DNA of 64,000 nucleotides from the NCBI GenBank assembly GCA_948144175.1, contig CANXME010002280.1, positions 248,001 to 312,000 on the forward strand, given 5' to 3'. Both the position numbers and the translations under genes were made by a program. Shown here in pieces: positions 1 through 64,000 of this stretch. Origin of the DNA: Closterium sp. NIES-65. Its lineage: Eukaryota > Streptophyta > Zygnematophyceae > Desmidiales > Closteriaceae. The notes under the pieces are model-generated. The model saw only the letters and a program-made list of their open reading frames with translations, searched no databases and was not told the DNA's origin. The number at the start of each line of letters is the position of its first letter. Position 1 is the first letter of the stretch.

Positions 1-23
1 CCTGGTCCTTTGAATTCGAGCTA

Positions 24-1892
24 ATGATGGAGGGCGCGCAGATACTCGGTTTCTTCGACGGATCCCTGCAGTATCCAGCAAACGGCACACAGTATGAGAA
101 GCAGCAGTATACGTATCAATCGATGATGGCGTATACTATTCTACTGAGAAACATCACACCAACTCAGCAGCAGAACATTCGCTCTTACCGGACCTTCGGC
201 AACTCGGCGGAACTCGCGTATGGCCATCTGAAGAACCTGTATCAAGCAACAGACAGTGTAAACCAGAGCAGGTTAATGTTGTAGTTGACAACAGTTGAAA
301 TGAAACCAGGAGAAAAGGGGTTGGCGTATATCAGCCGATGTCGCGAATTGCGCGACAAGCTTCTTCGATGCGGAGGATCAATCTCTGAAGACGCCTTCGT
401 AACAGTCATCATCGGTGGCCTCGGTCCTCAGTGGCGCGCCACCAAAGCAATTCTTCGAGCCCACGGAAGAATTTCTGAAGCAGCACTCTGCGCCGAAATA
501 CACGCCGAGCAGCAGGACATGGATCTGCAAGAAGAACGACACAAACGAAAGACGACAACGTCAGAATTCGCTTTCCATACTCAGCGACGACACAACAACT
601 ACAACAACCGACAGCAGCAGCCGAAGCCAGTACCTCCGTTTTGTCACATCTGCAAGACATCAGGGCACCCACGCACGCACTGCCCGAATCCACAACAGTT
701 AACTGCCTTGCAGCGGCAACTACGACCTTCAAGCAGTCAAGTGACTTCAACACAGGCGAACCCGACGACTCAGGTCCAAGCCTCAACTTCACCGGGACAA
801 CCTGCACAAGGAGCAAGAAACATCATCAGCTGCATGGCAAGACTGAGCGAATCCTGCATCACCGAGTCACCGCCACATTACTCACCAGAAGACCATCTCG
901 ACAACACCACACCTCGCCGCGAAGCACTCGAACCAAATCCAACGTACGCCGCCATCGCCCAAAGCGAGCCTTCAGGGACAGACACATGGTTCTTGGACAG
1001 CTGTTGCGGACAGCACATGTGCTCTTCAGGACGCTTCGTACAACAAGAATACCAGCTTCAACGGGAAGTCGTCATTACTGTCGCCAACAACCAGAACCTG
1101 CGCACACGACGGCAAGGAATCGTACAACTTCACTCGCGAGAGACAAACGTCATACTACAGATGTCAAAGGTTTTGATTGCAGAAGGCCTCGGCTACAACT
1201 TACTGAGTGTCAGTCAGCTGATGGCGAAAGGTATTCACCTCGAAGCAGAAAGCACCATCCAGGAGTTCAAGTTGTACCACGGGAGAGGAGGTCTCTACAT
1301 CGGGAAGGCGGTCCTCAAGAACAACGTCTTCGTCTTGGATTTTGTTCCCGATCTTGGCACCGCCGACAGTGACGCCATAGTTAACTTCACCAACTGGACA
1401 CACCCTCCGGACCTTGACCATGACTTCAGTCCGGGCGGCTTCTGGTATTCGCATACCATCCCTGAGACAGAGCGAACAAGGGCATTAGCAACAATTCAAC
1501 GGTCAGCAGCAGCAGAGACAACATCAGGAGCAGCAGGAACAACATCGGCAGCAGCAGAGACAACATCGGGAGCAGCAGGAACAACATCGGCAGCAGCAGA
1601 GACAACAACGGCACCAACAACAACACCAGTCGCTGGTCCTTCAACGACACCAGTCCTCGTTGACGACGCATCACCGACACCTGCACAACAGTTTCAGCCA
1701 GCACCACGAGAGTTTCATCACAGCCCCAACTTCACCGCCAGCTTTTACTCCAACTCGGATCTGTACCGACGATCACCCGGACACCGTGCCGACGAAGCAA
1801 CCTGGCACGCAAGAATGGGACATCCAAGCATCACAATGTTAAACAACACAATACGAGCAGGAGTGCTCGACAAAAAGACTCACTCCTATTAA
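24..1892 (+). pseudogene. copia gag, protease and start of GAG-pre-integrase, with in-frame TAG
   Basis: Gag binds and packages element RNA; the protease matures the polyprotein. Translation from 24 gives a UBN2-like gag region, a zinc knuckle CHICKTSGHPRTHC (CX2CX4HX4C) near 637-678, then a protease whose active site reads FLDSCCG (about 993-1013), so the usual DSG/DTG is DSC. A Thr/Ala-rich spacer with 66-bp internal repeats follows (1507-1605), then WHARMGHPS of the pre-integrase domain. A TAG at 282-284 interrupts gag in frame. The frame ends with TAA at 1890-1892, where the pre-integrase continues in another frame (LLTDGQELQRV, then CFTC), so there is a one-base indel. Probably a decayed copy; stop readthrough is not excluded. 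Confidence 0.85.
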
Positions 1893-4726
1893 CCGACGGA
1901 CAAGAACTCCAACGCGTACGCGGCACATGCTTCACCTGCCCAGAAGGAGACCTACCTCATCAACCGTTCCCATCGCACCACAACCCAAGTGCACCAGCTT
2001 ACACACCACTCGAAAAAGTGTACAGCGACATCCTGTACAACCGTGAACCACGGCAAAATACGTACCTCTACACGATTACCTTCATCGACGCCGCAACACG
2101 CTACGTCTCGCACCTGAATCTCCCAAGCAAAGATATGGCGTTCGAGGCGTTCGTCGCGTGGCTTTCCGTAGCAGAGCGGGAATCGGGCGTCAAGTTACAA
2201 AACTTCCAAACAGACGGAGGAGGAGAATATACCTCGACGAGGTTCAAGAACTACCTGGCTGAGAAAGGCATCAAGCGCCTCATCTCCCTTCCTTACCCCC
2301 ATCAACAACAGGGTGTAGCAGAAAGGCTGAACAGGACCCTCCAAAGCACCATGCGGAAACTGTTACGTGGCATGCGGCTTCCCAACCACCAGTGGCCAGA
2401 AGCGATGGACCACGCTGTAATGCTACACAACTTGCTCTCCTCGTCGTCACTCCCGAACAACGCATCACCGCATCTGCTGTGGACTGGGAAATTGGGCAAC
2501 ACAAAAATGTTACGAGTTTTTGGGTGCATGGTACAGTACCGACCACCATCTGCACGGGCCGGCCGATTTTCGCAACGAGCACAGTGGGGGCTACACCTGG
2601 GCATCGAAAAACACTACAACGCATGGAAAATCTTCGACGTCCACACGAAGGAAACAGTGGCAGCACGTGACATCATCTTCTACGAACGACTCACCATGCA
2701 AACTTATCTTGCCAACCTGGACGAGAACCGAGACCCCACAGGTGGTTTCCGTGGCAACCGAGCCTTCGCATCGGCAGAAGACGAAGCTGACTGGGACGAG
2801 CAGAACGTGGAAGGAGCCTCGGAAGCAGCCGGACCACTCCCGTACTGCTCCGTCAACGTCCCCATGGATGACGAAAACTCGCGCGAGAGTAACAACGCCG
2901 AAATCCACTACCACTTCGCCGACAACGGTTACGTAACACCTGCAAGAGTCAACACCGACGAAGTTGAACGCATAGGACCAAACTTCATACCTGATCCAGG
3001 AGAGGGAGACGAAGCAGCCTATCCCGAGGACAACACTCTCCTTGGCACACTCCCCAGCTACACACAGAGTGGCCTCCAAATCCTTGGACTTGTCACCGCA
3101 GTCCATGGCGCCGCCATTCCTAAGGAGCCTGCGACGGTTCAACAGGCTCTGGGGGGGGAACATAGGGAGAAATGGCGTGAAGCCTTGGACAAAGAGCTGA
3201 AGGCACTAAAGGAGCGCAACACCTGGAAAATCGTTCCCATCGGCGTAGCACAAAACAAGACTATCCTTACCGGGAAGTGGGTCTTCCGTGTGAAGACGAA
3301 AGCTGACGGCACCATCGACAAATTCAAAGCTCGCTGGGTCGTGCGCGGCTTTGACCAGGAGCACGAAAGAGACTACACCGAAACCTTCGCTCCGGTCAGC
3401 CGTCACACCTCACTCCGAATCCTCATCGCCATCGCCGCCATGAAGAAAAAGAAACTGCGACAAATCGACGTCGCAAACGCATTTCTCTACGCACCTGTGG
3501 ATGCTAAAATCTTCGTCGAGCTCCCGCACGGCTCCCACGGTGAACCCAACCAAGTCTGTCAACTGCTTAAGTCGCTCTACGGGATCAAGCAGGCACCGCG
3601 ACTGTGGCAGCAGTACCTGCACGCCCGCCTTATCCGCATCGGTTTTAAACAACTCCCGCATGACCAGGGCATGTACCGCCTCACAAAGGGAAGCGACTAC
3701 GTTCTCCTGATCGTCTACGTGGACGATCTCCTCTACATCGGGTCAACCGACGGCATCGCCACGTGGTTTGAAGGGGAGCTGCAGAAGGATCTTACCCTCA
3801 CCGTCTCATCTACCGTCACGCAATATCTCGGACTCAACATCCGAGAAGGGAAGGACGCGATCTACCTCAGCGCCGAGAAGTACGCCGACACCATCGCGAA
3901 ACGCTTCGGTCTCACACCAAGCGCCCTCTCCACGCCTTACCGCTACACGTCAAGAACCGAAAAGGAACGATCTATTCTACTCAAGCCCGCCGGCATACGC
4001 GACTATCAGAAGAAACTCGGGTGTCTTCTCTTCGCAACAGTCACATGCCGTCCCGACTTATCCTACTCCGCGAGTCAGCTCGCCACCTATCTCAAGAAGC
4101 CTGAAGCAGAGCATCTGGCGGAACTCGATCGCGCTCTCCACTACTTCGTCAGCACCGCGACGATCGGACTAACTTATCACAAAAACGCAACTACACCGAC
4201 CAAGCTAATCGGCTGCGTCGACGCCGATCACGCCGGCGACACCGATAACAGGCGCTCACACACCGGCTATGTCTACCGCCTCGAGCCTATCGGTCCTATC
4301 TCCTGGCAGTCGAGTAAGCAGGAGTTAATCGCACTGTCTTCAGCTGAAGCGGAATATATCGCACTCTGCTCAGCCACCAAGGAGGGACTTTACCTTCGCG
4401 AACTGCTGGAAGAAGCGAAGTTAGCCGAGTTACCCAGCTTCACCGTGTTCTGCGACAATCAGTCAGCAATTCGCATCGCCAACAAGAACGGCTTCGCAAA
4501 CAGGACAAAACACATCGCCCTGCGCTATTTCTTCGTGAAGGACGAGATCGAGAAGGGGAAACTCGAACTGTCATACTGTCCCACGTCTGAGATGGCAGCC
4601 GATTACTTGACCAAGAAGCTCAGAAAGCAGAAGTTCGAATATTGCATACTGCTGACTGGACAGAGCCACGTCACCAGCAGCGACACTCCAGAAGCGAAGG
4701 GGAGTGTTGGAAACAATGGAACTTAA
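1893..4726 (+). CDS. copia pol: integrase, reverse transcriptase, RNase H
   Basis: A single open frame. The first part completes the pre-integrase zinc motif (CFTCPEG, about 1930). The integrase core shows FIDAATRY, FQTDGGGEY and GVAERLNRT, giving D, D and E residues of the catalytic triad. The RT opens with WREALDKELKAL and has KARWVVRGF, RQIDVANAFLYA and the catalytic YVDD (about 3716-3727). RNase H shows GCVDADHAGD, SSAEAEYIAL and CDNQSAI, ending with the copia tail RTKHIALRYFFVKDEI and ADYLTKKL. The stop at 4724-4726 lies about 20 bases inside the 3' LTR. No internal stop after 1893, so this part could still be functional if frame 1 were readable. Confidence 0.93.
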
Positions 4727-5151
4727 ACGCTTTAGCAGTGTCGAAACATTGCACCAGAAGCGAGGCAACCTACACCGAAGCACCTGCGAGTCAACCCTCG
4801 GAGGTTGAATCGGCTGCAGGAAGTTACGCGAAAGTCAAAGGTCGCTGACCCTTGACCTGACAAGAACAGCGTGACAGTTAAGGACACACAACTGACTCGT
4901 TACAAAGCAGTTGCCCGAGTCGCACTATATTGAACCGCAACAGCAACAGTAAAAGTAGTTATAACCGTATCCCTTCATATTCCCTGTATTATTATATAAG
5001 CTTGTATCTTTTCTCTATAATTAATCTACTTTGCTCTCACACACTAGTGCAAGGTCGGTTCACAAAGCTTCATTAAACGCTTCCGCTATTACAAAGTATC
5101 CTACCTAGAGTTATCCTCTGCAAAGATCCTTAAGGGCTTCTCAGCCCAACA
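4705..5151 (+). repeat. 3' LTR of the first copia element
   Basis: Begins TGTTGGAAACAATGG directly after a polypurine tract and ends CAGCCCAACA. TGTTGG/CCAACA form the short terminal inverted repeat expected of an LTR. Contains an AT-rich stretch with TATA-like motifs around 4990-5020. Length 447 bp is set by these ends; the partner LTR is off-window. Confidence 0.75.
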
Positions 5152-6503
5152 ATAGTAAGCAGAGCTAGGAGCCATAGCTAGGTAAGCCCTAGCTATGCAA
5201 GAGAAGTTTAGGCAAAGAGGAGGTTTCACTAGCAGCAATGATGATACATATAGCAAACCTTAGATGGGTTGTACTCGCTATAGAGCACCCCACTACAGGC
5301 TAGAGAATAACATTTTGACACACCCCCCTAGCGAAAGTGGGGTGCAATCAGTACAATGAGCAAGCAAGTATAGAGCAGGAGTTCACAAAGGTAAGCAAAG
5401 CTAGAGCTAATCACAGAGGGCGAGGAGGAGGAGAGACTGTGGAGGGAGAGAAGATGGGAGGCAACGACTGAAGCTGAAGAGGCACGGGCACAGAAGCGGT
5501 TGACTCAGTGGCTACCGAAGCAAGGGCGACGGACTACTGGAGTGACTGGCTCCGCGGCTATAGACGAGCGGCAGGAGCAACGGACCCACTGGCGACTGGT
5601 GCAACAGGCTCACTGGCTACCGAAGCAAGGGCAACGGACTACAGGCGCTGCACGCTACAAGAAAGCTGCCCCACGCCCCTCTCACGCACCCCCTGCTCAA
5701 ACCCTAGCTCCACTTCCACAGCACCCCCCCTTAAACCCTAAACCCCAGGCTCCCACACATCCACCCCCCTCAGCGACAGCTGCAGCAGTGGGAGACGAAG
5801 GAGGAGGAGGAGGAGGGGATGACACCCCCACAACCGCCACCCCCACACCCCGCACCCCCAAACCCTAAAACGGGTGGGACGGGGAAGGAGCGCGGGGGAC
5901 GGCGAAGGGAACGGCGCGCGGCTCCCAGGGCGCCACCTCGGGGCAGCGAGGGGCCGCGCGCGGCTCCCCAGGGCGCCGCGAAGGGGCAGCGGGAGGGCGG
6001 CGACGGGACCGCAGAGGGCGGCGACGGGGCTGCTGCGGGCGGCGACGGGGCCGTAGAGGGCGGCGACGGGGCCGCTGCGGGCGGCAACGCGGCCGCTAAG
6101 GGCGGCAAAGGGGTCGCGAAGGGGGGGGGGAGGGGCCGAGTGGGGGCCGCGAAGGGCAGCAACGGGGCCGCGAAGAGCGGCAACGGGGCCGCGAAGGGCA
6201 AATCGCCGCGCGCCTACGGTGCGCGGTGGGATGAAAAATGCGTCGCACGCCACGGGGCGTGCGACAGATCGAGTAGCAGCGGAAGCAGGTGGGCCCACAG
6301 GCCAGGAGCGTACCCGCTCTGATAGCATGTGAGGATAGTAAGCAGAGTTAGGAGCCATAGATAGGTAAGCCCTAGCTAAGCAAGAGAAGTTTAGGCAAAG
6401 AGGAGGTTTCACTAGCAGCAATGAGGATACATATAGCAAACCCTAGATGGGTTGTACTCGCTATAGAACACCCCACTACAGGCTAGAGAATAACATTCTG
6501 ACA
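5152..6503 (-). mobile_element. non-autonomous LTR element (short-LTR family), minus strand
   Basis: Right (5') LTR at 6328-6503 reads, on the minus strand, from TGTCAGAATG to CTCACA. Next to it at 6313-6327 is a primer site TGCTATCAGAGC, near-complementary to plant initiator tRNA-Met. Left LTR at 5152-5320 matches but lacks its last few bases, which were presumably separated by the copia insertion to its left. The roughly 1-kb interior is GC-rich, carries the leader hairpin described below (6242-6265) and encodes no recognisable retroelement protein. The right LTR cuts into a MITE copy at 6504. Confidence 0.8.
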
Positions 6504-6852
6504 GAAACATTTCGCGTCACAAAACAGAATCGCGTGCAAACGATTCCCTTTTAGCACACAGGGGCCAAGATGCGACTCTTTGCAGTCATGCCAGCACATC
6601 CTGACTCGACGTGCAGCCAGCCAGGTCTTCGAGAGTCAAGCTACGCGAAATTGAGATTGCACTCGCTTCAAAAAAGAGATTCGCTACCGTTTTGAACAAA
6701 AAAATTATTGTATTATTGTACATGCGTTTATAATATGTTAAGTTTTCAAAGGGGGTGCGCTTATAAATGAGGATCGGCCATAAGCGCATTGCTCCAGATA
6801 GAAGCGCATGCTCTTATCATAGGCCTGCGCTTTTATCCGGGGTGATACGGTA
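6504..6852. mobile_element. MITE fragment (3' part), truncated by LTR element
   Basis: Closely matches the right two thirds of the intact MITE at 22535-23061, including internal TAAGCGCAT/GCGCTTATC palindromes and the terminal sequence TGCGCTTTTATCCGGGGTGATACGGTA. The left part is missing because the LTR element ending at 6503 sits there. Confidence 0.8.
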
Positions 6853-7195
6853 AAAACTATTCGTTATACCTGTAAGGAATTTTCTCGACGTTCCTTAGCG
6901 TGCCCTGCAACATCGCATACAGCAGCAGCCGTTGTTCGCCCGTTACTGCTAATGGGGCTTCGCCGATTTCGCGCGCACTGTTTCACCAAACCTCGCACTG
7001 CTGACCCGGCCGTTTCGGCCTACGCTTCGGGACTAGCCCAAACCTCGCTACCAGCGTAGCACTAGCTAGCTCGCACGCACCGCGTTACCGTTTGCATGCT
7101 TCGCGTATAAATGTTCGCTCATGCCTTCGCTCACATTTTCTACTCGTTCGACACCTTCTCGCTACCTCGATTCATTGCACCCGTAACACTTGGTA
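6853..7195. other. unannotated stretch between mobile elements
   Basis: About 340 bp of moderately GC-rich sequence. No coding pattern, tRNA or repeat recognised on either strand. It is the preinsertion flank of the next element: TTCGG at 7196-7200 is duplicated at 8542-8546. Confidence 0.6.
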
Positions 7196-8546
7196 TTCGG
7201 TGTCAGAATGTTATTGTTCTCTAGCCTGCAGTGGGGTACTCTATAGCGAGTACAACCCCTTAGGGTTTCCTATATGTATCCTGCTGCTTTCTAGTGAACC
7301 CCCTCTTCTTCATTCTAAACTACTCCTACTTTTCACATGCTATCAGAGCAGGTCGATCCCCTTGGGTCGATCCTGTGGGTGGGCTCACCACCTCATTGCT
7401 TCCGCTGCTACTGCTACTCTCTGTGTTTCACGCCCCGTGGCGTGCAACAGATTTTACATCCCGCCGCGCGCTCGGGGCGCACGGCGGGTTTCTACCCCGT
7501 CACGCAGCGCGTCGCTCCCGGGAGGCGTTGCGACGGGCGACGGGGACCCGCGCGTCGCCCCCCGTCGCCCGTCGTGGCCTGCGCGCGGCCCGTACAGCCT
7601 GCGCGCGGCCCGTACGGGCTGCGCCAGGCCCGCGCGCGGCTCGGGCCGCCTGCGCGCAGTTCGGGCGGCTGTGCCAGGCCCGTGGGCGGCCCATTCTTCG
7701 CTGCCCCTGCGCTACCCGCTGTCCCCCGTGCCTCTGATGGCGCCCCACCCCTGCTGCTGCCCATTCTCCTGGATAAGGGTTTGGGGGTGGGGGGTATGGG
7801 GGTGCAGCTTCTGTATGCCGTCCCCTGCTCCTCCTCCTCCGTCTCCCAGTGCTGCAGCTGCCGCTGAGGGGGGTGGACCTGCTGGAGCCGTCGGAGTGGT
7901 ACTAAGGGGGGTGAAGGGGGAGTGGAGCTAGGGGTGATGCAGGGGGTGTGTGTTAGGGGGAGTGGGACTGTTTGGGGAGGTTGAACGGAGGTTGCCGTCG
8001 TGTCACCAACAGCACCTATAGTCCGGGGAGTTGCTCCGGTAGCCCAGTCGCAGCCAGCTGTGCCACTCGCTTGTGGGTCCGTTGCTCGTCTGCCGCTACT
8101 TTTAGCCGTGGAGCCAGTTATTCGGTAGTCCGGAGCGTTGTTCCGGTAGCCCCTGTGCCAGTGTGACTCCTGTTGCCCGTGTGTCTGCAGCTTCAGCCGT
8201 CGCCTCCTATCTCCTCTCCTCTCACTGTCCCTCCTCCTCCTCACTTGCCCGTTGTGACTACCACTAGCTTTGCTCATAATTGTGAACTTTAAACTGTTGC
8301 TTCTTGAACTTGTGCTCAGAATGTGTGGTGACCTTGTGATCCACCTTGAGCTTGTTCTGCTTTGCTTGCTCTGCTGATTACACCCCACTTTGGCTATGGG
8401 GGTGTGTCAGAATGTTATTGTTCTCTAGCTTGCAGTGGGGTACTCTATAGCGAGTACAACCCCTTAGGGTTTCCCATATGTATCCTGCTGCTTTCTAGTG
8501 AACCCCCTCTTCTTCATTCTAAACTTCTCCTAATTCTCACATTCGG
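7196..8546 (+). mobile_element. complete non-autonomous LTR element with 5-bp target duplication
   Basis: Two 137-bp LTRs (7201-7337 and 8405-8541) differ at about five positions by eye, begin TGTCAG and end CACA. The direct target duplication is TTCGG (7196-7200, 8542-8546). A tRNA-iMet primer site TGCTATCAGAGC follows the 5' LTR (7338-7349) and a purine-rich GGCTATGGGGGTG precedes the 3' LTR. The 1.07-kb interior has the conserved leader hairpin (7425-7448) and a 3' segment matching the 3' ends of the copia copies at 9-21 kb, but no gag, integrase or RT. It fits a deletion derivative mobilised in trans by those copia elements. Confidence 0.92.
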
Positions 8547-9043
8547 AGCCTCTTTCTTTTTCGTACCGCGCATCTCCGCACCCCAGGAAACCAACTTTTG
8601 TTTTTTCACTCGAAGGGACTCACACACCTTAGCCCCTAGGAGCCGTGTCAGAATGTGATGTGTCACGACACCCTAAGGCCGTGTAGTCCGGGGCTCTGCG
8701 CCTGGTAGCCACAGTGTGAGCATTCCTGGTAGTCCAGAGAGCCACGACCCCTCTGTGGCCGGGTAGTCTAGAGCTCTGCGCACGGGAGCCACGGTGTGAG
8801 CACTCGTGGGAGCACAGAGAGCCAGCTGCGCCTGTCGCCATGTAGTCCGGGGCTCTGCGCCTGGTAGCGTCAGTGCTGTGCACTCCTGTTGCCCGTGTGT
8901 CTGCAGCTTCAGCCGTCGCCTCCCATCTTCCTGTCAGATTCAGCAGGCAGAAACAGAAATGAAGGAAGGAGAATTGCACAAGCAGCAGTAGGCATACATA
9001 TAGGACACCCTAATTGGGTTGTACTCGCTATAGAGCACCCCAC
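8547..9043. repeat. fragment of the same LTR family with 81-bp tandem repeat
   Basis: Between 8690 and 8880 a unit of roughly 81 bp (GTAGTCCGGGGCTCTGCGCC...) occurs about 2.5 times. It resembles the CCGG-rich part of the interiors at 8.0 and 15.1 kb. Positions 8985-9043 match the minus strand of a short LTR (GTACTCGCTATAGAGCACCCC) that is cut off exactly where the next copia LTR begins, so an older element was interrupted here. Confidence 0.65.
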
Positions 9044-9175
9044 TGAGAAAACTAAAACGAGAATGAATGAACTATGAAAGAAGTGGGTACAAGTACTAAC
9101 CCTAATTGGGTTGTACCCTGTATGGGATACCCCACTACAGCCTACACAATATGTATAAGCTACAATGTTCTGACA
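9044..9175 (-). repeat. 3' LTR of copia copy 1
   Basis: Minus-strand sequence begins TGTCAGAACATTGTAGC at 9175 and ends GTTTTCTCA at 9044. It is preceded by a purine-containing tract (CCTATGGTGGTG). Same length as the LTR at 12998-13129. Confidence 0.8.
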
Positions 9176-9399
9176 CACCACCATAGGCAAAGTGGGGGAG
9201 AACAAGGGGTCACAAGACCAGTCAAGCAAAGCAAAGCAAAGCAAGCTCAGGGTGGATCACAAAGTCACCACACATTCCGAGCACAAGTTCAAGGCCACAA
9301 GGCCAGTTCACATGCAGGAGTACACATATATATACATATATATATGGCTAGACAAGCAAGAGCATGTATAAATATATATATGTAACAGTACAAGCAAGG

Positions 9400-11100
9400 T
9401 CAAGAGGTGAGCAAGTGAGGCAAGACAGGCACAAGACCCAGCTGAGTGCAGAAGCGCTGATGATCACAAGGCGCAAGTGCCTTGGTGAAGACATCAGCAG
9501 TGTTGGCCTCAGAGGCCACGTACGCAAGCCGCAACTGGCCACGCTGTTGCAGCTCACAAGAAAGGAAGTAGCGGAGAGCAATGTGCTTTGTTCTGTGCTC
9601 CAGTCTCTGCTCTCGACACAAGGCCAGCATGGCCTTGTTGTCTACGTACAGCACTGGAGGAGAACGAGGCGGCTCTCCGAGGTCAGTCAGCAGGTAGGTG
9701 AGCCAGCGAAGCTTCTGTGCAGCCATGGCTCCAGCGTAGATCTCAGCCTCACAACTGGAGCCGAGAACAGAAGACGAGTGAGTATCCCGCCACGAAATAG
9801 AGCCGGAACCAAGGGTGAAGGTGTAACCCTGTGACGACCGCTGCGTAGCCTGGTCGTCAGCCCAAGAAGCGTCTGCGTGCCCAGTGAGAACTACTGGACT
9901 GCGCCCTCCAAGCACTAGCCCCATGCCCAACGTACTGCACAAGTAGCGCAACACCCTCTTTGCTGCATCCATGTGCTCTGGTCGGTGTCTCCCAGGAGCA
10001 ACATAGCGTGCGAGAATGCTAAGAGGGTATGCAAGGTCAGGTCATGTGCAGGTCATCAGGTACATGAGGCAGCCAACAAGCTCTGGGTACGGGCCACTCG
10101 ACTCTACGGACTCATCCGAAGGCAGAGCTGAGATCGAGTGGCGAGTAGGCAGAGGAGTGGCCTGAGGCGAGGAGTACGTGAAGCCGAAGCGCTGAAGGAC
10201 CTGCTGCACCATGTGTGACTGAGTCAGGGTAATGGCGCGGCGTGCTCTGTCCCGGGTGATCTGCAAGCCAAGGTAGCTGCGCAGTTCACCCAGGTCTGTG
10301 CACGTGTGTCTCTTCTGCAGCTCGGACTTCACGTAGTCGAGTCCACCAGTGTCAGCTGTGGCAAAGACCAAGTCGTCGACGTACACGAGGATGTAGAACG
10401 GCGGCAGAGAGGTGTTGGTGCGCAGAAACAGCGACGAGACGGTAGTAGAAGGAGCAAACCCAAGAGCCGCAAGTGTAGTCCTCAGTGTATCGTGCCACTC
10501 ACGGGGCGCCTGGTGCAGACCGTAGACTAGACGCCGGAGACTCCACCGGGTACCAGGAGGGAACGACCAAGTGAGGCCAGATGGGCGGCGCAGCCAGATC
10601 TCCTCGTGCAGGCTGCCCTTCAAGAAAGCTGTGGTGAAGTCAAGAGAGTGCAATTCGTAGTCACGGTGAGCAGCAACGTGCAGTAGCACCCGAAGAGTGG
10701 TCATCTTCAAGGTGGGAGAGAAGGTCTAAAAGTAGTCCACTCCCTGCCACTGACTGAAGCCACAAGCCACGTATCGTGCCTTGAAGACAGGCGGAGAACC
10801 TGGCGGCCGCTTCACCCTGAAAATCCACATGCCACTGACGATGTTCGCCCCAGGCAAGGGAACCTCGTCAACGTAGGTGCCTGTGGACTTCCAGGAAGCC
10901 ATCTCTGTGTCCATAGCTGCCTGCCACTGAGAGGAGTAGGGACCCTCTATCGCCTCCGCGTAAGAGCGCGGAGTCGGGATGTCAAGTGCATCCGGGTCTC
11001 CCTCAGGGGTAAGCAGTACGGACACGAGATTAGGTGAAGCAGCTGCCAAGCACTGGAACTCCTCCTGCCTGTCCTCAAGGACGTCCGTGCCAAGGGCACA
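9400..11100 (-). pseudogene. RT and RNase H of copia copy 1, interrupted
   Basis: The RT starts near 11049 (AEAIEGPYSSQWQAAMDTEM, MWIFRVKRPPGS), meets a TAG near 10726 where copy 2 has His (DYF-H-TFSP), and resumes as KMTTLRVLLHVAAHRDY. It continues through HSLDFTTAFLKG and the catalytic YVDD (around 10380), ending at 10042. RNase H follows as ADASWADD, SSCEAEIYAG, YVDNKAM and RTKHIALRYF (9400-9972). A frame break separates the two ORFs near 10040. Closely similar to 13.4-16.5 kb. Confidence 0.9.
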
Positions 11101-12997
11101 CTCACCCCCTCACGGAGGACAGACAGACTCAGAGTCAGCAACAAGACTAGCAGCGTAGTCTAGGCGACAGCGAGCAGCAAAGTCGACGAGCTCAGCAACT
11201 AGGGCAGACGCAGTAGTGGACTCGAAAGAAGGGTCAGTGACGACACTAGCCAGGAGACGCGTGACAGTAGGACTGGCAGCACGAAGAGAGTTTGACTCCG
11301 GGTCGGCAAAAGCAGGAAGAGAGGATGCAGGAGGAGAAGGAAAAGGGGCACGCAGAGGAGCAGTAGACGGACGCAGAGACATCCTGTGCGTGCCAGGGAC
11401 AGGAGGAGGACGCGGACGCGAACCACGACCACTAGCGCGCTCAGCACGGACAGGCAAAGCAAGGCGAGACGCAGGCTCACGACGCTCAGCAAGATCTCCA
11501 GTAGGACCAGAGTAGGGAGAAGGAGCAGGCAAAGGGGAGATAGGCTGCAACTGTAACTGTGACGGGACAGGCTGTGGACACTCAAAGGGAGGAGGAGGAC
11601 CAGTAGAAAGCGGGAGATTAAGAACCTGCTGAAGGAGCGGAACGAAGTACGGCCGAGGCCGCGCAGCGACTCCAGACACAGCAGGGACAGCACCAGCACC
11701 CCCACCCGCAGCACCAGCGCTAGCAGCACCTCCAGCCCCAGTACCTCCAGCAACACCCCCGCGGTGCCGACAGCAGAAGTCTCAGTGCCAACACCCTCAG
11801 CAGCTACAGCTCCAGACGCACCCGCCGGCCAAGCAGCTCCAGTACTCCCAGTACGAGCACCTCCGGGACCCGCGGCACCAGCACCCTCAGTAGCCAAAGA
11901 ACCTCCAGCTTCAGCAGTACATCTTCAGTGCCGGCCAAACCACTCGCGCAGCTCCTGTGGAGAGAGTGGCTCCCGCCGAGACGAAGCACCCGAAGAACCT
12001 CCATGCCCAGCACCGCCGGACGCCTCACAAGCAGGCCCAGCTCCCTCAGGCTCCACCCCCTCAGGCTCAGCACCTCCAGAACGAGGGGAGGTAAAGACCA
12101 GACAGGGTGCCAGAGGGAGCCGCCAGACACGGGAGGACAGTGGAGAAGTGAGCAAGGACAGGACCCCCAGAGGGGTCTGCCAGAGAGACCGCAACTGGAC
12201 GACCAAGCGGCGTGAGTGTGGTGCGGTCTCGAAAGAAGGAGCGAGAAGCCCCCGAGTCAAGGGTGAAGGTGAGGGAGGCCGAAGTCGACTCGGTACCTGA
12301 GACCGTGGACTGACCAGCACCTGAGGAAGCAGATGCACTAGCACCTAAAGCAGCAGCCTCGCTAGCACCTAGAGCAGCAGCCTCACCAGTACCTAGAGCA
12401 GCAGTCTCAATGCCCGGGTCGGGCGGGAAACACCGGTAAGAGTCACCCTCATCACTAATAGTCAGAGCATACATGGCAGCAAGAATAGCATCGAAGTCAA
12501 GGTCAAAGACAGCTCACCCCAGCGGGGGATCTCAGTGGCCTCCGGAAACTGGTGACGCCAAGCGTCCGTCAGGCGGCCAAAGTAGCGCTGGGTGGAGTGC
12601 GCACCCCCGCACTGCTCACCCGCGCGGTCGCCGGTGCGTAGGACGTAGGTGCACGGACCAGCCCCCCCACCCCGCCGGCGTGCAGCGTACCACTCACGGA
12701 GCTGCTGAGGGGGGGGGATGTCACGAGCGTGCTGCTGCTGGTGCTGCTGGCGCTGACCACTACTGGAGCCGACCCTCTGCGCAGCGCCACCCCGACCAGC
12801 TCCACCTCCTCCGCCACTGCCTCCTCCACCGCCGCCACCTCCGCCACCTCCGCTCCCACCGCCACCGCCGCTGCCTCCGCCTTTGCTGCCGCCACCGACA
12901 CCTCCACCCCCGCCACCACCCCCACCGCCACCCCCACTCCCTCCGCCGCCTCCACCGCCGCCTCCACCGCCCCCGCTAGCTCCTCCAGCGCCCCGGC
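11101..12997 (-). pseudogene. gag, protease and linker of copia copy 1, fused by deletion
   Basis: From 12997 leftward come Gly-rich gag, the motif PQQLREWYAARR, a module CTYVLRTGDRAGEQCGGAH (CX13CX3H) and RLTDAWRHQF. An acidic stretch and protease TLDSGASRSFF (about 12240) follow, then LYLPSF. Here the sequence jumps to the post-integrase linker (SPQELREWFGRHW; Gly/Ala/Thr-rich; RPRPYFVPLLQQVL) that leads into RT. The integrase present in copy 2 and in the 24-kb element is absent, so this copy could not integrate autonomously. Confidence 0.8.
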
Positions 12998-13129
12998 TGA
13001 GAAGATATGAACAAGCATGAATGTAGTATGAAAGAAGAGAGTACAAGTACTAACCCTAATTGGGTTGTATCCCCTATGGGATGCCCCACTATAGCCTACA
13101 CAAAATATATAAGCTACAATATTATGACA
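12998..13129 (-). repeat. copia LTR between copy 1 and copy 2
   Basis: 132 bp, minus strand TGTCATAATATTGTAGC to TTCTCA, matching 9044-9175. Sequence to its right (13130 onward, GGCAAAGAGGGGGAGAACAAGG) is the 3' end of copy 2, so it acts as the 3' LTR of copy 2. Sequence to its left is mid-gag of copy 1. Confidence 0.75.
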
Positions 13130-13379
13130 CAATCCCATAGGCAAAGAGGGGGAGAACAAGGGGTCACAAGACCAGTCAAGCAAAGCAAAGCAAAACAAGC
13201 TCAGGGTGGATCACAACGTCTCCACACAGTTCGAGCACAAGTTCAGGGCCAAGGGGCCAGTTCACATGCAGGAGTATAGATATATAAAAGCTAGACAAGC
13301 AAGAGCAGGTATAAATATAGGCAGCAGTACAAGCAGCATCAAGAGGTGAGCAAGTGAGGCAAGACAGGCACAAGACCTA

Positions 13380-14156
13380 GCTTCGTACAGAAGCGCTGAT
13401 GATCACAAGGCGCAAGTGCCTTGGTGAAGACATCAGCACTGTTGGCCTCAGAGGCCACGTAGGCAAGCCGCAACTGACCACGCTGCTGTAGCTCACGAGC
13501 AAGAAAGTAGCGAAGAGCAATGTGCTTTGTTCTGTGCTCCAGTCTCTGCTCTCAACACAAGGCCAGCATGGCCTTGTTGTCTGCGTATAGGACTGGAGGA
13601 GAACGAGGCTGCTCTCCAAGGTCGGTCAGCAGGTAGGTGAGCCAGCAAAGCTCCTGTGCAGCCATGGCCCCTGCGTAGATCTCAGCCTCACAACTGGAGC
13701 CGAGAACAGAACACGAGCGAGTAGCCCGCCACGAAACAGAGCCGAAACCAAGGCTGAAGGTGTAACCCTGTGACGACCGCTGCGTAGCCTGGTCGTCAGC
13801 CCAAGAAGCGTCCGCGTGCCCAGTGAGGACCACTGGACTGCGCCCTCCAAGCACTAGCCCCATGCCCGACGTACTGCACAAGTAGCGCAACACCCTCTTC
13901 GCTGCAGCCATGTGCTCTGGTCGGTGTCTCCCAGGAGCAACATAGCATGCAAGAATGCTAAGAGGGTATGCAAGGTCAGGTCGAGTGCAGGTCATCAGGT
14001 ACATGAGGCAGCCAACAAGCTCTGGGTACGGGCCACTCGACTCTACGGACTCATCCGAAGGCAGAGCTGAGATCGAGTGGCGAGTAGGCAGAGGAGTGGC
14101 CTGAGGCGAGGAGTACGTGAAGCTGAAGCGCTGAAGGACCTGCTGCACCATGTGTG
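13380..14156 (-). pseudogene. RNase H and RT C-terminus of copia copy 2
   Basis: RT end MVQQVLQRFSFTYSSPQ, then LVGCLMYLMTCTRPDLAYPL, then RNase H ADASWADDQATQRSSQGY, SSCEAEIYAGAM and YADNKAMLALC. A stop after LALC (13552) and a frame change precede the last segment, so it is not intact. The RT continues beyond the inserted element at 15594. Confidence 0.88.
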
Positions 14157-15598
14157 ACTGATGTCAGAATGTTATCTTATGCTCTAGCCTGTAGAGGGGT
14201 GCTCTATAGCGAGTACAACCCTTCTAGGGTTTGGTATTTGTATCCCCATTCTTGCTAGGGCAACGCTCTTCTCTCTTCTTAACTTTCACATGCTATCAGA
14301 GCACGTCGGTCCCCTTTGATCGATCCTGTGGGTGGGCTTACCACCACGTTGCTTCCGCTGCAACTACCTACTACTACTCTATGAGCCGCACGCCCTGTGG
14401 CGTGCGGCACTTTTTCTTCCCGCCGTGTGCCCCGAGGCGCGCGGCGGTTTTCTGCCCGCCGTGCACCCCGAGGCGCGCGGCGGTTCTCTGCCCGCTGTGC
14501 GCCCCGAGGCGCGCGGCGGGCTTCTACTCCGTCACCCGGCGCGTCGACCTCAGGAGGCGCCGCGACGGGCGACGGGGACCCGCGCATCGCCCCCCGTCGC
14601 CCATTGTGGCCTGCGCGCGGCCCGTACGGGCTGCGCCAGACCCGCGCACAGCCCGTACGGGCTGCGCCAGGCCCGCGCGCGACCCGTACGAGGAGCGCGT
14701 TGCTCGCGCGCGGCCCGTACGGACAGCGCCAGGCCCGCGCGCGGCTCGGGCCACCTGCGCGCGGCTCGGGCATCTGTTCCAGGCCCGTGGTGGGCCCCTT
14801 CCTCGTTGCCCCTGCCCTCCCGCTGTTCCCGCTGTACTTCTACTGGCGCCCCACCCCTCCTACTCCCCATTCTCCTGAATTAGGGTTTGGGGGTGAGGGG
14901 TATGGGGGTGACTTTCCGGGTGCCGTTCCCTGCTCCTCCTCCTCCTCCGTCTCCCTGTGCTGCAGCTGCCGCTGAGGGGGAGTGGAGCTAGCGGTGTAGC
15001 AGCGGGTGTGTGCCAGGGGGAGTGGGATAGTTTGGGGAAGCTGCATGGAGGTTGCCGTCGTGTCGCCAGCAGCACCTGTATTCCGGGGAGTTGCTCCGGT
15101 AGCCCAGTCGTAGCCAGCTGTGCCAGCCGCCCGTGGGTCCGTTGCTCGTCTGCCGCTACTTTAGCCGCGGGGCCAGCTACTCCAGTATTCCGGAGCGTTG
15201 TTCCGATAGCCGCTGTGCCAGTGTGCCTCGTGTTGCCCGTGTGTCTGCAGCTTCAGCCGTCGCCTCCTATCTCCTCTCCTCTCACTCTCTCTCCTCCTCC
15301 TCACTTGCCCATTGTGACTACCACTAGCTTTGCTCATAATTGTGAACCTTAAACCTTTGCTTCTTGAACTTGTGCTCAGAATGTGTGGTGACATTGTGAT
15401 CCACCCTGAGCTTATACTGCTTTGCTTGCTCTGCTGATTACACCCCACTTTGGCTATGGGGGTGTGTGCAAATGTTATCTTATGCTCTAGCCTGTAGTGG
15501 GGTACTCTATAGCGAGTACAACCCTTCTAGGGTTTGGTATTTGTATCCCCATTCTTGCTAGTGCAACGCTCTTCTCTCTTCTAAACTTTCACAACTGA
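14157..15598 (+). mobile_element. complete non-autonomous LTR element inserted in copia RT
   Basis: LTRs of 129 bp each (14162-14290, 15465-15593) differ at about seven positions by eye. The target duplication is ACTGA (14157-14161, 15594-15598). Copy 1 carries a single TGTGACTGAGTCAGG at the equivalent site, confirming the empty target. A primer site TGCTATCAGAGC lies at 14291-14302 and the conserved leader hairpin at 14385-14408. A 45-nt GC-rich unit (CCCCGAGGCGCGCGGCGG core) is triplicated at 14419-14530. No retroelement protein is encoded. Confidence 0.93.
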
Positions 15599-16524
15599 GT
15601 CAGGGTAATGGTGCGGCGTGCTCTGTCCCGGGTGATCTGCAAGCCAAGGTAGCTGCGCGGTTCACCCAGGTCTGTGCACGTGTGTCTCTTTTGCAGCTCG
15701 GACTTCACGTAGGCGAGTCCAGCAGTGTCAGCTGTGGCAAAGACCAAGTCGTCGACGTACACAAGGATGTAGAACGGCGGCAGAGAGGTGTCGGTGCGCA
15801 GAAACAGCGACGGGTCGGCAGTAGAAGGAGCAAACCCAAGAGCCGCAAGCTTAGTCCTCAGTGTGTCGTGCCACTCACGTGGCGCCTAGCGGAGACCGTA
15901 GACTGGACGCCGGATACTCCACCGGGTACCAGGAGGGAAAGACCCAGTGAAGCCAGGTGGGCAGCGCAGCCAGATCTCCTCGTGCAGGCTGCCCTGCAAG
16001 AAAGCAGTGCTGAAGTCGAGAGAGTGCAGCTTGTAGTCACGGTGAGCAGCAACGTGCAGCAGTACCCGAAGAGTGGTCATCTTCGAGGTGGGGGAGAAGG
16101 TATGAAAGTAGTCAACTCCCTGTCGGTGACTGAAGCCACGAGCCACGTAACGCGCCTTGAAGACAGGCAGAGAACCCGGCGGCCGCTTCACCCTGAAGAT
16201 CCACATGCCACTGACGATGTTCGCCCCAGGAGGGGGGACATCGTCAACGTAGGTGCCTGTGGACTTCCAGGAAGCCATCTTTGCCTCCACAGCTGCCTGC
16301 CACTGAGAAGAGTAGGGACCCTCTATCGACTCCGCGTAAGAGCGCGGAGTCGGGATGTCAAGTGCATCCGGGTCTCCCTCAGGGGTAAGCAGTACGGACA
16401 CGAGATGAGGTGAAGCAGCTGCCAGATACTGGAACTCCTCCTGCCTGTCCTCAAGGACGTCCGTGTTAAGAGCACACTCACCCCCCGACGGACGGAGGAC
16501 AGACAGACTCAGACTCAGCGACAA
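15594..16524 (-). pseudogene. RT N-terminal half of copia copy 2
   Basis: SLSVLRPSGGECALNT, DALDIPTPRSYAESIEG and SQWQAAVEAKMASWKSTGTY lead into MWIFRVKRPPGSLPVFKARY, HTFSPTSKMTTLRVLLHVAA and SLDFSTAFLQGSLHEEIWL, as in other plant copia RTs. A stop follows VYGLR (15886); the YVDD segment continues in another frame to 15598. Confidence 0.88.
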
Positions 16525-17977
16525 GACTAGCAGCGTAGTCTAGACGACAGCGAGCAGCAAAGTCGACGAGCTCAGCAACTAGGGCAGACGCAGCAGTGGA
16601 CTCAAAGGAAGGGTCAGTGACAACAGTAGTAAGGAGACGCGTGACAGTAGGACTGGCAGTACGAAGAGAGTCCGACTCTGGGTCGGCAAGAGCAGGAAGA
16701 GAGGACTCAGGAGGAGAAGGCAAAGGGGCACGCAGAGGAGCAGTGAACGGACGCAGAGACATCCGGTGCGTGCCAGGGACAGGAGGAGGACGATGACGCG
16801 AACCACGACCACTAGTGCGAGCAGCACGGACGGGTGACGTAGGGCGAGACGCAGGCTCACGATGCTCAGCAAGACCTCCAGTAGGACCAGTGTAGGGAGA
16901 AGGAGCAGGCAAAGGGGAGGCAGGCTATAACTGCGACTGTGACGGGAGAGGCTGTGGACACTCTAAGGGAGGAGGAGGACCACTAGAAGGCGGAAGACCA
17001 AGAACCTGCTGCAGGAGCGGAACGAAGTACGGCCGAGGCCGCGCGGCGACTCTAGACACAGCAGGGACAGCAACAGTACCCTCAGCGGCAGCACCAGCAC
17101 CAGCAGCACCTCCAGCTCCAGTACCTCCAGCAGCACCAAGAACACCCCCGGCGGGACCGCCAGCAGTAGTCTCAGCGCCAACACCCTTAGCAGCACCAGC
17201 TCGAGTCGAACTCGCAGGCCCAGCAGCTCCAGTACGCCCAGTACGAGCACCTTCCGGACCAGCGACAGCGACACCCTCAGTAGTCAAAGAACCTCCAACT
17301 CCAGCAGCACGCCTCCAGTGCCTGGCAAACCACTCGCGCATCTCCTGTGGAGAGAGTGGCTCCCGCCGAGACGAAGCACCCGGAGAACCTCTAGGCGTAG
17401 CACCCGCAGGCACAGCACCCCCAGGCTCAGCACCCCCAGGCGTAGCACCCCCAGGCACAGCACCCCCAGGCTCAGCACCCCTAGTCTCAGCACCCCCAGG
17501 CTCAGAATCCCCAGGCTCAGCACCCCCAGTCTCAGCACCCCCAGGCTCATCACCCCCAGTCTCAGCACCCCCAGGCTCAGCACCCTCAGCAGCACCAGAG
17601 TCACCAGTAACCTCGACAGGCTCGACTGCGTCTACCTGGGACACACCTGAAGGGGCAGGACCTTGAGGGGGGAGGGGGTTTTCCGGGGGGGGGACCTTGT
17701 ACAAGGAAGAGCGGGGGGGGGGGGGGAGGGACGGAGTGCGGTAGGGGAAGAGGCGGTGGTAGGGAACCGACTCGTCAAACGAGACGTCTTGGGAGGACAG
17801 AATACGGCGAGAGGTGGGGTGGTAGAACTGCCACCCAGGCGCGTCAGGGTGGAACCCCAGGAAGACGCAAGGAGCAGCACGAGGATAAAGCTTGTCCGCA
17901 GACAAGTCGCGGACAAACGCCCGAGATCCCCAGACCCGGAACGCCGACGCATTGCCAACCTTCCCCATCCACAACAA
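16525..17977 (-). pseudogene. integrase C-terminus and low-complexity linker of copia copy 2
   Basis: From 17977 leftward the integrase C-terminal region reads LWMGKVGNASAFRVWGSRAF, VFLGFHPDAPGWQFYHP and VSFDESVPYHRLFPYRT. It is followed by a Pro run and a degenerate pentapeptide array of the GGAEP/GGAET type (17400-17600), then SPQEMREWFARHWRR and RPRPYFVPLLQQVLGLP. The linker joins integrase to RT; its repeat number differs between copies. Confidence 0.82.
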
Positions 17978-20678
17978 GGCTGGGGAGGTCTCCGGCCTGG
18001 AGACCCTGGGGTGAAGGTTTATCTGATGCGCCGCGTACCTGACCGCAAACGGCCAAAGAAAATGGGGTCAGCCGCATGCATCATAGACGTACGAGCGACG
18101 TCCATGACCATGCCAATGTGGCGCTCAGCAATCCCATTTTGCTGCGGGGAGTCCGGAAGCGTGAACGTCTGACCGATGCCTCGCGCGCGACAGTTAGCTC
18201 TCAGAAGGCCAGAGGAGAACTCTCCGCCTCTGTCCGAGTGCAGACGCAGAACAGGAAAGTCGGAGCCAAAGCTCTGCCTGAGCTGGAGACGAGCTGCACC
18301 TCAGTGACATCACCCTTGCAGTGCAAGGGGAAGACTGCGGTGTAACGCAAGTAGTCGTCAACAACGAGCAGGAAGTAACGCTCGTGACCCTATCCCCGAA
18401 CGCGGGCTGGGCCCCACACGTCCATGTGAAGCGTCTGCAGCAGGGCCTCTGTCGGAGGAAACTGGGAGGAGTGAGGGGCAGCCCGCTGGCGCCCCTCGAC
18501 ACAGGGGACACATGTAGGGCCAAGGCCCTGAGGAAGGGGAGGGAGGGACCGGGGAAGACCAGAATCAAGAAGACGGCAGGCCATGCCTCTGAGCCGAAGT
18601 AGAGAGGGGTGACCAAGGCGGTGGTGCCAGAGGAGAGTCTCGTGAGACAGACGGCGACACGAACAGGGGGCAGACTTAGGACCAGACCTGGACGCTGCAG
18701 CAAACACCTGACCCGACGCAACTACCCTACCAGACTCAGCAACTGGAGGAGACGCAGTGGTCAGTGTGTACAGGCTCGACCCCGGCTGACGGGTAAACGT
18801 AGCCAGGTGTCGGCCTGTGCTAGCCTCTGTGCAGTGCGTCACCCGCTGACGCGCAGGAGTGAACTGGTGTACTCCCCCATCCTGTAGGGCAGCACCACTC
18901 ACTAGGTTCGTAGAGAACGAGGGGAGGTAGAGACCAGACAGGGTGCCAGAGGGAGCCGCCGGACACGGGAGGACTGTGGAGAAGTGAGACAAGGCAGGAC
19001 CCCTAGAGGGGTCAGCCAGTGACACCGCAACCGGCCGACTAAGCGGCGTGAGGGTGGTGCGGTCACGAAAGAAGGAGCGAGAAGCCCCAGAGTCAAGGGT
19101 GAAGGTGAGGGAGGCCGAAGCCGACGTAGTACCTGAGAGCGCAGACTCACCAGTACCTGAGGACGCAGACGCACTAGCACCTAGAGCAGCAGCCTCGCAA
19201 GCATCTAGGGCAGCAGCCACACCTGCACCTAGAGCAGCAGTCTCAATGCCCGGATCAGGCGGGAAACACTGGTAACAGTCACCCTCATCACTAATAGACA
19301 CTGCATACATGGCAGAGAGAATAGCATCAAAATCAAGATCATAGATGGCAACACCCGCCCTAGACAGCTCGCCCCGGCGAGGGATCTCTGTGCCCTCCGT
19401 GAACTGGTGACGCCACGCGTCCGTCAGGCGGCCAAAGTAGCGCTGGGTGGGGTGCGCACCCCCACACTGCTCACCCGCACGGTCGCCGGTGCGCAGGATG
19501 TAGGTGCACGGACCAAAACCCCCACCCCGCTGGCGTGAAGTGTACCACTCACGGAGCTGCTGAGGGGACAGGGTCTCACGACCGCGCTGCTGGTGCTGGC
19601 GCGGACCACCACCGGAGCCACTCTTCTGCGTAGACCCGCGACCAGCCCCACCGCCACCCCCGCCGCCTCCTCCGCCTCCGCCGCCTCCGCTACTACCGCC
19701 GCCTCCGCCGCCTCCTCCACCGCCGCCACCTCCGCCACCTCCGCTCCCACCGCCACCGCCGCCGCCGCCTCCGCCTCCACTGCCGCCACCGACACCTCCA
19801 CCCCCACCTCCATTCCCACCACCACCCCCACTCCCCCCGCCGCCTCCACCTCCACCTCCACCGCCCCCGCTCGCTCCTCCAGTGCCCCTGCCCCCCTTGC
19901 CCTTGCCAGAGCGGCGTCTCCCGCTAGGGGCAGACGCCGTACTGACCGACTCAAGACCAAGGAGGTCGGCCGCAGCAGCAGAGGCAACAGAGGGCAGAAG
20001 GGGGGAGGGGGAACACCCCTCAAAGATGGGGGTGCACGGGTCACCACGAGAGGCTCCTACAGCGACTATGCTCTTCTCGGCCGCTAGGAGGGACTTCTCG
20101 AGGAGGTCTACAGTAAGAGTGGTGGGACAGACTGAGAGGAAGTGGTCCCTGACTACACGAAGGGAGTCAGGGAGACGAGTGACTATGTAGTAGAGAGTGA
20201 TGTATATGGGGGGGGGGTTCTTGGCGCAAAAGTCAGCAGGAAGCGCAGCGCGGTAGCGAGTGTCACTAGTGCGGAGGTGCGTAATGAGGTCAGCGACTGT
20301 GGGAAAGGCAGCAAGGTCAGGGAAGAGGTACGGTAGCATGAGACGGCTCAGTGCAGCAGTGGCAGGGGAGGAGTAGCGTGCAACTACAGCGTCGTACAAG
20401 GTCTGAGCACTCTTGTACTGACTAAAGTGCGCACGCTCAGAGGTAGGGAGGTGGTGACGCACAGCAAGATGTGCACCAGCATCGCGCGTGGCCCACTATG
20501 AGCAAACAGTGGCGTCAGCATCAGCAGCAGGGGCAGGAGAGGCACCAGAAGTGAGGTCAAAGAGGGAGAGACCGTCTGCTCTATCGCACTGTAGGAAAAG
20601 CTGCAGGTCATCTATCGAGACGTCAAAGTCAATGGCCTGACCCTCAGCGTCAAAGGCGAGGACACTGGGGGTAGCCAT
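17978..20678 (-). pseudogene. gag, protease, pre-integrase and integrase start of copia copy 2
   Basis: Translation from ATG at 20678 (MATPSVLAFDAEGQ) gives a gag similar to UBN2 types. An in-frame TAG at about 20496-20498 interrupts it, then the frame runs to 18390. Along it lie HLRTSDTRYRAALP, a long Gly-rich tract (19.59-19.87 kb), SPQQLREWYTSRQRGG and CTYILRTGDRAGEQCGGAH. Protease TLDSGASRSFFRDRT, then LLWHHRLGHPSLLRLRGM and CVEGRQRAAPH of the pre-integrase, and HMDVWGPARVRG complete it. The stop at 18390-18392 is TAG where the 24-kb element has CAG. The integrase core follows in a shifted frame. Confidence 0.88.
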
Positions 20679-20754
20679 GACAGCAGTAGACTAGCAGCGC
20701 AAACAGTAGGGTAAGGGTAGTGCACTGGCAGAGGCGCTGCTCTTACCGGGCAGG

Positions 20755-20935
20755 GCGGCTCGGGCGGCTCGGCGGCTCGGCGGCTCGGCTGCTGGGCGGC
20801 TCGGCGGCTCGGCTGCAGGGCGATCGGCGGCTCGGCTGCAGGGCAATCGGCGGCTCGCCTGCTCGGCGGCTCGGCTGCTGGGCGGCTCGGCTGCTCAGCG
20901 GCTCGGCTGCTCGGTTGCTGGGCGGCTCGGCGGCG
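20755..20935. repeat. GGCTCGGC-type GC-rich repeat in copia leader
   Basis: Degenerate tandem of CGGCTCGG/GCTGCTGGGCGG words. A matching array on the opposite strand occurs in the leader of the 24-kb element (25180-25440), so it is a family feature. Confidence 0.7.
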
Positions 20936-21326
20936 GTGGCTCCTTACTCAGGGAAGGTGGTGGGTCCGTGAGGAGGCTAGGTGGAGCGACGGCGGGGCCG
21001 GGTGAGGCGGCGGCCAGTGGATTCTCGCCTTTTAAAATTCCTTAAAAGGAGACCTCCAGGTAAGTTGAAAACTCAACCTTGGAATATGTCTGCAATACGG
21101 GCTGGATGGACCCAATGTTGCGTCAAGCACTTAACGAAACTTCCGCCGTTCCTTTTTTTTTCTCTCTCTCTCTCTCTCTAATGCAGATATGTTCGTCGTT
21201 CGTGAGCCACAGGGAGTGTCTCGACGTTCTCAAGCAGATGGTCTGCGCCACGGGCTGCAATCCAGATGAGCCGGAGAGACTGGCTCTTGAGCCGACTCCA
21301 GGGCCCACCACCTTGTTACCAGACTC

Positions 21327-21602
21327 GGGGAGTGTCTCGACGTTCTCGAGCAGATGGTCTGCGCCACGGGCTGCAATCCAGGTGAGCCGGAGAGACTGGC
21401 TATTGAGCCGACTCCGGGGCCCACCACCTTGTTATTAGACTCAGGGAGTGTCTCGACGTTCTCGAGCAGATGGTCTGCGCCACGGGCTGCAATCCAGGTG
21501 CGCTGAATTCTTCTGAAAGTCTCGTCAATGCTGCCGTTTGTGAGCTTCAGGGAGTGTCAGGACATTCTTGAGCAGATGATTTGCGTTACATGCTGCAATC
21601 CC
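21327..21602 (+). repeat. three ghost copies of the CATGCNP exon
   Basis: 21327-21381 (donor GTGAGC), 21443-21497 (donor GTGCGC; 116 bp from the previous copy) and 21540-21602 (donor lost) repeat the 3' part of exon 21187-21265. They are out of frame with it. Confidence 0.8.
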
Positions 21603-22387
21603 AGTGAGCTGGATGGATGGACTAGCTCGTTAGTAAATGCCGGAGGAACTAGCTCTTGTGTCGATACCAAAAATCACCACCTCATTTGCGAGTTTAAAGT
21701 AGTGGCAGTGGGTCATGCAGGCCGTTTTAAAAAACCGAGCTTTAAGGAGTGTCAGGGGCTCCTGCATGTGGTTTTTTTGGACAAAAAAAACCGAGCTTTT
21801 AAGAGTGTCGGGGGTATTACATGTCTTTTTCAAAAACAAGGACAGAGATTCAAGGAGTGTCATTTCAGGGAGTATTGGCGGCATAGCTCACGTGCCAATC
21901 CTCGAAATTCTCCATTTCTAAAGTCCGCCATTCCTTTGAAGTTCTCCATTCCTATAAAAGCTCACCACTTTGAGATCCTTGTTCCTATAAGTTCTCCGTT
22001 CTTTGGATTTCCCTGTTTCTCATAATTCCCCATTCCTTGAGTCCTCCGATTGTCAACTCTCTGCGTCTGGTTGTCTGAAACTGCCTTGCAGATTCCGGAC
22101 AGTATTTGGAGCCGCCGCCAGGGGAAACGGGCTTGATGCGCATTTGCGAGCCTTATGCACAAACTGCGTGTTTATCAGAGTTTCCTGCGTCTGATTTTTG
22201 TAACTGCATTGCAGATTCCGAGAAGTATTTGGAGCTGCCCCCAGGGGAAGTGGGCTTGATGCGCATTTGCGAGCCTTATGCACAGGAGCTGTACGACAAA
22301 TGCAAAGACGTGGTACGTAAGTGACGTAACCTGGTAACCACCAGGCACGGCTGTGCCAAGTAAGCTAGGAATTTGTGGCGCCTTGGG

Positions 22388-23439
22388 TACCGTATTACCC
22401 CGGATATAAGCGCACCTGCGCTTATAACGAAGCGTGCTTTTTTAGGGGGGTGAGTTTATAATTGAGTAAAATTTATAAGCGCATGCGCTTATAAAATGAC
22501 AAATAGACATATATGTTAAAAAAGCACCAACCTGTACCGTATCACCCCGGATAAAAGCGCAGGTGCGCTTATAATAAAACAATGTTTTTTAGGGGGGTGC
22601 GCTTCTAATTGAGTCATTTTTATAAGCGCATGCGCTTATATAATGACATCTACAGATTTATTTTTTTAAGACACCAAATCGCATATTTCACTCTTGCCAT
22701 TTCAACCGAGTCGAAAAAAATCGCGTCACAAAACAGAATCGCGTGCAAGCGATTCCCTTTCAGCACACACGGGCCAAGATGCGACTCTTTGCAGTCATGC
22801 CAGCACATCCTGACTCGACGCGCAGACAGTCAGGTCTTCGAGAGTCAAGCTACGCGAAATTGAGATTGCACTCGATTCAAAAAAGAGATTCGCTACCGTT
22901 TTGAACAAGAAATTTATTGTATAATTGTACATGTGTTTATAATACGTGAAGTTTTCAAAGGGGGTGCGCTTATAAATGAGGATCGACCATAAGCGCATTG
23001 CTCGAGATAGAAGCGCATGCGCTTATCATAGGCGTGCGCTTTTATCCGGGGTGATACGGTATATCTCCTCCTTGCAACTTCAATCGAATCATAATTTTGA
23101 CTGTCACAAATCAGAATCTTGCGCGGTCGATACTCTGCCGGTGCACAGGGGCAAGGTTACACGTCAGACTGCTGGAATGCCAGCTCATACTGACTGGACG
23201 CGCAGGATGTGAGGTCCTGAAAGTCAATCGAAGCGAAAATGGTTGTGGCCTCGTTGCAAAATTGGAATTCGTTACCATTTTAATCAATATTTAAATTTGA
23301 AATTTGACATGCGCGTATAATAAGTCTGGTTTTTACAGGGCGTGCGCTTATAATTGAGGATCGGGCATAAGCGCAGTGCTCCAGATATAAGCGCATGCGC
23401 TTATCATAGGCATGCGCTTATATTCGGGGTGATACGGTA
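22388..23439. mobile_element. outer MITE, interrupted by a second copy
   Basis: Left end TACCGTATTACCCCGGATATAAGCGCA (22388) and right end TGCGCTTATATTCGGGGTGATACGGTA (23439) are imperfect inverted repeats. Removing 22535-23061 leaves about 525 bp, the size of the inner copy. It lies in an intron of the decayed secreted-protein gene. Confidence 0.85.
22535..23061. mobile_element. inner MITE with perfect 27-bp terminal inverted repeats
   Basis: Ends are exact inverted copies (starting TACCGTATCACCCCGG, ending CCGGGGTGATACGGTA). Flanking TA on both sides fits a TA target duplication, as used by Tc1/mariner-type transposases. The interior is AT-rich with several TAAGCGCATGCGCTTA palindromes and no transposase ORF, so it is non-autonomous. 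The 6.5-kb fragment is a third family member. Confidence 0.88.
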
Positions 23440-24119
23440 TCTATTGCGACCCTTGTGCATAGGGGTTGTATGACAAATGCAAGGATGTGGCGCGTAAGTG
23501 ACGAGGCTGCGCCTCAAAATATGATGTGTGCGTGCTTCCGTGTGCATCTTATGTACCTAGGCAAGTGAGGGCACCGACAAGTGCTGCAACGGCCCGAAGC
23601 AACTCCCCGAAAGCAACGTTCCCTGTGACCCACTCCCTCTCTCCCCACACCCACTCTCCCAGGCAAGCGAGGGCACCGACAAGTGCTGCAACGGCCCGAA
23701 GCAACTCCCCGAAATCGACGCGTGCTGCGACCCGCTCCCCACCACTCCGGAATGCACCCTCGCCAAGCTCAACGTCACCTCATTCCCGCAATTTGTACCT
23801 TTCATCGGCCGGACCATTGCCGATCCCACCTGTCCGACCGCTCAAAGCCGAACCAGTGCTGCTGATTCCGCTGCTGTGGGCTCTCCACCTTCCCCCCCAT
23901 CCAAGTCAGCCCAATGTACCAGCCTGGTTTCTGGGATGGTGGGGTTCGGCCTGTTTGCGCTGGCAGCTGCTGCTTCTTCCACGCTTCTCATGTAAACAGA
24001 TTGGAATTCAGACGGTTCTTTATCAGCCAAATCCTCAGGCCCCAGGTGTCCGGCCGCACAAAGCAGGTCCTGTGGTCAGGCCCTCATATTCGTTTTTGGC
24101 CTGTCTGATTCGTCAGACT

Positions 24120-24300
24120 AGTATACAATTTTAGTCTGAAAATCTCAGAGTTGGTATAAAAAAAAGGCTGAAATTTCAAAGTGTCCTAAAAAAAAAGTCT
24201 GATAATTCAAAAACAATGTATTCAATGTTTCATCGGAATGTAATCAATGTTTCATTCATCTGCTACCGAAACACACAACACTAAAGGGGATTTCCGATAA
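24120..24300. repeat. AAGTCTGAAAATTTCAGAGTT-type degenerate repeat
   Basis: Short A-rich words (AAAAAAGTCTGAWAATTYCAGAG) recur here and at 27960-28130, on both sides of the 24.3-27.7 kb copia element. The element probably landed inside this repeat block. Confidence 0.6.
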
Positions 24301-24327
24301 AACATGCTCTGACAGGGTGAATATATG

Positions 24328-27300
24328 TGTCAAGTCAGAACATTATAGCTTATGCTTTTGTGTAGGCTGTAGTGGGGTATCCCATAGGGGGTACAACCCA
24401 ATTAGGGTTAGTACTTGTACCCACTTCATTCATAGTTCATTCATTCTCGTTTCAGTTTTCTCTTGGTATCGAGCAGGTTCCCTCGTGGGAACTGTTCCTA
24501 GGGCCCTACTACTGCTTCCGCTGCTACTCGATCTGTCGCACGCCCCGTGGCGTGCGACCGGCGCGCGGCGATTTTCTTTCTGGCGCGCGCCCCGAGGCGC
24601 GCGGCCCCGCTACCCCGTCGTGCCGCCCTAGCGGCCGCGTCGCGCCGCCCACGCGGCCCCGATCCGCCGCCCTAGTGGCCCCGTCACCTACCCCTACGGC
24701 CTCAGCGCCGCCCTTCCCGGCCCCGGCTCCGCCCTTCCCGGCCCCGGTGCCACCTCGGCTGGCCCCGTCGCCTACCCCGGCGACCCCGACGCCGCCCTTC
24801 CCGACCCGGCCCCACCTCTGCTGGCCCCGTCGCCTGCCCCTGCGGCCCCGGCGCCGCCCTTCCCAGCCCCGGCGCCACCTCGACTGGCCCCGTCGCCTAC
24901 CCCGGCGACCCCGACGCCGCTCTTCCCGACCCGGCCCCGCCTCTGCTGGCCCCGTCGCCTACCCCTGCGGCCCCGGCGCTGCCCTTCCCGGCCCCGGCGC
25001 CACCTCTGCTGGCCCCGACGCCGCCCTTCCCGGCCTCGGCGCCGCCTCTGCTGGCCTGGTCGCCTACCCTGCAGCCCCGGCGCCGCCTCTGCTGGCCCCG
25101 TCGCCGCTGCACCCGGCCCCGCCGCCGTCCCCAAGCGGCCCCGCCGTCACCACCGAGCCGTCGGCGCCGCCGAGCTAGTGCCGAGCCGCCTGAGCCACCC
25201 GAGCCGCCCGAGCCGCAGCGCCACCTCAGCCGCCCGAGCCGCCGGGTCGCCGAGCCGCCGAACTCCAGTTGCTGCCGAGCCGCCGTACCGCTGAGCCGCC
25301 CGAGCCGCCGAGCCGCCCGAGTCGCCCGAGCCGCCGAGCCGCCCGAGTCGCCCAAACGCCGAGCCGCATTTGCTGCCGTGCCGCCGTGCCGCCAAGCCGC
25401 CCGAGCCGCCCGCACCGCCGAGTCGTCGAGCATGCTCTTCCCACCACTGTTGAGCCCCTGCCTTACTAGCGCGCTGCCCGCCGCTTGCTTGGCTGCCTGC
25501 CTTACTGCTGCTACTCCTGCTCCTGCTTCTACTGGCGGAGCCAGATGCAGCCACAGCGACGTCCGCGTGAGTCCCTCACGCCCCAGCAGCTGCGTGAGTG
25601 GTACACTGGTTGGGGTTGTAGGGGTGGTGGCGCTACTACTGCTACTACTACTGGCGGCGGCCAGATGCAGCTCCAACTACGCCCACGCGCGTCTCTCACG
25701 CCCCAGCACCTTCGTGAGTGGTACGCTCAGAGTAGAGGGTCTCTCAGTTCTGTTCGCTGCTCTTACGTGATTCGCACTGGTGCTCGGACTGGTCAGCCTT
25801 GTGGGACGCCTAGTCACACACAGTCCCGCTGCTTCGCCCGTCTGAGCGACGCCTGGCGTACCGAGTTTGGCGACGAGGCTGAGCTCCCCGACAGGGTGGA
25901 GTTGCTTAGGCAGAGGGTAGATATATTTGCTCTTGACTATGATGCTTTTCTCACTGCCATGTATGCTTTGCCTACTAGTGCTGACCGTGCCGGTCACCTG
26001 TGCGTACCGCCTGACCCAGGTATAGAGCCTGCTGCTCTAGCTGCTGGTGAGGCTGCTGCTCTGGGTGCTAGTGAGTCTCCTGCTCCAGGTACAGGTGCGG
26101 CTGCTGCTCTAGGTGCTAGTGAGTCTGCTTCCTCAGGTGCTGGTGAGTCTGCGCTCTCAGGTACTACATCGGCTTCGGCCTCCCACACATTAACACTTCA
26201 CTCGGGGGCTTCTCGCTCCTTCTTTCGAGACCGCACCACACTCACGCCGCTTGGTCGGCCAGTTGCAGTCTCTCTGGCAGACCCCTCTGGGGGTCCTGTC
26301 CTTGCTCACTTCTCCACTATCCTCCCGTGTCCGGCGGCCCCCTCTGGCACCCTGTCTGGTCTTTACCTCCCCTCGTTCTCTACGAACTTGGTGAGTGGTG
26401 CTGACCTACAGGATGCGGGGGTTCACCAGTTCACTCCTGCGAGCCAGCGGGTGACGCACTGCACGGACGCTCGGACGGGCCGACACTTGGCCACGTTTAC
26501 TCGTAGGCCGGGGTCAAGCATGTACACACTGACCACTGCGTCCCCTCCAGCCACTGCGTCTGGTGAGGTAGCTGCGTCGGGTCAGGTGTTTGCTGCAGCG
26601 TCCAGGTCTGGTCCTGAGTCTGCCCCCTACTCGTGTCGCCTCCTGTCTCACGAGACTCTCCTGTGGCACCACCGCCTTGGTCACCCCTCCCTGCTTCGTC
26701 TCCGAAGCATGGCCTCCCATATCCTTTTCTCTGGTCTTCCCCGGTCCCTCCCTCCCCTTCCTCCGGGGCCTGGCCCCACCTGCGTCCCCTGTGTCGAGGG
26801 GCGGCAGCGGGCTGCCCCTCACTCCTCCCAGTTTCCTCCGACAGAGGCCCCGCTGCAGACGCTTCACATGGACGTGTGGGGCCCGGCCCGCGTCCGTGGA
26901 CAGGGTCACGAGCGCTACTTCCTGCTGGTGGTTGACGACTACTCGCGTTACACCACAGTCTTCCCCTTGCGCAGCAAGGGTGATGTCACTGAGGTGTTGA
27001 TCGACTGGATCCGCGCAGCTCGTCTCCAGCTCAGGCGGAGCTTCGGCTCGGACTTTCCTGTTCTGCATCTGCACTCTGACAGAGGCGGAGAGTTCTCCTC
27101 TGGCCTTCTGCGAGCCTACTGTCGTGCACGAGGCATCCGCCAGACCTTCACGCTTCCGGACTCTCCACAGCAAAATGGGATTGCTGAGCGCCGCATTGGC
27201 ATGGTCATGGACGTCGCTCGTACGTCCATGATGCATGCGGCAGCCCCCCATTTTCTGTGGCCGTTTGCGGTCCGGTACGCGGCGCATCAGATCAACCTTC

Positions 27301-27699
27301 AGCCCAGGGTCTCCATGCCGGAGACCTCCCCAGCCTTGCTGTGGACGGGGAAGGTTGGCGATGCGTCTGCGCTCCGTGTCTGGGGATCTCGGGCGTTTGT
27401 TCGCGACTTGTCTGCGGACAAGCTGTCCCCTCGTGCTGCTCCTTGCGTCTTCCTGGGTTTCCCCCCTGACGCACCAGGGTGGCAGTTCTACCACCCCACC
27501 TCTCGCCGTGTTCTGTCCTCCCAGGACGTCACGTTCGACGAGTCGGTCCCCTACTACCGTCTCTTCCCCTACCGCACTCCGTCCCTCCCCCCGCCACCGC
27601 TCTTCCTTGTGCCAGGTCCCCCCCCGGTAGACCCCCTCCCCCCTCAAGGTCTTGCCCTTTCAGGTGTGTCCCAGGTAGACGCTGTCGAGCCTGTCGAGA
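24328..27699 (+). mobile_element. copia element with 5' LTR, truncated before RT
   Basis: The 5' LTR (about 24328-24463) matches the LTRs at 9.0 and 13.0 kb. The primer site is TGGTATCGAGCAGG, followed by the conserved leader hairpin at 24535-24558. A long Pro/Ala-coding GC-rich leader and GAGCCGCC repeats precede the C-terminal part of gag, protease and integrase. The element breaks off at VSQVDAVEPVEI (27699) before the linker and RT; no 3' LTR is seen. Confidence 0.88.
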
Positions 27700-27770
27700 T
27701 TTTCTCATGTTTGGGCGAATCTTGTGGTGCGAAAGAGCGAATCTGCAATGTCAGGGCGAGTTTTCTGTGA
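25485..27770 (+). pseudogene. gag C-terminus, protease and integrase of 24-kb copia element
   Basis: One open frame. LTPQQLREWYTG and LTPQHLREWYAQ form an internal duplication. CSYVIRTGARTGQPCGTPSH (CX13CX4HX4C) follows, then RLSDAWRTEFG and the protease region with TLHSGASRSFF, in which the catalytic Asp of TLDSGAS is replaced by His. Next come LLWHHRLGHPSLLRLR, integrase VVDDYSRY, LHSDRGGEFSS and QQNGIAERRIG (D, D, E intact) and VFLGFPPDAPGWQFYHP. The last about 25 residues read into unrelated sequence. With no gag N-terminus, a mutated protease and no RT it is a dead fragment, but its integrase is the best preserved of this family here. Confidence 0.9.
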
Positions 27771-27930
27771 TTGGTCGAAAATTGTTGTGCTCTGACAGCG
27801 CAAATCTGTTGTGTCAGGGCGATTTTGCTATGATTGGGCGAAAATCTTGTGCTATAAGGCTCGGATTTGCTGTGTCAAGGCGATTTTGCGTTGACATTGC
27901 GAATCTGTTGTGACCCGTAAGTCCGAATCA
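27700..27930. repeat. degenerate ~60-bp tandem repeat
   Basis: Units containing GGGCGA(A/T)TTTTGCTRTGATTGGGCGAAAATCTTGTGCT and RGCGAATCTG-TGTGTCAGG recur about four times at the broken 3' end of the copia element. No coding pattern. Confidence 0.6.
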
Positions 27931-28130
27931 CCAGTCAAGGACACGTTTGTACTCTGAATGATCAGAATACACTCTCAGAAAACTCTGAACTTCAGAGTTA
28001 GCCTTAAAAAAAGTCTGAAAATTACAGAGTTTGGAGCCAAAAAAGTCTGATTTTAACAGAGAACCCTGGAAAAAAAATCTGAAATATCAGAGTTTTTTGT
28101 GCAAATCAGAGAAAAAAGTCTGACTTCGTA

Positions 28131-28646
28131 GGGCCTGCCTGTGGTGCTGCTTCTCAAATGTCGCGTAATAGGTGGATTTTTAAGGCGACTCAGTATTTTT
28201 TCTTGGCCTTTTAGGGCTACTGGTGGGTTGAACCACCTGTGTAAGTTAAACATGGTGAACGTTTTTTGTAATTATGATTGATAACGATTAATATTATAAT
28301 TTATTATTATCATTACTATTCATTATTATTAATATGACGCATGCTCAAGTTGATCACTGCATGTACCATTAGTTATCCAAGAAAAAAACTATTTTTAGCA
28401 GGCTAGCACCAATACCCTGCTAGAGTTACAATGGCAGTGCGCTGAGTATACGATGAGTTATCAGCTTTCCTTATCATGCATCACATGGAATGGTATGGTA
28501 TGGTACGGTATGGTACCTTGAGCAACAATGGTGTTGCTGGCTGAATCAACCTGACCTACAGTCCCTAACAGGCAGTGGCCCATTATCATGACCTCCCATG
28601 AACCAAAGTCGTGTCCCAGCAGAAACAAACTCATCTACAGTATGCC
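28131..28646. other. intergenic, AT-rich, no gene seen
   Basis: Contains ATT/TAATATTATAATTTATTATTA stretches (28260-28330) and a TGGTATGGTA run at 28490-28520. It is downstream of the minus-strand gene that ends at 28647, so it probably holds that gene's 3' UTR. Confidence 0.5.
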
Positions 28647-31403
28647 TCACAACCCTACCCACGCCAGCCACACTCCCAACCAGCTCAGTACAAGCCCCAA
28701 CACGGCCCCACTCCCTCGCCCACCACCACCACCAGCGCTTTTCTTCCCTGCAGTCCCCGCATCAGGTGCCGTTCCGAGCATAGCAAGGGAAGGGTTCTCA
28801 GTGCAACCCTTGCTGTCGATCTGCCGGCCCACAAACGGGCGGAACTCGGGGTTCTCCTTGAAGCTGACGGTGCCGCGAGGACACGTTCGGGGGACCTTTA
28901 ATGGGTCGCAGCAGAGGGTGGTTGCTGGGAGGGCCTTTGGTCCGTTATAGCACGCTTCATTGTTCTGTAAAGGAGCAAATGGGTGAAACGGGGGGGCAAG
29001 AGGGCAAGGTGTTATCAATTAGTGTTGTGGGGAGAATAGATGGGGGGTTTGGAGTTGCTGCAATAGCCCTTGCTGTCGATCTGCCGCCCCACAAATGGGC
29101 GGAAATCGGGGTTCTCTTTGAAGCTGATGGTGCCGCGAGGACACGTTCGGGGGACCTTTAATGGGTCGCAGCAGAGGGTGGTTGCTGGGAGGGCCTTTGG
29201 TCCGTTATAGCAGTGCAATGTTATCAATTAGTGTTGTACGGATGATAGGTGTGGGGTTTACGACACCCATTACAGGAGAGAGTGTGTGAGGAGATAATCG
29301 GCAAAGAGGGCTCACCGGTTTAAAGTTGACAGTGTAGTTGAGCGTGCCGATCAGCCCGACGACCGCTCCAAAGAGCGATGCTCCCTCGACATGTTACCGC
29401 ATATAGTTTAAAGAATCCAGCAACCGAGGAGTTCAGTTGACTTTCGAGTCGACTCAAAAACGATGCTCCCTCGACATGTTACCGCATCTAATTTATAGAA
29501 TTCAGCGACGGAGGAGTTCAGTTGACTTTCGAGTCGACTCAAAAGCGATGCTCCCTCGACATGTTATCACATCTAGTTTATAGAATCCAGCAACCGAGGA
29601 GTTCAGTTGACTTTCGAGTCGACTCAAAAGCGATGCTCCCTCGACATGTTACCGCATCTAGTTTATAGAATCCAGCGACCGAGACTTTCGAGTCGACTCA
29701 AAAGCGATGCTCCCTCGACATGTTACCGCATCTAGTTTATAGAATCCAGCAACCGAGGAGTTCAGAGCCTTACAGGTTTGATCTTGACGGTGTAGTTGAG
29801 CTTGCCAATTAGCCCGATGACCGCTCCAAAGAGTTTTGTCATGAAGAGCTCTTTAGTGGGGAAGAAATCCGCCATGGTTCCAAAGCCGGGCACTGGTGGG
29901 TGGTTGTGGGGAGGGATGTAGAATAGGGAGTGGAGGAAATGAAGTTCGGTTGGGATGCGTAGCTACAAGGGCAGAACAGAGCAGCTCTGTCATGAGTCCA
30001 AAGCCGGGCACTGGTGATCGCACATGGGGTGTGTGAGAAGAGGGAGAGGGAGAGGAGGGAGCGGAGGGAGGAGAGGGAGGACGGGGAAATAGCACCAAAA
30101 CGCTTGTTCTGATGGTTATGGGAACATCAGGGAGTATGGGGGGAGTTGGGTGCAAAGAGGTTGAGAGCGGTTCAACTCACGTGGAAGGTCCTTGCAGCTT
30201 TCGTAGACGACAGAGGAGTAGTCAGAGCACACGGACAGGATGCCCTTGGTGTTTCGGTCCACAATTTGCAGGTAGTTTCCCGACTCTGCAAGTATGGGCA
30301 GGTGAGGAAATTCGGATGTTTGCAAAAATTAGGATACATATGCATTTTTGCGAGCCGGTCTGCCAGAAGAAAAGAAGAATGGTAGTCTGGCGAGACGAAG
30401 TCGACGAATACTGGCGAGACGAAGTCGACGAATACTGGCGAGACGAAGTCTGGAGAGACGAAAGAAAGCAGCGGGCCCAAATTGCGAGCTCACTGTATCC
30501 TGAAATCCCACAATGTGTCGTTTGGATCACACGCAGTCGCACCTGGGTCGCAGCCGTTGGCGCAGACGACTTGTTCGAGGTGCAGCTGGCACGCGGAGTT
30601 ACTCGCGAAGATGGAACAGAGCTGGGGGGAGGGAAGAGGGGGAAGGGGGGGATTGGGGAAGGGAAGAAATGGCTTTTTGGACCAAAAGGGGAAGGGGAAG
30701 GGGAAGGGGAAGGGGAAGGGGAAGGGGAAGGGGAAGGGGAAGGGCGGAAAGCGATTGGGGGTTGACGGAAGGGCAATGGGCTAATTGACCAACGCGGAAA
30801 AGGGAGTGAGGATGGGGCGCGTGAGTGGCGATTGGCGAATGTGGGAGCAAAGCCTGGGAAGGATGGGAAACAGGGGAAGTGGGGAAAGTGAAATAAGTGC
30901 ACCAATGCTGACTTTCCGTCTCGTCCATCGAAGCGCTCACCTGAATGTCTTTGCCGACCGAGGCCGAGGCCGGACGATATTTAATTGAAAATGCCGGAGC
31001 CCTTGGCGCTGACGGCCTGCTGTTAGCCTTCTTTTGGCCTTCTTCTGACCCTCGAATCGCTCACCTGAATGTCTTTCCCGACGAGCACGCGTCCGAGGCC
31101 GGACGAGATCTGATTGAGGATCCCGGAGCCCTTTGCGCTGACGGCGAGCAGGGCGAGTTTCAAGTCGTAACAGTCTGGGCAGCACGTGTACTTGGTGGCT
31201 CCCACGCACCGCGTGAATGTTAAGTTAGACTTGGTAGGCGGCTGCTTCGTGTACGGACATAGCGGGAAGTTCGGTTTGTCTTCCGCTGAGACTGGTGCTA
31301 TGAGGGCGAGAGAGAGGAGGAGGAGGGAGAATAGGAGACGTGAGGGTAACGAGATTTGGGTGGATTGCCGAGTCCGTGTGTCAGGCAGCGGTGACTTCCC
31401 CAT
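28647..31403 (-). CDS. folate-receptor-like, probably GPI-anchored secreted protein (5 exons)
   Basis: Exons on the minus strand: 31065-31403, 30543-30621, 30181-30285, 29774-29892, 28647-28964; total 960 nt, 319 aa, all phases consistent and junctions GT-AG. Residues 1-40 form a signal peptide (LLFSLLLLSLALIAPVSA, cut before ED). The body is Cys-rich: PLCPYTKQPPTK, CCPDCYD, LEQVVCANGCDP, VCSDYSSVVYESCKDLP, NYTVKIKP (N-glycosylation sequon) and LCCDPL. The C-terminus is Gly/Ser-rich with a hydrophobic tail, fitting GPI attachment. The C-GC-P ... C ... Y-x-x-CK arrangement recalls plant Folate_rec-type proteins; ligand unknown. Its paralogue at 32773 lies head to head, 1.4 kb away. Confidence 0.7.
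29375..29765. repeat. 85-bp tandem repeat, five copies, with GAGTCGACTC palindrome
   Basis: CGATGCTCCCTCGACATGTT starts at 29375, 29461, 29546, 29631 and 29705 (spacing 86, 85, 85, 74). Units include GAATCCAGCAACCGAGGAGTTC and TTTCGAGTCGACTCAAAA. The first unit begins inside the ghost of exon 4 (AAGAGCGATGC), so the array seems to have grown from a ghost-exon junction. Confidence 0.85.
30687..30744. repeat. (GGGGAA)n hexanucleotide repeat
   Basis: About ten copies in intron 1 of the minus-strand gene, close to its exon-2 acceptor; on the transcript it is a (TTCCCC)n pyrimidine tract. Confidence 0.9.
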
Positions 31404-32772
31404 CTTGAGTTTCTGTTAGCTGAAAGAGTTACTTGATTCGCGGGAAGTAACGAGAGGTTGAGGGACACGTTCGACTATGAATGAATTAACTAAGGGTCAC
31501 GTGGATAGATCAATGTGATGGTCCTTATCATCTGCTGGGATTCAGTCTAGCTGTGATGGCTCCCGTAGCTCACGCGGTCGATTGGAGCTCAAACTGCCCA
31601 CTGGAATATATACACGGAAGCTCTCGATTAAAATGAAATAGCTACTGACCGAAGCTTATTTCTAAGCAAATGCTGAACTTCTACTGGCAAGTAACGATAG
31701 CGAATGAAAAACCGTACCGATTTCGACAGAAATGCGGAGAAAGGGAGAGTATGAAAGAGGAGCAAGAGGGGGAAGGGGACGGGGGAAAGAGAAATTGAAT
31801 AGGCGAAGGGATGAATGGAGGTTTTCCGCTCCAATTTTATTCAACTCGCGACCCGCCTTCCATTTCGGGGTCTGGTTCTGGTGGGGGCGATGTTCGCGGT
31901 GGATTTTGCTTCGGAAATCGAACCGCTGAAAGCCAGGCGCGTTTCGGCTTTCGAAAAAAATCGCGACGGCTTCGGCATTTCTGACAGCTTGTGGAACGGG
32001 GAATGCAATATCGAAATTGTAAAAAGTCCCGATTGCAGATTCATAAATAATACAAATCACACTTGTTCCATTGATCTTCACACCTTCTATCAAGGATGGT
32101 TTGCCGAAGCGCGACTGTGAGCTTCCTGTCCCCTTCCCCACCGATCGCCCGTGCAGCAAAGGGTTGCACCGTTCTGCCGCCAAGTCCTGGGTCAGGCACA
32201 AAATCACTTTCAATTTCGCAAAAAAAGAACAGCATTGTTCGACGGTACGATTTGACCGAATGAAGTGGGTCCAAAACGTGGGCCGAATTTCAGTCCGACT
32301 GATTTTTGTCTGTTTTGTTTTTCAGGGCAGGAGTTGTTCCACTCAAAAGACCGTTATGGTGGAGCTTCCGCGTTCCTCATTCCTGACACTCGGATAAGGG
32401 AAACCCTCAAAGTCCTGTGTCCTGACTGGAGCCTCGACAGTGTCGCGTCCCGTCACAATTGGGAATGCCGCCCAATCGTCATCACCAGGGCTTCAGCAGC
32501 TTCTTTCTACTCCCATGCTCACATATGTGCCTGATCTCACGATCGTCATTCGTCCCCCCCCACCCGCTCACCTCTTATCATTTCTTGGGTGTGCAAGACT
32601 TTCCAGTGCAGCTCACGCAGGTTTCCAGGCTCAGCTAGGAGTTTTCCAGGTTATCTCGTCTGGATAGTTGCATATTCTGGCCACTCTGAGTGGTGAGGCC
32701 TAGTTCTCAGTCAAAGAAGCTTGACTGCTCCCAGCTGACTCAGCTAAGCTCGGATTTATTGGCCGCGTCGAC
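31404..32772. other. divergent intergenic region between two paralogues
   Basis: Head-to-head region that must hold both promoters. Overlapping ORFs of 101 aa (31815-32120, +) and 183 aa (31662-32213, -) occur, but I recognise neither product and see no splice context or repeats supporting them. Probably shared regulatory DNA and UTRs. Confidence 0.45.
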
Positions 32773-35190
32773 ATGGAGAAAGCTAAGCTCGCCACTTGGT
32801 TCCTCGCCATAGCTCTTCTCGCAATGGTCACCGTTGCTGAAAAGTACCCTCTATGTCCGTTCACAGGCCTCCCTCCGACAAAACCAAAAGTATCGGCCTC
32901 GCGATGCCTCGACGCCGCTGAAATGTCATGCTGTAAGGACTGCTCCGATAGACGATACGCGCTCGCCGAAGTCAGCGCGAACGTCACAACGCTCATCTCC
33001 ACAGTAGATCCTCGCCTTTCGAATCTCCTCGGCGCCAGAGACATTCAGGTAAGCCGAGAACGAAGTCGTGACGTGTTGAGAACGAAGTCAAACTCAAAAC
33101 ACGATCATCGGCAACAAAGACGTCCAGGTAAGCTGATGATGATAATCTAGTGCAATCGGGGCCGTCACGTATTTACTACCCATACGTTATCGCTATGATC
33201 CAATTAAAATGAAATTCACCCTGATGAGCGCGCCGTTCCTGCAAGGATGCTTGATCTGAGGCGACTAAAAACTGCAATCTGCTCGTTGATTGTGCATGCA
33301 GCTATGCTCGTCGTTCGTCAACTTCAGGGAGTGTCAGGACCTTCTCGAGCAGATGATATGCGCCACGGGCTGCAACCCAGGTGAGCCGGAGGGATTAGCT
33401 CTTGAAGCAACTTCGAAAGTCACCACGTCGTTCGTCGAGGGAGTGTCAGGACCTTCTCGGGCAGATGATCTGCGCCACGGGCTGCAACTCCAGTTGCGCT
33501 GCTGAAGGCTTCCGAAGAATTCCCAAAAGTGATTTCAATGTCAACGTTCGTGAGCTTCAGGGAACGTCAGGACCGTCTCGAGAATATTCGTAGCTCCTTT
33601 GATAGATCTTAATCACGTTTGATTCAAACCTTCGCAGCTTTCCTTCGTCAACGCTCCGTTTCTCAGAGTTCTCCATCTCTCCAAGCCACTCCATTCCTAA
33701 TTCTCAACGTTTCTGCGACTGGTTATCTGTCTCTCAGATTCGGGGAAATATTTGGATCTCCCGCGCGGGGTAGTCGGCGAGATGCGCGTTTGCGCTCCTT
33801 TCGCTGACAAGGTGTACGAGAAATGCAAGGACCTGCCGCGTAAGTGATGTAACCTGGTAACCACGGCTTTCGCCGACAAGGTGTACGAAAAGTGCAAGGA
33901 CCTGCCGCGTAAGTGATGTAACCTGTTAAACACTGTCTGCTGCGAAAGAGATGTACCCAGGTAACCTATTCGCAGTACTTCTGTTGGGGTACCTAAAATT
34001 CACCTCTTTCTCTTTCCCCCATTCCCACAGTACCCGGCTTTCAAGGCGCCATTTCTCAGTACTTTAACTCGGGGGAGAAGCTAATGACGACCCTGTTCGG
34101 GAGGGTCGGCCAGGCCTTCGATGCTATCAACTACACAGTGGTGGTCACTCCTGTAAGCGCTTTGTACCGCTCTGCAGCGTGCCGGTCACTCCGGTAAGCG
34201 CTTTATACCGTCCTGCACCATGATAATCACACCAACAAGCTCATACCGGTCTACACCACGCTGGTCACTTCGTTAACAATTTCATACCGCTCTGCGAGCA
34301 CCTAGTTGGTGTTCTGCGACCCGCTGCCTTCCTCCCTGACTCCTCCATGCTATATGGAAATCACTTTTGAGATTTCCAAAAGTGATTTCTCAAAAGTGGT
34401 TTCTGACGCCAATGCGTTCTGCGACCCGCCGCCATTTTCCCCCACTCCTCCACGCCCTCTCCCAACACTCCTGTCTCCCACTCCGTCTCCTCCCTCTCAG
34501 GTTCTAGAAGGCACCGACAAGTGCTATAACGGCCCGCTGAAGCTCCCCTACACCAACGTTTGCTGCGACTCGCTCCCCTTTTCCCTCACTCCTCTCCCCA
34601 CTCTCTCCCTCTCTTCCCACAACCTCCCTCTCAGGTTCTAGAAGGCACCGACAAGTGCTATAATGGCCCGCTGAAGCTCCCAGCCACCAACGTGTGCTGA
34701 GACTCACTCCCCGTTTTTCCTTACTCCTCTTTCCACTCCTGCTTTCCCCACTCCTCCTCTCTCCCAGGTTCTTGAAGGCACCGACAAGTGCTATAACGGC
34801 CCATTGAAGCTCCCCGACACCAACGTGTGCTGCGACTCGCTCCCCGCCACCAAAGAGTGCCCCATATCAAAGCTCAACGTTACCGCGCACCCCGAATATA
34901 AGCCTTTCATCGGCCGGACCATCGCCGACCCTTCCTGCCGTAAAGCACCAAGCGGTGGGGCCGGTGACTCTCCTAATGGCTCTGCTGGTGGCTCTGCTAG
35001 TGGCCCTGCTAGTGACCCTGCTAGTGGCTCTTCTAGTGGCTCTGCTAGTGGATCTGCTGCTAGTTCCTCTGGTACAGGCTCTTCGGCGTCGCCTCCTCCC
35101 CCCAAGGAGGCTGGACGGCTGGTGCTGGCTTATAGGGGGGTGTTGAGTGTTTTTGTGCTGGCAGCAGCTGCTTGCCTTGCGCTTTTCTAA
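32773..35190 (+). CDS. folate-receptor-like, probably GPI-anchored secreted protein (5 exons)
   Basis: Exons 32773-33048, 33302-33380, 33738-33839, 34031-34152, 34768-35190; total 1002 nt, 333 aa, GT-AG junctions and consistent phases (0,1,1,0), identical in pattern to the 28.6-kb paralogue. Signal peptide WFLAIALLAMVTVA. The Cys-rich ectodomain includes PLCPFTGLPPTK, CCKDCSD, CQDLLEQMICATGCNP, VCAPFADKVYEKCKDLP, PGFQGAISQYFNSGEKLM, NYTVVV (sequon), DKCYNGPLKLPDTNVCCDSL and PFIGRTIADPSC. A Gly/Ser/Ala repeat region and hydrophobic tail VLSVFVLAAAACLALF indicate GPI anchoring. Role at the cell surface is inferred; ligand unknown. A SPARK-type or other Cys-rich fold is an alternative. Confidence 0.72.
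33105..34767 (+). repeat. ghost exon fragments in the introns of the 32.8-35.2 kb gene
   Basis: Downstream 3'-part ghosts: 33105-33127 (exon 1, GTAAGC donor), 33434-33491 and 33540-33590 (exon 2), 33867-33909 (exon 3, GTAAGT donor), and 34180-34195 with weaker copies to 34275 (exon 4 end). Upstream 5'-part ghosts of the last exon: about 34501-34580 and 34635-34700 (VLEGTDKCYNGPLKLP with CTCTCAG acceptors), plus short pieces near 34310 and 34410. Confidence 0.82.
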
Positions 35191-35967
35191 CTTGAGTAAG
35201 GAGGATTATTTCTGTGCGTTGTAGAGATGGGAGAAGCAAAGTTGGTTTGTGTGTAGAGAAGGTAGAGGAGCTAACAGAGTGGCAATCTGATTTGAGGATG
35301 TCAGGCGTTTTGGCAGTGTTTTGTTGTAGACTGCCAGTGATCTAGTCGGGCTTGACCAGAAAGCAAAATTATTGAAGGAATCTCAGTTGCACTTCAAGTC
35401 CAACATTACTGAACAGCATGCTCAGAAGGTGTAGTACACAAAAACTATATCTCAAAACCAGATGGTATGTGCAATGTGATGTGAAAAGAAGCCCATACCA
35501 CGTGATACTGTATAAGTCCTTACTCTCTAAGCAGCACGTCGCCATTAGCCCCTCATCAACCCACAAAGACCACCAAACCATTACCACCAATCCAATGAGA
35601 CCGCCGAACCACACTCAACCCCCAACTGCTCGGGTCTAGCTATTGCAGGATTCAGGTGTTAGTTCAACTCTGGAGAAAATTCAAAACTTTCTAGAGTGAC
35701 TGCAATCTGAGCTATCTGTGCGCATTGAGGAGAGGTCATGCTGCAAGATGAGTGCAGCACGAACATGGTGACTTTTGAGTCGACTCAGAACTGTCACATG
35801 CCTCACGATGCGCCAAAGGGAGCGACTGAACTTTGCATCGTGATTGCAGAGATCATGGTTGCTTTCAAAACTGGAGCGTCAGTAGTAGCGATCTGAGCGC
35901 CTCGAGTGGCAGTCGCAAGGGCTACGAGTGTGGCACTAGCGTGCCGCGAGACACACCAAAAGGAGCG
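35191..35967. other. intergenic region between convergent genes
   Basis: No gene recognised; a 73-codon ORF (35418-35639) has no supporting feature. 35774-35790 holds TTTTGAGTCGACTCAGAA, a form of the palindrome seen in the 29.4-kb array. 35876-35925 repeats the end of the last LUC7 exon (CGCCTCGAGTGGC), a ghost beyond the stop codon. Confidence 0.55.
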
Positions 35968-36118
35968 TCAGTAGCGGTCGGAACGCCTCGAGTGGCGGTC
36001 GCGAGAGCGGGATCGCGAGCGAGAACGAGACCTGTACACGGTTGAAAAGGCGTCGGGGATGGGGATGGGGATGGGGATGGGGATGGGGATGGGGATGGGG
36101 ATGGGGATGGGGATGGGG

Positions 36119-36191
<73 letters not shown>

Positions 36192-37764
36192 CGGGTATGC
36201 TCACAGGCATGGGGATGGTAATGGGTATGGGAATTGGTATGGGTATGGGTATGAAGATGCAGATGGGTATTGTAATGGATATGGGGATGGGGATGGATGG
36301 GGATGTGGATGGGCATGGTACTGAGTATGGTTATGGGGAAAGAGATGGGAATAAGAATGTGTATCAACCAGCTCGCCTGTGTATCAACCAGCTCGCCTGT
36401 GTATCAACCAGCTCACCTGTGTATCAACCAGCTCACCTGTGTATCAACCAGCTCACCTGTGTATCAACCAGCTCACCTGTGTATCAACCAGCTCACCTGT
36501 GTATCAGCCAGCTCACCTGTGTATCAACCAGCTCACCTGTGCATCAACCAGCTCACCTGTGCATCAGAAGCTCACCTGTGCCGCCGGTCACGGTCGTAGT
36601 CCCTCCCACGCCGGTCCCGGTCCCGTCCCCGCGCCCAGTCATCATCTCGGTCCCTCTCTCTCCCCCTGTCCCTGTCCCTGTCCCTGTCACGATCGCGGTC
36701 CCGATCCCTGTCCCTATCCCTATCCCTCTCCCTTTCCCTGTACCTATCCCTATCCCTGTCCCTGTCTCTGTCTCGGTCCCTGTCTCGGTCCCTATCCCTA
36801 TCCCTGTCTCTATCCCTGTCCCTGTCTCTGTCCCTGTCCCCATCCCTGTCCCTCTCCTTGGCCTTGTCTCGGTCGTCTGTACGCTCTTTGCGCTCCTCAG
36901 ATCTAGGCCTGGGGGAGTATCGGCCCGATGAAGGGGATGCGCGGAGGAGCATGAGGAGCACAAGTACGAGGAGCATTGGGAAAACGGGGGGTACGAGGAG
37001 CAGGAAGAGAAAGAGGAGGAAGTGGCAGTGATGGGAGGGAAGCATGAGGAGGAAGATGCGAAGTTAAAGTATGTATGAGCAAGATGACTTTTGAGTCACC
37101 TCGTTACCATGGCACACACGGAGGAGGATGAGAAGTTTAGGTATGAGCAGGCCAATTTCTGAAGCGCCCCAAAAGTAGACTAGTTGCAATGCCACATCAG
37201 AATGAGCGTAACAAGCCCGCTTTCACTTGCAGATTCTCAAACAGAAAATGCCTCATTTCACGTGGACTAAAAAGGGATGTTCCAAAAAGACTCACCGAAG
37301 CTCATCCTTCTTCCTCCTCTTCTCCTGCATCCAGAGCAAAAACAAACGAGAAAATGGTTAAGAATGTAAATATCAACTGAGATAAAGTTTTTCAATTCGA
37401 AAGGGTAGCACCATGGAGGAACGAACGAGCGCGGACGAAAGTGAACAGTGGAAGCAAAGAACGTCAAGAAGAGCAAAAACAAACGAGAGTGGGCGTAAAG
37501 AACCAGACAGGGAAGGAATGGAAAGGGAGAGTACAGAAGGTCAAAGGCTCACCCAATTCCGCTTCTCAGATTGAAGAGACGTGCAACAGAATCTGATGTG
37601 CTATGCACATGCACATGCACATGAACTCACCCGAATGTCGTTGATCTTGTCGCGGATAAAGAGATAGCCGAGATGCAGCTTCCCCCCAAAGTGGTCAGCC
37701 AGCCGCCTGTCGCTGTTTGTGCGGGTACAAGGTGCGTGTGCATGAGGAGAGGGAGAGAGAGAGA

Positions 37765-37857
<93 letters not shown>

Positions 37858-40800
37858 GACTTAGCCTCTGTCCCTTGCCTCTGTCCCTTGTCTCCAAGCT
37901 ATATAAGCGTCCCGTGGGGATCTCTTTTCCTCATTAGTTCATTTTGTTCCCAGTTTTTCGTAGGCGGACAGAGCGAGAGAGAGAGAGGACTCAGCCTCTG
38001 TCCCTTGTCTCCAAGCTATATAAGCGTCCCGTGGGGATCTCTTTTCCTCATTAGTCCATTTTGTTTCCAGTTTTTCGTAGGCGCTCGCGCCGGCGGCCTG
38101 CGGCCGCCACCGCTCGCGTTGCGCGGCCTTCAGCCGCGTGCTTAGGGGTGGCAAGGATTAGCAGCAAGACAATCAATAAGCACACTCCACAAGACAGCGA
38201 TGGGCCACACGCCCCGCTACTAAATCACGAGATGCAAAGGGTCTACGTGCGGCGGGTGCCGTAAACTACATCTGATGGGCATCCAGCGCCGCGAGGATGT
38301 GCAGTCGGACCCTGGACCGTTGCGTCCAGTTCTGAAACCGCAACGCCTCCCATTGCGGGCGCTCCCAGCACGGGTAGGAGGAGGAAGGCAAGCTGCGCAG
38401 CTGCAGCCAGGCAATCAGCTCGCGCTTCACGACCGAGTGTGCTCCCTGGGCTCTGGAGAATGGCGAAATGCGAGTTCACCAGAATCAGTGTCAGGGCCCG
38501 CTGACACTCCACCAGGCGCCACAGCTGCGCAAGAGTCGCCGTGGGAACTTCAACCACTCCAGTCGCCAGTGCCGCAGGCGGAACCGGAAGCGGGGGCGGA
38601 GGTTGCATGGACGGAACATCAGCAAAGTGTCGTGGAGGGACGAAGGCCCCTCTCGCCCCTCCGCCTCCCGCTCCCACAAATCCCGTGTCCGGGAGTGGGG
38701 GAATCCAGGGCAGAGGTGGATAGGGCGCAGCAGATACAGGACGCACGGAGGCAGGGGGAGCACGATCACCTCCAGGAGTGTGAACCTGCGGGAACGCTGA
38801 GGCGAGCGGGGCGGGAGCAGCAAATGGCGCGGCCGGAGCCAGCACATTCACAAGCGCCGGTGCGGGCGCAGGAGCGGCAGGAGCCTGGAAGCTTCCAAGA
38901 TTCGGTGCGCCATTTAGAGCATTGCGCATCGCCGCAGCTAGCATCCCCGCGAAATCCTCGCGCAACTGCTGCATCTCGCTCGGCCCACCGCGCCCGCGAC
39001 CATGACCTCCCTACCAGCCACCGCGGCCTCTGCGGTGCGCCAACCGATACGACGACGAGGGGCGACGGCGAGGAGAACCTCGCCCCCGATGCGCTGCCGC
39101 ATTGCCCCCCGCGGCACCGCGTATTTGTGACTCCGAGAGCCACTGTGAAACGGGATGTGCCGGCGCAGCCGCAGGGGCCACCAAGTGGGCAGAGTCGAGG
39201 CCGGCGCCCTCCACTGTCCCCGACGCAGGGCCCCCAGCGATAGCATGGACGGGGGACAGCGCCACAGGTGGCGGCTGCGCGACGGGAATCGGCGCGCCGG
39301 ACGAGGGAAGAGCGTGCGGAAGGTTCGGCTGGGGAGCCGACGACAGCGGGACCGGAACTGAGGATGACGCAGCAGCAGCAGGAGGAGCCGGAGGGGCTAG
39401 AGGAGCGGCAGCCATGGCGACAGCAACAGCACGGGCCGGAGGCGGAGCTTTCGCGCTCTCAGCGGTGTGACCTTGGTCCACCGCTGACTTCTCCGCTTCA
39501 GTCGCCATCGCGGCTTACGCGTCGGCAGCAGGAAATCGAGGACGCACGATCGCGCCCGCACAAGGGAGGAGTTAGTCGAGGGAGGAGTTAGTCGAGGGAG
39601 TCCAATGCCGGCCGCAGCCAGTGCGCGTACGCGCGGTGGCCGTGCTGAAGGTAGAGGGCGTGGGAGGAGTACGCGTGAGGGTGGTCCAGAGAACGCGTTC
39701 CAGATGGCAGCGAGAAGGGCTTTAGCTGAGTTAGTAAGAGCTAATGAAGCTGAAGCTCTGTCGGGGAGTATTTATGAGGCGAAGGAGGAGGAAGCAGACT
39801 CAGGTTCGAATGCCTCGTAGGAGGCCCAGTCCCAAGTCCCTGCTCAGCAAGGAGGCAACTCAGCCCATGCCCGAAGCGCGGCAACAAATTTCAATCGCAC
39901 CCCCACCCAGGCGCAGCTATCCCCACAGATTCAAACCACTCCCAACAACCCTGACACCACTGCCAACCAGCCCGCCCAACAAAACCTGCCACCACCTCTT
40001 GCAATTGCACCGCGAACTGCAGCGAGGGGTAACCATCGGCAGGCACAACCCCCTCCCCAAAAATCGCCCGAAGCCCTCGCCAAGGATGACACGCTTTTCG
40101 CAAGCGTCAGTAACTGGAATTTGGATAAGCTGCGCGATAGTCGCAACTCACCTCTAGCACGTCACCTTCTGGAAAAGCTGCGCCTGCTTTTCGCAATGGT
40201 TTTACTGACACCACTGCTGCGACTTGCCGACGACCCTGATTCCACCCAAGCCTGGAAGGTTTTGCTGTTCGCCGCTCGCCTGACACTGCGTCAGCAGTCC
40301 CCGAAGCATCCTGATTGGAAGGCGACCAGAAGTAGGTTGCGTAAATTCCTGCGAGGGGAGTGGGAATCACTTTACCAGGAAACAGTGGATTCGCTGGAGC
40401 TACCCCCCCCCTTCCCCCCCCCCCCCCCCAGGCACCAACCTGACGACCTGGGAGTTATCTCCAGGGCAGAGGGTCTGGCGCGACGTGGCAGTCTGCGGAG
40501 GGCTGTCATGGCACTCGAAGCCACTCCGGTCAGCAAGCCGACCCCAGAAGTTCTTGAATCCCTACGTGCCAAGCACCCACGCGCCCAGCACCCTGACACA
40601 CCGTGGCCCCAGCCTGAGCCGGACACTTACCTGGCAGTATCGCGAGAAGTATTCCTAAAACTTCTCTCGAAATGTGAGAACGGGGTTGGCGCAGGCCCCT
40701 CAGGTACGACGTTCGAGCACCTGCGCGAAGCTGCCCTGATGCACTCTGCGGTCAGTTCACACTTAGATGCGCTTGTCAACAAGATCCTTCGCGGGAAGCT

Positions 40801-43128
40801 GCGCATGGAGGTTGGGGAGCTTCTTACCGCATCACGGCTGATAGCCCTGGACAAGCCCGACGGAGGGACCAGGCCAATAGCTATAGGTGAATGCATCCTC
40901 CGGCTGGCAGCCAAGGCAGCACTTACTCAGCTAGCAGATGCGGCCAGAGAATTCTTCCTACCGTTACAATTTGGAGTGGCCGTGCCAGGAGGAGCAGAGG
41001 CAGTGATCCACATAGTCCGAACCTTCACTTCGGCAAATCAAGAGGCACTAGTCTTGCAGGCGGACCTAGCTAACGCTTTCAACAGCGTTGATCGCCTCAC
41101 CATAGCGACAACGCTGAAAGGCTCGCAGCTGGAGCCGCTACTACCCTTGGTGCACTTCTCCTACGGCCAGCCGTCCGCACTGCACCTGGATGCAGCTTTT
41201 AGCCACGCGCCTATACTCAGCGAGACCGGGGTCCGCCAAGGGGACCCACTCGGCCCCCTTCTTTTTGCCGCGGCCATGCAACCAGCTCTGAAGGCTGCTG
41301 CGGAGGCCAATCCGGATGTCATCTGCCTTGCTTACGCAGATGACGTGACCTTCTTAGGGGACCCGTTGTCATGTGCGGCTGCTTTTGAGCACTTCACGAG
41401 CCTTCTTGCTGAAATCGGGCTTAAACACAACCCCGCCAAGTGCAGGGCATGGTCCAACAGGTCGCCCGTGGACTTCCCCCTGCCCGAAGGAGTTCCACTC
41501 AGCAGCGACGGGTTGAAAGTGCTGGGAAGTTACATCTGCTCCCCAAGTGCTACCTCCGCCTTCGTACAGTCCAGCCTGGAGGCAATGGACGCGCCGCTAG
41601 GATTGATCGAGCAGATGGAGCCGCAGCTGGCAGGACTGCTGCTGTCTCGGTGCGTCTCGCGCCGTGTGTCCTACCTGGCCCGCACGACTCCCCTCCCATC
41701 CCTGCCCAAGGAGGAGTGGTCCGAATGGGGGAGGCGGCTGTTGGAAACTCTGCTCACAGCATGTGGCATCAATCACCCGCGGGGGACCGAGGAAACGGCA
41801 TGCACATGGGCGCAAGCCTTGCTCCCCGTATCGCTCGGTGGCCTGGGGCTGACGGATCCGTCCATGGAGGGAAGTTACAGCTTCTTCGCCAGCTACACGC
41901 AGGCGCATCTCCTTCTTGACTCCCTCGATGGCGACTGCACTGGCCCACTAGAGGCCACCCGCGAGCTGATGCGCGGCCCCTACTCTCAGTCATCCCCCCT
42001 GACCGAGTGGCTAGCGGAATGCGAGGGGGAGCTTCCACTGCCGGCCCAGGAAGCTTTGCAAGCGGAGAGAGCAGCCCCAACCGCAGGAAAGCTGCAGCAC
42101 GGGCTAGCCACTGCTATCCAGGGACAGCGCTACGCGGTCCAGGTGGAGGAGGTGCGGGGGATGAGCCCGAATCCAAATAACGGTCACACGCAGCGGCTGT
42201 TGTCCCTGTCAGGGTACGGGGCGGGAGATTGGTTAAACGCGGTGCCTCTGCACCGCTCGCTGCACCTCGAGGCTCCACATTTTGCCAACGCGCTCCAGTT
42301 TCGACTGGGGCTCCCCTTTGCCGCTCCCGGAGTTTGCAGCTGCACAAAGAAGGTGGAGATTCCGGATAAGCGGCTCCCGAACCACCTGCTACGATGCGGC
42401 ACAGGGGGGGGGGCGCACAAACACGCACAACGAGCTTAGGGACGAATGCGCACGAATGGCGCGTGATGCTGGCTTCATGGTGCACATCGAGACAGCCGCC
42501 TTCAGCCCAGTAGAAGAGAAGAAGGCGGAGCTGGCCCTCCGCTGCCGCTCAACAGGAGCCGTCTACATCCGTGATGTGACGGTGACGGACCCCATCAGCA
42601 CCCGAGATGAGAATGCAACTAAGGGGCCGGGGTGGGCAGCACGGGAAGCAGCAGATAAGAAGCAAGGCCTCTACAAGGACCGCCCTGAGTGGGTGAAGTT
42701 CTTCCCGCTTGCGGTTGAGACTTATGGGTGCCCATGCCCTGAGACAGTAGATTTCCTGAAGCTGCTCGCGGAAACGGCTGCAAGGCGGTTTTTTAACGCC
42801 GAGCCAACCTCCTACCAAGCTGCCAAGCTCCTACACCATTTTCGGCAGCGGTGGTCGGTGGCTCTTCAAAGGGGGCAGTCGATTGGATATCTAGAGAAGT
42901 GCAGCATAGCGGCTGCAGTAGAGAACCCGCTGCTAGAGGCAGTGGGTGAGGCCCCGTCCCTAGGGGACTGCCTCTCGGTCCTTGATCCTGCACTGGACCT
43001 AGCTTAGAAGGAGGGGGGTGGGGGAGGAAGTGATGGGAGAGTAGTAAGAGGCTTTATGCATCAGACTCACGTATGGATAACTACCACCTTGCATGCCTGT
43101 AAGTCTTGTATCAATCAATGAAAGGGCC

Positions 43129-43217
<89 letters not shown>

Positions 43218-46200
43218 CAATCAAGGAAGAATAATGAGGAGACAGGACCACCCGACAAGATTAAGTATTTAGTGTTGAGCAGTTTTGAGTAGACACCACT
43301 CGACACGCTGAACTCTAGACGCACACAGAGAATATACACGCATTGATATGATGTCATTGCACATTGAGTGGAGTAGACCCCAAACACACCTGTCAAAGAT
43401 ACTGAGAAACGCCCCACAGATGTCACACACCCGGAGCTTCTGATCCGCCTGCCAGACCACACATAGAGCAAGCAGGCGAGGGAGGGAGGCGGAGAGAAGG
43501 AAGAGCAAACAGAGACAATTCTTAAGGCGCCTCAGAGGGGACATATTCGAATATGGTAAGGAATGCCCCTCGGGTGTGCGACGGAGGGAAGGGCTGGACG
43601 GGAATCGGTCAACGCCTGAACCGAGTGGAAGCGCAAACAGGGTGCGCGCAAAGGGAAGGGCATGATGATGGGATAAGGATGGAATGATGGGAGAAGGACG
43701 GAATGATTGGAGAGGCAGACTCACGATCTGAAAGCCGAGGCTTGCAATGGGGTCTGGCTTTGGAGCCATGGCGAGCTGCAAGAGAGAAGAAGAGAAAGGC
43801 AGGTAAGTAACGAAGAGGATTGGAGGATGGATGCACGAATGACTGTGCAGTGGAATGAACAGCACATCCACCCAACCCAACCCACCCAACCCACCCAACC
43901 ACCCACCCAACCCACCCAACCACCCACCCAACCCACCCAACCACCCACCCAACCCAACCCACCGAACCGACCACCCAACCCAACCAACCCAGCCAGAACT
44001 CATCCCACCACCCCACAAACCTTCTTAAGCGCATCTGCCTCCTCCATGAGCTTCTGAGCCTCGTCCACCCGCCCCTCCCAACCTAGCCGGCCAACCCAGC
44101 CACCATACCCAACCGCACTGCACCCCACTCCACCCACCTTCTTGAGAGCATCTGCCTCTTCCATGAGCTTCTGAGCCTCGTCCACCCGCCCCTCCTCTCC
44201 TGCAAATGCAAAGAGGCGGAGGAGGTGGGAGGGGGGGACAGCAGAGGGGTAAGGAGGAGACGGCGAGAGGGGAAGGGAAGGGTGGGATGCGAAAGGGTGT
44301 AGAAGGTGGGTATTGAGGGAAAGTAAGGAGACGGCGGAGGTGGGGGGGAGACAGAGGGAGGAGAGACGGAAACAGAGAAAACGGGAAGGCGATGTGAAGG
44401 GGTGTTGGGAAGTGGGTCTATACGAGGAGGGATTGCTCTGAAGCAAAATCAATTCCTGTTTTCTGAGAGCTACTCATGATTCCTGCTGCTGCTGGCCCTC
44501 ACCTTCATTACTACCTTCATGAATTGGATAAGACGCACACAGAGAGATGAAAAGTACTCACCGGCTTGCTCCGCGCGCCTTAGCTTCTCTTTGATCATCT
44601 CCTGCGTCTTGCTGTCCGGCTGGTTCAGCACACAGGTGCTGCCACCAGACCAGCAATCCACCCCTTCCACCCTTCCCACTCTTGCCGTTCTTCCCACCCT
44701 TCCCTCCCTTGAATCAGCCTACATCACTCACCGTCTTGCTCCGCCCGACGCAGCTTCTCTTCGATCATCTCTTGCGTCTTGGTGTGCGGCTGGTTCAGCA
44801 CACAGGTGCTGCCACCAGACCAGCAATCCCATCCCTTCCACCCTTCCCGCTCTTGCCATTCCTCCCACGCGTCCTTCCCCTGAATCATCCTTCATCACTC
44901 ACCGGCTTGCTCCGCGCGCCTTAGCTTCTCTTTGATCATTTCCTGCGTCTTGCTGTCCGGCTGGCTCAGCACAGGTGCTGCCACCGCCGGCCCTCCAGGG
45001 GCAGGCGGGCCGGAGAGACGATCCTTGTTGAACGCGTCGAGAATGGATGCGGCCTGAGAAAGAATCAGCAGGGAGAAGGAAAGGAGCGGATGGTTGAAAG
45101 GCAGCTGTAGATGGGAAATCACGAATGCCACCGCCAGCCCTCCAGGGGCTGGAGGGCCGGAGAGACGATCCTTGTTGAACGCGTCCAGAATGGATGCGGC
45201 CTGAGAAAGAAATAGCAAGAAGAAAGAAAGGCAGCGGAGGGGGGGAAAGGAGCTGAAGATGTGAATCAGGGCTGCTACTGCCGGCCCTCCGTCCAGGGAC
45301 AGGCAAGAATGGATGCGGCCTGACGGATTGAACAGCGGGTTTAGCAGGAAATGAAAGAAAGAAAAGGAGCGCGAAGGGGTTTGCTAGTTGAGTATGGGTG
45401 CTGCCATTGCCCCGTCCCCCATAAACGGGTAGGCCAGACAGTTGGAGGCGTCAAGAATGTATTAGAACTGAGAGCGAAACAGCAGGGTGAAGGGATGACA
45501 GACGAGAGGAGAGGGGCGGTTACGAATCGAGGGAGGGAGACCCTACATACCCAGCTGTTAAATATATGTAGGGCCTCCCTCCCTACATCCAAAAGATTGA
45601 ATTAATGAAGTGTCATTCAACCTGTTTGTGAGTCATGCGAAGGCTCTTCATCTGCTGTGTGAAGGGTGCTGTGCTCACACCTGCTTGTCTGCTCGCTCCT
45701 GCTTGAGCTTCTCCAGTTCCTCCGTGGCCCGAATCTTGTCGTCCATCCTGTTCTCCATCTCTGCAGCGGGGAAAGGAAGCATACAGGAGAAAGGGAAAAG
45801 ATAATGGAGAAACGAGAACGAGAAAGGAGAAGGACAATGGAAACGAGAAATAAAAAAAGAAAGAAACGTGAAAGAGGAGACAAGCATGATAACTTTTGTC
45901 AACTTCAGCGGCCGGAAGGAACAGCTCAATTACGTTGTACAATCTCTGGCAAAAAGAAATCGAAGAAACTATAGCATACCCAGCTGATCGACCTCTGCCA
46001 TCTTCTGATAGATCTTCTTTGTCAGCTCTATGGACTCCGGTGACTGCACAGTGAGAAACATACAAACACACCAAGTGCAGGTTAATCAGCATAAGAAGCA
46101 TTATGAGCCACATGCTACGACATGCAACCACGTGCAACCACGTGCAACCACGTGCAACCATGTGCAACCACATGCAACCACGCGTCACATGCAGACATTG

Positions 46201-47319
46201 CCAAACGGAAGTACAAAATATGAGGAGACAAGCAATAGCATCAGTAACTTCCGACACAGCGTTCAATGTTGCTAACATCTATTTGAGCCGTCTAAAATGT
46301 TCGTCCGAACCAGATATTCACAAACTCCCTCTCCCTCTCCCTCTCCCTGTCACTCTCCTCTCCCCTCAGAACCAACATCGGCTTACAGCAATGACTTCAG
46401 ACACTTTTCACAGGGTTCAGCGCAGCTCTCACCCGCTCCCTCCCCCGTTGAATAACCCTCCCCCTCTCGCTTTCCCTCCCCTTCTCCCCTTCCCTCTCCC
46501 TCTTTCCATCAGCTCACATCAGTGACTTCGGACACTTTAACGGCGTTCAGCGCAGCCGCGCCCTCCTCGTCCTCCAGGCGCTTGAACGACCGTTGGATCT
46601 TGCGATCGCACTCCACGATCAGCTTCTCCAGAATGCCCTCCAGCTCTCGCTCGTAGTCCACCAGACCCTTCGCCTTCGCTTCTTCGTATCTGTACGCGTT
46701 AATAGCACAAGAAAATTCAAGGGTTTTGAATAAACCATTAAACGAACGCCAAAATGCTCTCGTGCAGTTATCGTGCTCAGAACCTGGCTCGGATTGAATG
46801 AAACTGCTTTGATGGCTCAACTACAAAATAGAATCCAAGGCAAAACACTTTCATGATGTATGACATGAAGACAATTACTTACTCTTTTCGCAGGCGGAGT
46901 GAATGCTCCCTGGAGCAGGGTCCAAGATCCATTTTCTGGAAAACGAAAAACGAAAGAAAAAGAAAGGTAAAAGATGGAAGCGATATGAATGCGGAACTAA
47001 GGTAAGAAACAAAACCTGTAAGGTTGGACAAAATTTGCAGAAGTATACAAAAGAAAAACGATTAACTCGACGGAAACAGATCGAGCGGAAACAGCCCAAA
47101 CAGGAACGTGCGGCGCAATTCCAGGTCGTAATAGTCTTACGTTCTTCAAATAGCGGATGACTATTAACTAACCGTTAACGTAAACAGATCGTGCGGACAG
47201 AGGCCACACAGGAACGCGCGACAAACATCCCGGTCGTAGTAATTCTTGTTCGTCTCCTCCACGTCGCCGTTCCTGTTGGCCCCCATCAGCGCGTCGAGCT
47301 GCTTCCGTATCGCGTCCAT
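35968..47319 (-). CDS. LUC7L: LUC7-like U1 snRNP-associated splicing factor (13 exons)
   Basis: Exons (minus): 47173-47319, 46883-46935, 46518-46689, 45980-46043, 45681-45760, 44903-45053, 44138-44199, 43725-43775, 43390-43448, 37631-37712, 37296-37324, 36576-36908, 35968-36031; 1347 nt, 448 aa, all phases agree. LUC7 proteins stabilise U1 snRNP at 5' splice sites. Zinc finger 1 is C33, C41, C56, H60 ([22 protein letters not shown]). A coiled helical region follows ([28 protein letters not shown]). Zinc finger 2 is C268, C271, H287, H293 ([25 protein letters not shown]). The tail is Arg/Asp- then Arg/Ser-rich, ending [12 protein letters not shown]. Similar to Arabidopsis LUC7-related proteins. 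Intron 9 is 5.7 kb and hosts a retroelement. Exon 11 is a 29-nt microexon. About 175 nt before exon 12 lack AG. Confidence 0.95.
36055..36190. repeat. (GGGGAT)n and (GGGCAT)n hexanucleotide arrays
   Basis: About 11 copies of each, contiguous, in the last LUC7 intron just upstream (in transcript sense) of the terminal RS exon. On the transcript they read as pyrimidine-rich (ATCCCC)n and (ATGCCC)n. Confidence 0.9.
36361..36578 (-). repeat. 20-bp minisatellite in which every unit is a 5' splice site
   Basis: Ten full units of GTATCAACCAGCTCACCTGT (36361-36560) plus a partial unit abut exon 12 of LUC7. On the transcript strand each unit reads GTGAGCTGGTTGATACACAG, so every 20 nt there is a CAG|GTGAGC donor identical to the genuine exon-12 donor at 36575. 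The two distal units read CAG|GCGAGC. Confidence 0.95.
37745..37858. repeat. (GA)n microsatellite at the 5' side of the non-LTR element
   Basis: Nearly pure GA run of about 110 bp, interrupted by single G and A changes, ending at the promoter-like repeats of the retroelement. Confidence 0.95.
37878..38083 (+). promoter_or_regulatory. two tandem 90-bp promoter-like monomers with TATATAA
   Basis: Copies at 37878-37966 and 37994-38083 are almost identical (GCCTCTGTCCCTTGTCTCC ... TTTTTCGTAGGCG) and each carries TATATAA (37900-37906, 38017-38023). A short GA run separates them. Tandem 5' monomers with promoter activity are known from other non-LTR elements; promoter function is inferred. Confidence 0.6.
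38243..39508 (-). CDS. divergent Pro/Ala-rich ORF of the non-LTR element, one in-frame TAG
   Basis: Minus-strand frame from [12 protein letters not shown] (39508) to 38243, about 420 codons, with a single TAG at 39011-39013. The first part is Ala/Pro-rich, with a basic [10 protein letters not shown] patch before the stop. The second part has helical segments ([56 protein letters not shown]). It looks more protein-like than the plus-strand 322-codon ORF over the same DNA, but high GC content can create antisense ORFs. Possible nucleic-acid-binding ORF1 transcribed divergently; function not recognised. Confidence 0.4.
39605..42439 (+). pseudogene. reverse transcriptase ORF of the non-LTR element
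   Basis: The frame from [12 protein letters not shown] (39605) runs to 42439 with one in-frame TAG at 39818-39820. A Gln/Pro-rich region precedes the RT. RT motifs are [45 protein letters not shown] (first catalytic Asp), [14 protein letters not shown] and the catalytic YADD at 41333-41344. A thumb-like region and a Cys/His stretch ([22 protein letters not shown]) follow. The frame is then lost at a run of ten G (42404-42413), immediately before the nuclease-like domain. Only one copy is available, so an indel in the G run or a sequencing error cannot be told apart. Confidence 0.85.
42415..43007 (+). pseudogene. restriction-like endonuclease domain of the non-LTR element
   Basis: Continues the RT polypeptide in another frame after the G run. 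[19 protein letters not shown] leads to an acidic/basic core [22 protein letters not shown], an arrangement typical of the C-terminal restriction-like (PD-(D/E)XK) nuclease of RLE-type non-LTR elements, followed by a helical region. The expected first Asp appears as Glu (KKAELAL), so activity is uncertain. Stop at 43005-43007; a 125-bp tail precedes (GA)n. Confidence 0.55.
43133..43214. repeat. (GA)n microsatellite at the 3' end of the non-LTR element
   Basis: Pure GA run of about 80 bp starting after GGGCCATTT. It is either the element's 3' tail or the downstream part of its target. Confidence 0.95.
43868..43994. repeat. CCCAACCCAC-type minisatellite
   Basis: About 125 bp of CCCAA/CCCAC words in the LUC7 intron upstream of exon 8. 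It reads GGGTTGGGTGG on the transcript and could form G-rich secondary structure. Confidence 0.9.
44022..45480 (-). repeat. ghost exon fragments of LUC7 exons 6 and 7
   Basis: Exon 7 (44138-44199) has a downstream ghost 44022-44080 ([19 protein letters not shown]) with a donor. Exon 6 (44903-45053) has downstream 3'-part ghosts at 44720-44802 and 44555-44640 ([19 protein letters not shown] donors). Upstream 5'-part ghosts at 45122-45200 ([20 protein letters not shown] with acceptor), 45262-45322 and about 45405-45470 are progressively more degraded. Confidence 0.88.
46121..46430 (-). repeat. ghosts of LUC7 exon 3 and a 10-bp CGTGCAACCA array
   Basis: 46121-46180 is six copies of a 10-bp unit containing CACGTG palindromes. 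46230-46260 ([10 protein letters not shown], donor lost) and 46385-46430 (AALN-VK-SVS, GTAAGC donor) repeat the 3' end of exon 3, downstream of it in the transcript. Confidence 0.75.
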
Positions 47320-47786
47320 CGCGACGCGGTGCTTGTACGCACGCGACTCTCAAAATCAGCCGACGAATCGGGAAACTGGATCTTTTGTGAGCGGTATAAG
47401 AGACTGCGATGCTCGGGCCTCTCACACCCGCAGCGAGGAGGACTAGAAGAGGAAACTAACGGGGATACTCAACTCCCCTTGACCCTCTCCACAGTTAGCA
47501 GCTCTGGTCTGGTTAGCTTTGCTGTAGATATCTCTATTCCCTGAAAACTAGGTCGGACTCAGAACCAAAAGACCTTCCAGAAGATTGCAGCAAGAACTCA
47601 AGATCCCTGCTGGACTCGATATAAGCGCAAGTTGCGTGTGCCGTCTGACGAAATTGACACATCAGCAATGGTTCACTTGACGTACCGATAAGTTCCCTTC
47701 GGTGGTTGGTCATGACAAATATGAGCATGAATCATAAATTTTAGATTATCAAGATTATTGTACACTTATGATAGGAAACGAGCTTT
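47320..47786. other. intergenic region between SPP and LUC7
   Basis: 467 bp between the SPP stop and the LUC7 start codon on the same strand. It must hold the SPP 3' end and the LUC7 promoter/5' UTR. I see no clear TATA box and no further ORF worth reporting. Confidence 0.5.
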
Positions 47787-50700
47787 TTAATCAGCCTTTC
47801 CAGACTTCTCTGTGGACGGGGCTGGTGTGGTTAATGGCTTCTCTCCATCCTTCTTAGTCGCCTCACCGTCATGCTCACCATCCTTATCGTCACCATCCCC
47901 AGACTCATCATAAGCCAATAGCTGCTCACACGAAACGGTACTGAGTTAAACATCACCATTTTCTGTTCCAGGTAGGAAAAAAAAAACGAAAACTTATAGC
48001 GCAAGAACAAGGATGATAGTCAAACCATACCTCCTTGAGTTCTCCTCGGATTGCTCCGTGTACACCTAGAAAACCCATCACGCCGGGAACAATATAAAGC
48101 AGGGCAGGCTGCACACACAGAGAGCATCCGCATGAAACGCACAAGAAACACAGGACAGGATGCAGAAACCGAACTTCCAGCCTTTCTATGATAACGAAGG
48201 GTGAGTTAACTTTAGCATGCTTATGCACATACCTGGGCAGCTTGAAAGTAGTTCATTACGAAGATGGTGGTAATGATGCCAGCCATGTAACCGGCAAACG
48301 TGGAGACAAAGTAACGCGGCCCAGTGCCTCTAGAGACATCGAACCTTAGAGCGAGTGCCACAAAGATGCCTGCAGTGGGAAGTGTGGGTGCAGAGAGGGG
48401 TGAGGGGTGCACAGATAGGTGGTAAACAGTTAGTGAAACACAGAGAGAAGTGAAAACTTATCCTGAGAATCCTCAAGGAAGAATGCAGTAGGAAGAATGC
48501 AGTAGGAAGAATGCAGTAGGAAGAATGCAGTAGGACGAATGCAGTAGGAAGAATGCAGTAGGAAGAATGCAGTAGGAAGAATGCAGTAGGAAGAATGCAG
48601 TAGGAAGAATGCAGTAGGACGAATGCAGTAGGAAGAATGCAGTAGGGAGAATGCAGTAGGAAGAATGCAGTAGGAAGAATGCAGTAGGAAGAATGCAGTA
48701 GGAAGAATGCAGTAGGAAGAATGCATTAGGAAGTAGTGGACAACAACAAGGATCATGTCGTCCTCACCAGAATACAACAACTTTAACAATGATACGGCAC
48801 ATTCCATAGAGATCCTGTACAACGGAACATCAAAAGTGCCAGGTGGCAGCAGGAGCTGCAGGTGACAGAAGGAGCAGCGGTAGCTAGCATACCAGGGATA
48901 ACAATGTCGCCCAGACCCAACAAGGAGAAAGGCCTTGCGAGGTCACCAGTTGGAAACAGCAGCTGCAGTGGTTTGGAGAAAAGGTGAAGGAGTTGAGGCA
49001 TGAGTGTAAGAATGTGTTAAGGAGCGTGTGAAGGGCACTACAGGAGGCAAACTGGAAAAAAAAAAAAAAAAACAGTAAGGTGGATGCACACCTTGATGCA
49101 TGCGAGGGGTGCATGCGAGGGTTGCATGCAAGGGGTGCACGGGTGCATGCAAGGGGTGCATGCAAGAGTTGCATGCAATGGCTGCATGCAAGGGTACATG
49201 CGATGGCTGCATGCGAGGGGTGCATGTGAGGGGTGCATGCGAGGGGTGCATGCGAGGGGTGCATGCGAGGGGTGCATGCGAGGGGTGCATCATACATGCG
49301 AGGGTTGCATGAAATTGTCGCATGCGATGGCTGGATGCGAGGGGTGCATGGTTGCTCGTTACGATGATTACCTTGCAGCTCATATGCTTGTTAGTTACTC
49401 GTGCATACCTTGATGGGTGCGTCAAATGACTTGGCGACAGAAACCATAACTGGCGTGAAGAAGACCCAGAAGATATCGTAGAAGAAAAGACCAGTCTGGG
49501 GGAGGGGAGAATGAGGGGGCACGTGGGGGGGAACGGGAGGGTGTGGTGGGGGGGGGAACGGGAGGGTGTGGTGGGGGGGGGAACGGATGGGTGGGAGGAG
49601 GCAGGATTTGACCACAATGTAGCAGACCATAACCGGAGTGAAGAAGACCCAGAAGATGTCGTAGAAGAAAAGACCAGTCTGGTTGGGGGGAGAACGAGGT
49701 ACAGGGTGGGCCAGGTGGAGAGGGTAAGGGGAAAGGGATGGGCAGGAGGAGGTGAGATTTGGGCGCAGGGGAAACGATCAGAGCAGATTATAGGGGGAGT
49801 GAGCAGGTTCCAGAAGATATGATAGAAGAAATGAGCAGTCTGGTTGGGAGGAAGAATGAAGGGGTGGGTGGGGCGGGTGGGGGGATTGGGAACGGTGAGG
49901 GGGGAGGAAACAACGACAGAGGCCATGCGTGGAGAAGACCCAGAAAATGTTGTAGAAGAAAAAGGCCAGCCTGGTCAGTGAGAAAAATGAAGGGGCCGGT
50001 AGGAGTCAAGCGTGGAGGGTGGGGGTGAAGGGATGGGCGGAAGGAGGTGAGATTCGGGCGCAGAGGAAACGGACACGACCATAGCAAAACCACGCCCACG
50101 AATTAGGCTTTAATCATTGACTGGTTCCCCAACCCAACCTCACCAGCAGAATGGCACCGATCTTGAATGAAGGAGCCAAGGGAGAGCAAATTTATGCCCT
50201 GCAGGTCAGTGGTGTACCTGGAAACCTGTGGGCTTGGAATCACCGAACCACCCACCAACCAGGCTTGAAAATGAACCCACCTTTCCACCTCACCAGCAGA
50301 ATATTCCGATTTTGAAGGAGCCGAGTGAGAGCATTTCGATGCCGTGCAGACGTTTGGTGGACATGAGAAGCCGTGTTGACTGAAACCACCAAACATCCCA
50401 CTGTACAAGCTTAGACCATTGATCCCACACCCCGGACCTCACCAGCAGAATGGCGCCAATGTTGAAGGAGCCGAAGGAGAGTGAGCATCTCGATGCCCTG
50501 CAGACCTTTGGTGGACTTTGGAACTTGTGGGCTAGGTTTGACCCAACACGCCCAACTTACCAGGAACGCCCAGCCTGTAGCCTGAGCGGTGCGCATAGTC
50601 TCACCAGCAGCACATGGCCTCACCAGCAGGATTGCTCCAATCTTAAAAGAGCCGAGGGAGAGCATCTCAATCCTTGCAGGGAGAAGGCGAGGCATTGAAA

Positions 50701-52853
50701 CCACCCAGCAACTAGTGACCCCAGAGCCTAACCTCACCAGCAGGATAGCACCGATCTTGAAGGAGCCGAGGGAGAGCATCTCAATTCCTTGCAGGGAGAA
50801 CGCGAGGCCGAGGGCGTTGTTGGCGAACCAGTGCTTGCGCGTGACGTACCACACGCAGAACGCCGAGCTTGGAATGCCCGCCACCACCTGCGCCATCGTC
50901 AGCTCTATCTCGAAATCTGGGCATGAATAGAGGTAGGGAGAGAGACGGGCGGAGGGAGAGAGAGATGGGGTGGGAGGGAGGGACGTGGTAGAGAGGAAGA
51001 GTGAAGGATCTAAATTCATCCCAAAGCAGGATTGGTTGAGAATGGCCAGCCATCGCCTGAGAGGTCCGGATCAGAGTAAAACCTTAGTTTACTTAAAAGC
51101 CGAAGCCTAAGCTATTTTCAGCTCTATTTCAACATCTGGGGACGACGGTAGGCCAAGGTGATTATTTGGCTGGCACAGCCAAAAACCGCAATTCTTCTGC
51201 AAGCCTTTTGGTGATTTGGTGCTGTATGTTCAGCTGCCAGAATGTGTACAGGCAATGATCGCAAACGAGAAGAAATAAACCGACGAATACCTTTAAAGTA
51301 GGGTGCTTTCCAGTAGAAAATATCCTCGTTCCACTTCGCAGGAACAAATCGCGACACAAGGGGAAGAATTGTGGCCCTGCCAAGAGAAAAGTTGGGGGGT
51401 TGCGTAAAGCAGGCAAATTCTGAAAAACTCGAGAGTGAAATGGCAGACTGGTGGAAGTGTGTGCAAGCACAGTAGGCACTGGGCAGGAATGCACACAAAA
51501 CCCAAGGCAAAAACGTAAATGAGAGGAACTACAAAAAGGTGAATCTGATCCCAGACGAGACGAATATGTGTTTTCACACTGCGAAATTTGAGGTTTCACA
51601 GAGCCAGTAGGTGTGTTGGGTGGTTTACCCGATGGCCATGACACCCAGGAAGACGAAGTAGGCGCTGAGCAGAATGTTGACCAGGTCCTTGAGAGGAACT
51701 TGAGAAGTGAAACGTATTGTCAACGCCAAAATCCCCCCCTCCCTTCTCCCCACCCCCCTCCGCCATTTTCCTCTCCCCTCTTCCCCCTCACCGCACGCCA
51801 GTCGACAATGGCTTACCCGATGGCCATGACTCCCAGGAAGACGAAGTAGGCGCTGAGCACCATGTTGACGAGGTCCTTGGGGAGGAACTTGAAGAGCAGG
51901 AAGAGCGAGAAGAGCACGCAGCTGCCGATGATGGGGAACCGCATGGCGTGCTCCTTCGACATCGTTTCCTGCACGGATAGCGCAAGAAGGGGGAAGAGAA
52001 GGAGCAGCAGGGGAGAGAAGAGGGGGAGAAGGGATGTGAGGGAAATGGGAAGGGTGATAACGGCTCATGGTGGGAATCGCCATGGCGTGCTCCTTTGACA
52101 TCGTCGCCTGCACGGATCGAAGCGGAAAGGTGGAATACTTAGAAGTGAATTCCAAGTGATCTCGTGTCTATGATAGAGAATGAGGAAGAGAACGACGGGG
52201 GTAGTAGGGATATCAGACGGTGGTGAGGACATGCGAAATGAGGTAATTCCTAGTTTTTTTTCAGATTAGACAATAAAAAAAAGACCAGCAATCAAGGCTG
52301 GCGATGCTAGTCGTAACGAGAGTATACGCTTTGGGATGAATTTAGAGCCGCAAGACTCAAATGGTCTACTCACAGCTGGAGCGGCCGGCTTGACGGATCG
52401 GTAACAGCCAGCGAATACGGTTAGCGAAGCCATGGCGACAACATTGAAGTTGGGGTTGATTTTCACGAAGAGCGGAGCCACGGATAGACCTGTCAACGTC
52501 AGATTGACGTTAGAATGGACAGGGAAAAAGGGGATACCGAATATATACTGAGCTGCTGTTCAGCTTAACACAGTCACAGAAACTTAAAGGTCAAGCAACT
52601 GAAATTTCGTGAACAGTTGAAGATGGGACTCGAATGGAAGTACGGATCCAGAATGTGTGTTAATACTAATTGCATGAAGAATGGACGTGATTAAACAATG
52701 GGCAATTTTTCGGATCTCGGACGGATTGACTTGTGAAAATCATTTAGACAAGGATGTCAAGTAAATTTGCACGGAAACGCACGAAAGACGGCAGGCATCA
52801 CACAAGATCCTACCAGCTAACAAAACGTTCGATATAATTTCCGCCTTCCCCAT
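47787..52853 (-). CDS. SPP: signal peptide peptidase, intramembrane aspartyl protease (10 exons)
   Basis: Exons (minus): 52814-52853, 52374-52489, 51817-51968, 51291-51376, 50738-50916, 49409-49495, 48893-48962, 48233-48369, 48031-48108, 47787-47921; 1080 nt, 359 aa, all phases agree. SPP is a multipass ER protease that cleaves signal-peptide remnants within the membrane. Catalytic motifs are YD (Y197-D198 in GLFFYDIFWVFFTPVMV) and GLGD (236-239 in SLLGLGDIVIPG), with PAL at 290-292 (QPALLYIVPG). The order and spacing match Arabidopsis SPP (about 344 aa). The start MGKAEIISNVLLAGLSVAPL fits a first membrane segment. The C-terminus is acidic/Lys-rich and cytosolic in this family. Minisatellites and ghost exons fill the introns without touching the exons. 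Confidence 0.96.
48477..48738. repeat. 14-bp minisatellite GAATGCAGTAGGAA, ~19 copies
   Basis: Near-perfect head-to-tail array in the SPP intron between exons 7 and 8, with a few G/C-substituted units (GGACGAATGC). Confidence 0.95.
49084..49355. repeat. GGTGCATGCGAGG minisatellite, ~19 degenerate units
   Basis: 13-15 bp units with GCATGC palindromes in the SPP intron between exons 6 and 7. Preceded by an A-run at 49053-49070. Confidence 0.92.
49620..52112 (-). repeat. ghost exon fragments of SPP exons 3, 5 and 6
   Basis: Exon 6 has three upstream ghosts (about 49620-49682, 49785-49845, 49925-49985), each beginning after a CAG acceptor (FFYDIFWVFFTPVMV in the first). Exon 5 has four downstream 3'-part ghosts (about 50145-50215, 50290-50345, 50440-50510, 50590-50662), each ending GCTG|GTGAGG as the true exon does, and a 5' stub at 51117-51134 with its acceptor. 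Exon 3 has an upstream 5' ghost (52085-52112, MSKEHAM) and a downstream 3' ghost (51640-51692, DLVNILLSAYFVFLGVMAIG) with donor. Confidence 0.9.
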
Positions 52854-53439
52854 GATGGCGAGCCCTTCTTAATCGCCTTCCAGCAACGTCTATTGAAGGA
52901 CTCAAATAAGTAGAGGACCAACTAATTTCGCCCGAAGACCAAGCTGCAATTCAAGGTCTGATGTTGATCTGGCCGGAGCAGAACCATACAGCCTTCAGAA
53001 GCCGAAGTGGCTTCGTAGTTATCGAGATCAAGCCACCTACAAGAAAATATCTCGAGAATTGCTGATTTTTGGTACAGATCGTTTGGCTACGATTTGATCA
53101 TCGTTCTGTGCGGTGCAAGTATATGCGGTGCGATTTGATCATCATCGTTCAGCTCAATTAGGGAGCGCTCTGAACCGAACGATTATGCGAACGCGTTCGC
53201 CAAAGTGCATCAGTCAGGAATGAATCAGGGATGGCCAGCGAGAAAGCAGTTGAACTGAAGTGTTCGTTGTCGATAAGCTCTAGGTCGAGCCTCGAGCCTG
53301 ATTGAATTGACAAATGATATAATTTCCGGTGAAACCTGAAGTAAACTTTGTACACAACACACTACCATCATATATACCTTCTCACTTGTGTACATAGGCT
53401 ATCAAACACTGCCATGCCATTACTAGCAATATTCCCATT
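52854..53439. other. intergenic region between PRI2 and SPP
   Basis: No gene seen. An imperfect direct repeat of CGATTTGATCATC and GCGGTGC words lies at 53088-53155. The SPP promoter and PRI2 3' UTR must be here. Confidence 0.5.
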
Positions 53440-56400
53440 TCAGGTGTCAACATTCATCTCTCCAATAACTAGCTGGGGTCTCGCATCCCCTCCAGCCGCA
53501 CGTTGCAAGGAACATGGATCCGTTGTCCCCTCCCTTCCAATGTTGCTACCAACTGCATCCGACCTTTCACTTGGATTATTAGCATTTGACTCTGGATGCC
53601 GTGGTTGTTGTCCTTGCCCTTGTGGGAGAGCTGGTTGAGTTCGTCCCTGCATTCACATTCATACAACAATAGTTTACATACTTAGATTGATAAGAAACAG
53701 TAGATAAATACATAGATGATTTAAATTATCATGCTCCTGAACATACCTCAATAACCTGTCTGCTGAGCATGAAGTATTGATTCGGATGTGTGATCCCCGT
53801 GGGGCATGGAGCACCTTGCGATGCTTCAAATGTCAAAGCACAGGAAATCTGCCACAGACAAATCAAGCATCCCAGGAAAAGTTAGGAGTAAAAAGGGATT
53901 TAAAAGGAAATCAATCCATTAATATCAGTTACCGTGAACAGACTCAGCGAGCTTACACCAAAGATTGTCAGGGAAGCCTCCCTGGTAGTGCTGCTGGTGT
54001 GTTTCAGCATGATCTCATCCCCCGCTGCTCCTGACAAATTTCAAGGCGCCTCAAAGATTATTCTCTCTACCCTCAGCCTACCTGGTAGTGCTGCTGCCGT
54101 GTCTTCTGCATGATCTCATCCATGGCTGCTCCTGACGACACCCCCATGCGAGAAAGGGCAGCTCTCAAGTTGTCCTCGCTGCGCATAGTACAGGCATGCC
54201 AGAGGGATAAGAGTATATTTTCTGGTATTGACAACGGCCTCTTAGTTGACTACAAAAAGGGTAGCTCTGGAGTTTAGGGTTTAGGGTTCATGCTGCGAAT
54301 ATACAAGGGAAAAGGGCGAATGTTGTGGAAGATTACACCTCAGAAAGACTGAATAAAGACCCTATCATCCAACTCACACACACCTGAAGTGCTTGAAGGG
54401 ACACCCGTGGTGATCTCCCACGCCAGGTGTGCTCATGATGACCTTTACACAGGAGAAGGGAGTGTAGTCGGTGCGCTTGCCCTCAGTAGAACACTGAGCA
54501 CAATACCGTGTGCTTTTGAGGGAATACACACCTGAAGTGCTTGAAGGGGCAGCCGTGGTGATCTCCCACCCCAGGTGTACTCATGATGACCTTCACACAG
54601 GAGAAGGGAGTGTAGTCCGTTCGCTTGCCCTCCTTGCCGTAGTTGTGCCGGATCGAATACGCATACTCCTTGTCAAACCGCTCCGCACCCATCTGCATAT
54701 ATCAGTCCAAGACAAATGCAAAGGTAAAGAAAAAATGAGTATTCGTGTGAAGGGGGTGTAGTCCGTGCGCTTGCCCTCCTTGCCGTAGTTGTGCCGGATG
54801 GAATACGCATACTCCTTGTCGAACCACTCCGCACCCATCTGTGATAGCAATAATGTAAAAAGAAAAATGCAAAACCGGCATCTAAGTATGGGTGTTTATG
54901 TGGATGGAGTGTAGTCTGCAAGGATAGGTGCCACAAGGCGAGTGCATCCTCCAACCTCAGCTCGATGCTTGGTGAGGTGCTTCAAAATATAACAATGTGT
55001 TAGTCGTCACAAGAGTGCCGAGCTGAGCGGACATACCTTTCTGGAGAACTCAGAGCGCCACAAGGCGAGTGCATCCTCCAACCTCAGCTCGATGCTTGAT
55101 GAGGTGCCTCCAAGGAGATTGGGAACAATGCCATAAGCATACGTGCATTTCAAAAATATCACAATTTGTTAGTCCCCACAAGAGTGCAGGGCTGAGCAGA
55201 CATACCTTTCTGGAGAACTCAGAGCGCCAGAATGTGAGTGCATCCTCCAATCTCAGCCCGATGCCCTGCAAGGACGTAAGATGAGGGGAGGGAATAGAGG
55301 AAGTGCATGAAGGTGGGGTGGAATATAGTAAAGAAACAGAAGGAGCAGACGTAATGTGAGTGCATCCTCCAATCTCAGCCCGATGCCCTGCGAGGACGTA
55401 AGATGAGGGGAGGGGATAGAGGAAGTGCATGAAGGTGGGGTGGAATATAGTAAAGAAACAGAAGGAGCAGACGTAATGTGAGTGCATCCTCCAATCTCAG
55501 CCCAATGCCCTGCGAGGACGTAAGATGAGGGGAGGGGATAGAGGAAGTGCATGAAGGTGGGGTGGAATATAGTAAAGAAACAGAAGGAGCAGACGTAATG
55601 TGAGTGCATTCTCCAATCTCAGCCCGATGCCCTGAAAAGAAGCATGGGGTGAGGTGGAAGGGAATTGAGGAAGAACAGGGAAGGCGAAATGGGAGAGAAT
55701 CAATGACATGGTGAAGATACAGAGGACAAAGAATACAAGAGGGATGGCATCGAGAAAATTGCAGGTAAGGGATGCATGCAAATGCATGCAACGTGGGAGC
55801 ACGAAGAAGCACGGGAGTGATCCGTGGGAACGAGAGCACAGTCAGCATGCTTTATAGAAAGAGCTGATGGCGATGCTGAGACGCTGTTGCATAGTCGGCA
55901 TGCTTATAGAAAGAGAAGCAAAGGAGCTCAGCTGCTTTCGATCTGCATCAAGCCAGTTGTACACTGTACCTTAAGAAACAGCCCTAGCTGCATTCTGCCC
56001 CCGTGCCGCAAATGGTGCTCCTCCCGCAACTGGAAATGGTTACCGGGCACACAAGGGGTTGGGTGGGGCATGGAAAAGATGGAAAGGGAATGATTTTCGA
56101 GGCATTCTACGTGGGTTGAATCCCAGTACATGGATGCCACATGTCGTGTGGCTTGCTTGCCCCGTTAGCTTTGTCGACTCGAATCGAAGTACATGGATGG
56201 GTGCAACGACAAAGCTAACGGGGCAAGCAAGCCACACGTCGCTCTTGCGAGCGATTTTGGGGAACTCTAAGTCCACAAAAACCTTTTCACGCCTAACCAC
56301 ATGTGGTGTGGGAGGGTGATGTGGGTGCTTTGGAGGGCAGGTGGGGGATGCAGAGGGGGGACGTGTTTCGGGTGTGCCTGGACAAACCTGCAGACGGACA

Positions 56401-59400
56401 CATGCCGTGGTTGTGGCAGTGGCAGTGGCAGTGGCTGTGGCTGTGGCACGAAATTTGAGGATTCTCGGAGAACTCTCGCATCAAAGCGTACACGGTGCAA
56501 AGAATGGGTACCTTGAAGAAGAGGTGCCGCATGCAGGGAGGAAAAGACTACCCCTAGCCCGAGACGAGCCGACACAGGTGTGTAGTTACTTGCCTACTGC
56601 AGCTCGCCCAGTCCTAATGGCAAAGAATGCGTACCTTGAAGAAGAGGTGTCGCATGCAGAGCGGAAAAGACTGCCGCGCCACAACGTCCAAATCACGGAG
56701 CGACACCTCAGCAGTCTCGCCAGGCTGGCAGAGCAGTGGAGAGACAGGGGGGGGAGAGACGGATGGGGGAGGAGGGTTAGGGAAGGAGAGGAGGATTGGG
56801 GAGGGAAAGGAGGGGAAAAAGGAGGAGATGAGATTTGAGTTGACTCCAACCAAGCTGCCTCAGAAGTCTCTATTTGACCTCAGGTCAAATGGAGGCCTCT
56901 CTGCTTGAAGTTAGTTGTATTACCTGGGAGAAGTCAGGGCCTAGATAGCGTGTGCTGAGAGCCTCAATCACTGGTGTCAGGCGTTCTTGCTCGTCTTCTT
57001 GTATGTGGGCAAGCCACTTCCTGGAGGACGGTGACGGGGTGGGGAGGAAGAAGGGATGAGCAGCAGTGACCGGCTTCAGGCGTTCTTGCTCGTCTTCTTG
57101 TATGTGGGCGAGCCACTTCCTGGGAGACAGGAGGGGACAAAATGGAAACGGAAGGGAAAGATCAATGCAATGTGAATGTCAGAAAAAAAAAATATGAGAT
57201 GGAAATAGTGATTAGACGTGAATCAATCAAACGGAAATATCAATGAGATGTGAAATAACAGACGATACTGCTCAAATAGGAAACCAAAACACCGCATCCA
57301 TACCATTAACTCTCTCATAAACTTTCTTCTCATCAAAATTCCAAGATTCACCTGTTGGTTGCCACGAGTGCTTTGGACAGCTTGGCTCGAAATTGACCAA
57401 CCACAATGGCCGCCAGCTGGCACACACGGACCGGCACGCGTCAGAGAAGGGGACGGATCATTGTCTGAGGAGCCTAAAAGAACAAGCCATGTTTATGAGG
57501 CGCATCACAAGCTATGTTTATGAGGCGCATCACAAGCTAGTGCTCTGGTTAGACTGGCTATTAAGTTGACGTTTTGTTTGCGTCTGACAGCTCAAGCTAT
57601 GTTCATGAGGCGCATCACAAGCTAGTGCTCTGGTTAGCTAAGCTTGGGACTGACCCACCACAATGGCCACCAGCCACACTCAGCAATGAGGGAAAAAAAA
57701 TCACAGCCATGGGAGTGAGGGAGAGGAGAACGCATTAATTCATTAACACAAGAAACATGCAATCCCATACCTGGTCGCTGGGGACTTTTTTGAGTCGACT
57801 CAAAATCGACTTACTATGTGAGGAAGAGGAGAACACATTGATTCATTAACACAAAGAACATGCAATCCCATACCTGGTCTCTGGGGACAAAGGCAAAGCC
57901 CTTTTCGAGATAAACCCTGCGAGAAGCCACCAAATCAGGAACCTCCTCGAATGGAACCTGCCACGAAGGAGAGATCGGATGGGGGATGCGGGGATAGATG
58001 ATGAGACATACGCGTTACTGCCTCCGAATACCTGCCATGCCAGTAAGCGAGCAATCTAACAAGGAAAAAAACCAGAAAGTATGCACTCCAGCGAGTTTCC
58101 ACAGAAACTAAAGGATGTACCTTGTTGTAGACACTGTCAACTGGAGCTATCACGCCGTCGCAGATTTACCTCACAAGTTTACCTTGCATACGTGCGTGCA
58201 AAAATTCACAACGAATGGACTTACCTTGTAGAAGACACTGTCGACTGGAGCAGTCGTGCCATACAGGTTGCCATGACGAAATGGGCAGGTTGGAAGGGCG
58301 GGCAGGTTGGAAAAGTGGCAGGATGGAAAAGGGTTAGGTTGGACAATCCACAGACATGTGCCAGGACTGTTTGGGAGACGTCGCGCCAAAAAGAAACAAC
58401 AGTGATAAAGAAGATGGGGACCAGTCATTGAAGGCGCCACCACTTGGTGACAGAATTATCAGAGAAAGGTAAAAACAAGATTGGACTGGCTGTAAATCGT
58501 TGGGAATAATTTGGTCTTTTGAAGGTAAATTACCATTTGGAACAGGTAGGTTTAGGGACCTGGCCACTTGAGTGAGCTTCTCTCGCACTCCCTGTGTTAG
58601 TGAAGGGGAGAAAGAGAGGTGGGAAGGAGAAATGACTATTGCATTGAACATGGGGACTCAGGCTAATTGGGATTGACGTTTGAAGTGGGACAAACGAGCG
58701 CAAGCAAGAGGCTGGCATGATACTTAGCTAAACGCCAGTAACTTAAGATTCACCCATAACCTAAACAGTACACATTGCACTTGCCGTCATCTCTGCTGCG
58801 CCAATAGCACGATAGGGAAGGCCATTGCTCTCCAAAAACCACCTCTGATCAGCGAGAAAGACGGTGGGGAGCGGAGGAACCAGGGGGAAAAGGGAGGAAC
58901 GGAGGGAAAGACGATAACATGCAATAGATTCACATGCAGTGGTGTAGAACGAAGGAGGCAGTTTTATTCTCTGGCGGTTAGACCCTCACTTGATCGTCTA
59001 AACGCCCCACTAATTGTCTGAAGTGCCCACACGCTGTGGAGATTTCCCATTACTCTCTGGAATGTATCCAATTAGTATATGGAAACTCACTTGGTTTTCA
59101 GGCGTCTCAGCACGGAATCTGTGGCGGATAGAGCCGATTCGTGCGCCAACATCCAGAGATAATATTGTTATTCAATCGTCTGTCTGTACATGTCAACTAA
59201 AGAATCGACTCACCTGGTTTTCAGGGGTCTCAGCTCGGAACCTGTGGCGGAATAGAGCCGATTCTTGCGCCAACAACCACCGCCGTAGCTCCTCCCTGAA
59301 CCACCGCCAAGTGAATAATGGACCACTTAAGGGGTACAACATTGCGAGCCGAGTGATGCGAACCCTTAGGCGACAGTAGGGAATGTTTGAAATGTCTCTA

Positions 59401-60248
59401 ACGACTCATGTGCGACAATAGGCGAGGCGTCTCAAAAGGCTCACGTGCGACAGTAGGCGAGTCGCAGGATGTAGTGCGATATGACGTCTTTGCGACGAGC
59501 GTCAGCCAATGAGCATCCAGCTCGCATGTACTTCCGCCATATGTCTGACACCTGCGAAACAAAGCGTGGTGCGTGTAAATAGCAACACCAGAATCTGAGC
59601 CTGTCTGATGCCACCGAGAGACAGAAGTATCATGATCTGGCACGAAATACGGGAACTACCATCAATTGGCACGAAAGAAACGGCGTGACGCTATCATGCA
59701 AGCTCCTACCTGGCTAAACGTTTCCGCCAATCTTTCAGAGGTAGGACGCACATACCATGCTGTCGAGCTCGTCCACCTTTGTTCCGCGCGCCTTGGCGTC
59801 GTCGATCGCCTTGAGCACTGCGCACGGAAAAACAAGACTCGCTTCAGATTCCGTTACAAACGAGTGGACAGGCCACGACGAGCCGTGAACCGGACCTACG
59901 CGACGAATCTCAGACCGTCCTTTGACCCGTTCGATTCTATCCTGCACGCTTCGGGAGCCAACCGTTTTCCAGACATGTTATTGCAAAACAGATATCTAGG
60001 CTTTTTTTTTCTAATGCTAGCTCACCCCGGAGCCGGTCCAGCGCGAACTCCTCGAATTGCTCCATGGCCACCTCTTCCCCCACCGGCGCCTCGTCGTACA
60101 TCGACAGCTGGCACGCGGAAGCTCCGCCGCTTCCTGCGGAGGATTTCCATCCCGACAGACCTACGCCGCGACCGTCGGCGCCGACCGTGCCGGGACCCTG
60201 CGCTACTGAAGGTGCGGCTCGTTTTCGTGAGGTTACGTTGAAATCCAT
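53440..60248 (-). CDS. PRI2: DNA primase large subunit (17 exons)
   Basis: Exons (minus): 60026-60248, 59756-59817, 59445-59551, 59214-59295, 58785-58844, 58534-58591, 58225-58244, 57874-57957, 57352-57416, 56924-57020, 56635-56724, 55970-56029, 55206-55265, 54532-54692, 54082-54178, 53756-53848, 53440-53646; 1626 nt, 541 aa, phases consistent. The protein partners the small primase subunit and Pol alpha to make RNA primers. N-terminal half: [44 protein letters not shown]-terminal Fe-S domain: [10 protein letters not shown] (C309), [36 protein letters not shown] (C388), [10 protein letters not shown] (C404), ISCALTFEA (C445), HPNQYF; the Cys spacing matches human PRIM2. Exon 7 is a 20-nt microexon. 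The donor after exon 5 is GC. The Gln/Pro-rich tail is lineage-specific. Confidence 0.96.
53970..57121 (-). repeat. ghost exon fragments, 3' half of PRI2
   Basis: Exon 15: downstream ghost about 53970-54030. Exon 14: downstream 3' ghost 54385-54477 (with donor) and upstream 5' ghost 54755-54840 ([20 protein letters not shown]). Exon 13: upstream ghosts of its first about 32 nt in three 123-bp tandem units (55266-55634) and downstream near-full copies at 55036-55095 (donor intact, acceptor lost) and 54936-54985. Exon 11: downstream ghost 56515-56570 (CMRHLFFK with donor). Exon 10: upstream ghost 57069-57121 ([14 protein letters not shown] with acceptor). Confidence 0.9.
56145..56238. repeat. 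perfect 32-bp inverted repeat (hairpin) in PRI2 intron 11
   Basis: Arms 56145-56176 and 56207-56238 are exact reverse complements (core GTGGCTTGCTTGCCCCGTTA), separated by 30 nt. A short direct repeat AGTACATGGATG (56127-56138, 56188-56199) overlaps one arm and the loop. The transcript would fold into a long perfect stem. Confidence 0.95.
57640..59440 (-). repeat. ghost exon fragments, 5' half of PRI2
   Basis: Exon 9: upstream ghost 57640-57680 (AIVVGQ). Exon 8: 57771-57790 repeats VP-DQ|GTATGG. Exon 7: a second 20-nt microexon copy at 58121-58140. Exon 4: downstream ghost 59092-59150 ([12 protein letters not shown] with GTGAGT). Exon 3: downstream ghosts 59395-59440 and about 59350-59380 (RLAYCR end). 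Confidence 0.82.
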
Positions 60249-61720
60249 TGGGCAAAGGTATAGTGACGCCGAACAAACGTGACGTTGGCTGGGAAACGAA
60301 GCGGTATGCGAATCCAATATAGGGCCGAGAAAAAGGAATCCAAGGTCATGCGCTTCTAGATGTCACAATGTTGTACACGAAGACTAATCTATCCGACTAA
60401 ATCTAGAGCCAGAAAGTCGTCGGCCTCTCAGACCTGGATTTGGCACGCGGCTAAAGAGCTTGAGAATGAAACGCGCATTTGGTGACTTCACTTCCCAGCA
60501 TCACTCAGTTCTAACTTCACCAAAGAACAGGCTGAGCGAGGAAGAAGGAAGAATGAAGCGACTGGTGAAAGCGAAACTCGAATCCTTCCATTCCAAGGAA
60601 TGGCTCGAGGATAGACAGAGCGGCAGAAAAGAGTTGGCGGGAAAACGGACTCGAGAATTCAAAGCTGCAAATTTCGCGGCATTGGGATTCGCAGTACTCC
60701 ATAAGGATGGATCGATTACAGTAGAACGCGGTACACACTTAATGGATGCAAAAACACTTCTTCCGTAAAACTACATTCTCAAACCCTATCTCGAGCATGT
60801 GTCGTGTTTTCCTTGCCGTGTGATGTTGGAGTATCCACGGACAGAAGCCAGAGAGCGCTGGCAAATACGCCCCCCCTGTTCCTTTCCCGCCTTCCCCCCA
60901 GGCTGTCGTTCGTCCTTCGCACCGACAAGCCACGCGGTAGGCGCACCAATGGTGATGGCTGTGGGGCCACTGGCCAGCCAACTATTTTCCGCCACCTGCC
61001 TGAACCAGCGCTTTTCTCCAGCTTTCATTCCGCGCCCACGTCCGCGGGCTGCGACTCGCGCACATCAGCACAACTTGCGCCAGACGGATTTACCACACCC
61101 AACCCACCACCGTCCCCCCCCAACACGGGCAGGAAGGCTCCCTCGATCTTCCAGTGATGGCTGCCGCCAATCTTCCCCGCACCCAGCAAGACCTCCCCTA
61201 TCTCCAACCCGCCGTCACTTTGGAATGCCGCGTTTCCCCGAGTCTCTCCACCTTTCCGCTTTCCGCCTCCCCCGGTCTTCAGTTTCATCAGTCCGACTTC
61301 TCGACTTATCCGCCTATCAACATCCATCTCCCCTCAAGGGTGCCCTGCATGCATCTCGTTGCTGTTCGGTTTGTTGCGTTCCAAAACGGCGAGCAGAAAC
61401 TACCGTGTTCAAACCTGAGGAACCTCATTGAACCGTATGTTAGGAGCCATATTTCAAAGCACTGGACATACTGGATTACTCCTGCATACAACCCGAAGAA
61501 CCATCATTCACGTTCGTAGCACGTCAAGTCTCCAAAATTAGTTCCAGCTTCACTTTGTTTCTTTCTTCGAGCAGCAAGTTTTCGCCATCTACACCAGAGG
61601 TCCTGACTCGTTTTAGGAACCGCTTAGCAACAAGTTCACTCGTTTCTCGCGTTGTGTAGCCGCGGTTTCTTACTCCAATTTAGCTCATCCTAGTTCCCGA
61701 ATCCCGAGCATAGAGGACAA
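60249..61720. other. divergent intergenic region with a small unassigned ORF
   Basis: Lies between the PRI2 start and the plus-strand ORF at 61721. ORF 60460-60768 (+, 102 aa) is Lys/Arg/Glu-rich (RMKRLVKAKLESFHSKEWL) and unrecognised. Longer overlapping frames at 60799-61519 are Pro/Ser-rich with no conserved feature and may be 5' UTR of the 61721 gene. No repeats noted. Confidence 0.4.
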
Positions 61721-63880
61721 ATGTCGAACGAGGAAGACTCGCTAGTTTTAGTAGACTGCGGAGACGCGTACGTCCTCCTCTACGATTCTAAGTACCAATC
61801 CGTTGAAGAGGCAATAGTCGACAGCGCCGGACGCGCCTTGGCGAGCGACGTGGCGCTACCTTCGCCGGAAACTGCTCATGTAACCGACGGTGCTGCACAC
61901 TCCTCGCAACTCGACGCCTTGCCAGAAGATTCAGTCTACGAATCGCAGCAAGCTGAAGGACCGGCGGAATTTCCGGATAGTCTTGACACTGACGCGCAGG
62001 CTTCTGTTGTTCGTGATAGTAACGGAGCAGCGATACCGGGTTCGCGACCAGACTTACAGGCGTTACAACAAGAGTCGGAGACGTTATCCGGGTCCTCTGG
62101 TTCTGCTGGCGCGGCGAAGCAGGTTCTCTCGTTGCATCGTTTGAAGCAAATCAGCCTGCGAGGGGGGAAGAAAGGCGCGAAATGGATCCGGCGAACAGTC
62201 GATGTGGTAACCAACGGGAAAGGCAAGACGTTTTTTCTGTCGGGGCTGAAAGGCGCCGGAAGTGCGGGAGGGACCGAAAAGGCAGGAGGCAGCGGCGATT
62301 TGGAGTCGTTGTCGCAAACTTGTAGCGAGGATGATGTGATGCCGAGGCTTATAAACTTAACGCGCGCGCTTAGCAGAGTCACGGAAGCTGAGAGCTGGCA
62401 GGAGAGAGGGGAATCGTGCGACTTGCGCAATCGCCTGACGCGAATTGCGGATCTCGAGTCTGCCGCGCTCGAGATTTCCGGCAGTCTCCCCCCATCGAGT
62501 GCGCTTGTAACGGGTATATATAACTCGTTTTATGGAGATAATATTCTTGACGATACTGTAGATGGCAGTGCGGATATGGCGAGCTACAGTGATTTCGGTA
62601 TCTCGTTTGATATGGTTGGGAAGGCCAGGGCAAGCGGGGAGGAGCAGGTGAGTTTTACTGATAAGTTCAGGCAAGTGGGGAAGCGGAACCAAATGCATAT
62701 CAACGCGATAAGGAGGGCCAAGGAGAGGAGTCGCTCTGCCTCGTTAGAAGGCCAACTGCTGGACTCTATAGCGGAGCACAGCAACTCCAACCGTACGAGT
62801 GGCAGACAGAGTGAAAATAACGAAGGGGCTTCTAGCGAGGCGCGGGAGGCAGGGGAAAACGGAGCAGGTACCGGATTGGAGGAGGATTGTGATTTAGGGA
62901 ATGAAGGACACGTGGACATGGCGAGCTACAGTGATTATGGCTTATCGTTTGATATGGTGGGGAAGGGCGGGGCGAATGGTGGGGAGAAGGTGGGATTTAC
63001 GGATAAGTTCAGGCAAGTAGGAAAGCGGAACCAGATGCATATCAACGCGTTTCGGAGGGACAAGGGCAGGGACAGGCACGGCGGTGACTCGATAGTGGGT
63101 GGGTTGGAGGACTCTATAACGGTGCAATCCGGTTCCAAGGTTGGTGAAAGGGGCGGGGGCGAGGGCGTAAACCCAAGCTGCGAAAAGCAGAGTTCCAGTG
63201 AAGCGGTTCGCATGGGTATTGATGGAGATGTTGTTAGTGGGAGCAGGGGGGGCAGTGCTAGTACTGGTAGCAAGAGTGACTGTAACGAGCGAGTAGCAGT
63301 GGCAGGGGAAAGCACGGTTGGTGACAAGGATGGGGAACAGCAGGCTGGTGAGGGGGACGCTGGGGGAGGCGCTGGGGGGAGCGCTGATGGTGGTGGATCT
63401 CAGGGAGGGCATGCTGAGCCCTTGGCATCCATCTCGTTCAGAACAGCAGCGGATTCTCTCCCCGGCACTGAAGCATCTGCGTCCCTTGCTTGCACAGACG
63501 CGGTCCCGTCCCTCCCCCGCATGGAAGCATCTGCGGAATCGTCTTCTGGGAGCTTGCTGGCGTCATCGGTTCTCCCCCCGGCCCTGCTGGCAGTGCTGGG
63601 CAATAAGGGAGAAACAATCTCGGGGAAATGTGAGGCCGCCTGGGGGGGCTCATCTGATGCTTCAGCGACTTTTGCGACGACTGGAGATTCGGCCGAAAGG
63701 GAGTTGAGGGATGAGTGTGGCTTGGCAGGACAGCAGAAGCTGGCCCCCACTGGCGGGGGCTACAGTGGCGGGGCAGAAGCTGCAGCAGTAGCCGCTCCAG
63801 TGGGGGCTACAGTGGCTCCAGTGGGGGCTACAGTGGCTCCAGTGGATGCTACAGCAGTTTGCAGCAACCACACACAGTAG
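61721..63880 (+). CDS. uncharacterised protein with two 114-residue-spaced repeats
   Basis: Open frame of 719 codons from ATG at 61721 (MSNEEDSLVLVDCGDAYVLL) to TAG at 63878-63880; no product recognised. The N-terminus is acidic. A basic patch GGKKGAKWIRRTVDVV lies near residues 150-165. Two copies of a block starting DMASYSDFGISFDMVGK (residue 285) and DMASYSDYGLSFDMVGK (residue 399) continue with FTDKFRQVGKRNQMHINA. The C-terminal third is low-complexity Gly/Ser/Ala/Glu, ending in VAPVGATVAPVGAT repeats. Composition suggests a largely disordered intracellular protein. An intron near the 3' end, extending the protein beyond the window, is possible. Confidence 0.6.
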   Translation: MSNEEDSLVLVDCGDAYVLLYDSKYQSVEEAIVDSAGRALASDVALPSPETAHVTDGAAHSSQLDALPEDSVYESQQAEGPAEFPDSLDTDAQASVVRDSNGAAIPGSRPDLQALQQESETLSGSSGSAGAAKQVLSLHRLKQISLRGGKKGAKWIRRTVDVVTNGKGKTFFLSGLKGAGSAGGTEKAGGSGDLESLSQTCSEDDVMPRLINLTRALSRVTEAESWQERGESCDLRNRLTRIADLESAALEISGSLPPSSALVTGIYNSFYGDNILDDTVDGSADMASYSDFGISFDMVGKARASGEEQVSFTDKFRQVGKRNQMHINAIRRAKERSRSASLEGQLLDSIAEHSNSNRTSGRQSENNEGASSEAREAGENGAGTGLEEDCDLGNEGHVDMASYSDYGLSFDMVGKGGANGGEKVGFTDKFRQVGKRNQMHINAFRRDKGRDRHGGDSIVGGLEDSITVQSGSKVGERGGGEGVNPSCEKQSSSEAVRMGIDGDVVSGSRGGSASTGSKSDCNERVAVAGESTVGDKDGEQQAGEGDAGGGAGGSADGGGSQGGHAEPLASISFRTAADSLPGTEASASLACTDAVPSLPRMEASAESSSGSLLASSVLPPALLAVLGNKGETISGKCEAAWGGSSDASATFATTGDSAERELRDECGLAGQQKLAPTGGGYSGGAEAAAVAAPVGATVAPVGATVAPVDATAVCSNHTQ

Positions 63881-64000
63881 CTACAGCCGCTGCAGCAGCA
63901 ATAGCAGCAACTATCGCTGCCGAATTGGTAACAGCAGTCAATTCCCCCCAGTTACATCCTGCTGCCGAGTCAGCTGACTCAGCTCCAACTCATGCACGCG
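63881..64000. other. GC-rich end of window
   Basis: GCAGCA/GCTGC-rich sequence that continues the Ala/Gln-type composition of the preceding ORF in other frames. It may belong to the same gene after splicing. Confidence 0.3.

Follow-up and report, generated by a model that had tools for sequence, protein, structure and literature searches.

Truncated exon copies in the introns of Closterium genes differ from their exons mainly at silent sites

Short duplications like those treated here are reportedly also frequent in rice, a plant in which Vaughn and Bennetzen in 2014 are said to have described tandem duplications from natural insertions. Unlike those of Closterium, the rice duplications are said not to have been presented as exon fragments and to be without codon-pattern divergence. 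According to the available portions of three further papers, a tandem duplication across an intron-exon border has been described in the RdRp gene of potato (Ma et al. 2016, PMC4974935), and small tandem duplications arise when broken DNA is filled in (Schimmel et al. 2021, PMC8355091); in the Closterium species complex, the Ks of within-strain gene pairs peaks at about 0.35, and PCR has confirmed that sequences of different origin recombined in the hybrid strain NIES-4550 (PMC10407611). A literature search, with most subscription papers outside its reach, found no work joining Closterium, tandem duplication and genome assembly, and otherwise it returned single cases, reviews and unrelated work.

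The window analysed here is a stretch of 64,000 nucleotides from the desmid Closterium, in which fragments were scored against exon models of four genes. PRI2, coding for the DNA primase large subunit (17 exons; 53443..60248, minus strand), and SPP, coding for a signal peptide peptidase (10 exons; 47790..52853, minus strand), were modelled by spliced alignment to Closterium proteins, with Pfam matches on relatives (DNA_primase_lrg on the near-identical P0001 for PRI2; P0241 for SPP). For LUC7 (37631..47319, minus strand), nine exons were taken from the models of three relatives, with Pfam as further evidence for the gene. These models disagree around exons 7-8 and do not settle the 3' end of the gene; LUC7 counts stop at exon 9. 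An open reading frame for reverse transcriptase lies inside the last modelled LUC7 intron. The fourth gene, FRa (5 exons; 32773..35190, plus strand), is folate-receptor-like on a weak Pfam Folate_rec match below the cut-off; its exon borders were placed by hand, and its exons read through as one frame. A second folate-receptor-like gene, FRb (28803..31403, minus strand), and a decayed folate-receptor-like paralogue (21181..23833, plus strand), which holds four copies of its exon 2 at 21.2-21.6 kb, also lie in the window.

At a score of at least 44, 35 exon-derived fragments were found in the four modelled genes (PRI2 14, SPP 9, LUC7 7, FRa 5). All lie on the strand of their own gene, the opposite strand giving 0, and the exons of other genes gave 7 matches in three times the search space, so that about two would be expected by chance. 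Together with at least one fragment in FRb and the four exon 2 copies of the decayed paralogue, these counts agree with the figure of about 40 in an earlier note on this DNA. The same note placed fragments in every spliced host gene, which is true of all four modelled genes, but not of every exon (19 of 41 have at least one). Thirty fragments carry one exon border, four carry none (internal pieces) and one, from a 20-base exon, carries both; the fragments are thus unlike mutually exclusive or alternative exons, which would be complete and have both splice sites. The layout proposed in the earlier note is followed by all 30 one-border fragments, with the 13 five-prime pieces upstream of the intact exon, the 17 three-prime pieces downstream, and the splice dinucleotide (AG or GT) kept in 26. 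This side rule follows automatically when a tandem duplication has a breakpoint inside the exon: if the other lies in the intron, geometry alone places five-prime pieces upstream with AG and three-prime pieces downstream with GT. Offsets are 69-189 bases in 20 of the 30, and this closeness is joined to the direct orientation that short tandem duplications have. Identity to the exon ranges from 70 to 100%; an indel interrupts the aligned block in 15 of the 30, and an in-frame stop is present in two. Since several fragments of one exon are non-independent, counts were also made with one per exon side.

In PRI2, three-prime parts with the donor lie downstream of exons 4 (59085..59155), 8 (57741..57785), 11 (56497..56552, with an in-frame stop), 13 (55008..55095) and 14 (54378..54484), and downstream of exon 15 there is another whose donor GT has become GG (53975..54035). 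Five-prime parts with the acceptor are found upstream of exons 10 (57058..57123) and 14 (54749..54841), and three five-prime copies precede exon 13 (copies 1 to 3 at 55353..55417, 55475..55539 and 55597..55640). Internal pieces lie upstream of exon 9 (57624..57674) and downstream of exon 13 (54930..54968), and a whole copy of the 20-base exon 7 lies downstream of it (58106..58147). In SPP, exon 3 has a five-prime part upstream (52072..52117) and a three-prime part downstream (51621..51703), exon 5 has four three-prime parts downstream (copies 1 to 4 at 50618..50693, 50436..50503, 50287..50349 and 50133..50205), and exon 6 has three five-prime parts upstream (copies 1 to 3 at 49626..49699, 49810..49864 and 49914..49974). 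The counts of five fragments for PRI2 exon 13 and four for SPP exon 5, given in the earlier note, are both correct. LUC7 has an internal piece downstream of exon 1 (47070..47133), three-prime parts downstream of exons 3 (46376..46426) and 7 (44008..44078), and around exon 6 two five-prime copies upstream (copy 1 at 45126..45230, copy 2 at 45441..45493) and two three-prime copies downstream (copy 1 at 44702..44816, copy 2 at 44556..44646). On the plus strand, FRa exon 2 is followed by a three-prime part (33426..33499) and an internal piece (33545..33582), exon 3 by a three-prime part with donor whose intron part is alike too (33867..33933), and exon 5 is preceded by two five-prime parts (copy 1 at 34623..34713, with an in-frame stop; copy 2 at 34477..34578). 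In FRb, a five-prime part of the last exon lies upstream of it (29067..29212); its 84 leading bases are identical and are followed by 5 differences in 62, and its acceptor stretch, judged by eye, is absent.

Such repeats are not confined to the window, in accordance with the earlier note. Twenty-nine stretches (290 kb) were drawn from the genome, sharing with the window nothing beyond repeats at 83-90% identity, and 250 kb of them, from 20 contigs, served for repeat counts. Local direct repeats number 89 in the window and 250 in this sample, and one dinucleotide shuffle of each gave 0. A donor-like motif closes the repeat blocks of this 250 kb sample in 24 cases, against 8.9 expected, and acceptor-like starts show no enrichment at block ends (22 seen, 22.1 expected). 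Window and sample together hold 103 pairs of at least 85% identity at offsets of 40-400, of which 40 overlap as arrays; 3 of the 103 are head-to-tail, and in 60 at least 6 bases separate the similar blocks. Two further genes, L005 and L007, were selected from three sampled stretches with donor-ended pairs (the third being L028), and thus test layout and codon pattern, not frequency. In these genes, selected for holding such repeats, 13 of 13 fragments follow the side rule; the exon borders were taken from queries assembled piece by piece, and some of them are approximate. Outside this count stand 6 of 19: four whose matches run across exon ends that were set approximately, a single internal piece, and the case of L005 exon 1, left out because the presumed exon turned out to be a downstream piece. 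All six stay in the codon counts, to which L005 exon 1 contributes one third-position difference.

The differences between fragments and exons have a coding-like pattern. With one fragment per exon side (34 fragments), Ks is 0.254 and Ka 0.033, a Ka/Ks of about 0.13, and over all 54 fragments Ks is 0.293 and Ka 0.047; by reasoning, a fragment that evolves neutrally next to a constrained exon should give a Ka/Ks of about 0.5. Third positions hold 121 of 173 differences, against a neutral expectation of 0.44, a share equalled in 0 of 1500 simulations, and base make-up does not account for the excess. As a group, the fragments therefore do not behave as extra copies that started identical and decayed neutrally, although single fragments may. 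All differences are silent in the downstream fragment of PRI2 exon 14 (7/7) and in the L005 exon 3 fragment (8/8, with approximate borders). Each of the four SPP exon 5 fragments is put out of frame by an indel, and silent differences lie on either side of it; in the nearest (6/6 differences silent, one base deleted), one silent change precedes the frame break and five follow it, with zero non-silent changes. Silencing would therefore have come after much of the silent divergence. These four fragments also differ from one another at different silent sites. A silent bias, at 35 of 65, is seen on the fragments' own branches by parsimony, a count that some exon changes may contaminate. Three-periodic differences appear in the donor-ended pairs of the window (6) and of the sample (8), are weaker in the 56 remaining sample pairs, and are absent from the 29 remaining window pairs (0.332 versus 0.326, p 0.16). 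The preponderance of silent differences suggests that a functional, diverged gene copy was the source of many fragments, which would then not be simple duplicates in decay.

The best explanation, to which we give a probability of about 0.5, is that off-register joins between diverged gene copies leave truncated exon pieces. The genome would repeatedly form short tandem duplications through joins that step back about 70-190 bases, and breakpoints placed one in an exon and one in an intron would leave one exon whole and the other copy truncated. For many fragments, the strand would have stepped back onto a diverged homologous copy (a genomic duplicate, or the allele of another strain). The fragment would be the end of one coding copy, and the intact exon would belong to the other; the fragment would then decay as intron. 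We infer the partner, the joining step and its timing; a diverged partner would give silent-site divergence, poorly aligning introns, and pieces that look recently silenced and carry much silent divergence. In 10 of 30 fragments, the intron part scores at the level of shuffled sequence (z under 2), although the exon part is 86-98% identical. On the other hand, the intron part aligns strongly (z over 10) in 8 of 30, two or three of which include a neighbouring copy. The 34 close pairs comprise 24 that link an exon with an intron, against about 15 under uniform placement (12 crossing a border and 3 enclosing a whole exon), and 10 that are intron-only, against 17. This would be expected if exons alone are similar enough to be recognised. 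Off-register joining also agrees with the published Ks near 0.35 and the recombination between sequences of different origin, as given in the available text (PMC10407611). The different silent sites among the SPP exon 5 fragments imply that one partner is insufficient, and several partners or repeated events would be needed. By eye, the FRa exon 5 fragments look closer to FRa itself than its two paralogues in the window do, which sets these paralogues aside as partners. Against a diverged partner, the intron-only deficit could stem from faster decay of pairs free on both sides, and the silent differences could have been introduced by later gene conversion between copies, not by the join. A bolder form, which we hold tentatively and think somewhat likelier to be wrong than right, is that introns of gene copies or alleles have become too different to pair and exons are the sole islands of homology for recombination, so that off-register joins leave behind a truncated exon, the tail of the copy that was replaced. 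The fragments would then preserve, across the whole genome, a fossil record of the alleles or gene copies that were lost in this way, and this record could be read gene by gene at silent sites.

Ordinary tandem duplication within one chromosome, with the truncated copy then decaying neutrally, was the model of the earlier note. Its duplication step explains the side rule in all 30 cases, in some repeats the likeness does extend into the intron (PRI2 exons 8 and 13, LUC7 exon 6, FRa exon 3), and source exons do acquire silent changes of their own. Certain fragments are plain self-copies, such as the nearest upstream copy of PRI2 exon 13, with its intron 98% identical, or the L007 exon 7 fragment, with zero differences in 109 coding bases. 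The neutral loss that should follow fares worse, given the low Ka/Ks and the silent bias on the fragments' own branches. The third-position share, out of reach at equal rates, is attained at a doubled exon rate in 0.3% of simulations with the window data and in none with the pooled set; an exon silent rate four times the fragment neutral rate makes the window share ordinary (29% of simulations), but the pooled share is then reached in 2.3%. Moreover, the poorly aligning intron parts are too diverged for the age of the exon parts. As a general account, plain duplication is therefore unlikely. Own-strand duplication with repeated gene conversion between exon and fragment, so that exon parts stay alike and intron parts drift, would fit the better keeping of the exon-derived block than of the adjoining intron in most of 15 fragment-fragment comparisons, as well as the patchy FRb fragment. 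By reasoning from the simulated value, however, conversion by the adjoining exon alone cannot raise the third-position share above the 0.44 of a fragment that has been neutral since it was last converted, and we consider this reading improbable.

Selection on the fragments as alternative or recursive exons, decoys or splice regulators would give a coding-like divergence and would be in keeping with the splice dinucleotides so often retained. A protein record of SPP from strain NIES-68 (P0242) has AYFVFLGVMAIG as an additional stretch, matching the end of exon 3, and this repeated exon end also exists as a fragment in the window. On the other hand, 34 of 35 fragments have one border or none, indels and stops are present as counted above, silent differences carry on beyond frame breaks, and records P0001 (PRI2) and P0241 (SPP) align along the exons using zero fragments. 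A selected role is accordingly about as doubtful as gene conversion, and the backup splice sites raised in the earlier note find little support. An assembly artefact, by which stretches of two similar gene copies were stitched in tandem, would by reasoning likewise yield coding-like differences. It is very improbable, in view of the fragments themselves, which show broken frames, stops, missing splice sites and an exon identity of 70-100%, of the intact state of the four modelled genes, and of the same exon-end repeat in the protein of another strain (P0242).

If off-register joining is true, a recurrent and oriented process has shaped the introns of an alga closely related to land plants, strewing splice sites beside the real ones. 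This would bear on intron growth and on the origin of new introns by tandem duplication, as well as on how copies recombine once their introns have ceased to match. It would also affect gene prediction in such genomes, since the fragments can be mistaken for exons.

Among the described systems, as far as the available portions of the papers go, the potato RdRp gene offers the same outcome, a border-crossing duplication after which an intact exon stands next to a truncated copy; it is one event in one gene and made a new intron, whereas Closterium has dozens of pieces in several genes, within existing introns and with coding-like divergence (PMC4974935). The duplications from break fill-in are similar as a recurring mutational class of short direct duplications, but there one sequence is joined to itself and, judging from the mechanism, the copies would start identical (PMC8355091). 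The Closterium psl complex belongs to the same organism group, with exchange between sequences of different origin in NIES-4550; this recombination is described for contigs and genes, and the available text does not mention exon fragments in introns (PMC10407611).

Closterium is a desmid of the class Zygnematophyceae, and truncated exon copies (fragments) lie in introns adjoining the intact exons of its genes in the window. By spliced alignment to Closterium proteins, the DNA primase large subunit gene (PRI2; 53443..60248, minus strand), whose draft matched a Closterium sp. NIES-64 protein, has been resolved into 17 exons, and the signal peptide peptidase gene (SPP; 47790..52853, minus), whose draft matched proteins of Closterium sp. 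Naga37s-1 at 99% and NIES-68 at 92%, into 10; the introns are GT–AG with one GC donor, at PRI2 exon 5 (58785). For LUC7 (37631..47319, minus), models from three relatives were in places discordant and nine exons were taken; the folate-receptor-like gene FRa (32773..35190, plus), with exon borders set by hand, yields one frame of 333 residues. Pfam supported LUC7 directly and PRI2 and SPP via close relatives, and matched FRa weakly, under the family cut-off. LUC7 carries a reverse transcriptase ORF (RVT_1; 40121–42439) in the intron that separates exons 8 and 9, and an SPP intron holds a simple tandem array (48465–48733) whose minus strand reads repeated HSSYCILPTAF.

When the exons, extended by 30 flanking bases, were each searched against their own gene plus 900 bases around, 35 fragments passed the score threshold in these four genes, adjoining 19 of 41 exons; 30 contained exactly one exon border. 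Five-prime pieces lay upstream in 13/13 and three-prime pieces downstream in 17/17, hereafter the side rule, and a splice dinucleotide was retained in 26/30 (GT 15, AG 11). The opposite strand of the same genes gave no fragments, and other genes gave 7 matches in a threefold search space (about 2.3 by chance). In FRb, a second folate-receptor-like gene (28803..31403, minus), a fragment at 29067–29212 is identical over 84 bases and then shows 5 differences in 62, which can be read as a conversion tract or as two ages; a decayed paralogue carries four copies of a folate-receptor-like exon 2 in succession (21181–21605).

These fragments, called ghost exons in the earlier note, have been borne out beyond the window. 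In a genome sample of 250 kb from 20 contigs, 250 local direct repeats were counted within 800 bases, with 89 in the window and none in shuffled versions of either; offsets peaked at 120–139 bases (34/214 pairs), and inverted repeats numbered 223 in the sample (183 from one stretch) and 17 in the window. Counted without gene models, over both copies and both strands, donor-like block ends exceeded expectation in the sample (24 vs. 8.9; 64 pairs) and in the window (15 vs. 3.8; 38 pairs), and acceptor-like block starts reached 21 vs. 12.3 in the window (38 pairs), with no enrichment in the sample (22 vs. 22.1; 64 pairs). Donor-ended pairs were present in three sampled stretches, two of which were examined further: L005, with a CASTOR/POLLUX-like channel gene, and L007, with a BIG/Sec7-type gene. 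Of their 19 fragments 13 were classable, and all 13 obey the side rule, with borders partly approximate. Parts of the window at 9–21 kb recur in sampled stretches at 83–90% identity; among the window's long ORFs, those on the plus strand at 285–4726 and several on the minus strand at 9400–20462 resemble Copia-type retroelement genes.

The side rule is automatic, with no extra cause, because tandem joining and a still-working gene suffice. A duplicated intron end and exon start would leave a truncated exon before the whole one, a duplicated exon end and intron start would leave it after, and duplication of a whole exon or within an exon would change the protein. Among 34 close pairs, 24 combine exon with intron sequence vs. 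about 15 by uniform placement (12 straddling a border, 3 enclosing a whole exon), and 10 are intron-only vs. 17 expected, a deficit to which quicker decay of such pairs may contribute. The earlier proposal of tandem-duplication relics explains the side rule but is incomplete; the silent-site excess is not automatic. A fragment free from birth takes changes at every codon position, while its exon gains silent ones; neutral simulation on the actual stretches gives an expected third-position share of 0.44. The observed differences were 73/114 in the window and 48/59 in the two other genes; the pooled share (121/173) was reached in 0/1500 simulations at equal rates, remained unreached with a doubled exon silent rate, and with a fourfold rate was reached in 2.3% (29% for the window alone). 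Base-specific rates do not account for the excess. Over every fragment, codon positions 1, 2, and 3 differ 34, 39, and 119 times in the window and 19, 21, and 92 times in L005 and L007. Fragment against exon, Ks and Ka are 0.254 and 0.033 with one fragment per exon side, and 0.293 and 0.047 with all 54. The exon part lacks replacement changes and indels in 11/54, nine of which carry silent changes (Ks 0.27); each of the four SPP exon 5 fragments contains an indel that breaks the frame and is flanked on either side by silent differences, which would place the silencing late.

The intron parts align strongly (z > 10) in 8/30, e.g., PRI2 exons 8 and 13, LUC7 exon 6, and FRa exon 3, score between 2 and 10 in 12/30, and fall at z < 2 in 10/30 despite exon parts 86–98% identical (e.g., PRI2 exons 4, 10, 14, and 15; SPP exon 3). 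In pairwise comparisons of fragments from the same exon (n = 15), the exon-derived block is in most cases better conserved than its surroundings. The data fit a mixture, in which some fragments are self-duplications of recent date while a larger group had diverged from the exon as coding sequence before fragmentation. Backup splice sites, also suggested earlier, find little support. The NIES-68 SPP protein (P0242) carries at residues ~91–114 a tandem repeat of AYFVFLGVMAIG, the exon 3 end, so that an exon-3 fragment may have been treated as an exon there, either in annotation or in splicing. The first SPP exon 5 fragment (50618–50693, minus) may hold a new acceptor besides its donor, because by eye it has a pyrimidine-rich start and CAAG.

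Of these findings the silent-site pattern surprises most, and existing strain genomes allow it to be tested. The coding-like divergence, which would predate fragmentation, the late silencing, and the published Ks peak and recombination favour a model in which diverged gene copies or alleles were joined off register; the joining step and the diverged partner are inferred. In the Closterium complex, the Ks of within-strain gene pairs is reported to peak near 0.35 (PMC10407611), somewhat above the fragment Ks of 0.25–0.29, and PCR has confirmed recombination between sequences of different origin in NIES-4550 (PMC10407611).
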